From contig NC_057765.1 of the NCBI RefSeq assembly GCF_010389155.1, positions 5,642,001 to 5,706,000 of the forward strand: a stretch of DNA of 64,000 nucleotides, read 5' to 3'. Below the pieces are notes generated by a model. It was not told the DNA's origin and made no database searches. It saw nothing but the letters and a program-made list of their open reading frames with translations. Source of the DNA: Erigeron canadensis. Taxonomy: Eukaryota; Streptophyta; Magnoliopsida; Asterales; Asteraceae. A program made the position numbers and the translations under genes. Each line of letters starts with the position of its first letter. The first letter of the stretch is position 1. Positions 1-64,000 of the stretch are shown one piece after another.

Positions 1-291
1 CACTTGCCTGCAATGCTGAGAGGGAATGTTGGTAGCGGAATGTTGTATCCGCCATCTATGACTATGATGGCAGCACAAAGTGCCATGATGTTGGGGGTTG
101 CAGCCGCTTCGTCAAGCTTCCCTCATCGTGAGTTTCTAGCTCATCATCATCATGCTGGGTTCTACAATAATTCTAGTGTTGGAGCTAGTAGTGAACCGAT
201 GATTAACTACCAGCAGCAGCAAACTCCATCATCAGTAGTAGTTCAGCAAATTCAGATGCATCATCTACTTGCTATTATCTTGATTCCCTAA
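1..291 (+). CDS. Possible C-terminal part of an unrecognised gene (partial at window edge)
   Basis: An open frame runs in from the window edge and stops at 289-291 (TAA). The product is low-complexity: Met/Ala/Ser-rich, a HHHH run, a QQQQ run and a Gln/Val-rich end. That composition resembles the disordered tail of a plant transcription factor, but I see no DNA-binding domain and do not recognise the family. No start can be chosen because the 5' part is outside the window. It could also be a captured gene fragment or a chance ORF. Confidence 0.3.
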   Translation, partial: HLPAMLRGNVGSGMLYPPSMTMMAAQSAMMLGVAAASSSFPHREFLAHHHHAGFYNNSSVGASSEPMINYQQQQTPSSVVVQQIQMHHLLAIILIP

Positions 292-411
292 AGATTAGCT
301 GTGTCAACTAACAGTTTAAGCAAATAGTTGATGCGTAAGTAATAAATTATCTTATCTTTAAGCATGTTATATCCGTAAGTAATACTTGCTATCATCTTTT
401 TTTTTTTATAG

Positions 412-482
412 GGCAATTGGATTGTATGATGTACAAAGTGGATTCAAGAAGAAGACTAAACTCAATTGGGTCAACTCTAAGG
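412..482 (+). other. Possible internal exon
   Basis: A T-rich tract ending in TATAG precedes 412, and AAG/GTAAGC follows 482, so both splice sites look good. One frame reads 23 codons without a stop (AIGLYDVQSGF... to ...LNWVNSK). It is too short to assign a family. It may belong with the open frames at 1-291 and 1138-1265. Confidence 0.25.
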
Positions 483-1137
483 TAAGCACCAAATACAAAC
501 TGATATGTTATCTTTTATTCCCTTAATAGCACCAAATACAAACTGCCTAACAGTCAAGGTCGGAGAAGTTTAGCATAATTGTCTGCTCCACCTGATATGC
601 TACGGAGATATTTTACTTGCCAAGTTAGTTTGACTTGTTGGACACACCCAAAACTAGAGGCATGGTATTAGGATAGGCAATCTTGATTGATAATGCCAGA
701 ATGTCACAACTCACAAGTAACAGCAGTTTGATAATATCATGCTTTGAAAAAGAGACTTAATGCACTTGGAATAATATGTTGCTTAACCTAAACCTGTACT
801 TATAATCGGGTTAGCCTTAAGATGGTTTAGTTTTAATTCAGGTGACCCAAATAGGCATTTGAAATTTAAACGCCATCTAATCTAACTATATTATAGCAGG
901 TCATGCCCATTATGTTTCAGTCCACTTCACGTTTGGAATTGAATGGTATTATGTTTTGACTTTTGATCTTGGGTAATGGGTTATACGGTTAGTGCCAGGA
1001 TGTACTCAGATATGAGCATTGCTTGTTTCTGTTAAGATAAGAAATGATAAAACATTCAGAAGATTCTACAATTTCTGAGTCGTGTGAACAAGCATTCTCT
1101 GATATTCTAAACTCGGACAAATTCTCTTAGCTACGTG

Positions 1138-1265
1138 GTTTGATTCTCGATACTTTTGGTGTAGTTGATATTATCCAAATTTTGGGAGTTAATGCTATAA
1201 GTTTGAAGATAAAAGATGGTGCTTATAAAACTGCACCAATGCTTTACCTTAAAGATGTCCAGCAG
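1138..1265 (+). other. Possible exon of an unrecognised protein
   Basis: An open frame ends at a plausible donor (CAG/GTATTT at 1263-1268). It encodes a protein-like stretch that includes LKIKDGAYKTAPMLYLKDVQ. The left border is not certain. I do not recognise the protein. Together with 1-291 and 412-482 it suggests a plus-strand gene, or captured gene pieces, at the window edge. Confidence 0.3.
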
Positions 1266-1626
1266 GTATTTCTTTTTTTCAAACTTTGACTGTCTATTTA
1301 ATTATCTGATGTATTGGTCATAGTTTCTGTGATCTATGTTGATGACATTTCATCATCTAACAAGCACTGTAGTTGATACTCAGTTCGTTATTTTGAGTGT
1401 TAAGTGCTGGTTCGCTTGCTAATTTCCCTGGTTACTTTGTTGAACTCACTAGTTTGGTATCGAATTCTTTGTTTAAAAGCTTGTTAGTTTTCGCTGGTAT
1501 GACTCATCTTAATTACATTTCAATTTTCAAAAAAAAATATACTTAACATGTCAAATAATCAGATGATTACAGTCCCTATATATGCATGCTAATCTGGAAT
1601 TTCTTTGTTAACATATATTAATGTAG
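1266..1626. other. Spacer downstream of GLR-A, no gene seen
   Basis: AT-rich DNA with no frame or splice pattern that I can support. It lies between the possible plus-strand exons and the stop codon of the minus-strand GLR gene A, so the two would be convergent. Confidence 0.4.
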
Positions 1627-4600
1627 CTAGTCTTCTCGCCCTTCTTCTTCATCATCTTGGTCTTGGACTTTATTATTTCTTTCTAGGAGGAAGATTTCTG
1701 ATGCTATAATAGAACCTATCATCACAATACCCATGAATATGAACAATCCGATAAAACTTTGAACATCAAGACTTTGTGGAAGAGCACGATTAGGTTGTGA
1801 TTTATCAAGAGCGGATAATCCAAGATACTTTCTCTTCATTTCCATCACAGTTTCACTTTCAGTGACATTGATAACTGCCTCAGAAAAGATCTGTAACAAA
1901 GGTGATCCACGAGCGAACGCCTGAGATCCATATTTAACACATGAAGTTAGCTATAACTCAATAACCATTGTAAAAAAAGTTTTTGTTTCTAAATCCACTT
2001 AAATTTGTCTCAATTGTCAATTTGACTGCTCAATATTTTGTCTTGCTCTCTGCCATACTCCAATGTTTACATACTATTCTCTTGAGCATTTATACCAAAA
2101 GTAAAAATACTAGTTTTACAAATAAATGTTGCTAACTTAACATTATTTACAAACATATGTGAGACAATAAAATAAGAACTGAAAATGAAGAAAGTGAAAA
2201 ACTAAAATAATTCTATTTGTTTATATTGATCGATGCCATATACGGAGTATAAGTGTAAACATTGTTAGTAGATATTTGTAATCCAAAGAATTCCCGATTT
2301 TGAAAGTACTCAATTTCATTTCTCAAAGCCCAAAAAAGCTAGATGAAGATAGAGATAAGAGAGTGGAGTAATGGACTCACAAATGCAATTCCGGATTCCT
2401 GATTTATGGGTCCTTGTTTCATGTAGTTATCAGACCCATATTTGGAAAGAAAGAGATCAATGTACGGGAGCTCATCAAATACGGCATTTACGCTACCATC
2501 GGATAGTGCATTTTTGTAATCTTCATAACCATTGAGAGCTTGTACTTTACAATGGTATTGATCAGTAATAAGATCTTTAATAAAGGATCCGCCTTGATAA
2601 CCTACGTTTTGAAAGCTTGAAGGCAATTTTGGACGCAGTTGATCTAGAGTCAACCATGAGGACAAAGTAGCTGTAAAAATTTGTACTACTACGAATATCA
2701 TACAAAGCCACATAACTAGAACCACCTTAGAGCATCTGTTGAGTATCTTTCCTGCAAAATGGATTCAAAAAATAACATTCTTAGAGACCATTTGGTTTCT
2801 TAGTATGTTCCCTAAAACTCAAGGGGAACATTTAATATAAACATTCAAATATTCATGTATTATGATAAGAGTACCTTCATGGAAGAAGAATGTCGATATA
2901 GGAAACCACATGACCATGATAAGTTGCCTATAGAACGGGATAGCAAATTTTGGGTTCCCAGCACGGTATTCTAATATGGCAAGTGTGATTCCAATTAAGA
3001 CGCATGCACACACTAGTGTGATCCATAGTCTGTTGGTAAATGGTCTTAAAAATGTCCCCAAGGTTTGGTTCCATTCATGTGCAGCATCCACAAGCATATA
3101 AACTTCAGAGCTTAAATAAGGAGCTGTAAAGGAAACATACTGAGTTCTCTTTCCCCTTATGGTGACATCACCCGCCACGGCCTCGCATTTCTACAAGATA
3201 CAAAATCAACCATGAAATAGTTGATAGGAATCAAGTTTATTATATCATATTTTTACTTTGTTGGAATTTACCTACGTTTTCAAATTTCAAATAACTAATG
3301 TGGACTTTAGAAATGAATTCAATTGATTAAAACCGACCCATTACTATTACTCAGGTCCAAATTTGAGGATTATGTTCATTTGAATAACAATGCATGTGGC
3401 ATACGTAAGATTAAACAGAAAATATGTTATTAAGAATAACATAGTTAAGAGTATCCAAAAATATTTGTAGAACCTAGCTGGAGGGAGCAATATAAATAGA
3501 TGTCAGTGTTTATTGTTATAACTACTTTCACGATGCCCGTACAATGCAGCGGTGGTAATGTTAAAGACATTGTGGTAGTGGGGGCGACTGTTGGTGGTAG
3601 ATGCAACGTCGAGTGGTGTAGATAATTGATGTAAAAGTAATTGATGTAAATGATTAATAGATATGTTTTAAAAAATTAAGGACTGATAGTGTAATTTAAT
3701 CATTAAGAGTATTTTAGACGATTTTCTTCATGTAACTTTCTACAAAGGAGTGTAGAAAACTCTTACTTTTAGGCTTTCAAAAACTCTTAATTTTATAAAA
3801 AATATTTCATTAAGTTATTATAGTAATTACATTATTATTCAATCGATTCATTCAACGCAGATAACAAAAAAAAAACTATTCATTTACTAACGTACCCGAA
3901 ATAGACACTCTAAATCACTTGCTTTGTCAAATAGTTCTACAAATATATATACGAGATAAATATAGCATGAACAAATATAATCTAATATTGTGTGTACGTA
4001 CGTGTTTAAGAGAAATATATATACCTGGCCTTCAATGTGCTTTAGAAGGTCATCGTAGGTGCCATTCATCTGCCCCGTCACATTGATGAAGGGTTTGAAA
4101 ATAGGTTGAACGTTGAAGGGTAACTTTTGTAATGCATAACAAAATATCGCTATGGAGAATCCTCCTTCAACTTCATTATGCTCGTTGACTTTAACGAACT
4201 CAGTAAAACCTATCTTTTTTGGAACCCACACTACTAGTGTTGTGCACGGACTTTTCCCTTTCTTTGTAATGTTCCATTTCGGCCCTATTATGTCTTCAAT
4301 ACGCAATATAATCTATCATATATCAAATGCTTTAAATCGGTATTAAATACTTAATACGAGTAAAACAAATAAAGAAATACTCCCTCCGTCCCATTTTAAT
4401 TAACTTATTTTGACTGTTCAAGTCTTTTTCTCCCGACTTTGACCGTAAATATCTTTGTTTGTGTTATATACTAGTTATTGAAAGTTATATTAATGAAAAG
4501 TACATTAAAACTCAATCAATTCATATATGTTATATCGAGTATATATAATACAAATAAAAATATTTACGGTCAAAATTGAAAAAAAAGACTAAAAAAGTTA

Positions 4601-4863
4601 AAAGATGACACTTAATATGAGACGGAGGGAGTAGTTTGAATCATAACAAATATCATGTTAAAAAAAAAAAATTTAACTCAGTACTTCAAAATTTTGGTGT
4701 AAAAAAGTTACTCACCTGCACACACATCCGCACGCCCGTTGATATTAAACTCCTGGACAGAGCGTCTTCTATGGCTGAATTTATATCCGGCGGAGGCCTT
4801 TTCCGACACACAAAGCAAGACGAAAAAGAACACCAGGAAATGGAAAAGACCTTGGTGCTTCAT
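1627..4863 (-). CDS. Glutamate-receptor-like channel lacking the amino-terminal domain (copy A, intact)
   Basis: Five exons on the minus strand: 4716-4863, 4025-4293, 2875-3190, 2381-2751, 1627-1920. All introns are GT-AG and the 1398 nt give 465 aa with no stop. Exon 1 encodes a signal peptide and a basic linker (GYKFSHRRRSVQE). Exon 2 opens S1 (LVVWVPKKIGFTEFVKVNEH). Exon 3 finishes S1 with the ligand-type Arg (GDVTIRGKRTQYVSFTAPY), then M1 and the pore loop (MWFPISTFFFHEG). Exon 4 has M3 (QIFTATLSSWLTLDQL) and S2 (FDELPYIDLFLSKY). Exon 5 has the end of S2, M4 (IGLFIFMGIVMIGSIIASEI) and an acidic tail. Plant GLRs are usually about 900 aa with an LIVBP-like domain first; it is absent here because the signal peptide joins S1 directly. 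The family forms ligand-gated cation channels; ligand and activity are inferred. Intron 1 holds a Stowaway MITE and intron 2 a Helitron-like repeat. Confidence 0.88.
3530..3790 (-). mobile_element. Short Helitron-like repeat in GLR-A intron 2
   Basis: The segment with a GC block (CGATGCCCGTACAATGCAGCGG), GGTGG-rich stretches and a conserved AAAATTAAGGxxTxATxGTGTAA part recurs at about 17608-17936, 23227-23420, 41718-41986 and, inverted, at 26216-26620 and 30562-30900. Its GC block is the degenerate 3' hairpin seen at the ends of the clearer copies. The borders here are approximate. Confidence 0.5.
4380..4631. mobile_element. Stowaway-type MITE in GLR-A intron 1
   Basis: The ends are CTCCCTCCGTCCC and GACGGAGGGAG, the standard Stowaway (Tc1/mariner) terminal inverted repeat. 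Each is flanked by TA (4378-4379 and 4632-4633). It is 252 bp, AT-rich, has no coding capacity, and its arms share the TTTGACCGTAAATA motif in inverted form. Confidence 0.9.
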
Positions 4864-5452
4864 ATATATTTTTTGGTGTTAATATAAACAAGAATTAATG
4901 TCAGTATAGAGCAGAATGAGTGGTAAATACTATACAGACATATAGTCAGAAAGTAATAGGTTGACTTGGTACAAATTGATCCTATAACGACATAAGCCCC
5001 GAGGAAGTGGTGTATATATATAGTGCCGGTGCGAAATACTACTGTAGTTGACTTGGTACAAAGTGATTTTATTACAAGCTTTGGAGAGTGTAACATAAAT
5101 ACATATATAATAAGTTGGTTGCAAGTTTTAATATATAGTTCTATCGCTTGCAAGTTATCTTATTTCAGCAAGTATCGACAAAGTCAAGCGAGATATTTCC
5201 TAGAGTTTTCCCAGCCCAATGTTGATATTTGAAATTTTCAAATTAGTTGTATATTACTAAATTATACGGTTCTTTATGGTTTGTCTCTTCTTACCTTTTA
5301 AAATTACATTGACTTTCAAGGTATGCATTTTTCTACTTGGATTGTCCTTCGCCCAAAACTCGTTAGCAAAAAGTCGGGACGACATACATTTGAGGACAGT
5401 CCGAAAGAAAAAGTACATATCTTGAAAACGGTCTAAGTGGAAAAGTGCATAA
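4864..5452. promoter_or_regulatory. GLR-A upstream region with TATA box
   Basis: Read on the minus strand, ACTATATATATACACC lies at about 5009-5023, some 150 bp before the ATG at 4861-4863. The same arrangement of an (AT)n/TATA tract shortly before the signal-peptide ATG is present in copies C and D. The GTTGACTTGGTACAA motif at about 4961 and 5048 also recurs upstream of C and D. This closeness to the ATG argues that no upstream ATD-coding exon is missing. Confidence 0.5.
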
Positions 5453-6785
5453 GAGGGTGCCTAATGGGTTTGTCCCCCACTCGTTCGCAAGTGACGGAGG
5501 AGTCCACACCATTGGGTGGGACTCGTTCCAGACACTCGTCCGTTCCATTAGTTCCTGCTGGGACGAAAGCATGAGCTACTTTTGTTTTTGTATTTTTTTA
5601 ATCCTAACGGCTTGTAGACCAAGGAAGGTGACAAAACACAAGTTTCAGATTTTGGTACAACAGGCCCATGTAACGACTGTTTTGACCAAAATCAGTTCAA
5701 AATAGTGACACTTTTAGTCTCTAACGGCTAGTTTTTGTAAAATCCTATATATACACTTCCATTTAAGCATAACTCACACTACTCTTTCATATATTCAGAT
5801 ATATTATAGCAATGCACACTTTTATATACACAAATTATAATGAACAACATGTTTCCCAACTCGCTTAACGAGTATCTACATATGGGTGAAAAAACAAGCA
5901 GATGTTACCTAGACTATTATTGCAAATGTGTGTTTGAACTTTATAGGGGTGAGTACTTGCGCAGACCAACACCAGAGGACATACAACACTTGTATGCTCG
6001 ATAAGAGGAGCTTCATGGTTTCCCTGACATGCTTGGTTGCATTGATAGGGGGGTTTAGGCATAGGGCAAAGTGGACGACCAACCGAGGTGCGATTTTTTA
6101 GGGGGCCCGACTTTATATTTTTTTTAACGTATATATATAAAAAAATATATGTTATTAACTAAGCTCGTTACAAATTTTAACAAATATCCAATAATTAAAC
6201 AATAGCACTTAACAAAAAAAGGTTTACTATAACATTTATCATTGTTTTTATATCTTAGTTTATTAAAATTATAATTGTTGCATCTATCACCCAGACCTTT
6301 TTTTTTCTCTGCCGAGGTTCATAAATCTTCAGAGACGGCAATGTGCATTGATTGCATGCATTGGCCTTGGAGAAATTTTCCCAAAGCATGACAAGGAGCT
6401 TCGAGATCGACCTGTGCATCATGTTTTTCGTCATAATCTTACGAAGCATATATGGCGCTTCCCGTGAATGGTTTTAATAACCTTGCTTTATAATTTGTGC
6501 TTTTTTTAATCAACGATTGTAATGATTTTTTTTTTATAAATAATGTAATATTTTTATTTTTTATGAAATAATGTAATGTTACTATTTTTAAAGAAGTGTT
6601 TTTAATTTTAGAGGGTTAAAAGTGTAAATTTTAGATAAAATGGTAGAATTAAATAATTGGTGGGTCCAAGACCAGTCCTTGTATTGAGTATGTTTTGGGG
6701 GGATTAGTCGTTAGAATGTTTTTTCTGATGTGACACTGACTGTGACTAGTCCTTCAGGGATGAGTGTGTATCACTGGGCACCCTC
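5453..6785 (+). mobile_element. PIF/Harbinger element with transposase remains
   Basis: The left end GAGGGTGCCTAATGGG and the right end ...CACTGGGCACCCTC are inverted, each flanked by TAA (5450-5452 and 6786-6788), which fits the PIF/Harbinger TWA target. A second GGCACCCTC/TAA lies 15 bp further (6792-6803), so the terminus is doubled. The subterminal block at 6650-6775 is homologous, inverted, to 28200-28345 in the ORF1-bearing element, so both are one family. The inside is rearranged and holds transposase fragments. Confidence 0.75.
5884..6470 (+). pseudogene. PIF/Harbinger transposase (ORF2) fragments
   Basis: From 5884 one frame reads TSRCYLDYYCKCVFELYRGE, then EYLRRPTPEDIQHLYAR, a stop (TAA, 6002-6004), then EELHGFPDMLGCID. 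These match the plant Harbinger DDE transposase in order, including the region leading to its first catalytic Asp (GCID). Around 6335-6400 a second piece reads IDCMHWPW, and about 6400-6460 one resembles the C-terminal ..HNLTKHIW stretch. The parts between are deleted and the frame is broken. It cannot make an active transposase. Confidence 0.75.
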
Positions 6786-8089
6786 TAACTTGGCACCCTC
6801 TAATCGCATATATTGGGTATGTTTGGTGTAAAAAGTAGTAGTAATCTCTATCTGTATTTTTACTACATTATAACATATTTTTTTTGGTCAAATTTTTTCA
6901 ACTTTTCAACTAGGTTTTTGAAAACCCTATAATGCCCTATTATTTAAATATATTTACCTAAAATAACTATAATAACTTTAGAAAAAATCTCAGTTACTCA
7001 TTTTCATATGTCTCCTCAAATCTCAACCATTCATTTGTTCTCTCTCATCCATAAATCATTTTATTTCTCTAATTCATTCAAAATCTTTTATCTCAAAAAC
7101 CGTACATCGATAAACTATAAAAGTTATATGGGTGTTCTTAAATTATAATGCTCTTTCATTAGAGAGGTCATTCGATATACTTTCGAAGAATTTTTAAATC
7201 CAATAACGGAGCCAGTACAACTAAGGCATTTGGCTATCACAATCTATTGACATATCACCTCATATGACTTATAATACTTTATTACCTATCACTCCCACTA
7301 TCTCACCGTCATAATGCGCTGATACCTTCTCTAGTATTATTAGACAAACCACATGGATTATCCGTTTAAGTTACTCTCAATTTTATATTTTTTTAATGCC
7401 AATTTACTCTCACATTAATATAGTAGTACTATATGAGTATATAAGATACTTCCTAGAAATTTCCTCAATGTTGACATTTGAAATGTGAAAATTAATATAT
7501 CTTCATATCTTAACTTCGGACTATTTTTTCACCCAATTTTCTAAACCGTCCAAGGAAAATCAATATTTTCAAAATTCTGTTGGAACAATTGTCATGTATC
7601 GATTGGTGGCAGATGGTTCCCGATTGCGATGTTTGACGTAATTAAGAAGCCAGAACGTACAAAGCAAGCAAGCAAATTCCAAGATGATATCAACATTATC
7701 GTTGTTATCAATTAATTAAATTAGCATAAACCATCATTTGCAACTCGCATTTGTAACATCTTTAAAATTAGAGGCGATACTAGGAAAAAATTCTAAAGGG
7801 GGCAAACTTAGAAAACTTATGAAAAATAAATCTAAAAGGAGGCAAAATGTTAAAAACCTATAGAAATTTTTAAATTTTTAAAAAAAATTTAAAAATACAT
7901 GACAAAATTTAAATTTAGAGGGGGCATTGGACCCCCTTGCCCCCCTTTAGTACCGCCAGGTGAAATTAACAAACCAAATGGTAATGTTTCATGCCATAAA
8001 CTAACAACTGTTTCATTTTTTTTTTATATTTTTTTTGCCGGATGTTATTATACTACTCTTCCTATGTCACTCCAAATATTACTCTGGAG
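6786..8089. other. Spacer with duplicated GLR flank and a possible MITE
   Basis: Two parts can be named. About 7440-7640 (CCTAGAAATTTCCTCAATG... to CCCGATTGCGA) is homologous to 19070-19290 and 35560-35760, the upstream flanks of GLR-C and GLR-D. At 7773-7957 a segment begins GGCGATACTA and ends TAGTACCGCC, nearly inverted ends that suggest a short MITE. In the rest I see nothing. Confidence 0.45.
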
Positions 8090-8563
8090 CAATGTTTTAA
8101 AAACCGGTATTTTAGTTATACCGGCGTGGAAAAATTTTCCGGTATTACCGGTATTATCGGTAATACCGGAAATACCGGCCGGTATGACTATTTTTAATTT
8201 ATTATATTTTTTTGTGTAAAAATCTTACAAAACTTGTTACAATTTAACAAAAATAGTCAAACTGCAATTATAATTACTCAAAAATAACACCAAATATGTA
8301 TTTCATAACAAAATATAGGTTTTAAAGTTCACAAATAACAAAAAATAACATTAAAGTACCATAAAAATAATTTTTTTAAAAAATAAAAATTTATTTTTTG
8401 AAAATACCGGAAATACCGGTATGGTAATACCAGAAAATACCGGGAATACCGAAAATGCCGGCCGGTATTGAATAATAAAAATACCGAAAAAATACCGGAC
8501 TTAAAATACCGGCATGGTCTCCGATACCAGTAATTCCGGTAATTACCGGTATTTAAAACATTG
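8090..8563. mobile_element. hAT MITE with dense ATACCGG subterminal repeats
   Basis: The ends are CAATGTTTTAAAAACCGGTA and TACCGGTATTTAAAACATTG, inverted and preceded and followed by the 8-bp direct repeat CTCTGGAG (8082-8089, 8564-8571). That is a clean hAT signature. About twenty TACCGG/CCGGTA motifs crowd both ends, typical of hAT transposase-binding sites. It is 474 bp with no coding potential. Confidence 0.9.
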
Positions 8564-9205
8564 CTCTGGAGTTCCTAAGTTTGAACTTCAAACCTCCCAT
8601 CAAAACAAAGTGTCTTACTTTATCCTAACTAATTGAGCTATGAATAATTGGGCCATAAACTCATACTTGTAAGTTGTAATTGTAAATATGGGCTCAAATT
8701 AAGCGGGCCACTTTTTTATATTTCTATATCTAATCCAATATAATATTACAAAGTATGTACTTGCCTTATATTTATTTGAACTCGAGTATAGGTTTCTTAT
8801 GCTCATTGGCCAGGGCAGGCCTTTACCTAATGATTTTATAACTGATATCTTTTATTCAGATGTATTTTAGTATTCGCATAAGCTATTATTTGAATTCATG
8901 GCGATTTGGAGCTAAAATACTGCTTTGGTTATCAAACGTGATTATAGGCATATACGAACGTAGTGGTTCAAAACTTTGATAAGTTGAATGCTGAATGCTC
9001 AGATTACCGCCCAGCACCCACCAATTTGAACTCCAATTGTGTAGTTATATTCTGACTTTGACCAGCCAACAATCTTGCCAACTATAACTCCCGGCCCACT
9101 ATCTAGCTCATATTAATTTATGACTTTTTGTATTGGTTTATTAATCCAACCACAAGCCCAACTATCACAAGCCCATTTATCCTATTTTATTTCATTTATA
9201 TCCTA

Positions 9206-10322
9206 GGGATAAAGGCATGAGAATGTACCCAACTATGACAAAAAGGTTATGTAATGTACCCTACTACTCGACTTGCTATTCAGTGTAACCAACTACGTTT
9301 TTTTGTTTATTCAACGCAAGCAACCTGCTACAATAGGTTGCCATCCGGTTTCCATCATCACCATCATCTTCACTAGTCTAATACTCACAGGAATAATTAA
9401 AATCGCGATAACTTTATTGTTTCTTCGAATTAAGACTTGAAACTACCACCAATCGACTCAAAATTTGATCCCGCACAATCTTTGACCAAAATGCAAGTTT
9501 CGATCAACTCGGCAAATGGATAATTTCTGGAGAAAATATGAAGAACACGGCTACCGGAATCTGCACAAAAGCTTGCCAGAAAACTTCAAACGCCGATAAA
9601 CCTTCGTTTCTTCGAATTTGACCACGAAATTACCACCAAAATACTCAGAATCAAGCCACGAACAAACCTTGACTGGTAATTAATCCGATTGAGACTCGCC
9701 GGAAAATTCGATGTCGCCGGAAAAAATTTAACTGTCAACAAAAGTTCACAAATCGGACAAATGAAGGTATTACTGTGTTCGGAATCTTCTCGTGAACAAA
9801 TCCTTATGTTTTTCAACTCGATTTGATCAACAACGAAGGCGAATCTGAAGAGAAAAGTTTTAAAGCTAACTTTGTTGATTTTTTTATAAAAAAATTAATG
9901 AAGTAAAAGAAAGGCAACAGAACCAAGTGTTGAATTCCAAGTGTTGACCCATCCAGATGATGATGATGTACTGGTACAAGTATTGGTGGAATTATTATTA
10001 TAATTATTGTTGGTTGATGATAAAAAACAACGCACCAAACAGGACCAAGAGGAAGACGAAAAGTGTTTCTTTCTTGCCTTTCTTTTACTTCATTTTTGTT
10101 ATTTTTCTTCAGTATTCATAGGTACTTTGGAGGCACTACCATTTGTTACTATAAAAAAAAAATAAAAAATGCAAGTGGTAACCTGCTACTTGTTGTGTAT
10201 CTGGTTGCTTGCGTTAAATAGTCCAAAAAACGTAGTTGGTTACACTGAATAGCAAGTCGAGTAGTAGGGTACATTATATAGCCTTTTTGCCATAGTTGGG
10301 TACATTCAAATGCCTTTATCCC
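9206..10322. mobile_element. Non-autonomous Mutator-like element with long TIRs
   Basis: The left arm (9206-9300, GGGATAAAGGCATGAGAATG...) returns inverted at 10228-10322 (...ATGCCTTTATCCC) for about 95 bp with few mismatches. A 9-bp direct repeat, TATATCCTA, flanks it (9197-9205, 10323-10331). The 1117-bp element has no transposase. Inside, a block of about 75 bp near 9405-9480 is imperfectly repeated near 9592-9675 (both contain TTTCTTCGAATT and ACCACCAA motifs). Confidence 0.88.
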
Positions 10323-10377
10323 TATATCCTATAATGATCTAAATTTGAGCTACTATAAAAACTAAAAAACCGCATGT

Positions 10378-11365
10378 GACATAACTAGAACCACTTTAGT
10401 GTATCTATCTACCACCAACAAATAATAATAAGGATTGACATGTTTTTAAAACGATACGTGATGTAATTTTTGATCAATACTTGTCTTTTTAATTTATTTA
10501 TTTTATTAAATTAGCTTTTATAGTTGTATATAGATTCAATTTTGTTATAAGACTTGTAATTAAACTCTAACTATTAACTTATAAATACAAAACACATTAT
10601 AACCTTATTTGATTGATCAATTTTTCATTAATAAAATTATCTTTTTTACTTTCTCAATTCTTCAACACCTAGTACTCTAACTTCGATCATCGGTTTACCT
10701 TAACTATAATTTTTTATACTCACCAATCATATATGAGACATATTCGAATTTATTTATAATACATATTATATAGCTACTGTACATTGTACCGATATTAGGA
10801 CTAGTCTCGGAATAAACGAAGATATAACTATCTTAAATTCGGTTTATTTTTCTAGTATGCTCACTAAAATTTGAAGTTAACTCTTAAGCAAAAGAAGGAA
10901 TATTTTTGGAAAGCGCTGAGTTATGTATGGAATAAGAAGGCCCCACGTACATGACTATCATAGTGAGTTGCCTATACAATGACAAGCGTGATTCCAATTA
11001 AATTAATGATTCTCGTAGTCTACGGGTAAATGGTCTTAAGAAGGTACACAAGCGTTTTATGGACAACCCTCATTAGACTTCATTATTCTCGTTCTTTTTT
11101 TTTTCTTTTTTTTAACAACGGTCTATTCTACTCCTACGAATAAATTGCACGTATGTCTAAAAACCAAAACTCTAAAAAAACCACTTATCAATCCACCCCA
11201 CAAATATGGGAAGTGAAACTCGAAGCCATCTAGATCATGCCAAAGTCAAAGAACTTACTAATAAATCTTGTTTTTTTGGAACCTAAACAACTAATGTTGT
11301 GCCTAGACTTTTCCATTACTTTGTAATGTTCCATTTTTGCCCTATAATGTCTCCAATATGCAATG
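10378..11365 (-). pseudogene. GLR relic F (decayed copy of the ATD-less receptor)
   Basis: Three pieces align with the intact genes in their order. 10378-10410 matches the start of exon 4; about 10945-11070 matches exon 3 (GAGTTGCCTATA..., CAAGCGTGATTCCAATTAA, GGTAAATGGTCTTAAGAAGG); about 11060-11360 holds decayed exon 2 (GGAACCTAAACAACTAATG to CCCTATAATGTCT). Frames are broken and the stretches between are lost or replaced. Just beyond, 11377-11510 carries the same MITE found in intron 1 of GLR-C. It is non-coding. Confidence 0.7.
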
Positions 11366-11376
11366 ATATAAAAAAG

Positions 11377-11510
11377 GGGGTTTGCTAAATACAGCTCTTA
11401 GGGTTGTATTTAAGATGCATAAATTGTTTGTACATTTATCATGAAAATCAAGGGACGGACTTTTAATATGGAATGTACAAGTTCTTTTATGCACGTTAAA
11501 TACATTTCTC
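11377..11510. mobile_element. Small MITE (GGGTTTGCTAAATACA family), copy 1
   Basis: It is homologous to 17112-17245 and about 35229-35360, with ends of the type GGGGTTTGCTAAATACAG and TAAATACATTTCTC. The best copy (17112-17245) has a 9-bp target duplication. It lies at the position of intron 1 in relic F. Confidence 0.65.
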
Positions 11511-12029
11511 ATAAAAAAAACACCAAAATCCAACCAAATTTTATCAATTATTACACAGTCAATTACTAAATTTGCTTCATCAATTGTTGTTTCGTTTGGA
11601 TACATAGAAGCTCTCTAATTGACAAGTAGAATCTAAGTAGAATATAGAGAGTTAGAGAGTTAGAAAAAAAGAGAAAGAGATTGTTAGTTGTATCATGTCC
11701 AAAATGTACAACCATTTGTTCAAAGGCTACATTCAGATAACAAAGAGGGTATTTATACCGATATATACAAACTATTTTGAACCTTCTATGGTTTACAAGA
11801 TTACAATCCATGCCATCAAATATTTTTCTAACACATCGAACATAAAAGTTCCTTTTAGAAAGAAAAAAAAAAGATACATGTTCCACGTTCCTGTAGATGA
11901 ACCCTTGTTATTAACACACAATGATAATGGAAAGTGATTAACCATTAGTATGTATACTTTGTATTCCATAAAGTCAAAGATTTATGCATGCTAATTAATC
12001 AAGAAGTTTTACTTGAATTGTTCATATAT
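11511..12029. other. Spacer, duplicated 3' flank of a GLR copy
   Basis: About 11740-12000 (GTATTTATACCGATATATAC..., AACCTTCTATG, TTTGTATTCCATAAAGTCAA) is homologous to 32300-32420, the 3' flank of GLR-D. I see no independent gene in it. Confidence 0.5.
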
Positions 12030-12054
12030 ATTGTAGTTAGTTCTTTCGGCTCTT

Positions 12055-12156
12055 CTTCTTCATTTTTTCTTCTTCTTCTTCTTCTTCTTCTTTTCTTCTT
12101 CTTCTTCTTCTTCTTCTTCTTCTTCTTCTTCTTCTTCTTCTTCTTCTTCTTCTTCA
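12055..12156. repeat. (CTT)n microsatellite in the former GLR C-tail
   Basis: About 100 bp of almost pure CTT, read GAA (Glu) on the gene strand. Copy D has a short version of the same tract (about 32478-32522) inside its intact reading frame, where it codes for a run of Glu. Confidence 0.95.
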
Positions 12157-12633
12157 TCTTGGACTTTATTATTTTTTTCAAAAAGCAAAATTTCTGATGC
12201 GATAATAGCAACCATCATCACAATACCCATGAATATGAATAATCCGATAAAACTTTGAACATCTAGACTCCAAGATACCTTCTCTTCATATCAATCATAG
12301 TTTTACTTTCAGTGACATTGATGATCGCCTCAGAGAAGATCTGTAACAGAGGTGATCCACGGGCGAATGCCTGAGATCGATATTTAACACATGAAGTTAG
12401 CCAGGGTCTTTATTCCATAACGTGTACAAGAGTGATAATCAATTAAGACTGGAATTTTCAACTGAACCATTCTATAGTTACTTTTGTCTCAAAAGCCATT
12501 TAAAATTTTGTCAATACAGTCAATGTAACCTCTCAATATCTTTAACGTTCAATAAAAAGCTTGCATGATTTTTCTATATTTGACTCGCATTTATGTTGTC
12601 AGATCTTGGAAATCTTTTGGACTAGTCTCTTTA

Positions 12634-12712
12634 GGGCGTTGTCAGGATTTGAACCCGTCATACGTGCACCAAAGTTAAGGGTGTTGGTCATTTATCCGCT
12701 CTACCTATAAAA
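12634..12712 (-). other. tRNA-like relic in an intron of GLR-B
   Basis: On the minus strand GGTAGAGCGGATAA is followed, after an arm that can pair (ACACC...GGTG), by GACGGGTTCAAATCCTGAC, which resembles a T arm with its TTCAAAT loop. The acceptor stem is not convincing. Copy D lacks it in the same intron. It may be a tRNA-derived SINE piece or an inserted organelle tRNA remnant. Confidence 0.3.
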
Positions 12713-13671
12713 AGAAAAAATTGAAAATTTTTTGGATTACTCCAGTATAACTTAATAGTGTTTGTTGTATCAAGAGTACTTTGTAAACACGATGAACCCG
12801 GAGGTGTCAAATTATGATTATTTCAAAAGGCCAAAGGCTGAATATCCCAATCTTGAATAATACCTATATGATTTACTCTTGTATAAGACAGACATGCCTC
12901 TTGTTCTAGGCCCAAAATTCCCAGTTCCACTTTTAACTTTTTAAGTGTCATAAACCCGGAAATGGGAATTCTGCATTGGCTTTTGGCATTGTCCGGATTT
13001 GGCACCACTGGGTATGTTCACAGATTATTCATTTATTCTCTTGACAATACCTAAACTACTAACACTATACATAAGGCTAATCCAAAAAGTTTTAGATTCA
13101 AAATACTCAACATCAATTCTCAAAGCATTAAAAAAAACAAAGATCTTGAATAGGAGAGAAGGGAAATGACTCACAAATGCAATTCCAGATTCTTGATTTA
13201 TGGGTCCATGTTTCATCTAGTCAGACCCATACTTGGAAAGGAAAAGATCAATGTATGGGAGCTCATCAAACACAACATTTACACTACCATTGGTTAGTGC
13301 ATTTTTGAAATCTTCATAGCTATTGAGCGATCGTAGATTGTATCCAGAACAATTGTATTGTTCTATAATAAGATCTTTAATAAAAGATCCGCCTTGATAT
13401 CCTACGTTTTCAAAGCTTGAAGGTAATTTGGGACGTAGTTGATCTAGTGTCAACCATGAGGATAAAGTAGCTGTAAAAATTTGAACTACTAAAAACATCA
13501 TACAAAGCATCATAACTAAAACCACCTTAGTGCATCTGTTGTGTATCTTTCCTGCAAAATTTTAAATGAAATTGTAACTCTCTCAAATATTGTTTGCTTT
13601 TCTAATATGTCCTCAAAATTCAAAGTAAATGCTTAAGCAAAAAGAAGAAAATCATTTGAAAGAATTATACT

Positions 13672-13803
13672 ATTATACAATTTGGGACGCAGTTGATCTA
13701 GTGTCAACCATGAGGATAAAGTAGCTGTGAAAATTTGAACTACTATAAATATCATACAAAGCATCATAACTAAAACCACCTTAGAGCATCTGTTGAGTAT
13801 CTT
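13672..13803 (-). pseudogene. Duplicated 5' half of GLR exon 4
   Basis: The stretch encodes HKPIKILNRCSKVVLVMMLC and on through QIFTATLSSWLTLDQLRPKL, i.e. the M3 region, then is cut. It lies directly upstream, on the gene strand, of the exon 4 of pseudogene B, so the pseudogene contains this exon start twice. It is a local duplication and cannot function alone. Confidence 0.85.
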
Positions 13804-13879
13804 TATAGGTTTATGCAAAAGTTTAAATATTTAAGATATTATTTAGTTAATCGAGGATTACATTAAAATAGGGGAGGAT

Positions 13880-14348
13880 TGTTGGATATTTATCATAATA
13901 ATACATCATATGAGTTTGGTAGAGCAGAGTGCACGCTTATATAAATTTATTATGATCTTAGCCCTTAAGGAACGGGGGTCCGGGGGTAGCGCTCCCGGGA
14001 GCGGGGTCCAAGGGACAGCAGCCCCTGGCGTGGTCCAAGGGGCAGAGCCCTTGGCCGGGGTCGAGCTTGAGGGACTAGTTTTGCCAATTTTGCAAAGACG
14101 ATTTTAACGGCCATAAAGGCAGTTTCGGCCCATTGATTCTGTAATTCTAAACATTTGAATTCTCTCTGAATTCTCTCCCGTTTTCACATACTTTCTTTCA
14201 AACACAAACATACACTAATCTCTGATTGTATCTGATTGAGTAATTTGGGGTGAACCGCCGAGTTGATTCAATCTGACAGTGTTACAAGCCTTCAGTGATT
14301 GAATTACAAATCCAGTTTTTGTTCGTTATTGACTGCGTATCCCCAACA
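13880..14348. mobile_element. Solo LTR (probably Copia)
   Basis: The 469-bp segment begins TGTTGGATATT and ends ATCCCCAACA, matching TG...CA termini with a 6-bp inverted repeat TGTTGG/CCAACA. Inside is the GC-rich block (GGGGTCCGGGGG..., GGTCCAAGGGGCAGAGCCC) common in plant Copia LTRs. No internal element follows. I could not find a 5-bp target duplication (AGGAT versus GCAAA), so it may derive from unequal recombination. It sits where the 5' exons of GLR-B should be. Confidence 0.7.
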
Positions 14349-14631
14349 GCAAATGCACCCGCTTTGTGGTTAAGTTAACCAACATGAGTGACTCGTAAAC
14401 CCCAATATGCATACATGTCAAAACGATTGTAATCCAACCTTCATTTAAAAAAAAAAAAGTACGTCATTGAATCTCAAAAAAAGTCATGTACCTTTAAAAT
14501 ATCTAGCGTGTTGAAATGATATCTCTAATCTTTCAGAAAACATGTACAGTACCCGTTACATGCTCTTGTATTAAGAACTTTGTGATCAACACAAAGGTTA
14601 TCGATTACATGTTAATCGTGAATTTACTTGT

Positions 14632-17476
14632 TCACATTTTCGGCTTGTCTTCTTTATCATATTGGTCATTGACTTTATTATCTTCTTTACATAGAGAAAT
14701 TTCTGATGCTATAACAGCAGCTATCATCACAATCCCCATAAATATAAATAATCCGATAAAACTTTCAATATCAAGACTTTGTGGAAGAGCATGACTGGGT
14801 TGTGATTTATCAAGAGTGGATAATCCAAGATAGTTTCTCTTCAAATCCAGCATAGTTTTACTTTCAGTGACATTGATAACAGCCTCAGAAAAGATCTGTA
14901 AAAGAGGTGATCCACGGGCAAATGCCTGAGATTAATATTTGACACAAAAGGTTAGCTAGGGCCTTGATTTATTTCATGAGTGAGAATTTATCAAGAGTAG
15001 AACTATATATCGACTTACTTTATCCTGGGTAGTAGTGTATATCTCTATCAAATTTATAAGGTGTTTGTTTTAAAGCTCATTTGATTTGATGAAAAAAAAA
15101 ACTTAATCGACCTAATGAAAAAAATCTTAATCTACGTAGTAAGTGATGATAAAGGTTGTATTTCTAAAAATGGATAATGCGTATCTTGATTTACTCTTGT
15201 TCAAGCCCAGCACATATATATGTGACTTTTGTCTAAGCCTATAATTCTCAATTCCAGTTTTTGCATTTTCCCATAGTCTAGATTTATACTCCGGGTGTAC
15301 TATGTTTACAAATTAATCTCTTGATGATACGCGAGCAAAAAACACTTTGGATTTATAAATGGTACATCCAAAAAACTTCCATATGGTGAAACTGATTAAC
15401 CTCAAAGGCTCAAAGCACAAAAGAATGAACAAGATATAGGAATTATATTCTCAACTCATCAAGCCCAATATAAGCCCAATGGGGTTCACCTCTAAAACCA
15501 TATGGTGATAAAAGTAGTAGCCCACAACCTTATATACAGGCTTAGAGTTTATTCTTTTTCCAATGTGGGATATGGGTTTTACACCCAACAGAAGAAATAC
15601 CCAGTGCTTACACAAATATCGTGAGAAAGAGAGAAGAGAAGGGACTTACAAATGCGATTCCAGATTCTTGATTTATGGGTCCATATTTCATGTAGTTGGA
15701 TCCATACTTAAAAAGGAAAAGATCAATGTACGGGAGCTCATCAAATATAGCATCGACACTACCATCGGATAGTGCAATTTGAAATTCTTCATAGCTGTTG
15801 AGTGTTCGTAGATTGCATCTAGAACAATTGTATTGTTCAATAATAAGATCTTTAATAAAGGAACCACCTTGATATCCTACGTTGTCAAAGCTTGAAGGCA
15901 ATTTGGGATGCAATTGATCTAGAGTCAACCATGAGGATAAAGTAGCTGTAAAAATTTGGACTACTATGAATATCATACAAAGCCACATAACTAGAACCAC
16001 TTTAGAGCACTTGTTGAGTATCTTCCCTACAAATTAAAATGGATTCAAAAAATAACTTTCTTAGCTACCATTTGCAATTCTAGTATATATTGGATAAGGG
16101 GACATTAATTGGAAAGAGGCATTAACTGTTAATGTATCTTGATATGATCAATACCTTCATGGAAGAAAAACGTCGATATAGGAAACCAGGTGACCATGAT
16201 GAGTTGCCTATGGAATGGGCCAGCAAATTTTGGGTTTCCAGCCCGGTATTCTAAAATGGCAAGCGTGATTCCAATTAAGATACATGCACAAATTAGTGAT
16301 CTCCAAAGTCTTTTGGTAAATGGTCTTAAGAAGGTCCACAAGGTTTGGTTCCATTCATGTGTTGCACGCACAAGCATATAAACTTCAGCGCTTAGATAAG
16401 GAGCGGTAAATGATACATATTGAGCTCTATTTCCCCGTATAGTGACATCACCGGCCACGGCCTCGCATTTCTACAAGATACAAAAATGAACCATGAATTA
16501 TTTGAGCTTATAAAGTTTAAGTTAGCAATTCTACAAATATGTTGTACTATAAAAATGAATTTGGTAGATAATTAATATCAGAGAATTATACCCGGCCTTC
16601 AATGTGCTTTAGGAGTTCATCATAGGTTCCATTCATCTGTCCTGTGTCATTGATGAAGGGTTTAAAAATTGGTTGAACGTTGAAGGGTAATATCTGCAAT
16701 GCATAACAGAATACGGCTATGGAGATTCCTCCTTCGACTTCATTTTGCTTGTTGACTTTAACAAACTCAGTAAAGCCTGCCTTTTTTGGAACCCACACAA
16801 CTAATGTTTTACATGGACTTTTCCTTGGCTTTGTAATGTTCCAGTTTGGTCCTATAATGTCTTCATTCAACATACAATTGTGTATCAAAACCGCCTAAAA
16901 TCAGTATTGAATGCAAAAAATAAAGCAAATAATAAAGAAACACAGTAAGGCTTGGAACAGATATTATGATCAAATTATAATGAACCATACAATATGATTT
17001 ATCATACGTGTTTTAGCTAACGTTTGCAATTAGGAATTTAAGATCAAGGAAAAGGATTGATTCTTTCATAAATTAAAAATTCGAGGTTCTCGATAAATAT
17101 ATATAATATATGGGGTTTGCTAAATACAGCCCTTAGGGTTGGATTTAAGGTGCATAAATTATTTGTAAATTTACCATGAATATCAGGGGTGGGCTTTTAA
17201 TATGGAAGGTATAAGTTGTTTTATACACTGTATTTAACATTTCCCATAATATATATGTAAGTTATTGAACCAGTTAATGACACTCAAAAAGCACTTGCTG
17301 ATATGTAACACATATATACCTGCACACACATCTCTGTGTCCGTTAATATTAACTCGCTCCTGGACAGAGCGTCTTCGATGGCTGAATTTATATCGGGCGG
17401 AGGCTTTCATCGACACACAAAGCAAGACTAGAAAGAGCAACATAAAATTGAAACGACTTTGCTGCTGCTGCTGCAT
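14632..17476 (-). CDS. Glutamate-receptor-like channel lacking the amino-terminal domain (copy C, intact)
   Basis: Exons on the minus strand: 17320-17476, 16592-16860, 16155-16470, 15650-16026, 14632-14925, joined by GT-AG introns to 1413 nt and 470 aa without a stop. Exon phases equal those of A and D. The ATG chosen (17474-17476) opens MQQQQQSRFNFMLLFLVLLC, a signal peptide. Then come the basic linker ARYKFSHRRRSVQERVN, S1 (LVVWVPKKAGFTEFVKVNKQ; TIRGNRAQYVSFTAPY with the ligand-type Arg), M1, pore loop (TWFPISTFFFHEG), M3 (IFTATLSSWLTLDQL), S2 (FDELPYIDLFLFKY) and M4. Compared with typical plant GLRs, the pore loop has Pro-Ile where Ser-Phe is usual, and the SYTA gate motif reads IFTA. It likely acts in a membrane as a channel subunit; this is inferred from family only. 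Confidence 0.88.
15425..15592. repeat. LTR-like fragment in GLR-C intron 4
   Basis: The segment has AACCTTATATACAGGC, CCAATGTGGGA and a final TTACACCCAACA, a word order typical of the ends of small plant LTR or TRIM elements. No matching start or target duplication was found. The other GLR copies lack it in this intron. Confidence 0.35.
17112..17245. mobile_element. 134-bp MITE in GLR-C intron 1, copy 2 of its family
   Basis: The ends GGGGTTTGCTAAATACAG and TGTATTTAACATTTCCC are inverted repeats. The flanks carry a 9-bp direct repeat ATAATATAT (17103-17111, 17246-17254), as in Mutator-type MITEs. The region is AT-rich, so the target repeat alone would be weak evidence. Confidence 0.75.
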
Positions 17477-17540
17477 ATTTTTGGGTGGTATTATGATATC
17501 AGCAAACACTAATGTCAGCATAGATACTTAACTGAGCAGT

Positions 17541-17564
17541 ATATATATATATATATATATATAT
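17541..17564 (-). promoter_or_regulatory. (AT)n/TATA tract upstream of GLR-C
   Basis: An (AT)12 run lies about 65-90 bp before the ATG, in the same place as the TATA tracts of A and D. It can serve as TATA box; it is also a microsatellite that varies in length between copies. Confidence 0.45.
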
Positions 17565-17607
17565 AGTGGGAAATAGTTTGACTTGGTACAAATGATTATA
17601 TATATAT

Positions 17608-17936
17608 AGACGAGCATGATACCCGCGCAATGCGGCGGCGGTAGTGTAGAAGACGATCTAGTGGTGACGGTGATGGTACTGTTGGTAGTGGTGGCGGTGT
17701 CAAGTGGTGTAGGTTGATGTAATTGTGATAGTTAAAAGTTTTAGAAGATAAAGGGCTTAATGTGTCAAGTATTAAAATAAAGGGTTTATGGTGTAAATTA
17801 ATTCTTTAAGGGCAAAGTTGGTAATTTATAAAACTCTTTCCATAGTCGGTTTTTATTAAGGGGCAATTTCGCATGTGACATATGAGTAACTATTTCTATT
17901 TTGAGGGGGTGCATAATCTTTAATAAGGAGTATAGA
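17608..17936 (-). mobile_element. Short Helitron-like repeat upstream of GLR-C
   Basis: Read on the minus strand it starts TCTATACTCC (17936 downward) and ends with the GC hairpin region (CCGCCGCATTGCGCGGGTATC) before ATGCTCGTCTA. It belongs to the same family as 41718-41986. Confidence 0.6.
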
Positions 17937-19692
17937 TATAAGATTCGAGAAAAGTAACATAATTATCTGTTGCAGGTTTTATATGGTCAGTTAGAGTCAT
18001 ATTGCAAATATATAAAATTAAAAATATTCGACATTATTGATTTGAAAATGTTTGCTTTGCTAGCTTGTAAGTTAACTAATTTCGTCAAGGGAGACATCGA
18101 CCGTTTCAAGTGAGATATTTCCTAGTAACTTCCTCAATATTAATTAACATATACATTAGAGATGAGTGGTAGGTCAGTAATGACTCAAAGGTAATTATAT
18201 TTTTTTAATTTGAAATAAAAAGCTAAAGTTATTTAAAAACTTTTGAAAATTTTGTATCAAATATAGCCTTATTGTTAAAAACTACACAAATACATTTTGA
18301 AGTTACCGTTACAGCTACCAGCCAAACACCTTTAATTAAAAAAAAAAAACTCTAACACTTTGTTTATAAGCTAAGCTTACAACTACAACTAAAAGCTACA
18401 TGTACAAGTTATAGTTACAAGTTGCAAATACTAGCTAGAACTATTTTTTATCAAATATACCCAAGGTAACCAAATAACATACTTTAATTTGGCGTCATAT
18501 ATATTTTTCAGATTTACACCGGCCCTGAAGCTTACATCTTTATATACGTATGATATATTGTTCACCCGAAAATCAAAGGAAACTCAAGAATAGATATAAC
18601 CATCAACGTAATTATTGTTTTAAGTAATATGAGATTAAGTTTAATTAAGTACATATGAAAAATCAATCGGGAAGCAACAATCTGAGAAGGGATTATGTTT
18701 CAAACTGGTTACAATAACCAACGATTACAAATAAACAAAACAAGAAAAAAAAAATGACAAAAAATATAGATAACGTCATTAATTGATTAATCAATTGATT
18801 CCCCATTATAATATGTATTCGTTTTAAGCATCCAAATAATTTAGACCGGTCTTGAAATAGGTTGACTCGGTACAAGTGAATGTATAACATAAGCTTTTAG
18901 AGAAATAACATAATAATGTGCTACATGTAATTACAAGTACGCATTATTGATCAGTTAGAGTAGTCATATTACAATAAAATATCCTAATTATAATCTACAT
19001 TACCGTCGCTTAATTGCAAGTTATCTTATTTTAGCAAAGAGAGGCACCGGCAGTAAGCTAGTGAGATATTTCCTTGAAATTTCCTCAATGTTGACAATTG
19101 AAATATGAAAATTGTTATCTCTATATATCTCAACTTCTGACTAGTTTTATCACTCAATTTTCTATGTCGTTCAATAAAAATCAATATGTTCAAAATTTTG
19201 TCATGGAACAATTGTCAGTAGTATCATTTAACGGCTTCATAAGTTCATATACGGATATTCGTGGTAAACGTTTCCCGATTGCGATAGAATCCAATGAGTT
19301 AAGAAAATTAAGGAACATGGTGATATTGATCATCTCGTAGTTAAAAGTTAAAACTCTCTTATATATGCACTTGTTCCCATGTCAAAATTAATACACCAGT
19401 TAGTTATGTTACATGTCATAATTAACTCATAATTGTATTTGTAAAGATTGGCTAAAAGTAATTAATTTCGAGTTAACAATGGCCACAATTTTATATCTAA
19501 TTCATAATATGTAATGCAATACGCCATGTACATGACTTGTCATATGTATGTACCCCAACAAGCTAAAATGTTAGTGCATCTCGTTCATCATAACTGTTTG
19601 TATAATTGTATATATGCACCTAATTAAGGTTGAAGCCACGTGAAAATCCAAATGGGGGCTAAATCTAATAATATATGTTTATCACATCGACC
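17937..19692. other. Duplicated GLR upstream flank, no gene seen
   Basis: Segments such as CTAGTAACTTCCTCAATATT (18120) and 19010-19300 match the flanks at 7440-7640 and 34930-35760. The sentence-like block ending GAAGCCACGTGAAAATCC (19630) matches 35925. Open frames here are short and not conserved between the copies in frame, so I call none of them a gene. Confidence 0.5.
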
Positions 19693-19993
19693 TAGCGATG
19701 TGCAAATGGCCTGATCCGACCCGACCAGCGAAAACCTGGCCCGACCCGCAAGTACATGAAAATTGACCCGGTCCGTGATGGTTCGGTTCTGGTCGAGTCG
19801 CTGGCGGGTCACGGGTTTCATTCAACTTTTTTCGATTTTTGACTTGACCCGGCCGGCCCAGCCCGACCCACGCAACCCGTGACCCGAAAAAACAAAAGCT
19901 GGAACCGTGACCCGCCCCGTTATCCCTTCGGGCGGGTTAGTTTGGGACGGTTCCGGGTCAGGTCACTGGTTTCGGTTTTTTTTCTCATCCCTA
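19693..19993. mobile_element. hAT MITE with (GACCCG) motifs
   Basis: The ends TAGCGATGTGCAAA and TTTCTCATCCCTA are imperfect inverted repeats. An 8-bp direct repeat CATCGACC flanks them (19685-19692, 19994-20001). CCCGACCCG-type words repeat through the 301-bp body. Confidence 0.85.
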
Positions 19994-20132
19994 CATCGAC
20001 CTTGTTATATACCAAGGATCAAATTTACGTTATTTTGTTATAAATAGTCTAATATTTCAGATTCCTAAATTTTTGTGGAAATTTATAGACGATATCTTCC
20101 TGTGTTATAAATTAAGTTCATTTACATATAAT

Positions 20133-20243
20133 CATAGCCGTCAATTCGTAACTTTTGACTCGACGCGAAAACATGATTTTTGAATTTTAACTCGTGATTC
20201 AAAACGTGACTCAACTCGTAAAAGTCAAGACATTTTTAAATAC

Positions 20244-20288
<45 letters not shown>

Positions 20289-20625
20289 CTTTATAAACAA
20301 AAGATAAGTTTATTATCTTAATAGAATTACCAAAATATTGCCTATCGATAGTTTTGAGTCATAAATTTACAATTTATCTTCAAATTCGTAATAAAAAGAT
20401 TAAAACTCTATAGATTACATGCAAACTAATGTATCAATAAATATAACATACATTATATATAACAATAGTATCAAACTACAATCATTATGAGTTTGCGACT
20501 CGTGATTCAGTCCAAGTTCTATAGTGACTAGTAAGAGTCTGGACAAAAACGAGTCACCTAGCGAGTCGATTCATTTTTGGTGTAAATCGACTTGACTCGT
20601 AACTGGTAAGAGTTTAACAACTATG
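20133..20625. mobile_element. hAT MITE with GACTCG motifs
   Basis: The ends CATAGCCGTCAATTCGTAAC and (inverted) CATAGTTGTTAAACTC share the terminal CATAG, and GACTCG/CGAGTC words cluster near both. An 8-bp direct repeat CATATAAT flanks it (20125-20132, 20626-20633). The centre contains an (AT)n run. Confidence 0.82.
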
Positions 20626-20737
20626 CATATAATCATCATGCATTTCATCTAATGTCTTAACAGTTTAAATATGCCACTCATTAGTAAGACCTAGGTACCT
20701 TTGTACCTAGGTATCTTTTTTTTCTTGAGTAAGTTGC

Positions 20738-20985
20738 AAGATTCATCCTTGTGGTTTTTTCATTTTTGTAATTTACATCCCTACTTGAGAATTTTAGTGT
20801 AATCAGTCCAAATTATTCAATTTTATTGTGAATTACATCCATATGGTTTGTTTTTTTTTCATGGTTAGGGATGTAACTAACAACAAGCTTAGTAGTTTGG
20901 ACCTATTTTACTAAATTTCATGAGTTGACATGTAAACCACAAATATAAACAAACCACGAGGACGAATGTCACGATTAACTTTTTT
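20738..20985. mobile_element. Mutator-type MITE
   Basis: The left end AGTAAGTTGCAAGATTCATC and the right end, inverted, AGTTAATCGTGACATTCGTC begin arms that continue through CCT.GTGGTTT. The flanks are T-rich, so the target duplication cannot be read with certainty. Confidence 0.6.
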
Positions 20986-21368
20986 TTTTTAACAGTAGAA
21001 ATAAATATTTACAAATCTAGCTTACAACACTTACATAACTAGATAACACGTAACTTTAAATGTTAAGACCACAAAATGATTGAAGAAAACATGTGTTAAT
21101 TACAGTTTCTGTATCTTAGGTATCATACTAAGGTTCGAATTTACTTCTTACATTTATGTTACTAGAGTAAAAAAAAAAAAATAGGAATATATGAGGTATT
21201 TTCAGAAACCTTAGGTTTTATTTCGAGTATTATGATAGTTAAATATAGGAGTAGTGCCGTCTCGAAAAAGTATATAAGTTTTGAGGTCTAGCTCCAAAAT
21301 AAAAAGTAGCCCCCTCTAAAAGTTATAGAATTTTATGAAACGATAAATGTTTTTGACATTATCTATAT

Positions 21369-22442
21369 AATTATTAAAAAAGTAGTAATCCAAGCTTTTT
21401 AAAGACATCTTCAAAACTAAACCTATACTAAAAAGTTGTCACATAGGATTTAACCTAATTATTAAAAAAGTAGTAATACAAGCTTTTTAAAGACATCTTC
21501 AAAACTAAACCTATACTAAAAAGTTGCCACATAGGATTTTACCTACATGGCATCTCTATGATTTTTTTACAATATTTATATATCTTTAATCAAATTAAAT
21601 ATTAAATACAAGAGTAACTTATTACTTTAAAGTTAAATACAACAAATATTAAATAAATAAATGAAACTATATAATATAAAATTAACAATGGAAATCCTGT
21701 TAATTTAAAAAAAGAAAAAAAAAAGCATCGTACGTGTATGGGGAAAAAATGCAATCTTGGAAGTTATATCATGAAATCTCAAGATTATAGAGAATTATAT
21801 ATTTCAAGTTTTAGTAGTTGATATTGTTTACAAATTGCATTAATATAAAAACTATATATTTGTTTCTCAAATTTGTATATATTATTTTGAATGCTACAAG
21901 AACGAGCAACACCCCATGGAATTGTAGCTAAAGTATTTAAGATCAATCTAAACCAATAATTTGAAACTCTTTCGTGACATAGTTTTATTATACATTATAA
22001 ATATAATTGTATAACCATAAAATATAATTGCATAACCATAAGTTTATTGAGTATGTTGCCTTTTGTTGATAATATTATTGATCTTTTATATTATGAGTAA
22101 CGAGTGAGAATGACTTGATATGATTTGAAACTTCATGTTAACTAGCTTTATCACTATTTGTGATTTGCAAGTGATAGTTGTTTACCAATCCTAGGATGGA
22201 GCCACAAAGAAAAAAAATCGGAATACAAGTAATTGTCGTTAATTTTTTTTTTTTTTATCTTATGAATTGTGTATAGTTTAGAAATATCTACCAAATGGTT
22301 ATGTATAATATGGTGATATAACAATAAAAACAACAAAACATCATGAACCAATCAAGAATGCATGTATATCTGAACTTTTATTTTTAAGTATTTTTGGACA
22401 CTAATTATAACAGCTCGCGTATCGCGCGAGTAAAATACCTAG
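21369..22442 (+). mobile_element. Helitron-like element with duplicated 5' end
   Basis: An 88-bp unit (AATTATTAAAAAAGTAGTAA... to ...GATTTAACCT) occurs twice in tandem at 21369-21456 and 21457-21540. At 22414-22442 a hairpin CTCGCGTATCGCGCGAG is followed by TAAAATACCTAG, the form of a Helitron 3' end. The 5' border is uncertain. No Rep/helicase coding is present. Confidence 0.5.
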
Positions 22443-22454
22443 GGTTAAAACAGT

Positions 22455-22864
22455 AAGAATCCTGATCTTCTAAAGCCTTCTTTCAGCTTAATGCTAACTT
22501 TAAAAATTGCCACATAGGATTTTGTCTTACGTGGCATCTTCATAATTTTTTTACTATATTTATCTTAATCTAAATACATTACTAAATTTTAAATATATAG
22601 AAACTATATACATACAATATTTAAAAAATAAGTTACATACGTAAATAAAAAAAAAGAAGCACCCTTTGTATGAAAATTTAGATCTACTAGATCTAAATTT
22701 GGTAAACATATTTGACAAACTGTTTATGGATTGTGATCATTCACATACTTGCTATATACAACGTAAAATTGATTTCCACAAGATAAATCTGTAGATTAAC
22801 TATTTACTAATGCATAAACTAACTTTTTTAACTAGCCGCGCATCGCGCGGGGTAAAATACCTAG
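22455..22864 (+). mobile_element. Short Helitron, same family
   Basis: It shares TTGCCACATAGGATTTT and ACGTGGCATCT with the preceding element and ends with hairpin CCGCGCATCGCGCGG, GTAAAATAC and CTAG followed by T (22861-22865), the Helitron rule. The 5' border is approximate. Confidence 0.6.
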
Positions 22865-23512
22865 TAATATATATATACATTTTAGGAGGCTCTCTTCTAT
22901 AGTAAATTTTGAGGTTTTTAAATTTGGTCACCACTTTTTGATTTTCTATATTTTCAACCAGAAAATTATAGTTTTTTTTTATGTTTGTCATTTTATTTTT
23001 AACTATTAAGGTTTGTAATTTTAACCAACAAGTTTTTGGGTTTTTCAACTTGGCCACCAATTTTATTTTTTATTTTACTTTTTATTCTTGATATAAAGTT
23101 TTAGGTTTCTCAGTTTTACCATCAAACTCTTAGAACTTTTCAACTTTGGCCACATTTTTTTCTTTTACTTTCTACTGTTTATAGTTAATCGTAGGTGTTT
23201 TTAACTTTTACCACCAAGTTTTTAGGTAATGCTAGATATATGTTTGCACGATGCGGTGACGATAGTGGTAGTGGTGGTGGTGCAGTGATGGTAGCAACGA
23301 CGACTGATGTAAGTTAATAATGTAAAGTTAATTGATGTTAAAGATTGATAATAGTGTAACTATTTAAGAGTAGATTTACACCTTTTAAATAGGCTTTTAC
23401 CCTACTTTTTCTTTTATGTGTTGTACCTTTTTAGATTTATGATATGCTTTTGTAATAAACCTACAACGTTTATATGAATCAACCACCTTATACACATTAC
23501 AAATTTTAAATA
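22865..23512. other. AT-rich spacer with a Helitron-like repeat
   Basis: About 22880-23215 repeats the words TTTTGGTCACCA/TTGGCCACCA/TTTACCACCAA, a degenerate tandem of roughly 80-100 bp. About 23227-23420 (GCACGATGCGGTGACGATAG...) is a copy of the Helitron-like family found in GLR-A intron 2. No gene is visible. Confidence 0.45.
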
Positions 23513-24379
23513 GAGTTAATTACTAAAATGGTACCTAACGTTTGCGCCATATTACTGGTTTCATACATTTCCTTTCGAAATTACGCTGATCATACCTAAC
23601 GTACGTATGCGAATCTCCACTCAGACCATACTGGAGGCTAACGCCATCACGTAGCCGTTAAAAACCCCTCCATGTGACTTGCACGTGAGGGGCAAATATG
23701 TAATATCGCGATTCTTAATTGCTTAAATGGTACCTAACGTTTGCACAATACTCTAGCACTATTAATTGTTGATTGAACAAGATTTATATTAGCACCATCA
23801 TCATTATCATCATCTTTAGCACATATCAAAAGTTTGGATCTTTAAAGTGCAAGAATATTCTTTTTTGCTCAAAAATTGGGTTTAGCACTTGGTAGAGGTT
23901 TTGGTAAGTAATTTCTAACTCAAAATCATCATTTAATGTTATTAATCTTGTTTTTGGTCAACCCTAAGTAGCTTTGAGATAAAAATGGATTCTTAGAGCC
24001 AAATTAGGGTTTCGGGTGGATTTGGGTATAAATTGGTCTTGGATTGTGAAATAAAAGAGTTTTTGATGATAGGTTTTGTCCAAAATGTGTTGATAACATG
24101 ATTGGTGACTTCCATATGGTCCCAAAATGGCCAAAACGATTTTTGGGTCGAATTAGGGTTTCTTAGGGTTTTGATTTGGGTCAAAAACGAATTTAGACAA
24201 GTTTTGATGTTATATATCGAGTTTGTGTTGTGGGTTATGTTCATTTATGCTTAGAAATGAGTTTGGAAGTGTCTCCTAATTGATTTTGAGGTCAAAATGA
24301 AGCTTGAATGCATGTTGGGTCGAATTTGGTGCAGGTTTTAACGGTCGTTAGTTTTGAGGACTGATTCTGACAATAGTTC

Positions 24380-24625
24380 AGAACCAAGATGAACAAATTA
24401 GAACCAAGATCCGTTAGTTTTTAATGACCGTTAGTTACAATCTAGAACCAAGATGAATTAATACTAAACAAGATGAACTAGTCACAACTAAGATGAATTA
24501 ATACTAAACAAGTTGAACTGATCATAACCAAACTGAACTAGTGACAACCAAGATGAACAAATCAGGACCAAGATTAACAAAATCAGAACCAAGATGAATA
24601 AAATCAGAACCAAGATGAACTAGTT
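24380..24625. repeat. Tandem GAACCAAGATGAAC-type repeat
   Basis: Words of the type AGAACCAAGATGAACAAATC recur about a dozen times with changes. It is part of the LTR-like interior of the 23513-25706 element. Confidence 0.7.
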
Positions 24626-24835
24626 AAAAACCATATGTAAAGTCTTGCCTTGGTCTAGGATGACTTGTAACGTAACGTAAGCTATAATGTGATGATTTAA
24701 TGTTGATATAATAGGTTTGTGACTGTTGTGCTCCCCACTTACCCGCTTAATCACCTTCTACAAACGCTCAAGGCCAAGGTGAGTTCGTAGCCCCTTTTTC
24801 TTTATGTGATTTTGGGGTGAAAAGTGTACAACGTG

Positions 24836-25060
24836 TTTTCTTGGTTTGTTGATCGTTATGTGTTCGTTTGCTTTGTGAATCAAAGTTGTATGATTGTTTG
24901 GCTAGTTTATCAAGGTTATGTTTTTCGTTTGCTTTGTGAATCAAGGTTGTATGATTGTTTGGCTATGTTATCAAGGTTATGTGTTCGTTTTCTTTGTAAA
25001 TCAAGGTTGTATGATTGTTTGGCTATGTTGTTAAGGTTATGTGTTCAATTGAATTGTAAA
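24836..25060. repeat. Tandem repeat of about 60 bp, four copies
   Basis: The unit contains TTATGTGTTCGTTTGCTTTG, then AATCAAGGTTGTATGATTGT and TTGGCTATGTTATCAAGG. It keeps an open frame by virtue of a period divisible by three. It looks LTR-derived. Confidence 0.75.
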
Positions 25061-26215
25061 TCAAGATTGTATGGTTGTTATGCGTTCGTATTAAAGTTAT
25101 GGGGATCGTTTACCGGTCCAAATCAAGGTTTCATGATCATTTAATGATCTAATTATGTTCGTATCAAGGTTAAACGGATGTTATCCCGACACTTGTTTCT
25201 TATAGTCAAAACTTACGAACTCACCAACTTTATGTTGACGCATTTTAGTACACCTTTCAGGTAATCAAGTGAATCAAAGAAGTGATGGATGATTGCATTG
25301 CATGTGATAGGATTGAGCTTGGACTTTTGTGGATCCGTAATTCATTGCACCTGTTTATGGGTTCTGCCTAGGATCGTTAACCATCATTTGATCTATTTTT
25401 GTAAACTATTGTTGGTGTTGTGCTTCTTATGCATTATTTGATCCGAGATTTGTATTTGTACTTGAATTATGTATGGATTGTTCTAATCCTTGAATGCATT
25501 TAGTTTGACTCTACTTAATTTTCATGTCACGTTGAGCTTTTCTATTAATGCCCCATGTTTCCGTCTTGTTGGGGTGTTACAGTTGGCCTCCAGTATGGTC
25601 CGAGTGGAGATTTGCATATGTTGGGTATGATCAGCGTAATTTTGAAAAGAAAGGTGTGAAACCAGTAATATGGCGCAAACGTTAGGTACCATTTCAGTAA
25701 TTAACTATTTTAAATATCATTAGATTTTATGGGGCAACGCCCGAATATATAATAACTAGTGAAAAACAAAGTATGACCAAAAAATATAACGATGGGGATG
25801 TTTCTAGATAAAGTTATCAAAAGATCCGGTTTGAAACCCTACGACATCTTTAAAACTATAGATAATATAATAATAATAATAATACTCAACTATTCAAGTA
25901 TCAATCAACAAAGCTATTTTTTTCAACAATTATTAATCAATAAAGTATAAAATATATGTTTTCCCAAATTAATAACCATCTAATTGAAATAAAAAAATAT
26001 ATTTTGTTAAATATTTAAATCGAATCAAAATAGAAACAATAAAATGGACGTGTAAACAAACAGTATATAGTGTGTTGAAAAGCTAAAAAGTTATAAAACA
26101 TGTCAGGTAACCAAAAGGTAATGCAATAATTTTGTAATGGTCTGTATAATATTATTTATTTAATTTGATATTGTATTTAGTCTTAATGGTTTTCCAATAA
26201 AGACTAAAGAGTATA

Positions 26216-26620
26216 TCTAAACTACATTATAAAAGTTATATCATCTTGTTGAAATGCTAAAACAAAAAGGTTTAGAAATGACTAATGTAACCTTAATGAA
26301 ACCCTCTAGTTTTACTACTTTTAAGAAATTACCTATTTGCCCTTAATAAAAGTTATATCATCTTGTTGAAATGCTAAAACAAAAAGGTTTAGAAATGACT
26401 AATGTAACCTTAATGAAACCCTCTAGTTTTACTACTTTTAAGAAATTACCTATTTGCCCTTAATAAACTAACTTTACTTCTTAAATTCTTACTTTCTAAA
26501 ATATTTTTTGCTACCACCTTTCAACGTCGCCAACACTGTCGCCGCCATCACTACCAGTATCCGCAACCATCAAACCGTCGTTGCTGCCACTGTCACTGCT
26601 TTGTGGTGGTACCGTGCTAG
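26216..26620 (+). mobile_element. Helitron with internal tandem duplication
   Basis: The start is A/TCTAAACTACATTATAAAAG (TC at 26216-26217) and the end is GTGCTAG/T (CTAG 26617-26620), fitting insertion between A and T. Inside, a 117-bp unit is present twice in tandem, nearly identical (26231-26347 and 26348-26464). The GTGG/CGCC-rich 3' part is the inverted form of the family at 41718-41986. Confidence 0.72.
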
Positions 26621-26969
26621 TATATGTATAAGAGAATGATTAATGTGTTTAATATGTATACCTAAAGATAGACCTAAAAGAAAGATAAACTTATGTGACA
26701 AGATCAATGATAGAAATGATGAAAGAAAACTAGTAGAAAATATGTGTTTATGTAATGTATTGGGTAGGTCTACTTTTTGACATATGAAATTATAAATTTA
26801 ATGCATATACCCAAGTTTAGGTATGGAACCCCTCACGTAACAATATTTTAATATTTGTTGTATAATTAATAAATCACATGCCCCCCATGTTTATGGTTTA
26901 AAAAAAATGTATGTGAAGGGTTCCATACCTAGCTAAGCTTGGGTATGAGACAATCTTATACTATCTTCT

Positions 26970-28160
26970 ATTACTCTTTTGATACAAACTTTTGATATAA
27001 ACTTTTGAATTTTAACGGATGGTACCTAAAGTAAAGGACACGGATGGTACATAAAGTATACCACAAATTACTCTTTTAATACAAACTTTTGAATTTTCAC
27101 TCAGACCATACCTAAACTTGTAATTTTCAATAGTGATCATACCTAAAGTGTCACTTTTTCACTCGGGTTATACCTATCAATAACGGCCATCTATTTGGCC
27201 GTTAAGTCAAGCCACGTGTCGTGCACGTGAGGTATCAAACACGTAATTTTATGTATACTTCAAGTATATCCAAGTAATTAACCTTAAAAATAATTATTAA
27301 GAATTTTAAAGTTTTATTTATATTAATTTATTAACTTGGGTAGATTTGACATTTCGTATGAAAAAATTATTTATATATTTTTATATTTTTGTACTACTTT
27401 TTGAATAAATTTTCATTAAATATATACAAATAAGTTGTAGAAATGAAAAAACAAAAAAATAAAACATTCTCATTATTCTTGCTCTTGTTTCATCAATTTA
27501 ATAAATAATAATAATAATTATAATAATAATAGTAATAATAACAATATATTACTATATTGATGAAACAAGAGTGATAATAATAAGGATGTTTTCATTTTAT
27601 TTATTTTTTTCTTTTATTTTTACAACTTATTTGTATGTATTTAATGACAATTTATTCATAAAATAATACACAAATATAAAAAAGATATATAATTTTCCTA
27701 TACGAAATGTCATATCATACCCAACTTGATAATTTTTTTATTTATGTTTTTTTGAGTGGCGGGTCAGAAGGTCGTTCCATCGAGCTGAGCAGTGACATCC
27801 AAATGGGCAGTGTGCTCAGGGTTCGAGGCGCCTTACACCGCTGGTACCCCCAAAGGGAGCCCATTTTACGTTAAAGACTTTATAATTTTTAGTGGTTAGT
27901 TTTAAAATAAATTACACCAATGATACCTGACATATAAATAAAATTACGTGTTTGATACCTCACGTGCAAGGCATGTTGCTTGACTTAACGACCAAATAGA
28001 CGGTTGTTAATTATAGATATGATCTGAGTGGAAAAGTGGAACCTTGGTATAATCAGTGTGGAAAAGCACAAGTTTAGGTATAGTCTGAGTGAAAATTCAA
28101 AAGTTCGTATCAAAAGAGTAATTTGAGGTATACTTTATGTAGTTATGTAATTTACTCTAT
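26970..28160. mobile_element. Foldback Mutator-type element (almost complete palindrome)
   Basis: The left arm from about 27047 (TACATAAAGTATACCACAAA..., TTTTCACTCAGACCATACCT..., TTGGCCGTTAAGTCAAGC..., ATCAAACACGTAATTTTAT) is repeated inverted up to about 28145. The palindrome continues inwards (TTGACATTTCGTATG against CATACGAAATGTCA...) to a TAATAATA centre near 27520. An insertion at about 27752-27872 interrupts the right arm. The TIR words (CACTCAGACCATAC) are shared with the 23513-25706 element. Exact ends are not fixed. Confidence 0.75.
27752..27872 (+). other. SINE-like insertion in the foldback arm
   Basis: A GC-rich patch of about 120 bp breaks the palindrome. It holds GAGCTGAGCAGTGACATCC and, about 40 bp on, AGGGTTCGAGGCGCC, which resemble the A and B boxes of a tRNA-derived SINE. 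A poly-T/A tail is not clear. Confidence 0.35.
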
Positions 28161-28181
28161 AAGATATGTGATAGGTCCTTA

Positions 28182-30169
28182 GAGGCTCCCTAATGGACAC
28201 CACAAATCCACCTAAGACTAGTCCCTATCAGCGCCACATCAGCAAAAAACACTCCAAGGACTAATCCCCTCAAAATGCACCCAATGGACTCATCCACCAA
28301 AGACTAGTCTTGGACCCACCAATTATTTAATTCTACCCATTTATCCAAACTTTACACTTTTAACCCTCTAAACTATTAATAAAATACATTTTTAGTCCAT
28401 TAACACAAATTATTAACAAAACACACAAGTTCATTAGAAATAAAAATACAAATACATTTAGAACATAAAAAAAAAACAAATTACAATAAAATAAAGCAAA
28501 CAACCTAAAAATGAAAAAAAAACACAACAACATTTTTATTTTTTTAAATTAAACCTAAACTAATTGGGACCGAAAAGGAAGTCTTTGTACTCCGCCATGA
28601 GTTTCTTTTTGGCTTCCTTGATATAATTCTTCTCCTCATCATCACATTCTGTTTTGTCCATGAAAGAAAGAGCAGTATACATGGTGCGCTTCCTTTTTTC
28701 CTCACGAATGACAGCCAAAGACATTTGTTGTTCATCCAACACCGCCTCCTTTTTACACCCAAGTCGGTCGAGTCGGGCGGCTAGGTCGGAAGCTGAAGAA
28801 CGAGCAGACCCCGCATCGGAAGAAGCAGATGTTCGTGATGCCTTTGACTTAGTAGGGGGGCGCGTATAAGTATCCTGGCCGAAGAAGTCATTATCACCAA
28901 GGTCCACCGGCGCGAATTGGGTCCCCTCCTCCTCCTCATCTTCACTATCAACAACATTAAGAACATTTTTCCTATTATGCAAGCTTCGGCCCAGAACATC
29001 ATGACCGGATGGAGCGAAGAACTTTGGCTTATCTTTCACAAGCAACCAACAATCGTACATGGTAAACTGAGTTTTGGTTTGAGTAAAGTACTCTGATCGC
29101 GCTTCCTCCATTACTTGGGCATCGTTCTCACCACTGCATCGATGACCATCATAGCCTTTCCAGATTGCGTTGAACTTTGACACATTTGTTCTGATCTTTC
29201 TCCACTTGCCACTTATCTGATTGTGGTTTCTTGTGTTGTTGGGGAATCTTGCATTGTACTTATCTATGATTTTCCCCCAAAAAGAATCAACAGATTGGTC
29301 TTTGTCGACGTATGGATCTTCTGTAGCATCGATCCAACACTCAGTGAGAACTTTTATCTCAAGCTCGGTCCAATTTGACGAGTTTGCTGCAGGTTCTTTT
29401 GGTTGTTTGCTTTTCTTGGTGTGTTTGGACATGCTTTTGACCCGACCCTTTTTTAGTTGTGCTTCAGAAATGGATTGGGGGGTGGGAACAGATTCCGGCA
29501 TGGGAGCAGATTCGTGTGTGGGGGTGGGGTTACATGGTGGTGTGGGAAACGAGTGTTGATCGGGTTGTTGAAATTGTGTAGCTGACGACGACCCCCCATG
29601 GTAGAAATTAGGGGGTTGTGCAGCGGCAAGTGAAGCATAATAAGCTGCCATGAATTGAGCATAACGGGGGTCATTTGGTGGGGGGATGAAGGGTGTTTGT
29701 GGTGGCTGGTTAGAGTACGATTGATTAAAATCGTTCTCGGCGTTGCTCCAGAAGTCGTTTTCTTTTTGGTAGTTGAAGTTTGACATGATTTTCTGCTTAA
29801 AATGGTTTTATATGTGTGACTATATCTAAATAATGCAAGTGTGGTGTGTTCTAGTGCTTATGGAGGTGTACATATAGGCTTTTTCAAAAACTAGTCGTTA
29901 AAGGACTAAAAGTGTAAAGTTTTTGAACTGCAGGTGGTCAAAGAAAACGCTACAGGGACCTGTTTTGCCAACTTTTGAAAGTTCAAATTTTTTGTCTTCT
30001 TCCTTAATTTAGCCGTTGCATTAAAAAAAAAAAAGGATTAAACAAGCCGTTGCATTCGTCCCTGCAGGAACGAAACACCCGGATTAGTCCCCCGAACAAA
30101 CCAGGGACAAGTCCCACCGTCGTCCAAGGATGTCGAACGAGCGAAAGAACGAGTCCATCAGGGAGCCTC
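28182..30169 (-). mobile_element. PIF/Harbinger element carrying ORF1 only
   Basis: The ends GAGGCTCCCTAATGGAC and GTCCATCAGGGAGCCTC are inverted, flanked by TTA on both sides (28179-28181 and 30170-30172), the Harbinger target. The 1988-bp element has one long ORF (28560-29786, minus) and no transposase. It is related to the element at 5453-6785, which keeps transposase pieces. Confidence 0.92.
28560..29786 (-). CDS. PIF/Harbinger ORF1 (Myb/SANT-like protein), intact
   Basis: 408 aa, single exon. The N-terminal 90 residues are Asn/Gln/Pro/Tyr-rich. At about residues 136-215 lies a trihelix/Myb-SANT-like domain (NWTELEIKVLTECWIDATED, SFWGKIIDKYNARFP, ISGKWRKIRTNV), and at about 255-400 the C-terminal part often labelled NAM-associated (GHDVLGRSLHN..., a DSEDEEEEG acidic patch, a Ser/Ala stretch and a charged helix ending KDFLFGPN). 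In autonomous Harbinger elements ORF1 acts with the transposase, helping its nuclear import and DNA binding. Such ORFs are often misnamed glutathione S-transferase T3-like in plant annotations. The start is the first ATG, preceded by an AT-rich leader within the element. An open frame of this length suggests recent activity or selection. Confidence 0.85.
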   Translation of the reverse strand: MSNFNYQKENDFWSNAENDFNQSYSNQPPQTPFIPPPNDPRYAQFMAAYYASLAAAQPPNFYHGGSSSATQFQQPDQHSFPTPPCNPTPTHESAPMPESVPTPQSISEAQLKKGRVKSMSKHTKKSKQPKEPAANSSNWTELEIKVLTECWIDATEDPYVDKDQSVDSFWGKIIDKYNARFPNNTRNHNQISGKWRKIRTNVSKFNAIWKGYDGHRCSGENDAQVMEEARSEYFTQTKTQFTMYDCWLLVKDKPKFFAPSGHDVLGRSLHNRKNVLNVVDSEDEEEEGTQFAPVDLGDNDFFGQDTYTRPPTKSKASRTSASSDAGSARSSASDLAARLDRLGCKKEAVLDEQQMSLAVIREEKRKRTMYTALSFMDKTECDDEEKNYIKEAKKKLMAEYKDFLFGPN

Positions 30170-30204
30170 TTAAGATGATTTGGCTTTTTTGTAAAGTTTG
30201 CCAA

Positions 30205-32190
30205 TAAAAAGATTATTAAAATAAGAATAACCGTATCTAGAATCTAGATATATTCCTTGACTTTCGAACAAATCAAGAATAGATATCAAACTTGTCAATC
30301 AAAATATTATGCTTCGTCATTCAATAATTGATATATTTCTATAATTTGTATATAATGCCGGCCAATCCAAACAAACTGATAAGGACAGACGTGGTAAGTC
30401 GTTCAAAACTTTGACACACAAGTAAATACCTAACGTCCTAACTGTTTCACGTAATAAGGACAGACGTGGTAAGTCGTTCAAATATTAATTAACAAAGACT
30501 TTCAAAGTAAATAATGTAACGTTTCAGTACCTCATCCAAATTAAAAATTTTAACCAGTACATCTATACCTACTTATAAAAATTATAGCCCTTTTAATTTT
30601 AAAAATGTTTAAGTTACATTAGACGATATGACAGAAATACCCCTCTTTTTATTTTAATTACCCTTTTTTATCCACTAATTTAAATATTTAATTATCACCA
30701 TCAATATACCTAAAATACCTTTAATGAAATAAATTATACCACCAATCTTTAAATTTTTAAAATAACTACACTAAACATAATTATATCAATTAAATTTACA
30801 TGAACAACCTATACTACTCGTCGTTACTATCACCAGTCGTCACCACCCATTACCACCGCATTGTCGTCGTCACCGTCGCATTGCGCGGACACCATACTGT
30901 TAACATCATTTTTGTTAGATAATGTTAGTCTCACAAACTATAAAATTCATGAGGGCTTTTTGGCATGTGTAAAAATTGATGTAAATGAGTTTGTGAGAGC
31001 AACATAATCTAACATAAATAATGTTAACATCATATAATATTTTCCCTATATATTATACTCATATTAAAGATAAAAGATGAACAATCATTAAGAATAATTT
31101 AGCTTTTGTAGACTGATTATAGATATTTAAGCAATATATCTATATTCTTTTGGAATGAAATCCTTTTTTTTTTTTTTACCAATTTATAGTGAATTAGTGA
31201 AATGAAGTGCGTGTGAGAGGTTCTAGAGCAGAAATATACATATTTAGTCAATTTATAGTTTTTTTTTTTTTATGTTGATTATTAGTTTAATTTAATGTGT
31301 AACGGAGAGATGTACGCTCTGTGTTAATTTATCTATATTGTTTTTTTTTTTGCATATAAACATGGTATCCAGCTTACCAAAATTTTTTGAAAATAGTGTG
31401 TAATTTTTTTATTTATTTTTTTTGGAAACATTTTCAGCATCAACAATTAAAACAACTAAAATAAATCTAGATTTAAAACAACATTAATGCAAATTTTCCA
31501 TGATGACAAAGCCACGATTGGGTTTGATTACTTGTGATGCACTTGTATCAAATTGACCCTTTCTTTTTCAACATGGGCCGATCCTGCCACCAATCCTTGG
31601 GCCACATCTTGGACTGAGATATCTGGGCTGCCAGTGCAAGTACTTCTAACAAATATAATGTTTCCCTTTCAAACAATTTAATCATACTTCCTTATTTGAC
31701 TTTTCTATCTCGTCTTCCAAGCTTCATGTCATTTCCAAAACTAGGGTTATTAATCGTTATTCTTGAACTACAATTGCAAATCTAGCGTGCGTACATGTGA
31801 AAAAATGATGATAATCCATAGCCTTCATGTAAAAGAATTTACTAAAATTCAAAAACTTTTTAGTTAATTAGCTAAAGCTAGCGAAACCAAGTTATTAATC
31901 TTGATTTATGTTTTAACCAATATATAGTTTTATAATTGCACCTTTCACTATAGCTTAGTAAATCAACAAACAGAAAAAAAAAAAAAAAGGAAAATAGGTG
32001 CGTACTTAAATTGTATCCCTTTGAAGTACATTGTATTTCTGGGAAAAAGATTTATATGTGCCAACATTTATACAAGTATAGAAAGTTTAATTTCACCATG
32101 AGACTTTTTAGGACATGTACGACCAAATATTAGGTGTGTTGTCACAAAATAAATACTCGTTGAATGTTCTTGTATTATGAGTATACTTCT
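30205..32190. repeat. Segmental duplication, copy 1
   Basis: 30205-31140 is homologous to 41360-42010 (for example CAAGCAAAATATTATGCTTCGTC, GGCC.A.CCAA.TCAAACAAAC, TAATTTAG.TTTGTAGACT). 31250-32190 is homologous to 52490-53330 (ATGCAAATTTTCCATGATGA, CATCTTGGACTGAGATATCT, GGGCTGCCAGTGC). The order is the same, so the second copy was split by later insertions. No gene is visible in either copy. Confidence 0.85.
30562..30900 (+). mobile_element. Short Helitron-like repeat
   Basis: It begins A/TCTATACCTACTTATAAAAA and ends near the hairpin words CGTCGCATTGCGCGGACACC. The duplicated partner at 41600-41670 lacks it, so it inserted in this copy after the duplication or was lost from the other. The 3' CTRR is not standard (CTGT). 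Confidence 0.6.
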
Positions 32191-32428
32191 AATCAAACAC
32201 ATAAAACATCGCCACACAGGAATGGAACATAACCATTAGCATCTATACATTTTATAGCAGTCACTAATTTAGTTATGAATGCTAATCGGATAACAACGAG
32301 GGTATTTATACTGATATATACAAGTTATATTGAACCTTCTATGAACCCTTGTAATCAACACACAATACATTTTATAGAAGTGTTTAATCTTTGTATTCCA
32401 TAAAGTCAACTGTTTATGCGCATGCTAA
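32191..32428. other. 3' flank of GLR-D
   Basis: It is homologous to 11740-12000 downstream of pseudogene B. It probably holds the 3' untranslated region of GLR-D; no clear polyadenylation signal was chosen among several AATAAA-like words. Confidence 0.4.
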
Positions 32429-34712
32429 TCAAGAAGTTTTACTTGAATTGTTCATATATATTGTAGTTAGTTCTTTCGGCTCTTCTTCTTCTTTTTCCTC
32501 TTCTTCTTCTTCTTCTTCTTCATCTTGGACTTTATTATTTTTTTCAAAAAGCGAAAATTCTGATACGATAATAGCGACTATCATCACAATACCCATGAAT
32601 ATGAATAATCCGATAAAACTTTGAACATCTAGACTTTGTGGAAGAGCACGACTAGGTTGTGATTTATCAAGAGTGGATAATCCAAGATACCTTCTCTTCA
32701 TATCCATCATAGTTTTACTTTCAGTAACATTGATGACCGCCTCAGAGAAGATCTGTAACAAAGGTGATCCACGGGCGAATGCCTGAGACCAATATTTAAC
32801 ACATGAAGTTAACTTGGGCCTTTATTCCATGACGTGCACAAGATTTTGAAATGTTTTTGGATTACTCTTGAGTGTTTGTTGTTTCAAGAGTAATTTGTAA
32901 ACACGATGAACCCGGAGGTGTCAAATGATGATTATTTCAAAAGGCCTAAGGCTGAATTTCCCAATCTTGAATAATTCCTATGTGATTTACTCTCTTTTTT
33001 AAGACTGAAATGTTTACAAATTATTCATTTATTCTCTTGACAATACCTAAACTACTAACACTATACATAAGGCTAATCCAAAAAGTTTTAGATCCGAAGC
33101 ACTCAACATGATTGCACAAACATCCTGAATAGGAGAGAAGCGAAAGGGACTCACAAATGCAATTCCAGATTCCTGATTTATGGGTCCGTGTTTCATGTAG
33201 TCAGACCCATACTTAGAAAGGAAAAGATCAATGTATGGGAGCTCATCAAATACGGCATTTACACTACCATCGGATAGTGCATTTTTGAAATCTTCATAGC
33301 TATTGAGCGATCGTAGATTGTGTCCAGAACAATTGTATTGTTCGATAATAAGATCTTTAATAAAAGATCCGCCTTGGTATCCTACGTTTTCAAAGCTTGA
33401 AGGTAATTTGGGACGTAGTTGATCTAGTGTCAACCATGAGGATAAAGTAGCTGTAAAAATTTGAACTACTATAAATATCATACAAAACATCATAACTAGA
33501 ACCACCTTAGAGCATCTGTTGCGTATTTTTCCTGCAAAATGAATGAAGATATAACTCTCTTAAATATTGTTTGCTTTTTCTAGTATGTTCCTAACATTCA
33601 AAGTAAATACTTAAGCAAAAAGAAGAAAATCATTCGAAAGAATCATATGTAATGAGACTAATATAAGGAACATTTAAATGAGGTATTAAACTATTAATGT
33701 ATCTTCATATCCTTACCTTCATGGAAGAAGAACGCTGAAATAGGAAACCATATGACCATGATGAGTTGTCTATAGAACGGGCCAACAAATTTAGGGTTCT
33801 TAGCTCGGTATTCTAAAATGGCAAGCGTGATTCCAATTAAGATATATGCGCTAATTAGTGATTCCCATAGTCTTTTGGTAAATGGTCTTAAGAAGGTCCA
33901 CAAGGTTTGGTTCCATTCATGTGTAGCATGCACAAGCATATAAACTTCTGCGCTTAGATATGGAGTCGTAAATGAAACGTATTGAGCTCTATTTCCCCGT
34001 ATAGTAACATCACCAGCGACCGCCTCACATGTCTACAAGATAGTAACTAATTGATTAATCATGCTATAATATTATTGCTTATAATAAGTTTTATTGTATC
34101 ACATAATTCTTAATTAAATACGAAATTTCAAATACATTTTATTCAATTAATACCCGGTTTTCAATGTGCTTTAGGAGTTCATCATAGGTGCCATTCATCT
34201 GTCCCGTGTCATTGACGAAGGGTTTGAAAATCGGTTGAACGTTAAAGGGTAATTTCTGCAATGCGTAACAAAATATTGCTATGGAAAATCCTCCTTCGAC
34301 CTCATTATGCTCGTTGACTTTAACAAATTCAGTAAAGCCCGTCTTTTTTGGTACCCACACAACTAATGTTCTGCATGGACTCTTCCCTTGTTTTTTAATG
34401 TTCCAGTTGGGCCCTATAATGTCTTCAACATGAAGTCGTATATCAAAACGGTCTAAAATTAGTACTAAATAGGTAATTAAAGAAATAGTAAGGCTTGGAA
34501 CAAATATCATGACCAAAAATGAATCATACAACATATTGGCTAAAATGTAACATATAAATACCTGCACACACATCTCCACGTCCATTACTATTAACTCGCT
34601 CCTGGACAGAGCGTCTTCGATGGCTGAATTTATATCGGGCCGAGGCCTTTACTGACACACATAGCAAGACTATGAAGAACACCAGGAAATTGAAACGACC
34701 TTGGTGCTGCAT
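32429..34712 (-). CDS. Glutamate-receptor-like channel lacking the amino-terminal domain (copy D, intact)
   Basis: Exons on the minus strand: 34562-34712, 34154-34422, 33717-34032, 33155-33531, 32429-32782, joined by GT-AG introns to 1467 nt and 488 aa. Exons 2 and 3 have exactly the lengths of A and C (269 and 316). It has a signal peptide (MQHQGRFNFLVFFIVLLC), basic linker (RYKFSHRRRSVQERVN), S1, M1, pore loop (WFPISAFFFHEG), M3 (IFTATLSSWLTLDQL), S2 (FDELPYIDLFLSKY) and M4. The C-tail is longer than in A and C: a Glu-rich stretch coded by a GAA/GAG repeat (about 32478-32522 on the plus strand as CTT/CTC), then a novel end (PKELTTIYMNNSSKTS). It is the most compact copy, with introns of 121-372 bp. 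Function as a cation channel subunit is inferred from the family. Confidence 0.88.
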
Positions 34713-34770
34713 ATTTATTTAGGTGGTAATATCAGCAAGAATGTCAATATAGATAAATTGAATGAGTGGT

Positions 34771-34798
34771 ATATGGTATATATATATATATATATATA
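34771..34798 (-). promoter_or_regulatory. (AT)n/TATA tract upstream of GLR-D
   Basis: An AT alternation about 60-90 bp before the ATG, in the same place as in GLR-A and GLR-C and followed upstream by the shared GTTGACTTGGTACAA motif. Confidence 0.45.
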
Positions 34799-34812
34799 GT
34801 GCGAAATAGGTT

Positions 34813-36385
34813 GACTTGGTACAAGTGATATATAGATTCGAGAGAAGTAACATATTAATTTGTTGCTAGTCTTAATTGTCAATTAGAATCATATATATTA
34901 CAAAAGAATATACTTATTATTTATTGATTTGTAAATGTTTTCCATACCTTGCAAGTTATCTTATTTCAGCAAGGGAGATATAGACCGCTTCAAGTGAATT
35001 CGATTTCCTTGAAATTTCTTCAGCATGAAAAAAAAGGGGAGAAATAAGTAACATCAACTTCCTGTCTTTTACGAGTTACGGGTTTCAAAACCGTCTACTG
35101 TATGTAGAAGTTAAAATATAGACAGTTTTATCTCTATTTAAAATGAAAAGACTGATTTTCGGTTTTATTTAAAGTTGGATAAGGACCTTGTAAAGAGTAA
35201 AGATTGTAACCTTTAATTAAAAAAAAAAGGTTTGCTAAATACAGTCCTTAGATTGTGTTTAAGGTGCATAAATTATTTGTATATTTATCATGAAAATCAG
35301 GAATGGACTTTTAATATAGAAGGTACAAATTGTTTTATGCAATTAGTATTTCCAAAAAAATAAAAATAAAAAATGGTTGTATAATGTTTGTATAACGTTT
35401 TAAGATTTGGTGCAACTTTTAATGGTCAGTTAGAGTCATATTGTCATACAATATATACCTATTAATTAATCTATAATCTACATTATTGATTTGTTAATGT
35501 TATCAATACTTTGCAAGTTGTCTTATTTTAGAAAGGAAGACATTAATCGTTTCAACTGAGAGTTTTCCCAGAAATTTCCTCAATGTTTGAAATATGAAGA
35601 GTATATATTAACTTCTGACTATCTAGTTATATCACTGAATTTTTCTTTGCCATTCAAGAAAATTCAATATTTTCACAATTGTCATGGAACAAGTGTCCGC
35701 ATCATACAATAGCTTCATGTGTGGATATATTGGTGGCAAATACTTTCCGATTTTGATATAATCTTTATTTATTTATTATTATTATTCATATGTATTATTT
35801 TTGAATGGCTTGTGATAGAATCTAGCTAAGGAGTGATAGAAGCCAAACCAAAGAAAAGCAATAAACAAAGAAAAGATTTCATTTATAATTTTTTGTGTAT
35901 ATACAGTTATGCACCTAAGGTCGAAGCCATGAAAATCCAAATGGGAATAAAATTATCACATAAGCCTGTATGTAATGCTAAGAAATATAAGAAAGATATA
36001 GATCATAAAGTTCACTAACATATATTAGAAATAATACATACATGTGCAATGAGTGTTTGAAATATCTAAATTTTATGTAAATCAAATGAAAATGAATGTG
36101 AATAGTAACTTTATTATTTTGAGATTGAACATCTATATATATCTATATAAAAACTGAGTTTATTAAATTAGTTTCGAAACTAACCATCTCACTTCATAAT
36201 TTCATAATAACTAATGAATTGAATTTGTTAATCCCTCTACTGTTGATTATATGTGTTAATTTTGAAGGTTAATTTTTAAAGGTCGGTTTAATGTGGAGTT
36301 TTAAAGCTCTCTTCATAATGAATTAAGACTTTTGGGTTGCCAAGAAATATATATATATATTGAAGTTGATATATATATATATATA
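34813..36385. other. GLR-D upstream flank with a MITE, no gene seen
   Basis: About 35229-35360 is the third copy of the GGTTTGCTAAATACAG MITE. 35500-35770 and 35905-35950 match the flanks of GLR-C (19010-19300, 19616-19660). A short open frame at 35833-36018 is not kept in the paralogous flank, so I do not call it a gene. Confidence 0.5.
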
Positions 36386-39300
36386 CTAGAGTGAAGACCC
36401 GTGCGATGCACGGTTTGAATTTTATATTTTTATCAAACGCTATATTAACGAATGTGGTTTCCTCTTATAAATACAAATATAAAACTTGGAAGGGGCTGTC
36501 TTGGAACGGTATATTTACTCAGTCCATCGCACCCTAAACGGTTTAAAATCAAACTACAATTACCAGGTAGTCAAATAAAGGGGTTGTCTTGGAACTGTTA
36601 AAACTATTGGTGCTAATATGATCACAGCAGTGGATTTATTCGCTTATGATTTCCAGTATCGTCAATGCATCCCAACTTGGAAAACTTGTCAATATTATCA
36701 TCAAATCATAAAATACAATTATATTCAATCCTAACACACAACTAAATTACAGTACTCCCTTATAAGAACAATACAAAAAAGGGCATTTTCTTATGTAGTG
36801 TCCTCAGTCCAGACCCATTTTTACCCGTTACCCAACACGACCCAAACTTTCCCATTTTACAGCCTCTAACCTAAACAGTTAGCAATATAAACACATTCAA
36901 CTTGTTGCCCACCCGACCCGACTCACACACTTTACATCCTCAAACCAAAACATAAGTAATAATGCAACCGTTTAAATCTGTAACACCCCAACAAGGCGGA
37001 ATCATGGGGTATCACAAGAAAAGCACAGCACGACATGGAAATTATGTAGAGTAAAACTAAATGCATAAAAGGATCAAGTAAATCCATACGAACCATTCAG
37101 TAGTGCAAGTAACCGGGTCATATCTAAGCATAAACCCCAAATCGGGAATAATGAATCACGGATCCAAGAAGTCCAAGTCCATATCCAATTCTAGCATAAT
37201 CAAGCAATCAATCATCCAATACATCTTTAAGCTAACCTGTTCACCTGAAAAGTGTACTAAAACGGGTCAACATAAAGTTGGTGAGTTCGTAGGGACAAGT
37301 AACAGGAAACAAGTGTGTCGGGATAACAACCGTTAACGATACACGAGGATTAGGATACCTAATCACCTTCACACAAATCAACACAAGTCAACGTTTACGT
37401 TTAATAATAACGATAACCGGCACGACTTACATGATGAACAATGCATAAAATACGTTTCCTGACACGACTTACATAATGAATAATGCGTAGTAAACCGACA
37501 CGACTTACATGATGAACAATGCGTAAAAATACATTTCTATCACGACTTACATAATAAATAATGCGTAATAAACCGGCACGACTTACATATATTTCAAATG
37601 CATAATATCACGGCACGACTTACATATATTTCAAATGCGTAATATCAACGTTACGTTACAACTAAGCATTCATATTCAATATACCTGTTAAACAACATCG
37701 TTAACAACAAAATTATGCCACAAATCGTGGGCTTATCGTTATGCCACCAACATGGACTTAATCGTTATCACAATCACAAATCTATAATACGTTCAAGGGG
37801 GAAAATGTTATCATGCGAGATCCTATGTCCCGATCCTTATCAAAACGTTTTCCATCAATCAATAACACAATGCACATACACTTCTTACGATTCTAATTTC
37901 AAGGAATCATTGATGCTTATATATAGGGTCACCCGCAGCCTTCCCACCACATCTCCTATTCGTTGAAAGTATAACCGTCTTCCATGTATGTACAACTACC
38001 CAAACCACAACCAGTATTCATAAACGGAAGCATAATTAACCGAGCAACAAGTCAATACGTTAATCAAACAATCAATCAATCGATTAAACAACAATAACAA
38101 ACACGTACACTTTTCAGCCCGAATCTCAATTAAGTAGGGAGGGTTTACGAAACTCACCTTGATCGACAAGACTCAAGTTAAGAATGATCACAAGCGTACA
38201 ATATTTGTCACACGTTCACAACCTATAGTCATACATATATGCATATCAATACACGTTCATAATTTCATTCTTCGGGATTCGTTCGATCATGAGAATCAAA
38301 ATGATGTTTGTTGGACGGATATGAGATTTGGGGAATGTTAGGAATTGACTATGACATGGATTAAACGAGTTAAAGACATAGAGAAAGAAAACGGGCAACA
38401 ACATGGGTAAGAATGGTTTGACTAAAAAGTCAAAATTGACCAACAACATCCAAACCCTAATTAGACACTTGAAACCGGTTTGTAATGCTTCAAAACTGAA
38501 TTTTATGCTTTATTGGACATGAAATTACATCAATGAACATAACCCACTTCAAAAGTTTAACCCATGACTCACAAAATCATCAAAACCCGTTTTTGACCCA
38601 TGTTGACCTCACAAAACCCTAATTCGACCTAGACCTCGATTTGAAGAATGTCAAGACATGTTTTGAGCATAATTTGACATAAGTAATGTGTATGAGACTA
38701 AACCATACTTTAAAAGTCGTTCCATAACTTCAATTAAACCTCAAATCTGATTTTGACCTAAATTATCCAAGTTGCCAACCCTAAAATCGACCCATTAAGC
38801 TTTTGAACCAAAATTTGACTAAGCGTTGTTTAGGTTAGACTTGAAACATGATTATAAACATAAAATGGTGGATTTGAGATGAGTTTTACTTACCAAAATT
38901 ACTTTCAAAGAGTCAAACCCGAATTTGAGCTAGATGGAAGAATTTCTTGGACTTTGACCTTCAAATCTTTGATATGTTGTTTAGAAGATCATGTTGATTA
39001 TTATTCTAGTTTTAATCTTGCTTAAATTTCCATAAATATGATAGAAATCTAGAGAGAGAGAGAGGTATGTTTGTGTGTGTGTTCATGGAACAGAATTAGA
39101 GAGAGCAAGGTAGATAAGAAATGGAGGGTGGGAGGAAATAAAATCTGAGATAAAGGGGGTGTGGGAGGCAATTTTAGATTCCAACACTTAGACTAATACT
39201 CTATGAATTAGTCTCACTCTGTCTATTTAGACTAATACTCTACGAATTAGTCTCATTCTGTCTATTTAGACTAATACTCTACGAATTAGTCTCATTCTGT

Positions 39301-40754
39301 CTATTAGACTATTACCCCGAGAATCACAAACACGAGTTATACACATGAATGAAGAATCCAAAAAGGAAAAGGTAGATGTTATATACATAAATAACGAAAG
39401 TCAATGGGTCCAACACCACGAGCGTTACAATTAACCACATAGTCAACGAAAGTCAAACATAGTCAAATAGGTCAAAATTCACGAATGTTACAAATTCCAT
39501 TGACCTATAGAACCAATTTACCCATCTTACAACCTCTAGACTAAATATCAAAAAAATAAATATAAATGAACCCATTTCAACCCATTGACCAAACTCAACC
39601 AAAAAATTTTCTAATTTACCACCTCTAACCTATACTTTATTTGAAAAAGGAAAACCTGGATATTAAAAACGTGTTGATTATTATTTTCATTAGAAGTCAA
39701 CCAATGATATATATCTAACACGTGTTGATCATTTTCTTCCGTTAAATTATTTATCCCTCTCAATGGGAAACAAAAGCTTCGATTGGAGTTGAAACCTGTT
39801 GCACGATCAGATAAATAAATTAGAGTTATAGCTAATTAAACGATAACTGAAGACAATAAGATTCCTCGAGCCAATTTGTTTTGTAATGAAAAGGATAACG
39901 TGAAAAGAGAGATATATAGAGGAGTGGATGATAGTTTCTAAATACCTATCATCTTGAATTGAAGTTAATGCTTTTATATCCTCAAACACTCTCTATACTC
40001 TGAAATAAGAATATCGGTTAAAGACAAACAAATATACAAATGCATATAAATCATTATCAAAGAATATGACTAACATAATACCAAGAATTCAGAAACCACT
40101 CTTCTAGGCATTTCATCGAACTCTTAAAGTGTAACCTTACAATATGGCACAACAAAAGCATTAAAAAGAAAAAAACTCACAATTTTTAAGTACCTAAATT
40201 AGAAAAGAAGAGATGGAATAGAAACAGAGGAGTTTCAATCCAAAATTTTCATTCATTTTTCAATTTATAATAAATCAAAAAAATGGTCATAACCAAAAAG
40301 TAATGGTCATAAACCGTATTTGTTCTTCACCTTATAGAGATGGATTGAAAGAACTGATATGATAATTTTTGGAAGAGATTTTTGAGTAATAATGGTGGGA
40401 AATTGAATGGGTTAGTATGAGGGGCATCAACATTATAATTATTATTTGTTTGTATTTTTCAATTACGTAAGTGAAAGGGTGGAGGCTGAGTTTATTTTTA
40501 TAAACCGATTGGAATCTTTTAGGTTGGGCTGATGAATTATAAGGGATATCAAAAGGTTATAGTTAATGACTTAAATCATTTACTTGTACTATTATTGTCA
40601 TACTAATACTAAATTACCAATATCAAAATGGTTAAATTATAGATTATTAATCCTTAATACTCCTTCGTATATAAGTATTAACTAACCTCATTTAATACCC
40701 TAATAAATGAAGTGCTAAAAAACGATCAGGCCTTCAACTTTATATTATAATAGA
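36386..40754 (-). mobile_element. Helitron (non-autonomous) with nested solo LTR
   Basis: On the minus strand it begins A/TCTATTATAATATAAAGTTG (TC at 40754-40753) and ends with hairpin CCGTGCATCGCACGG, GTCTTCACT and CTAG followed by T (36389-36385). Both ends obey the Helitron A/T rule. It is 4369 bp, of which 2514 bp are the inserted LTR at 36979-39492. The remaining 1.86 kb has no Rep/helicase frame and I recognise no captured gene in it. Confidence 0.8.
36979..39492. mobile_element. Solo Ty3/gypsy LTR (Tekay-like), 2.5 kb
   Basis: It begins TGTAACACCCCAACAAGGCG and ends ACGAATGTTACA, with TGTAACA/TGTTACA ends. The flanks AAATC and AATTC agree at four of five bases. It is homologous to the LTR at 57915-60316 and, inverted, to the interior of 23513-25706. 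It contains two tandem arrays: CGGCACGACTTACATGATGA-type units (37415-37640, about six) and a 39-bp unit with AGACTAATACTCTACGAATT (39186-39308, three). Confidence 0.8.
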
Positions 40755-41717
40755 TATTTTGAAGATTATAATAATCATATGGTTTATTTTTTTTTAATTA
40801 TTATATTGAGTTTCATAAGTGATTAATTATTCTCTATTAATTCTTTATAATATAATATAGATATAAAATAAAACGATATATCTCAATTACTTGACATCAT
40901 ATCATCACGTCATCAACTATAGATTTGTGTGTTATGATCCACATTTCTATCTCTGTATATAGTAAAGCACACCAGTTACAATAACGTCGGTTGTGGTATT
41001 GTCTTAAAAAAATATTTATAATGTTGTGTTCGTGAATAAAACAATATGCAAAAACGATAATTAATGCCCGTAACGTGGAGTTGTACGTAAACCTCCTATT
41101 ATATAGTATACTGTATATGATAATCAAATTTAATTAAAATATAATATAATTGATGCAATAATTTATCTATTGCAAAAGTGTCACAAAATACTGATAATAA
41201 TCTATAGGTCTCTTCCATGACTTGTAACAAATCAAGAATATTAAGCAACGCTTAAAAACTACTTGACAGTTTTATCTTAAGTAAAAAAAAAAAAGGTTTC
41301 CAATTTGGCAAATAGTATGAATTTGGTCTAAAAACAATAAAGGTGTTAACTATCTAATCCAAATCTTTATAGATTGTTATAACAAATCAAGAATAACTAA
41401 ATTTATTTGTCAAGCAAAATATTATGCTTCGTCAATCAATAATTTATATAATTCTTTAATCAATTTGTATGTATGGCCGACCAATTCAAACAAACTGATA
41501 ATGGAGTAAAATATAATCATCAGTTTGTCAATGCAAAACTTGACACACAAGTATGAAATATACCTAATTATTTTATGTAAGAAGGACGTAGACGATTTAA
41601 GCAAGTTAAGTAACGTTTCAGTACCCCAACAAAATCATGATAACATTTTAATTAATCATTACAGATACATGTATAAAAGATGAATTAGTCATTAGGATTA
41701 ATTTAGTTCTTTGTAGA
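40755..41717. other. AT-rich spacer and start of segmental duplication copy 2
   Basis: 40755-41360 shows nothing that I can name. From about 41360 it is the second copy of the 30205-31140 block. Confidence 0.5.
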
Positions 41718-41986
41718 CTAATAAAGAGCATGGTACCCGCGTAATGTGGTGGTGGTGGGGTAGGCAATCTAGTGGTGTATGTTAATGTAATTGTGATAGT
41801 GGAATTTTTAGAAGATAAGGGCTTAAAGTGTTAATCATTAAAATAAAGGTTTAGAGTGTAAATTAATTCATTAAGGGCAAATTTGGTATTTTATAAAAAC
41901 ATTTTCAATTATGGTTTTTATAAAGGGTAATATAGTAATTTTGTATGTAATTATTGTGTAACTATTATGATAATTTTTATAAATGA
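41718..41986 (-). mobile_element. Short Helitron, with empty site in the paralogous copy
   Basis: On the minus strand it begins TCATTTATAAAAATT (from 41986) and ends with the GC block (CGCGGGTACC), ATGCTCTTTA and TTAG followed by T (41721-41717). The duplicated copy at about 31110 reads TGTAGACTGATTATAGATAT without it, which gives the insertion borders. It is 269 bp. Confidence 0.72.
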
Positions 41987-42032
41987 ATATAGATATTTAA
42001 GCAAAAGTATTATATGGACTATATCTTTAAAA

Positions 42033-42260
42033 GGGTGACTAATGTACTTTAACTCATTTACATGGTTGCCCATCAAACTGAATTATTAATACACATCACC
42101 AACATACTTTTCTAAATTTTACATGATTCACCAATGGGTAACCTGATAACCTACATGTAAAATTTAGAAAAGTATGTTGGTAATGTATATTAATAATTCA
42201 GTTTGATGGGTAACCATGTAAATGAGCAAAAATATAATAGTCATCCAGTGACTTAACCCT
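42033..42260. mobile_element. Foldback MITE
   Basis: ACATGGTTGCCCATCAAACTG... to CTAAATTTTACATG is repeated inverted after a short loop near 42140. The flanks share CTTTAAAA (42025-42032, 42261-42268). It is 228 bp and would form one long hairpin. Confidence 0.8.
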
Positions 42261-42892
42261 CTTTAAAATGACAATATATATATATGCACTATATCTTTAG
42301 AATGTATACGAATCTTAATACCTGAATATGATGCACGGTTTGATTGCATATGTGATTTATCTTAATTAATATTTAACTAGTTTTTTTTATAGGCACAGCT
42401 CTGGAAAACATAGGGATACATAAAACTTGCATAGTATACAAAAACGATAAACGTACATTAACATAAATTTAAAAATCATAAAGTAATAAAGGTACAAAAA
42501 CGTAAAAAGAAAACATAGGGATACAAAAACGATAAACGTACATTACAAAAACATACCATAAAGTAATAAAGGTAAGAATAAAAAATTCAAAGACACGCTT
42601 AGATAGTCCACGATAACATAAATTCAACAGTTTAGCGGCCGATATTTATTTTCGACAGTAATACGTAAAAAGAATCAAAATCTAGTGACAAAATTGCAAA
42701 ACTTAATTAAAAAGTTTACTATACGGGGTAATATCTAAAAAGAATCAAAGTTTAATGGCAAAAATACTATATATAAACAAACCTTAATCTATAATATAAC
42801 TAAAAGAGAGAGTTGGGGTACAATTGGCACCCCTAATCCTTCTCCTAGAGTCTAATCCTCTCTCCTTATTAATCCTCTAATTTTTTAATATT

Positions 42893-43187
42893 AATCTAAA
42901 TTAATTTACACTTTTTGGTTTTTCATCACCAATTTACACTTTCACCCCAATCTAAAATAATTAATTTACACTTTTTGGTTTCCCATCATCAATTTACACT
43001 TTAACTCAATTTAAAAATAATAAACCTACATTTTTTGATTTTCCATCACCAATTTACACTTTAACCAAATTTAAAATTAATTAATTATACTTTTTGATTT
43101 TTCATCACCAATTTACACCTCAAAATAATTAATTTACAATTTTTGGTTTTCCATCACCAATTTACAATTTCACCAAATTTAAAAAAT
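42893..43187. repeat. Minisatellite, about 60 bp by five
   Basis: The unit contains TTAATTTACACTTTTTGGTT, then TTCATCACCAATTTACAC and ends AAATTTAAAAT. The copies start near 42895, 42955, 43015, 43075 and 43130. It directly precedes the RPA-like ATG at 43188 and could serve as its leader. Confidence 0.85.
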
Positions 43188-43334
43188 ATGACCACATTAG
43201 TTCATCTTGAAGATCTTAAGCCAACACATGTTAACCTATATTTACGACTTCGTATTGTGTATGTATGGACTGTTTCGGAGTGGAACAACCCGAAGAAAAT
43301 CAAAATGTTCAACATGGTATTTGTTGATGAATTT
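43188..43334 (+). pseudogene. First exon of an RPA70-like (replication protein A large subunit) gene, fragment
   Basis: 49 codons from ATG to a GT donor (GAATTT/GTATGT), in phase 0. The peptide has the form of the N-terminal OB fold in plant RPA70-like proteins: VHLEDLKPTHVNLYLRLRIV, then WTVSEWNNPKK and MFNMVFVDEF. Plant Helitrons often carry RPA70-like genes. No second exon is recognisable in the 1.5 kb that follows, so this is most likely a remnant. Confidence 0.65.
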
Positions 43335-45065
43335 GTATGTATTTTTCAAATTATTAAGTTTACACTTTTAGAATATAAGAAACCGTAAATTTTTTATTTA
43401 ACTAAAGTTGGAAAAAAAGGGTAAACTGAAATCAATATTTATATGGAGTTAATTTTCGTATGTTTTTTTTAGCTTTCGTATTAATTAAGTTGTGATATAT
43501 GACTTAACTAATCTAAATATTATATATTAAATTTTGTATTTGTAACCTATATTAACTCTTAGGATTTATGCTTATATCTTTCTTTAACCTTTTAGATATA
43601 AAGTCTAAATTTGCTATGAGTAGGTTTTCTGATTACTTTAATACATTGACTTTGATTATTTTGCTTCTGTTTTGAAAGTAGCTCATTAATGGTGTATACT
43701 TAAGATTTACGATTATATCTTTCTATAAGCTTTTAGATAAAAAGTCGAATTTTGCTATGACTAAAGTTCTGATTATTTTAATATATCGACTATGATTATT
43801 TTGAATCTGTTTTGAAACTAGCTCATTAATGGTGTAATTTTTTAGCCGCTGTTATTACTTTGTATAGTTTATACTACGAATTCTCTATTTTTGAATACAT
43901 GTTTCAATGAGTTAATTTCCGTTCTAATCATAAACATGCTTCTTCAACTTTTTGACTTATTTGATTCGTTTTATGTTTTATTTTTAGGGAATTTATTTTT
44001 ATTTGCTATCTATTTAATATACTTTAATTCTAATTTTTTAGCTTTGATTAATATATTTTAAGATTACTCGTTCATTGGATGAGTCTGAGCACTAATTGTT
44101 ATATATATAAATATAAATATAAATTCTATGTACGTTAATAAAGTTAATACATTAAAAACTAGATTATTGTCCCGCGTAATACGCGAGTTAATATATATCC
44201 TTTTTAATACTTAAATACAATTTTGTTAACTAACCTTTAATATATATTAAGACAAAACCCTTAATTCTAAATTGGAAAAATAATAACCATTTATTGAATT
44301 TCATCTTTTATTCTCCATCATTTGATCATTTTGATGACATCATCATTGACTAAAGAATTAGTCAATAACACTTTTGGTTCTCATAATTTTATATAAATAA
44401 ATATGTCTTATAAATTTATTTATTTTAGAACAATAATGATATTTCGTAGTCTTTAATGTACATAACTTATAAATAAACAAAATCATTTATACAGTATATT
44501 ATGATTTCATGTATACAAAGTTTATATATTTATATTTCTAATGCGGTGTAAATGATATGAATATTGGACAAAATTTCACTTAGAATGAATTGATACAAAT
44601 ATCATTATTACATGATTTTTTTTATATGATGTGATTGCATAAATTAAAATAACACTTTTGGTACTCCTAATTTATAAAAGTAAAAGTTATGTAGTTATTA
44701 ATGTTAGTAATGATATGTATTTAATATCTCATAACTAACACAATAGTGAACTTGGGGTTTCACCTAAGGCAGCGTCGCATGGTCGCTAGCTTGAGAAAAG
44801 AAATTCCTCTACGACACTAAAGAGTTTCTGCATTTACCTTTTTTATTACACACTTATTGGAATATACAAGTTCCATGCATACTTTTTAATTTTATGGCTG
44901 ACGGCATTATTTGTTAAAATTTTTCTATGATAAAGAACATGATATTATTATTGTGGTTCAAAAGTTCGTAAATATTTATTTAGATTTTAATCGTCTTCAT
45001 ATACTAAATTTTTTTTAATGTAAAACAATATACAAATCTTGCATATTACGCGGGTAATAAGCTAA

Positions 45066-45440
45066 TTATTAACCAATTAAAATGTTCAATTTTATTTAAT
45101 TAGTATTATCATATTTGTTAATCTAATCAAATCATAAACTATTTTTAATTTAAATATCTTGTTAACTATATGTTTTTCTTAATACATCTACATGTTGATA
45201 TATGTTATAAAAATATAAAATCTACTATCTACGGTCAATGATATGCGGATATAGTTTAGAAATAACGAGATATGTCACCCGGGCGTTGCCCCGGGAGACA
45301 TTATATTTGTTAACGATTTAATAAAAAATATTATTCAAGAGAGAATGTGTTATATACTTTTTGAAGAAAACATGTATTATTCAAATTATTAAAAACTGGC
45401 ATTTGTCAGTTAAAAAATGAACTGTAAAAGTTTTGTGTGA
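45066..45440. other. Spacer with a GC hairpin
   Basis: At about 45276-45296, ACCCGGGCGTTGCCCCGGGAG in very AT-rich DNA forms a hairpin like a Helitron 3' end; the CTRR and partner end are not found. I see nothing else. Confidence 0.35.
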
Positions 45441-45681
45441 AAGTGAAAGTCGTTCGCGTAAAATTTTAGTGCTAAAAGTGTAAGAGACTTAAATGTTGTG
45501 ATGAAAATAAAAAGAAATCAAAAAGTATAAAAATTTAGTGCTAAAAGTATAAGGGGTTAAAATGTTGTGGTGAAAATAAAATGAATAGAAAGTTTATTAT
45601 TCTTTACAAGTTTTCCCGTACATTTCTTTTTAATATATGTGTTAAAAAGTTTGTTGCTAAAGTGTAAGAGGTTAAAATGTT
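45441..45681. repeat. Tandem satellite, left part
   Basis: Units of about 75-85 bp with TTTAGTGCTAAAAGTGTAAG, GTTAAAATGTTGTGGTGAAA and ATAAAAAGAATAAAAAGT. The array continues at 47215 after an inserted LTR. Confidence 0.85.
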
Positions 45682-45686
45682 GTAGT

Positions 45687-47209
45687 TGATGAGCATCCAA
45701 ATTGTGATAAAAACTCCTATTGAAAGGCTTCATTTCTATGTCTAAATGAGTTAATATTCAGAAACTTTTGGTACTTAATGAATTGCATGTTTATATAGGT
45801 TCACGGAAGATGCGAGAGAGGGTAAATGACATCAAGTAACTCAGGAGGGAAGCCTATGATGATTACAAGACACAAGGAAGCGATTCGGAGATGAACGAAG
45901 ACGCGGGAGGTGCAGCAGGAGCCACCAGCGCCGCTGGCAACAGCCAGCGCCGCTGGCCAGTCATCTACTAGCGCCGCTGGAGAATTCCAGCGCCGCTCCC
46001 TCAAACATCCCAGCGCCGCTGGTGCAAACCAGCGCCGCTGGCCCATCAGGCCCAGCCACCAGCGCCGTTGGTCAGCCAAGTTCAACTAGGTTTTATCCAA
46101 AAACCTATAAATATCCCTCTAAAACCCTAGGGCCGTAGCTTGCTTCCTCCAGGCGACTTGGGGGCCGTTTTTAAGGTATTTCCATCAGAACTAAACCCTC
46201 TTAACACCTCTATATCATCTAGAAGATCAAGCACCAACAATCAATCAATTATCAATCTCAATTTAATTATTAGCAGCCGCATTCAATAATTAGGAGGATT
46301 CTTCAACAACTAGGAGAGTGTTCGGTGTGGCGCATGCGTAAGTCACCGTGGCGTGATCAGCAGTAATCCGACATCATCAATTATTCACCTGTGTAGTTTG
46401 ATTTCTTTCTTTTTATTGTTTAAGTACTTTTATTATTGTTACTAGCATACTTTGTTGCAAGACTATTTATTTAGCAATTGTTACTATGGATTCTTTTCTA
46501 TTAATGATTGTTAGTGTTATGTGTTTTGCCATGAGTAGCTAGATTGTTATGCATCTGCTTGGATAATGTGATCATGCCTATGTAGTGATACTATTTGCTT
46601 GTAATTCTTGAACCGTTTTTATGTTTGACCTAGTTAAAGTAGGTTGGGGACTTGACAGGAAACCAAACTGTTTGGGTGACTTAACAGGAATCCTGTTAAA
46701 CTATAAAGGTTACAGGCTTAGTTTATAATCTTAATTAGGCGACTTAACAGGAAACTTAATTAAAGGGTTAGGTGACTTGACAGGAATCTTGACCACTTAG
46801 ACCGGAGGACTTGATAGGAAGCTTGGTCGTGATTAGTCGTTCAACAATTATAATTAATATGGTAGATGATCTATGTGGCATGTGAACTAGTTCCAAGTAG
46901 ATGTATCGCTTTAATTATTATAGTTTTGCTTTTCATTTTCAAATCATTTCGTGCTTCCTCGCTAGACCAAGCGGTTGGAAGCTTTTGTTAGTCTTAGTTA
47001 GTTAAGTAGTGACAAACCCCACCAATCTTAGAATTACACCTAGCTATATTCTTAAACATAGTCCCTGAGAATAATCATGGTCTTACCGATTTGCTATACT
47101 ATAAACGATTGGGTCCACTGCCCAAGAGTGAGTGTAGTAGAGAAGTTAACCTTATAAAATACAAATTTAAAACTTGTTAGGAAAATTAAGTTAAACTTCC
47201 CGCTCATTA
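45687..47209. mobile_element. Solo LTR, Athila/Tat-like, 1.5 kb
   Basis: It begins TGATGAGCATCC and ends CCCGCTCATTA, an inverted end pair TGATGAGC/GCTCATTA (CA changed to TA). The exact 5-bp repeat GTAGT flanks it (45682-45686, 47210-47214), in the middle of a tandem satellite. A TATA-like ACCTATAAATATCCC (about 46102) fits a promoter. The 3' part (CGCTAGACCAAGCGGTTGGA..., GGGTCCACTGCCCAAGAGTG) has the wording of Athila-type LTRs. About nine GGTGACTTAACAGGAAAC-type words lie at 46620-46830. Confidence 0.85.
45905..46075. repeat. Palindromic CCAGCGCCGCTGG repeats in the LTR
   Basis: The 13-mer CCAGCGCCGCTGG or near versions occur about eight times in 170 bp, upstream of the TATA-like word. 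Each is nearly self-complementary. GC content here is far above its surroundings. Confidence 0.9.
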
Positions 47210-47214
47210 GTAGT

Positions 47215-47840
47215 TAAAATAAAAGATTATCAAAAAGTAGAAAATTTTAGTGTTAAAAGTTAAGATATTGTGGTGAAAATAAAAAGTTTACTAAGAATTA
47301 TAAAAGTTTTGTTCTAAAAGTGTCAAGAGTGAAACTATTGTGGTGAAAATAAAAAATAAAATAAAAAGCATACTATTTTATACACGTTTTCCCGTACCTT
47401 AAAATAAAAGAAAATTAAAAATTATGAAAGTTTAGTGCTAAAAGTGTAAAGAGTTAAAATATTGTGGTGAAAATAAAAAGAATACAAAGTTTACTAAAAA
47501 ATATTATAATTTAGTGCTAAAAGTGTAAATATTAAAAGTTTTGTGTTGAAAATAAAAAAAATAAAAAGTTTACTAAAAAGTATTATAGTTTAGTGCTAAA
47601 AGTGTAAAGATTAAAACTTTCGTGGTGAAAGTAAAAAGAATAAAAAGTATACTATTACTAAAAAATATTATAGTTGAGTGCTAAAAGTGTAAAGATTGAA
47701 AGTTTTGTGGTGAAAATAAATAAAACAAAAAATTTACTAAAAAGTATTATAGTTTAGTGCTAAAAATGTAAAGATTGAAACTTATGTGGTGTAAATAAAA
47801 AAAATAAAAAATATACTATTCTTTACACGCTTTTCGATAC
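47215..47840. repeat. Tandem satellite, right part
   Basis: Continuation of 45441-45681, about eight diverged units, ending near TACTATTCTTTACACGCTTTTC. Confidence 0.85.
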
Positions 47841-47898
47841 TTTGTTTTTAATATATATATTATAATGTATGGTCTTGCAAGTACGTTCTTATTTAAAG

Positions 47899-48802
47899 TG
47901 AGGGATAACTGCAAAAAAATAAAGAGCATCTTTCGATCAATTTATGAAAATAGTAGTGACCTTTAAAAGTTTTATTTTAATAAATGAACTTTCATTTATT
48001 CTTGAAAATAGTAACATTTGACACGCGTACATGATGACATCTGCATTTTTCCAATACGTGGCATTTTTTAATAACGTGGCATGCGTTATAACTACAGAAA
48101 ATAAAAAGACCTTTCAACCAATTTACGAAAATAACAGTGACCTTTGAAAGTTTTACTTTCTAGCAATAAATTCATTTTTTGGATTACTCCAACACCGACG
48201 ACGACGACGGTGTTGGAGGTGGAGGTGGTTTCTTCTCGATTTCTTCAACTAATTTAGAAACCGTCGTCGTTTTGTTCGAGTTAGAGCTAACCTCTGGACC
48301 TCCGCTATCTGGCTCTATGTCATCTGTCGATGAACTATTCTCAAACGGTCTAAATCCGACCTATGAAACTCTCGTCTCACCTTGAACATCCTCTGTATCT
48401 CCCTACGGCTAAAACGACGATGTTTTGGTATCTATTTAAGATCTATGTCGTTTTTAAGATCTTCATACACAGCTTTTTAGGTTGTCAATGCTTGAAGTAG
48501 GAAGAGACTCAACAGAAATCAATAAAATCAAGCTCAAATTAGCTTCATAAGAAAATGATAAGAAGAAATACCTTGACAGAACCAAAACTGAAACGGAGCC
48601 ATGTCATTTTTTGAGAAAAATGACACGGCTGATAAAAATTACATATAAATAAATAAATAAATGCCACGTAATAAAAAATTTTCCATGTCGTCATATACAT
48701 GTGTCAAATGTTACTATTTTTGGGAATAAATGAAAGTTCATTGCTAACACTTTTAAAGTTTGCTTCTATTTTCATGAATTGGTCGAAAGATACTTTCTAT
48801 TT
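47899..48802. mobile_element. Pack-MULE-like element
   Basis: Arms of about 150 bp (left from about 47920: AAAGAGCATCTTTCGATCAA..., TAGTAACATTTGACAC..., CGTGGCATTT) are inverted at 48650-48800. The flanks share TATTTAAAG (47890-47898, 48803-48811), a 9-bp duplication. The inside (about 48180-48480) is GC-richer than its surroundings and gene-like, probably captured from a host gene. Confidence 0.75.
48179..48430. other. Gene-like captured segment in the Pack-MULE-like element
   Basis: On the plus strand an ORF (48179-48385) reads acidic and Gly-rich, then ELTSGPPLSGSMSSVDELFS. On the minus strand a frame reads NSSSTDDIEPDSGGPEVSSN..., ending in a Pro run (KKPPPPPTPSSSSVLE, stop). Both look protein-like, so the source strand is not certain and I assign no family. 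Confidence 0.4.
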
Positions 48803-48811
48803 TATTTAAAG

Positions 48812-49692
48812 AGTGTTGGCAACTCATCTTCCACTCTTTTTTTCACCACTCACTTTTAACCATTCATCTTATATCACCTCAACTCCACTACTCACTCACT
48901 ACTCATCCAAATTTTGTTGGCATTTGAGCACTCACTTCACCACTCATTACATTTTTTATTTTATTTAAAACTTAATATTCAATTCAACTAAATATATATA
49001 TATATATATTATTTAATAAAAAGATTAAAAAAAACCTATAATAATGATATATTTTCGAAAAGGTAGTTTATGAATATATACAACTAGAACAATACCCGTG
49101 CGTAGCCCGAGTTATGCTTTGATCGTACTGTAGCCGAGTGTAGCCACCGATAATAAACTAAGACTAAATCTTAATTAACTTAGGCGTATCAATCACCCAT
49201 CACTACTACAATTCTACAAAGACCTTAAATTGTCCTGGTTAAAACGTGAAATGAACCCGCTTCATAGTCGTGTCCTATACCGTATTTACTTCATATAGAG
49301 ACCGATGTCGACGGGACAGGATCGGCTTCCAAGGATGCTTAATAATTCTAGTAATAATTTTAATTTTGTATTTATATGTTTATTTTGGTACGAGTCCTAT
49401 TTGAGTTATAATAGAACCCGCTTTATCAATCGGCTCATTTTAAACATAATAGAGCTTGTATTTTTCATTGGAGTCGAGTTTGTAATAGAACCCACCTCCT
49501 CTATACAACCCGCTTTTCTCCAAATAGAGCCTACCTGCCCTACTTTTATCACAACCGGTTTGTATTATATATATATCATCAACAACGAAAAATAAAGACA
49601 ACAATAATAGTAATAATAATGCTTTGTTTTTCACTTATACTACCCAATCAATTAATCAGGTCGCTAACTTAATAATTCAACTTGATTCAACT
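48812..49692. other. AT-rich spacer with a Helitron 3' end
   Basis: At 49084-49120, read on the minus strand, hairpin-like CGGGCTACGCACGGG is followed by TATTGTT and CTAG then T (49087-49083): a Helitron 3' end. Its 5' end should lie to the right but I could not choose one. 48830-48950 is rich in CACTCA/CCACTC words. No gene is seen. Confidence 0.45.
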
Positions 49693-49860
49693 TCATAGAT
49701 GAAGTTAGACAATTTTGAACCTTTGGATTGAAATAAAGGGTTAAGATTTAAATATATGTCATATATGAATCTTAACCCTTGATTTAAATTCAAATATTGA
49801 GATCATACTAACTTCACCTATAAAGTTGTTCCAACTTTAGAAGATCTTGATCCCAAATCA
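49690..49860. repeat. Hairpin MITE (family copy 1)
   Basis: TTGGATTGAAATAAAGGGTTAAGATTTA is inverted in TGAATCTTAACCCTTGATTTAAATTCAA. A second member is at 52945-53085. Ends and target site are not defined. Confidence 0.55.
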
Positions 49861-52489
49861 ACCCGGTAAAATCTATTATAATTGCACTACAATAACCTAA
49901 TAATATAATACTTAAAAACGCTTTTACCATCAAGTATATTTCGGCAAAAATTTATTATTCACTTGCAAAAATGAATTGTAACATGCATACGCCTAAAAAA
50001 GCAAACACAAACCTACCCAAAAATAAAACTAAAATAAAACCTTTAACCCAACAAAAAAAACAAAAAAATATATATATCTTCTTCCTCAAATCCATATACA
50101 TATATACACACGCTCTCTTTGTAGTCTATATCAACACACACATATGTATATCAATACACACAGTATACATATATACTACATATAAATCGAAATGCCAAAA
50201 AATTAAGAAAAAAATAAGAAGAAAACATTAAAGTAAATTGAAGTGCCAAATATATACTACACAGTATAAATATATACATGTCAAATGGGTGTTATTTATT
50301 GCTTAAACGGTAATATTCGCTATGTACGTGGGGAGCAACTTCACAGACCGAGTGAGTCGACCTGTGTCCGAACCGTATTGGAGGCGGTGGTGTAGCTGCT
50401 AAATGATCAGATGCCCAGAACCACCTTGTCCCTATTATGATATAGGAAACTAAGTAAGACAAATAAATGTGACATGTATGTATTTATATAGTGATTTTGT
50501 TAGTGAAATAGGTATAGTAAAAGTCTATATATACAAATTTAAATTTTCAAATTTTTCTGAATTAGTTTGTTGAAATATTCAAAACAAATATACATTCTGT
50601 AGGAAGTTTATATTTCCAAACGGTCAATACATCGTTTTAAATAGCTTAACAAACTTTCAAAAAATTTGGTATTTAGAGGCCTAGTTAATTTGTACGTAAA
50701 TGATAAGATATATTAGATTGGAGATAAAAACACATGGTTATAAATAAATTAACGAATTTTCAAAAAAGATCCTAAATAAAAGGAATGATTAATACGGTAA
50801 GATTAAAAGCTCTAACATCCAATGGTATTTTTTTTTTGATCATAAAATGCTTTGACGTGAAACTAATAGTAAATGCTTGAAATCCTTAAATGCCCAAATA
50901 CGCTCACAAAGGAACGGGGCTTGAAAACCTTTTAATCTATCCTGTCAAACAAATAACTTAACGACATACAACTTTAAAGCGCGTAATGACGATGTTATAA
51001 ATGTGAGTATTATAATCTTTATAACTTTTTATTCCAAATTGTAAATATTTAACTTCTTTTACGGTTAATGGCTTTAAGTTTTGGGATTGGTCTTAATTTA
51101 TGGTTTTCGTTTGAACTAATTCTTTATTTAACTTTTTTTGGAACTTAAGATTGTTGTAAATGATATACTTTGAATAAGTATTATGTTTCCACGTTTCACG
51201 TCCTTTTTAGTTTAATTGGATAAGTTTATATGTAAGGATAAGTTTAATTAATTGGTTTATCAACACATGGGGTAATGAAGAGAAACAACTTTTCAAAATG
51301 TTTGCGAATATAAAGGAAGAATTAATACGGTCAGGATTAATTATCATGATGATCTTATGGCTGAAATTTGGAATCAAAATTTTTTTTTACCACTCATTGG
51401 TGGCAATATATATATATATATAATAGTTTAGGGTTAAAAATGAAAACTTGGTCTAAAACAAACACACAAGTGGGGTGCCCTTCTTCGTCTTCACCACGTA
51501 CAACTGCAACATATATAACTATATAAGCGCGCGCACACACACATATATATATACACATAGCTATATCTGTAATAAACAGGTTCAGTTAAAAGAAATAAAA
51601 AAATACCAGAACACAAGAAAAATAGCCGTTAACTTGCCTCAATCCTCACGCACGCAAAAGTTCACTTGTGTGGTCTGACCACACAATCCTACCCCACGAC
51701 GCGTGAAAGAGTGTAGGCGGCGGTGTTGAGTGGTGGTGCCGCACCCACCATGTGTTGAACTTCCATCCGTTGCCAATGCCCTAATGGTAATAACAATTAC
51801 AATAATAACAATAGATTAAAATAGGAGTGGTAGATTTATCTTTAATAGATGTGTATTTGACATGAGAGTAAAATTTGGTTTCTTTTTTACCTAATAAATT
51901 AAATGATTAAAACTTAATTATTCAGTTAAATTTTATGTCTTTACTTAACAAACAAAAATAACTGTCAATTACATATATTTTACTTAATACATACAAACAT
52001 TATTTATGCATACAACCACTTAATATACTCTACATTTAACTCAATAAAAGACGTATTAACAAAAAATTTAAAATTTATAAATAAACTTATAAAGCTAGTC
52101 TTTTAAGTATGAAAATGAACAAAACCAATTTTATTGGTATGCGATGGGTTAAGGGAAAGAAAACCAAATACTGTAATTTGGTTTCCTTTTTGTGAAGTCA
52201 ACGGGAAAAAAGAATATAAGTTAAATATACAAGGTTTAATACTTTTTTTGGTATATGATGGGCGAACGAGAAAAAACCAAAACGTTGGTTTCTTTTTACA
52301 CAGTCGACGACACAAAAGGAAAAATTAATATACAAGGTTTATATTATATAAAGTATAAGGATTAATGTTGTGTTGATTCAATAATAAATTTGGTAATGAT
52401 ATAATTATTTTGATCTAAGGGTTGTAACTAAAAGTTTGAGTTCATCTAACAGTCCTTATTTTTTTATAAAAGAATTTAGAACCTTGTTA
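49861..52489. other. AT-rich intergenic DNA, no gene seen
   Basis: Only short frames with microsatellite-like composition occur (TATA/CACA runs at 50070-50180 and 51530-51560). A GC-richer patch at about 50310-50440 (GTACGTGGGGAGCAACTTC...) is unlike its surroundings and may be an old insertion. 52130-52320 repeats ATGGG and GGTTTC.TTTT words in two related halves. Confidence 0.5.
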
Positions 52490-53330
52490 TATATAGATTG
52501 GTAGATTAGTTTGTTGTGTAATGCGAGAGATGTAATCTTTGTGTTAATTTATTTGTAATGTCTTTTTCGCATATAAACGTGGTAACCCGCTTACCTAAAA
52601 TTTAGGAAAATTCTGAGTAACTTTATTTTTGTAACATTCAACATCTAATCAAAACAACTAAAATGAAAATAGATTTAAAATAACATTAATGCAAATTTTC
52701 CATGATGACCAGCAACGATTGGGCTTCATTAATTGAGCTCCACTTATATCCAATTGACCCGTTCTTTTTCAGCATGGGCCGATCCATTTCACTACTTATT
52801 GGGCCACATCTTGGACTGAGATATCTGGGCTGCCAGTGCCAGTACTGTTAACAAATGCAGTATGATTCTTTTTTATACATTTTAATCATACTTCTTTAAT
52901 TGACTCTCTTATCTCTCTGTCTTCCTTGCTTCCTTTCATACTTCTTTAATCATATTGGATTGAAATTAAGGATCAAGATTCAAACTTGATTTTTGAATAT
53001 TAACCCTTGATTTCAATCTAATGGTTGAGATGCTCTCAACTTTATAGGTAAAGTTATGATAACTTTAAGGAATCTTAATCCTCGTGGGGTTTACTAATGA
53101 GTACTCTTAAACAACAATTGCAAATCAAGTTTGCATACATGTGAAATTGATTGTAGTCCATAGCCTTCACGGCTTCATGTAAAAAGAACTGATTAAAATT
53201 CAAAAACTTTTTGTTATTATTATTATTAGGCGTGTTACCTTTTTGGACTTGTACCTTCAAATATTAGGCATGTTGACACAATATACAAGTGGTAATTAAA
53301 CATTCGCTCCATTGTCTATTACGTGTTGTA
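52490..53330. repeat. Segmental duplication, copy 2 (right half)
   Basis: Homologous to 31250-32190 in the same order and orientation. It contains an extra hairpin MITE (about 52945-53085) absent from copy 1. It ends about 450 bp before the LRR gene. Confidence 0.85.
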
Positions 53331-53784
53331 GATCAGTATACCCGTATATCTTTGTTAATGTATATTATTATTATTATTTTTATAATAAAAATAAATAAAT
53401 TACTAAATATATTAAATAGTTAGATTATTAGTTTTCCTTTACCAAGAGGCCAAGATTTTACATTTTAGAGAAGTTCTAAATAGAAAGTGGAATTAACACT
53501 GCTTTTTATAAAAAAGCATTATTAACACTCAAATGTATGGTGCAATAATCCTCTTTATTTACAGACCAACAAATGTGAAAAGTAGAAAAACATGTAATGA
53601 CAAATTTTCAAGACTTTTAGAGTCTGTAACGTATAACCCGGGGCTATATATATTCATTCCAATTCCTATGTCTAGATTGGACCATTAATTCATTAATTAC
53701 AATTTGACAAGACATAAAGAGCGTTGACTAAAGTCAAAGTGCGTATACTCCTTTAATCAAACTTCACTATATATGAAGCTTTAA
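53331..53784 (+). promoter_or_regulatory. Upstream region of the LRR gene
   Basis: ACTATATATGAAG at 53766-53778 is a good TATA box. Transcription would then start near 53800, so the ATG at 53785 would be outside the mRNA and the ATG at 53851 is the more likely start. GTTGACTAAAGTCAAAG at about 53724 contains TTGAC W-box cores, common before plant defence genes. Confidence 0.45.
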
Positions 53785-56667
53785 TTGATCGACGGATGTA
53801 TCAGTAATCGATCAGCTAGCAATACAAATACCGAAAGAACTTTATACAACATGATTTCAAATATGTTCTCTAATAAATTTAAACATTCTCATGTTTTGGT
53901 CATTATTATTGTGTGGTCTTTGTTTCAATGTGTTGTTAACACTATTACTACTAGTACTTCTATCACAAGTCCTACTTTCCTTGACAAACAACCCGTGGCA
54001 AAAGCTGATAAACAGGTCAAGTGCATCGATATGGACCAAAATGCTCTTCTTGATTTTAAAGTTGGTCTTCAAGACCCCTTTAATTATTTCTCGAGTTGGG
54101 GAACTAAAAAGGAAGACGATGATTGTTGTATGTGGCTCGGTGTCACATGCAACAACACGACTGGTCGTGTCACGGAGCTTTACTTGTATGATTGTCGTCT
54201 TGAAGGTGATATTGGCCATTCCTTGTTTAATTTAAACTACTTGACTCATCTTGACCTTTCTCATAATTCCCTTAATGGAACCATTTCCAAATCCATTAGG
54301 TCGTTGACACAAGTAAGGTATCTTTGACTTTCAAATAATTATTTTAGCGGAACTATTCTTGAGTCTATTGGTCACTTGACCGAATTAAGGGAACTTTATC
54401 TTCTTGGTAATTCTTTTAGGGGAATCATTCCCAAGTCCATTGGCTCATTGACCCAATTAAAAGAACTTGACTTTGGATGGAATTATTTTAATGGATCTAT
54501 TCCCGAATCCATTGGTTCATTGACCCATTTAAGGTCTCTTAGGCTTTCTCATAATACTTTTAATGGAAACATTCCATTAGAACTTGGAAACCTTCTAAAT
54601 CTAGAAAGCCTTGATTTAAATGATCTTGGAAAGTGTTCAGTTGAAAATTTAAGTTGGATGTCTGATTTATCTCATTTGAGATTACTTGATATGAGTGGTA
54701 TTTCACTAGCCAGAGCTGATCATTGGGTAAATGCAATTCTAACTCTCCAAAACCTAACAACTTTATATTTAGATGGATGTAACCTCTCACAGGTAATGCA
54801 TCCATATTCTTCATCATTTTCTTCATCTAATATTGATAACCTTTCTCTCAAAAACAACAATCTCAACTCATCTATGTATCCTTGGTTGTACCCGCTAATT
54901 AGAAGCAATAAGATTAAGTATTTTAATCTTGGTGGAAACAAGTTAGAAGAATTCCCAAAATATCTTGGAAACCTCTGTAATTTGACTAGTCTAAGTTTCA
55001 TGAACAACTCAGCAATTGTTCCATTTTCTGATTTTCTAAAATCATTATCCGCCGGATGCACATCTGCTATGTTAACATTCATTGACGCCTCAGGTAGCCA
55101 ATTTATTGGGTCAATATCCGATGATATCAAACACTTTTCATCACTTCAAACATTATACCTAGATGATAATCAGTTAAATGGAACCATAAGTAAGAAACTG
55201 TGGGGATTGCCCACGCTTTTTGAACTAAAAATTACTTCCAATTCTCTTGGAGGTGCTACTTTTGAAAATATTGGAATGTCAAATCTTATGTTCATAAATA
55301 TCTCTTCCAATAATTTCAGCGAGAAAGCACCAGATTTATCAAACTTTCATGCTTCATCCGAATTAGATTTGAGTTCCAACAACTTCTATGGTCGAGTAAT
55401 GAATGTTTCTTCCACTTTGAATCTTTTAAATCTTTCCAAAAACAAATTCTACGGAGGAATCTCTTTTTTGTGCCAAATTGTTGATGGGCCTTTAAATTAT
55501 TTGGATCTCTCACATAACTTATTTTTTGGACAAATTCCAGACTGTTTATGGCAATTGAAACACCTTAGATTTTTAAATCTGGCACACAACAATTTGTTTG
55601 GAAGGCTTCCTGCATCTTTTGAATATTTGAATCTACTTGATGTGTTGGATTTATACAACAATAACTTCTCCGGAGAATTGCCTTTATCGTTGAAGAATTG
55701 CACCAACTTAACCTTTTAAGATTTAGGGGCCAACAGATTTTCTGGCAACATGCCTGTTTGGATTGGTGAAAACATGTTAGGATTGTATGCTCTTAACCTT
55801 GGTTCCAATAATTTATTCGGACCCATTCCTTTAGAGTTTTGCCATCTTGTAAATCTTCAAATTCTTGATTTGTCAATGAACAATCTCAATGGGACCATCC
55901 CTTCATGTGTCAATAATCTTACTTCCATGGTTCAACAAGGATTAATGATGTTGGCACATAACCGACATTATTATATTCTCTCCGAAGATCCTGATGGACT
56001 TAGTGGTCGTTATGTTGACACTCAGATTGTCCTATGGCAAGGGATTAGACGTGAATTCACTAACAATCTCGGATTTTTGAAAAGCATTGATCTATCATGC
56101 AACAATCTAACAGGACAATTCCCTAATGCTTTAACCGATCTTCGTGGATTGCTTGCACTCAACTTATCAAGAAATGCTTTACATGGGAAGATTCCAAAAA
56201 ATATTGGCAAGCTTAAAGATCTTTTAACGTTGGATTTATCAAGAAACCAATTTTCAGGAGGGGTACCATCTAGTATATCAGAGATGTTTTTGTTAAATTT
56301 TCTAGACGTATCATATAATAACTTGTCGGGGAGAATTCCATCCGGCACTCAACTCCAATCGTTTGAAAATTCAAGTTACACAGGAAATGCGGGATTGTGT
56401 GGACCTCCCCTTTCAAAATATTGCCCTGGAGATGAAAGATTTGAAGTACCATCCATCATTGGTGATGAAAGTGACAGACACATAGATCAACTTAAGAGAT
56501 GGTTTTACATTGGCGGGGCGATTGGTTTTGCAATCGGATTTTGGTTAGTGTGTAGTACTTTGCTCATTAGCCGGCGTGGAAGACATACTTTCTTTTGCTT
56601 CATGGATTGTTTGGAAAACTGGGTTTATGTGAAAGTGGTGGTGTTTGCGTTTCACACTTTTATTTAA
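53785..56667 (+). pseudogene. LRR receptor-like protein (Cf/EIX type) with two in-frame stops
   Basis: One reading frame without any indel spans 961 codons (939 from the preferred ATG at 53851) but is broken by TGA at 54325-54327 and TAA at 55717-55719. Order: signal peptide (HVLVIIIVWSLFQCVV), LRR N-cap (CIDMDQNALLDFKVGLQDPF, CCMWLGVTC), many extracellular LRRs (LTHLDLSHNSLNGTI type), an island (DGLSGRYVDTQIVLWQGIRR), final LRRs, the C-cap (GNAGLCGPPLSKYC), a membrane helix (YIGGAIGFAIGFWLVCSTLL) and a short basic tail without kinase. Such RLPs sense extracellular microbial signals with SOBIR1/BAK1-type partners. Both stops fall within repeats: the first replaces the residue between L and LSNN, the second a Leu codon (TTA to TAA). 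It is probably a recent pseudogene; a truncated product or sequencing errors are alternatives. Confidence 0.88.
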
Positions 56668-57108
56668 CTTGTCGTCTTTTAGTTTTTATTTATGTTGTTT
56701 TTATTTACCACGTTTTTATTGTATGTATTTGGGAGACATTTTTACATCGTTACGACATGAAGTTTTCAGTGAAATTCATCTTTCAAAAAAATAATTATTA
56801 AAGTTTCCACCAAAATTATGGGTGGTCATTTCGTGTGTTGTAGCCAATGGGACACCAATTGGTGCTACACTGCTACTTAGAATTCAATAGAGCTTAGTGT
56901 AGACCATGGATAATTCAAGCATTGGTGCTTGACCATGGATAATTCAAGCATTGGTGCTTGATAGCAAGCAACTAGTACAAGTAAAAATCTCTCAAAATGT
57001 ACCTTTCATGTATAATACAAAAAAAATTCTTAAGTAAAACTTGGAAGAAATTAATGAAAACAAACATCTCGTACTACAAACATATATGTTTTATGGGTTG
57101 GTTATGGA
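56668..57108. other. 3' flank of the LRR gene
   Basis: AT-rich, with a tandem repeat of about 32 bp (GACCATGGATAATTCAAGCA, 56912-56965, two copies). The border to the Tat-like gag fragment lies near 57100. Confidence 0.45.
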
Positions 57109-57914
57109 GTGCAATGGCTTTCTATGTTGCTAATCAATGACATAATACAGGGCTTTGACTTTCTTAAAAAGTTTATCGGAGCAGCCCTAATTCAGAGGTG
57201 GGATATGCCAACTACTTGCTACGCGTTCTCGTACTCGTTAACTGATGATGCACGGGAGTGGATCGACGGGTTACCAAGAACTAGCATAGACAACTTTGAA
57301 ATACTAAAGAATAAATTCAAGACGCAATTTAGTATGCAGAAAAAGCATAGAAAGACCCCCATCACCGTGCACAACATCAAGCAAAGAGAAAATGAAAAAA
57401 CAAGAGATTTCATTGTAAGATACACAAATGAGACACAACAAGTACGGGGGCTAGCAGAGAGCCAAAGGATCTTGGGACTCATACATGGGCTGCGCGCAGT
57501 AGAGCTCATCGAACACCTGAGCACCGACTTACCCGAAACTTATGACGGGTTAACAAGCAAAACTCACATCTGGCTAGATGCTAGGGAAACAACAAGTGGG
57601 GATTCCTCTGTGGGAAGAAAGCGGAAGGAATACGGAAGGAATGGAAGATTTTCTCGCTACGGGCGAGAAGATAACCAATGGGGTGGAAGAGAGAAAGATA
57701 GCGGAATTAATATCTTATCTAATCTCACCAAAACCCCGAAGCAAATCCTCTTCACGGAACGAGTCGCTTCAAGTTTCCCGACCCCGACAAAGCTCATCAC
57801 AAAGAAGAAAAACATGGAAAAGTACTGTGAATACCACAGAGATCACGGGCACAATACAAACAACTGTAGGAATTTAAGACGGGCGATAGAAGAAGCTGTG
57901 GAGTCAGGGAAGCT
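57109..57914 (+). pseudogene. Ty3/gypsy gag fragment (Tat-like), cut by an LTR
   Basis: The frame holds a retrotransposon gag core (RWDMPTTCYAFSYSLTDDAR, EWIDGLPRTSIDNFEILKNK, TVHNIKQRENEKTRDFIVRY) and, at the end, the conserved KYCEYHRDHGHNTNNCRNLR motif of Athila/Tat gags. The 5' part is missing. At 57915 a foreign LTR begins directly after ...VESGKL, so the last codons of the open frame belong to that LTR. No LTR of the Tat element itself is visible. Confidence 0.82.
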
Positions 57915-60316
57915 TGTAACACCCCGGGCTAGAGCCTGAAATATCACTAAATTTATATAGCACACGGTGGAATTATCGTAGAACATAAACTACATGAAAA
58001 TAAAGGATTCGGTGAATCCAAACCAACATTTAAGGTACAAGATACAAAGTAAACAAGAAGCCATGAATGAGAAATAAAACGGGTCATTACAACTAATTTC
58101 ATAAGTACTAAACATGAACCCTAAGTGGACAACGGATCAGGGATCCATAGGAGTCCCAGTCCAAGCTCTAGCAGAAACGACAAGTATCCAATCAATACTC
58201 GAACTTCACATGAATACCTGAAAAGTGCACTAAACAAAGTCAACACTAGGTTGGTGAGTTCGTAGTGATGGATCACATGAAGCCATCGTCAATAATCACA
58301 ATACATATAAGGAAGATCAAGCAGTAGCCTTCACATGCCACTCTATCAACACATCAAGATTTCACAATATAAACAAGCGTCTAATGGCAAACAAATATAA
58401 TGCCAATGCCAAATAGGAATCGTATGCATGTCAATGTCATAATGCGTATGCTATGCATGCCAATGTCGTGATGCGTATGATATGTATGGCCATCTATGCA
58501 ACGATACCCACATGTCATCATGACCAATGTGACATCTCAAAAATGCTTCGGCGTATATACGTCTATATACCTGATCAACACCGGTGCATACGTCTATACC
58601 CCCGGATAAACATTTGTCTCAACAGACAATCATCTCATCAAATGCATGCTTACGTACCCCGGGGAGCAAACGGCCCCGCACACGATTCCCCGCAAGGGTG
58701 CGAACGTTCTCGCTCACGTTTCCCATACAAGTGGGGCTATGTACATCTCAACAATAACCAACCAATGCAATCCCAAATGCATTTCCCCGAACAGCCCCAA
58801 GCCTTGGTTTACCACAAAGACCAACAAACTAGGCAATATCCATTTCAAAACTTAAGTGTGTTGCCTCTATCACAATTCCATCAATAATCATCCATCAATC
58901 CAACCATCTAACCGAATTATACATACATACACTTAAGAGGGCTTGCTTTCAAAGAGTCCTTGATGTTTTTATACAGGGTCACTCGCAACCTTCCCACTAC
59001 ATCTCAAACGTTTTGAAATCAAAGTCGACTTCCATGTATGTACATCTATCCTAAATAACCACAATATTTCAAACACATGCATAATCCATCAAACAATCCA
59101 TCAATCAATCCACAATTCAATCAACATTCGATCATACAATATTTAATCATAACGAGTGTAAATAAATCAAATAATACCATCAACCATCAATAAATCAATC
59201 AAACAATTAAACACGTAAGGGTGCACTTTCCAGCCCGAATCTCAAGCGAGTAGGGAACTACGGAACTCACCTTTGCTTCCAAGCTACGATTACGAGTTAG
59301 TAAAGAGTTATAAATGCTCAACAACCGCTACGAGTCCGCAACCTAGCAATAAATATCATATTATCATCAAAGTCAACTCTAACCGCTTTCCCGCGTAAGA
59401 ACAAGACACATTCGACTCGAAATTTTTGAAAATGGAGAAAGATTCATGAAAAATGAATGTTACTACAAGAAAGTAGACTCTTATACGATTCCAACGATAG
59501 GTTATATGACTCGATTGGACTTTCGTATCAAAAATTATAAGCGTTAGAAGTTAACGAAGAGTTTTCGGTTCAGCAGCTTTTCACTGCGCCGCAGTGGGGT
59601 CTGGCACCTCCCACTGCGCCGCAGTCAGCCAAATCTGCTACAGAAGCTTGGCCAAAAACGATCCAAAACATCCCAAAACCCCATTTTTGACCCAAGATCG
59701 ACCCAAGCACCTTTCCAACTCATTTTTAATCATAAATACACATACATAAACATAATTAGACTCAACCCACTTCACAAATCCAATCCAAACACTCAATCTA
59801 AGCTTGATTTTCATATTTAACTCCTTAAGAACCTAGAATCCTATTTTTGCTTTCCAACCCGATTTGTGACCCGAATTTGTTTGTAATCGACTAGAAACAT
59901 GTAAATAAACATGAAATGATAACTATGGGATGAATTTAACTTACCAAAACCTTCACCTCGTGTTCAAACCCGACTTTGACCCGAATGGGTGTTTTCTTCC
60001 ACTTTGAAACCCAAACTCTTGATATGATGAAGATGAGATGATGATGAAACTTAATCTTGCATTAATCTAGCTTGAGATACACTAATCTAGCTTGGGTCAC
60101 GGGTCTTAGGTCATGGGTTGACCCACTTCACACATTACTAGCTCAAATAAATCGTTGCTCTCTCGTCGTCTAAAATCATACCGTCCAACGAGTGGTCAGG
60201 TGACCCATTAAGCATTTTGCCCATTATTTAATCTCAAAGGAGCTAAATCATTCTTTATTTGAATTTATTAACCATTTTACATAAAAGTCAAAGTGTCAAA
60301 ATTTGCGGATGTTACA
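57915..60316 (-). mobile_element. 3' LTR of a minus-strand Ty3/gypsy (Tekay-like) element
   Basis: It begins TGTAACACCCCGGGCTAGAG and ends GCGGATGTTACA (2402 bp). It is homologous to the solo LTR at 36979-39492. Just outside its right end, read on the minus strand, AACGGGGGAATAA is a polypurine tract, which marks this as the 3' LTR. The left flanking bases are AAGCT; the matching duplication should lie beyond the window. It carries CACTGCGCCGCAGT twice (about 59583-59630). Small open frames (for example 58453-58887) are not genes. Confidence 0.85.
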
Positions 60317-60329
60317 TTATTCCCCCGTT

Positions 60330-62457
60330 AAAAGAATTTCATTCCGAAATTCGACAAAACCCTACTTACCAAGCAGATGCGGTTATTAGACTCTCACACA
60401 GTCCTTTCACTATCCAGTGAACTCGTTTAGTGTTTAGCATACTGTCAAATACTCAACTTGTGTATCGCTCGTTCTTAAATTTCTTGGTCTCACTAACTAA
60501 AGTGTTGCCAGTTCTTCAACTAGGTTGGGTTATGGTAATCCTTCTTTTTCATCGACATGTGAATGGTGGGGTCCGTCAAACACTTGTGCCCTTCTTACAA
60601 GTATAACATACTCTAAGCCTTTGAGGGACTCACTTCGCCTCAGCGTGCCTCTTTTGATTTGAGGAAATTGGCTCCGGTTATTTACTTCGCTATTAACGGC
60701 CCAAAATAGGGGAAAACAACACCTTCTATCATAAGGTGCTCTAACGGTGCAACTTTATCACTCACATGATCATTAATATTTGTAAAAGAGTCCAATCATC
60801 GGTAAATGAGCTTTCCTTAACTTCCCTGATGTCAATAGTATATGCTCCCACCTACTCTACTAACGTTCCTGTCGTTCCTTCTCTTGTCCGTTCGCGGTTC
60901 AGTCACAACCCATGAGGTTCGCGAATTCTTCTTGGTCCTTTTGATTTACTACCCCTAACCAAACTAGGGAAGAACACTCTTCCGACTATTGGGTGTCCTA
61001 ACGACCACTTCAATATCCGCGTGACAATTGTTTATTGTACAAGAGTCAAATATTTGGTAAGTGATCTCTCAAATTGCCGCCAAGTCGTTGTTCAACTCTC
61101 TTTTCATGTCCCTTAGCATTTTTTTTAGCGTTCTTTCTCTTGCTCATCCGTTTGGGGGTGAAGTGTTATACTTTGAGTACCCAAAGCTTGTTAAAAGGCT
61201 CTTCAAAAATTTAAGTTATCCCGTCATCTCTATCGAAGATGATAGAAACCGGAACTCCATGCTTAGACACCACCTCTTATAAGTATAACAAAATCGTGGT
61301 GTCAGGCTAATCGGTTTCATGGATGGCCAAAGGTAGTCCGACTTCGCTAATCGATTTACAATCACCTAGTTCATATCTCAACCACTTCCTGCCTTCGGTA
61401 ACTTCGTGTTGAAGTTCATTGTAATTCGTTTCCATTTCCATTCTCGTTTCACATGTTGCACCTTCAATCCGGGTGGCTACTCACGATTGATCCTAATTTG
61501 AAATTAAGCAAGACACTTCTTCACATATTTAGTCACATCATGCTTCCTACCTGGCTTCTAGTAGATTTCTTTAAATTGAAGTTTGCCTTATCTAACCCGG
61601 GATCGACCAGATAAGCTGGTTTGTGGCCATCATCTACAAGGGATTTTCTTGGTTTATCTTGAAATGGGAACCTAGAGCCTCTCAACTACTCATGATCCAT
61701 TCTCTTCCTTAGAATCAAATTGTTACCTCACATTGTCTACCTCTTCACCACCAAAGTTTCTGGTGATGTAGTTTGCATTTAAGTTTCAATTGGGCCCGTC
61801 ACAAATGTATTGTCCTAATGTGAGGTACCTTACTCTTGATCGCCTCGGCTTGACTCTTTCCTTATCATGGTCACCAAAGGGTTTTAAACCTTTGCCCCTT
61901 TGTCTCATGCTTAACTCGCCAATTCTTGACCACATCTATCTTGCGTGAACCCATATGAATGTCATCCTTGTCACCACGTGACCAAGAAAGTGGACTTTCT
62001 TCTGCCACAATTTGTAATTAGAGAATTTCGCTACAACTTTATCCTTCCAGTTAATTCTAGCGCTTTGTGCATGTGCTTAATATGTTCTTCTTTCATTTTC
62101 GAGTGAATGGGTTTGTCATTAACAAAATCAGGGACAACTTGTTTAATTGCGACCGACACACCCGGTCCATCAAATCCATGAACACCGCCGGCGTATTAAT
62201 TAGCCTACAACACGAAATGGGGGGATATCAAAATGTCCTTACCTAGTATGGAACACCGTTCTTGTGATGTCGTCCTCATGTGCTCCGAATCGATGATAAC
62301 TCAAGTGAAGATCAATATCGGAGAAATACTTGGCACCTTGGATTTGATCGAATGAGTCATCTATGTGGGAAAGTAGGCATCGGCCCTTTGCCATAAGCTC
62401 ATTCAACTCCCAGTAATCTATACACACTCTAATCGACTCATCTTTCTTTTGTACCAT
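60330..62457 (-). pseudogene. Decayed Ty3/gypsy pol (reverse transcriptase and integrase pieces)
   Basis: On the minus strand 62239-62457 encodes an RT piece (MVQKKDESIRVCIDYWELNE, then FDQIQGAKYFSDIDLHLSYH). About 62041-62130 gives a later RT motif with the usual DD lost (FVNDKPIHSKMKEEHIKHM). About 61135-61345 gives integrase (ISEVGLPLAIHETD..., VVSKHGVPVSIIFDRDD). Stops and frameshifts separate the pieces and large parts are missing. The order RT before integrase is that of Ty3/gypsy. Confidence 0.8.
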
Positions 62458-63033
62458 AAAACATGAGTTTCCTACAGTGGTTAGTTACGACGAATAGGAC
62501 CCCTTTTTCCTTGGAGTAAACTGGGTTGCGTTTTCAATTCCATCTTTTGGTCGCGACAACCTATAAAGAGCTCTAGTTACGGTTGCGGCGTTAGGGAAAT
62601 CAAGAAATATTGAGGTCGAGTTGCCGAGATGGAAGAAATCCCGGTAAGTTATTCGGAAAGATATCGAGGAAGTCGCAATTAATTGTAACAGTCTTAAATC
62701 GTAACCTAGGGACGGTAGCGCGAAAGGCTCGGAGTTAGATGATTCGGGTATTTCGTCTTGGGCCCTAACAATCTTATCGTTTAACGAGGATACTACTAAT
62801 CAACTCTTTGTCGCAATTACTAATCACATTACTCACCGTCATACAATCCATTCTTGAAATTATGTCAAAGTTTCCAATGTCGAGAGGCATAAATGCCGAA
62901 GAGAAGTTGATATCGTTTAAAGTTAACTACCATCATCAAGCAATTCAACTAAACCTATCTAGCATGTCACCAATCATTTAAAGATCAATATTCGAATCCA
63001 GGCATACGAAAAGGAATTTATAAATCAATAGAG
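62458..63033 (-). other. Degenerate protease-to-RT linker of the Ty3 element
   Basis: Lies between the gag-protease frame and the RT piece of the same element. No open frame of use remains. Confidence 0.55.
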
Positions 63034-63786
63034 TCAAGTAAAAGAAGTCAGGCCATAACCGACCCTAGAATCGACTAACATCGCGTCGTGGTGGTCAGGA
63101 AGAAGGAATATACCTACCATCGCCTTTGGATCATCGTGGGCTTCATTTGCATCTCTTGCCAAGGCTTGTCCTCGTGGTTGCACTTGGCGGCTTTGTTGGT
63201 CGTGGTCTTGGATAGGGGTGGCAACTTGGAGTTGATTACGAGGGACCCATCTAGGACAGGCATTTTTATAGTGATCAGGGCTACCACACACAAAACAGTT
63301 ACCCCGAGAGTGATTTGCTTGAGGAGGAACGGCTTGGAGAGGAATTGAGTTCAAGAGAGTCGTCCTCAGTTTCCTACACTCCTTGGCAAAGTGCCTCTTC
63401 TTATTACAATTGAAGTATACCCCGCAAGGAGAGGTCGAAGCATGGTGTCGAGAGCACCTCCCGCACCTAGGAAAAGTACCCAAATATTTCTTTCTTGTCG
63501 GCTCAGATGCCATAGACGTCTTTCCCTTACTAGCATACTTAGAGTCAAAACTACCAACTTTCTTCATCCCACTAGGCTCCCCGACATACTTTCTTTTAGT
63601 TGACAGCTCACTTAACATACCTTCGTTATCCATACTTACTCTAACTTCACGTGCTTCGTTGTTTCCTTGAAGGCTCGACGTGACTTGGGCAACAATAGTA
63701 GGTATGGCATTTGCCACCGCTTGGGCGATCACGGTTGCCAAATCCGGCTCATCTCTATGGTTAGTCGTACTCCTTGGTCCCACCAT
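63034..63786 (-). pseudogene. Ty3/gypsy gag with zinc knuckles and start of protease
   Basis: 250 codons open. The N-terminal helix (DLATVIAQAVANAIPTIVAQ) is followed almost at once by the linker, so the capsid-like gag core of 100 or more residues is missing. Then comes a cysteine pair region (CGRCSRHHASTSPC), a knuckle with its first Cys replaced (YFNCNKKRHFAKEC) and an intact CX2CX4HX4C knuckle (CFVCGSPDHYKNAC). The end (GIFLLPDHHDAMLVDSRVGY) is the start of the protease, with DSR where the catalytic DSG is expected. It is a decayed, non-functional gag. Confidence 0.82.
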
Positions 63787-64000
63787 TTTCTATAAGGTAA
63801 GCAACACGTTGACTCGATAGTTAGCCTCAAAGTGCTCACATGTTAGTCTCACAAGTAGTTAACGCTTCCATACCGGCATAATTTACCAAATTCTTATCAT
63901 TATGCTAAGGCAAGAGTACTAGTGTTCTAAGGGAATCATTTTTTTTTATCATGTCATCCTACCCAGTTTACAACAATTGTCTACCATTTTCTCATGCCAA
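63787..64000 (-). other. Leader of the Ty3 element, running off the window
   Basis: Lies upstream of gag on the minus strand. The primer-binding site and 5' LTR are expected beyond 64000. Confidence 0.5.

What the first reader, a model, noticed from the sequence alone, without database searches (positions are those of the whole stretch)
1627..34712. A cluster of plant glutamate-receptor-like genes without the amino-terminal domain
Three intact genes (A, C, D) code for 465-488 aa proteins made of a signal peptide, S1, M1-pore-M3, S2 and M4. Exons 2 and 3 have identical lengths (269, 316) in all three and phases agree, so this is a stable gene design and not three separate truncations. The signal-peptide ATG lies within about 60-150 bp of a TATA tract, leaving no room for an ATD exon. 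Typical plant GLRs are about twice as long. ATD-less channels exist in animals (kainate-binding proteins) and bacteria (GluR0-type); I do not know of a described plant family.
Basis: partly seen in the sequence, partly recalled or inferred. Interest (0 to 1): 0.9.

Follow-up and report, generated by a model that had tools for sequence, protein, structure and literature searches.

The report
Daisy-family glutamate-receptor channels lacking a domain
In horseweed and many other plants of the daisy family, clustered genes encode half-length glutamate-receptor-like channels that lack the outer amino-terminal domain yet look intact and selected, so a loss usually read as gene decay may here be a lasting design.

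Summary
Three intact five-exon genes (465, 470, 488 aa) encode a signal-peptide-like start, S1, M1-pore-M3, S2 and M4; no amino-terminal domain (ATD) was detected in the window. Gene A equals a public Erigeron canadensis protein. The design is family-wide: two searches returned 80 Asteraceae relatives from 16 genera, none with the ATD Pfam domain; 23 of these plus the window genes form one clade (100/100). dN/dS among the three genes is 0.18-0.26, and a neutral simulation argues against long decay. The sister proteins, from Escallonia, keep only the middle of the ATD (10 of 11 scanned) or none, which suggests stepwise loss. Fabales hold a separate ATD-less clade. Pocket residues are mostly kept in the main subclade; the pore loop is one residue shorter and the M3 motif altered. 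ATD-less plant GLRs have been counted before (11%, PMC4995503) and read as elimination of redundant genes. New is a stable, expanded, lineage-wide ATD-less clade. The likeliest role is an amino-acid-gated channel subunit, perhaps joining ATD-bearing GLRs as insect tuning IRs join co-receptors. Expression and channel activity are untested.

The parts
1627..4863 (-). Gene A: exons 4863-4716, 4293-4025, 3190-2875, 2751-2381, 1920-1627; 465 aa; identical to public Erigeron canadensis protein P0002
11271..11375 (-). Exon 2 (S1) scrap with stops, relic of another copy
   Evidence: tblastn 63% identity, E 4.6e-7
12002..13827 (-). Pseudogene B: an extra piece of exon 4 (13827-13669), exon 4 with a stop (13551-13175) and a broken exon 5 (12409-12002)
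   Evidence: exon 4 against D exon 4, stop codon left out, dS 0.10-0.12
14632..17476 (-). Gene C: exons 17476-17320, 16860-16592, 16470-16155, 16026-15650, 14925-14632; 470 aa
32429..34712 (-). Gene D: exons 34712-34562, 34422-34154, 34032-33717, 33531-33155, 32782-32429; 488 aa; second possible start of exon 2 at 34452
   Evidence: public model P0004 uses the second acceptor
4955..4975 (-). Shared upstream block TTTGTACCAAGTCAACCTATT of gene A
   Evidence: 4 matches with up to 3 mismatches, 0.01 expected
17572..17592 (-). Shared upstream block of gene C (1 mismatch)
   Evidence: alignment of the three upstream regions
18856..18876 (-). Fourth copy of the block (2 mismatches), about 1.4 kb upstream of C
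34805..34825 (-). Shared upstream block of gene D (1 mismatch)

Best explanation
The cluster is a tandem array of a real, ATD-less clade of plant glutamate receptor-like (GLR) channel genes found across much of the Asteraceae. Shown here: intact genes, complete LBD and M1-pore-M3-M4, no detectable ATD, one clade with relatives from 16 genera among the hits, dN/dS well under 1 among the three window genes, and sister proteins in Escallonia with only the middle of the ATD or none. Inferred: the ATD was lost stepwise in the line that led to Asteraceae; the protein enters the secretory path by its own signal peptide; its clamshell LBD still binds an amino acid; it forms part of a four-subunit pore whose ion selectivity differs from clade 3 GLRs, because the pore loop is one residue shorter and the common H-[R/K]-E step reads x-E-G-[K/R]. 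Without the ATD, assembly would rest on LBD and membrane contacts, as homotetramers or as subunits joining ATD-bearing GLRs.
Against: No transcript, ligand or current was seen. Three of 19 main-subclade and six of seven second-subclade rows lack one or more of the six pocket residues. The public model of D lacks 27 residues of pore loop and M3, by an acceptor inside exon 4 that A, C and D share. Copies do decay in the array. At a neutral branch of only 0.05 per site, 94-131 of 2000 copies stay open, so recent loss of constraint is not excluded. 7 of 38 hits of full size lack a signal-peptide-like start. Six of 18 Escallonia proteins listed have no PF01094 at all, and their models may be faulty. 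The membrane part of the model has pLDDT of about 60-78.
Confidence: 0.75

Rival explanations
1. Decaying tandem copies: ATD loss is a step of gene elimination, as proposed for other plant GLRs, and the three open frames are leftovers.
For: Relics B and the exon 2 scrap in the same array; PMC4995503 reads ATD loss as possible elimination of redundancy and found the pear gene PbrGLR2.11 unexpressed (passages); many public models of the family are shorter than 455 aa.
Against: dN/dS 0.18-0.26 at dS about 0.4 with three intact frames; a neutral branch of 0.2 per site gives about 9 stops per gene; ATD-less relatives in 16 genera, with 72-76% identity between D and lettuce, burdock and sunflower rows.
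Confidence: 0.1
2. Dominant-negative or decoy subunits: the proteins are made and join ATD-bearing GLRs but carry no current, tuning or silencing them.
For: 26 of 26 Asteraceae rows have Ile in place of the first residue of the M3 SYTA motif, none of the other 45 rows does, and the pore loop is altered; an in-frame acceptor in exon 4 would remove much of M3, and the public model of D uses it.
Against: M1, pore helix, M3, M4 and LBD are all there in the model; the altered loop is itself kept (EG followed by K, R or E in 67 of the 74 Asteraceae hits in which the loop was found).
Confidence: 0.15
3. Annotation artefact: a distant or diverged ATD exon exists and was missed.
For: A, C and D were modelled from DNA alone; a very diverged or finely split ATD could escape tblastn.
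Against: No ATD match in the window, 29 kb of which lie upstream of D; in-frame stops and a TATA tract just before each ATG; shared upstream block; public models of 16 genera agree.
Confidence: 0.03

Closest known systems
Plant GLRs with ATD, for example AtGLR3.4
   Same: Same LBD fold and channel plan; best sequence match among solved structures (E 5.6e-53, residues 69-473 of D).
   Different: No ATD; 30% identity of D to AtGLR3.4 over S1-M4; shorter pore loop and altered M3 motif.
ATD-lacking plant GLRs counted by PMC4995503, such as pear PbrGLR2.11
   Same: ATD missing, mostly tandem duplicates (passages).
   Different: Described there as domain loss events and possible elimination; here one clade keeps the design across a plant family. 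Whether any of the genes counted there belong to this clade was not tested.
Insect tuning ionotropic receptors (IRs)
   Same: ATD-less iGluR offshoots with short N-termini in multigene families; two IRs with ATD serve as co-receptors (passages of PMC6472016 and PMC2924276).
   Different: Nearest sequences and structures here are plant GLRs; most ligand residues are kept in the main subclade, while IRs lack some or all (PMC2924276).
Bacterial GluR0
   Different: GluR0 lacks M4 (PMC11479355, passage); M4 is present here.
Animal kainate-binding proteins
   Same: Half-length, ATD-less iGluRs (recalled, not tested).
   Different: Animal proteins; no comparison was made.

Membership tests
Plant GLR superfamily | PF00060 channel domain with S1 and S2 around M1-pore-M3, and M4 | tested here: met
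   PF00060 and PF00497 above cut-off in A, C, D; M1, pore helix, M3 and M4 in the model
Plant GLR superfamily | LBD fold like solved plant GLR LBDs | tested here: met
Canonical plant GLR with ATD | PF01094 amino-terminal domain | tested here: not met
   absent from A, C, D, not detected in the window, not listed for any of 80 Asteraceae hits
Canonical plant GLR with ATD | M3 motif SYTAxL | tested here: not met
   IFTATLSSW in A, C, D; Ile at the first place in 26 of 26 Asteraceae rows
Clade 3 GLR | Groups with AtGLR3.4; side-chain Arg of the pocket | tested here: not met
   tree; Lys at the position I take for this Arg in 19 of 19 main-subclade rows
GLR4 subfamily | Groups with the GLR4 clade of PMC4995503 | tested here: inconclusive
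   no sequence labelled GLR4 and no Arabidopsis clade 1 or 2 sequence was in the tree
Insect ionotropic receptors | Common descent with the IR25a/IR8a lineage | not tested
   only the architecture was compared, from papers
GluR0-type bacterial receptor | Three membrane passes, no M4 | tested here: not met
   M4 helix within 421-463 of the model, pLDDT about 50-74 there

The most novel reading that the evidence does not exclude
Asteraceae have evolved, independently of insects, their own counterpart of tuning ionotropic receptors: an expanded set of ATD-less, amino-acid-sensing GLR subunits with a changed selectivity filter, which assemble with ATD-bearing GLRs and widen what the plant's signalling channels can sense. 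Escallonia would hold the intermediate stage with a shrunken ATD, and Fabales a second case.
Probability: 0.25. Interest if true: 0.85.

Novelty: new variant of a known kind. Interest (0 to 1): 0.6.

Why it matters
In animal receptors the ATD governs assembly and allosteric control (PMC4995503 and PMC2924276, passages); in plant GLRs its role is little known. A natural clade that has kept the channel without the ATD across much of the daisy family, with sister proteins at a half-way stage, gives a direct way to ask what the ATD does in plants. The altered pore loop bears on the open question of what sets ion selectivity in GLRs. It also warns genome surveys that set ATD-less GLRs aside as fragments.

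Tried and rejected
Four literature searches returned no paper. A count of GLR genes in the window's own assembly could not be made: the genome search did not answer in seven calls.

Considered and rejected: a hidden ATD exon. Left open: one shared start of ATD reduction. Holding Asteraceae and Fabales rows alone together was rejected (p 0.0068), but holding them with Escallonia and Cornus was not (p 0.39). The fewest changes of ATD state on the tree were 5, or 3 without the Cornus, Apium, Heracleum and P0093 rows. So two separate losses is the simpler reading, not a proof.

Limits of counts: the three protein searches reach only relatives that share short words; one search scored only the 7995 candidates sharing most words. 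The tree held 71 rows: 23 of the 80 Asteraceae hits, A, C, D, 5 Escallonia, 6 Fabales, 3 Cornus/Apiaceae rows without ATD, 29 ATD-bearing rows, AtGLR3.4 and P0098. The careful tree left out four long-branch ATD-bearing rows (P0077, P0091, P0097, P0120). The Cornus row P0149 and Apium P0157 are named isoform X2, so their missing ATD may be a splice or model form. The five Escallonia rows in the tree have gaps where M1 and the pore should be, probably a prediction fault. Three Asteraceae proteins with ATD appear (P0155, P0174, P0175); the two that were put in the tree fall outside the clade, P0175 was not placed. Tallies and 69 rest on simple text patterns.

Full report
What is there. On the minus strand between 1627 and 34712 lie three intact genes of one family. 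Spliced from the window: A 465, C 470, D 488 aa, no internal stop, GT..AG introns, exons 2 and 3 of 269 and 316 nt in each. Pfam finds the channel domain PF00060 and the solute-binding domain PF00497 in each and no PF01094, the amino-terminal domain (ATD). Relics of further copies lie between A and C. Gene A is identical to a public protein of Erigeron canadensis, P0002; P0004 of the same species agrees with D by eye apart from a longer exon 2, a missing piece and a different end. The window is therefore most likely horseweed; no call named the assembly.

No ATD found. Full-length GLRs of six plants matched the window only from about their S1 onward; one stray match at E 0.30 is to S2 residues. 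ATD pieces of ten proteins gave nothing better than E 0.28, while the two control pieces whose rows were printed (P0155, P0094) matched the others at 2e-9 to 9e-126. The control is protein against protein, so it is kinder than a search for split exons. Each ATG has an in-frame stop 9-54 nt and a TATA tract 78-160 nt upstream. A 21-base block, TTTGTACCAAGTCAACCTATT, lies upstream of the three genes and at one further place: 4 matches with up to 3 mismatches against 0.01 expected.

A clade, not an accident. A search with D found 79 proteins, 76 from Asteraceae. To admit full-length relatives I used a probe of 828 residues whose first part was a foreign ATD and of which only the D part was scored: 62 proteins, 42 from Asteraceae. 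Together these are 80 Asteraceae proteins from 16 genera (Erigeron, Artemisia, Tanacetum, Arctium, Lactuca, Deinandra, Tagetes, Helianthus, Cichorium, Centaurea, Rutidosis, Mikania, Smallanthus, Cynara, Taraxacum, Bidens), none listed with PF01094. Five are longer than 535 aa; two of these, P0080 and P0082, are listed with retroelement-type domains. Of the 38 with 455-535 aa, 31 pass a simple hydropathy rule for a signal-peptide-like start and 7 do not. The first full-length ATD-bearing hit has 37% identity; Escallonia proteins with part of an ATD have 40-45% over under half of the query. In the careful tree of 67 rows the 26 Asteraceae rows (3 window, 23 public) form one clade, 100/100, with subclades of 19 and 7 rows. 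That the genera span three subfamilies is recalled.

Where it came from. Escallonia is the sister group (100/97). Of 11 Escallonia proteins scanned, 10 carry PF01094, from profile position 87-102 to 149-270 of 353; of the 18 listed, 6 have none. Cornus P0149 comes next (99/97) without ATD but named isoform X2. A group of Cinchona, Sesamum, Phlomoides and Apiaceae rows (96/88) mostly bears the ATD; Apium P0157 and Heracleum P0159 in it do not. A second ATD-less clade, 100/100, holds Psophocarpus, Quillaja and four Bauhinia proteins. Holding Asteraceae and Fabales alone as one clade is rejected (p 0.0068); with Escallonia and Cornus added it is not (p 0.39). E. canadensis also has an ATD-bearing GLR, P0155, 882 aa.

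Selection. Whole-gene dN/dS by NG86 is 0.26 (A-C), 0.18 (A-D), 0.22 (C-D), by YN00 0.31, 0.21, 0.27, with dS 0.33-0.46; in the S1-to-membrane part 0.15-0.20. Exon 1 is looser (0.21-0.63), and so is the C-tail (NG86 0.20-0.93 on 21 codons; YN00 failed there). In a neutral simulation of 2000 copies per gene, 0.20 changes per site left 0 open, 0.17 left 0-2, 0.10 left 8-17 and 0.05 left 94-131. Decay begun recently is thus not excluded for a single gene.

How it most likely works. Secreted N-terminus, amino-acid-binding clamshell, pore of changed selectivity, tetramer held by LBD and membrane contacts. All of this is inferred from anatomy. The nearest analogue is the insect tuning IR, ATD-less and paired with an ATD-bearing co-receptor (passages of PMC6472016 and PMC2924276). 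Such pairing is a hypothesis here.

What is known. PMC4995503 (passages) reports ATD loss in 11.03% of plant GLRs, 74% of it in GLR1&2, and an unexpressed pear gene, and suggests elimination of redundancy. PMC11479355, in the passages seen, speaks of a lacking ATD only for GluR0. PMC10359422 (passages) names GLRs only in passing in what I saw. The library lacks most subscription journals.

Noticed in passing
window 53785-56667 (+): Leucine-rich-repeat receptor-like gene whose single frame is cut by two stops (ends of the frames at 54327 and 55719); LRR domains in the two pieces scanned.
   Followed up: partly
window 28560-29807 (-): Open 415-aa frame with a NAM-associated match below the curated cut-off.
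   Followed up: partly
window 57058-57939 (+) and 63034-63789 (-): Retrotransposon gag and zinc-knuckle frames at the right end, where G+C is highest.
   Followed up: no
exon 4 of A, C and D, 81 nt from its start: In-frame acceptor-like TTTTTACAG in all three genes; the public model of D uses it and so loses 27 residues of pore loop and M3.
   Followed up: partly
window 18856-18876 (-): A fourth copy of the shared upstream block about 1.4 kb upstream of C; family matches show no gene copy behind it other than C.
   Followed up: no
P0164, P0166, P0168, P0169 (Bauhinia), P0167 (Quillaja), P0076 (Psophocarpus): A second ATD-less GLR clade in Fabales, with a hydrophobic start close before S1.
   Followed up: partly
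P0098 (EukProt, organism not given): A 463-aa ATD-less GLR with a hydrophobic start, on a long branch of the tree.
   Followed up: no
P0080, P0082 (Tanacetum): Public models that join members of this family to retroelement-type domains, probably annotation fusions.
   Followed up: no
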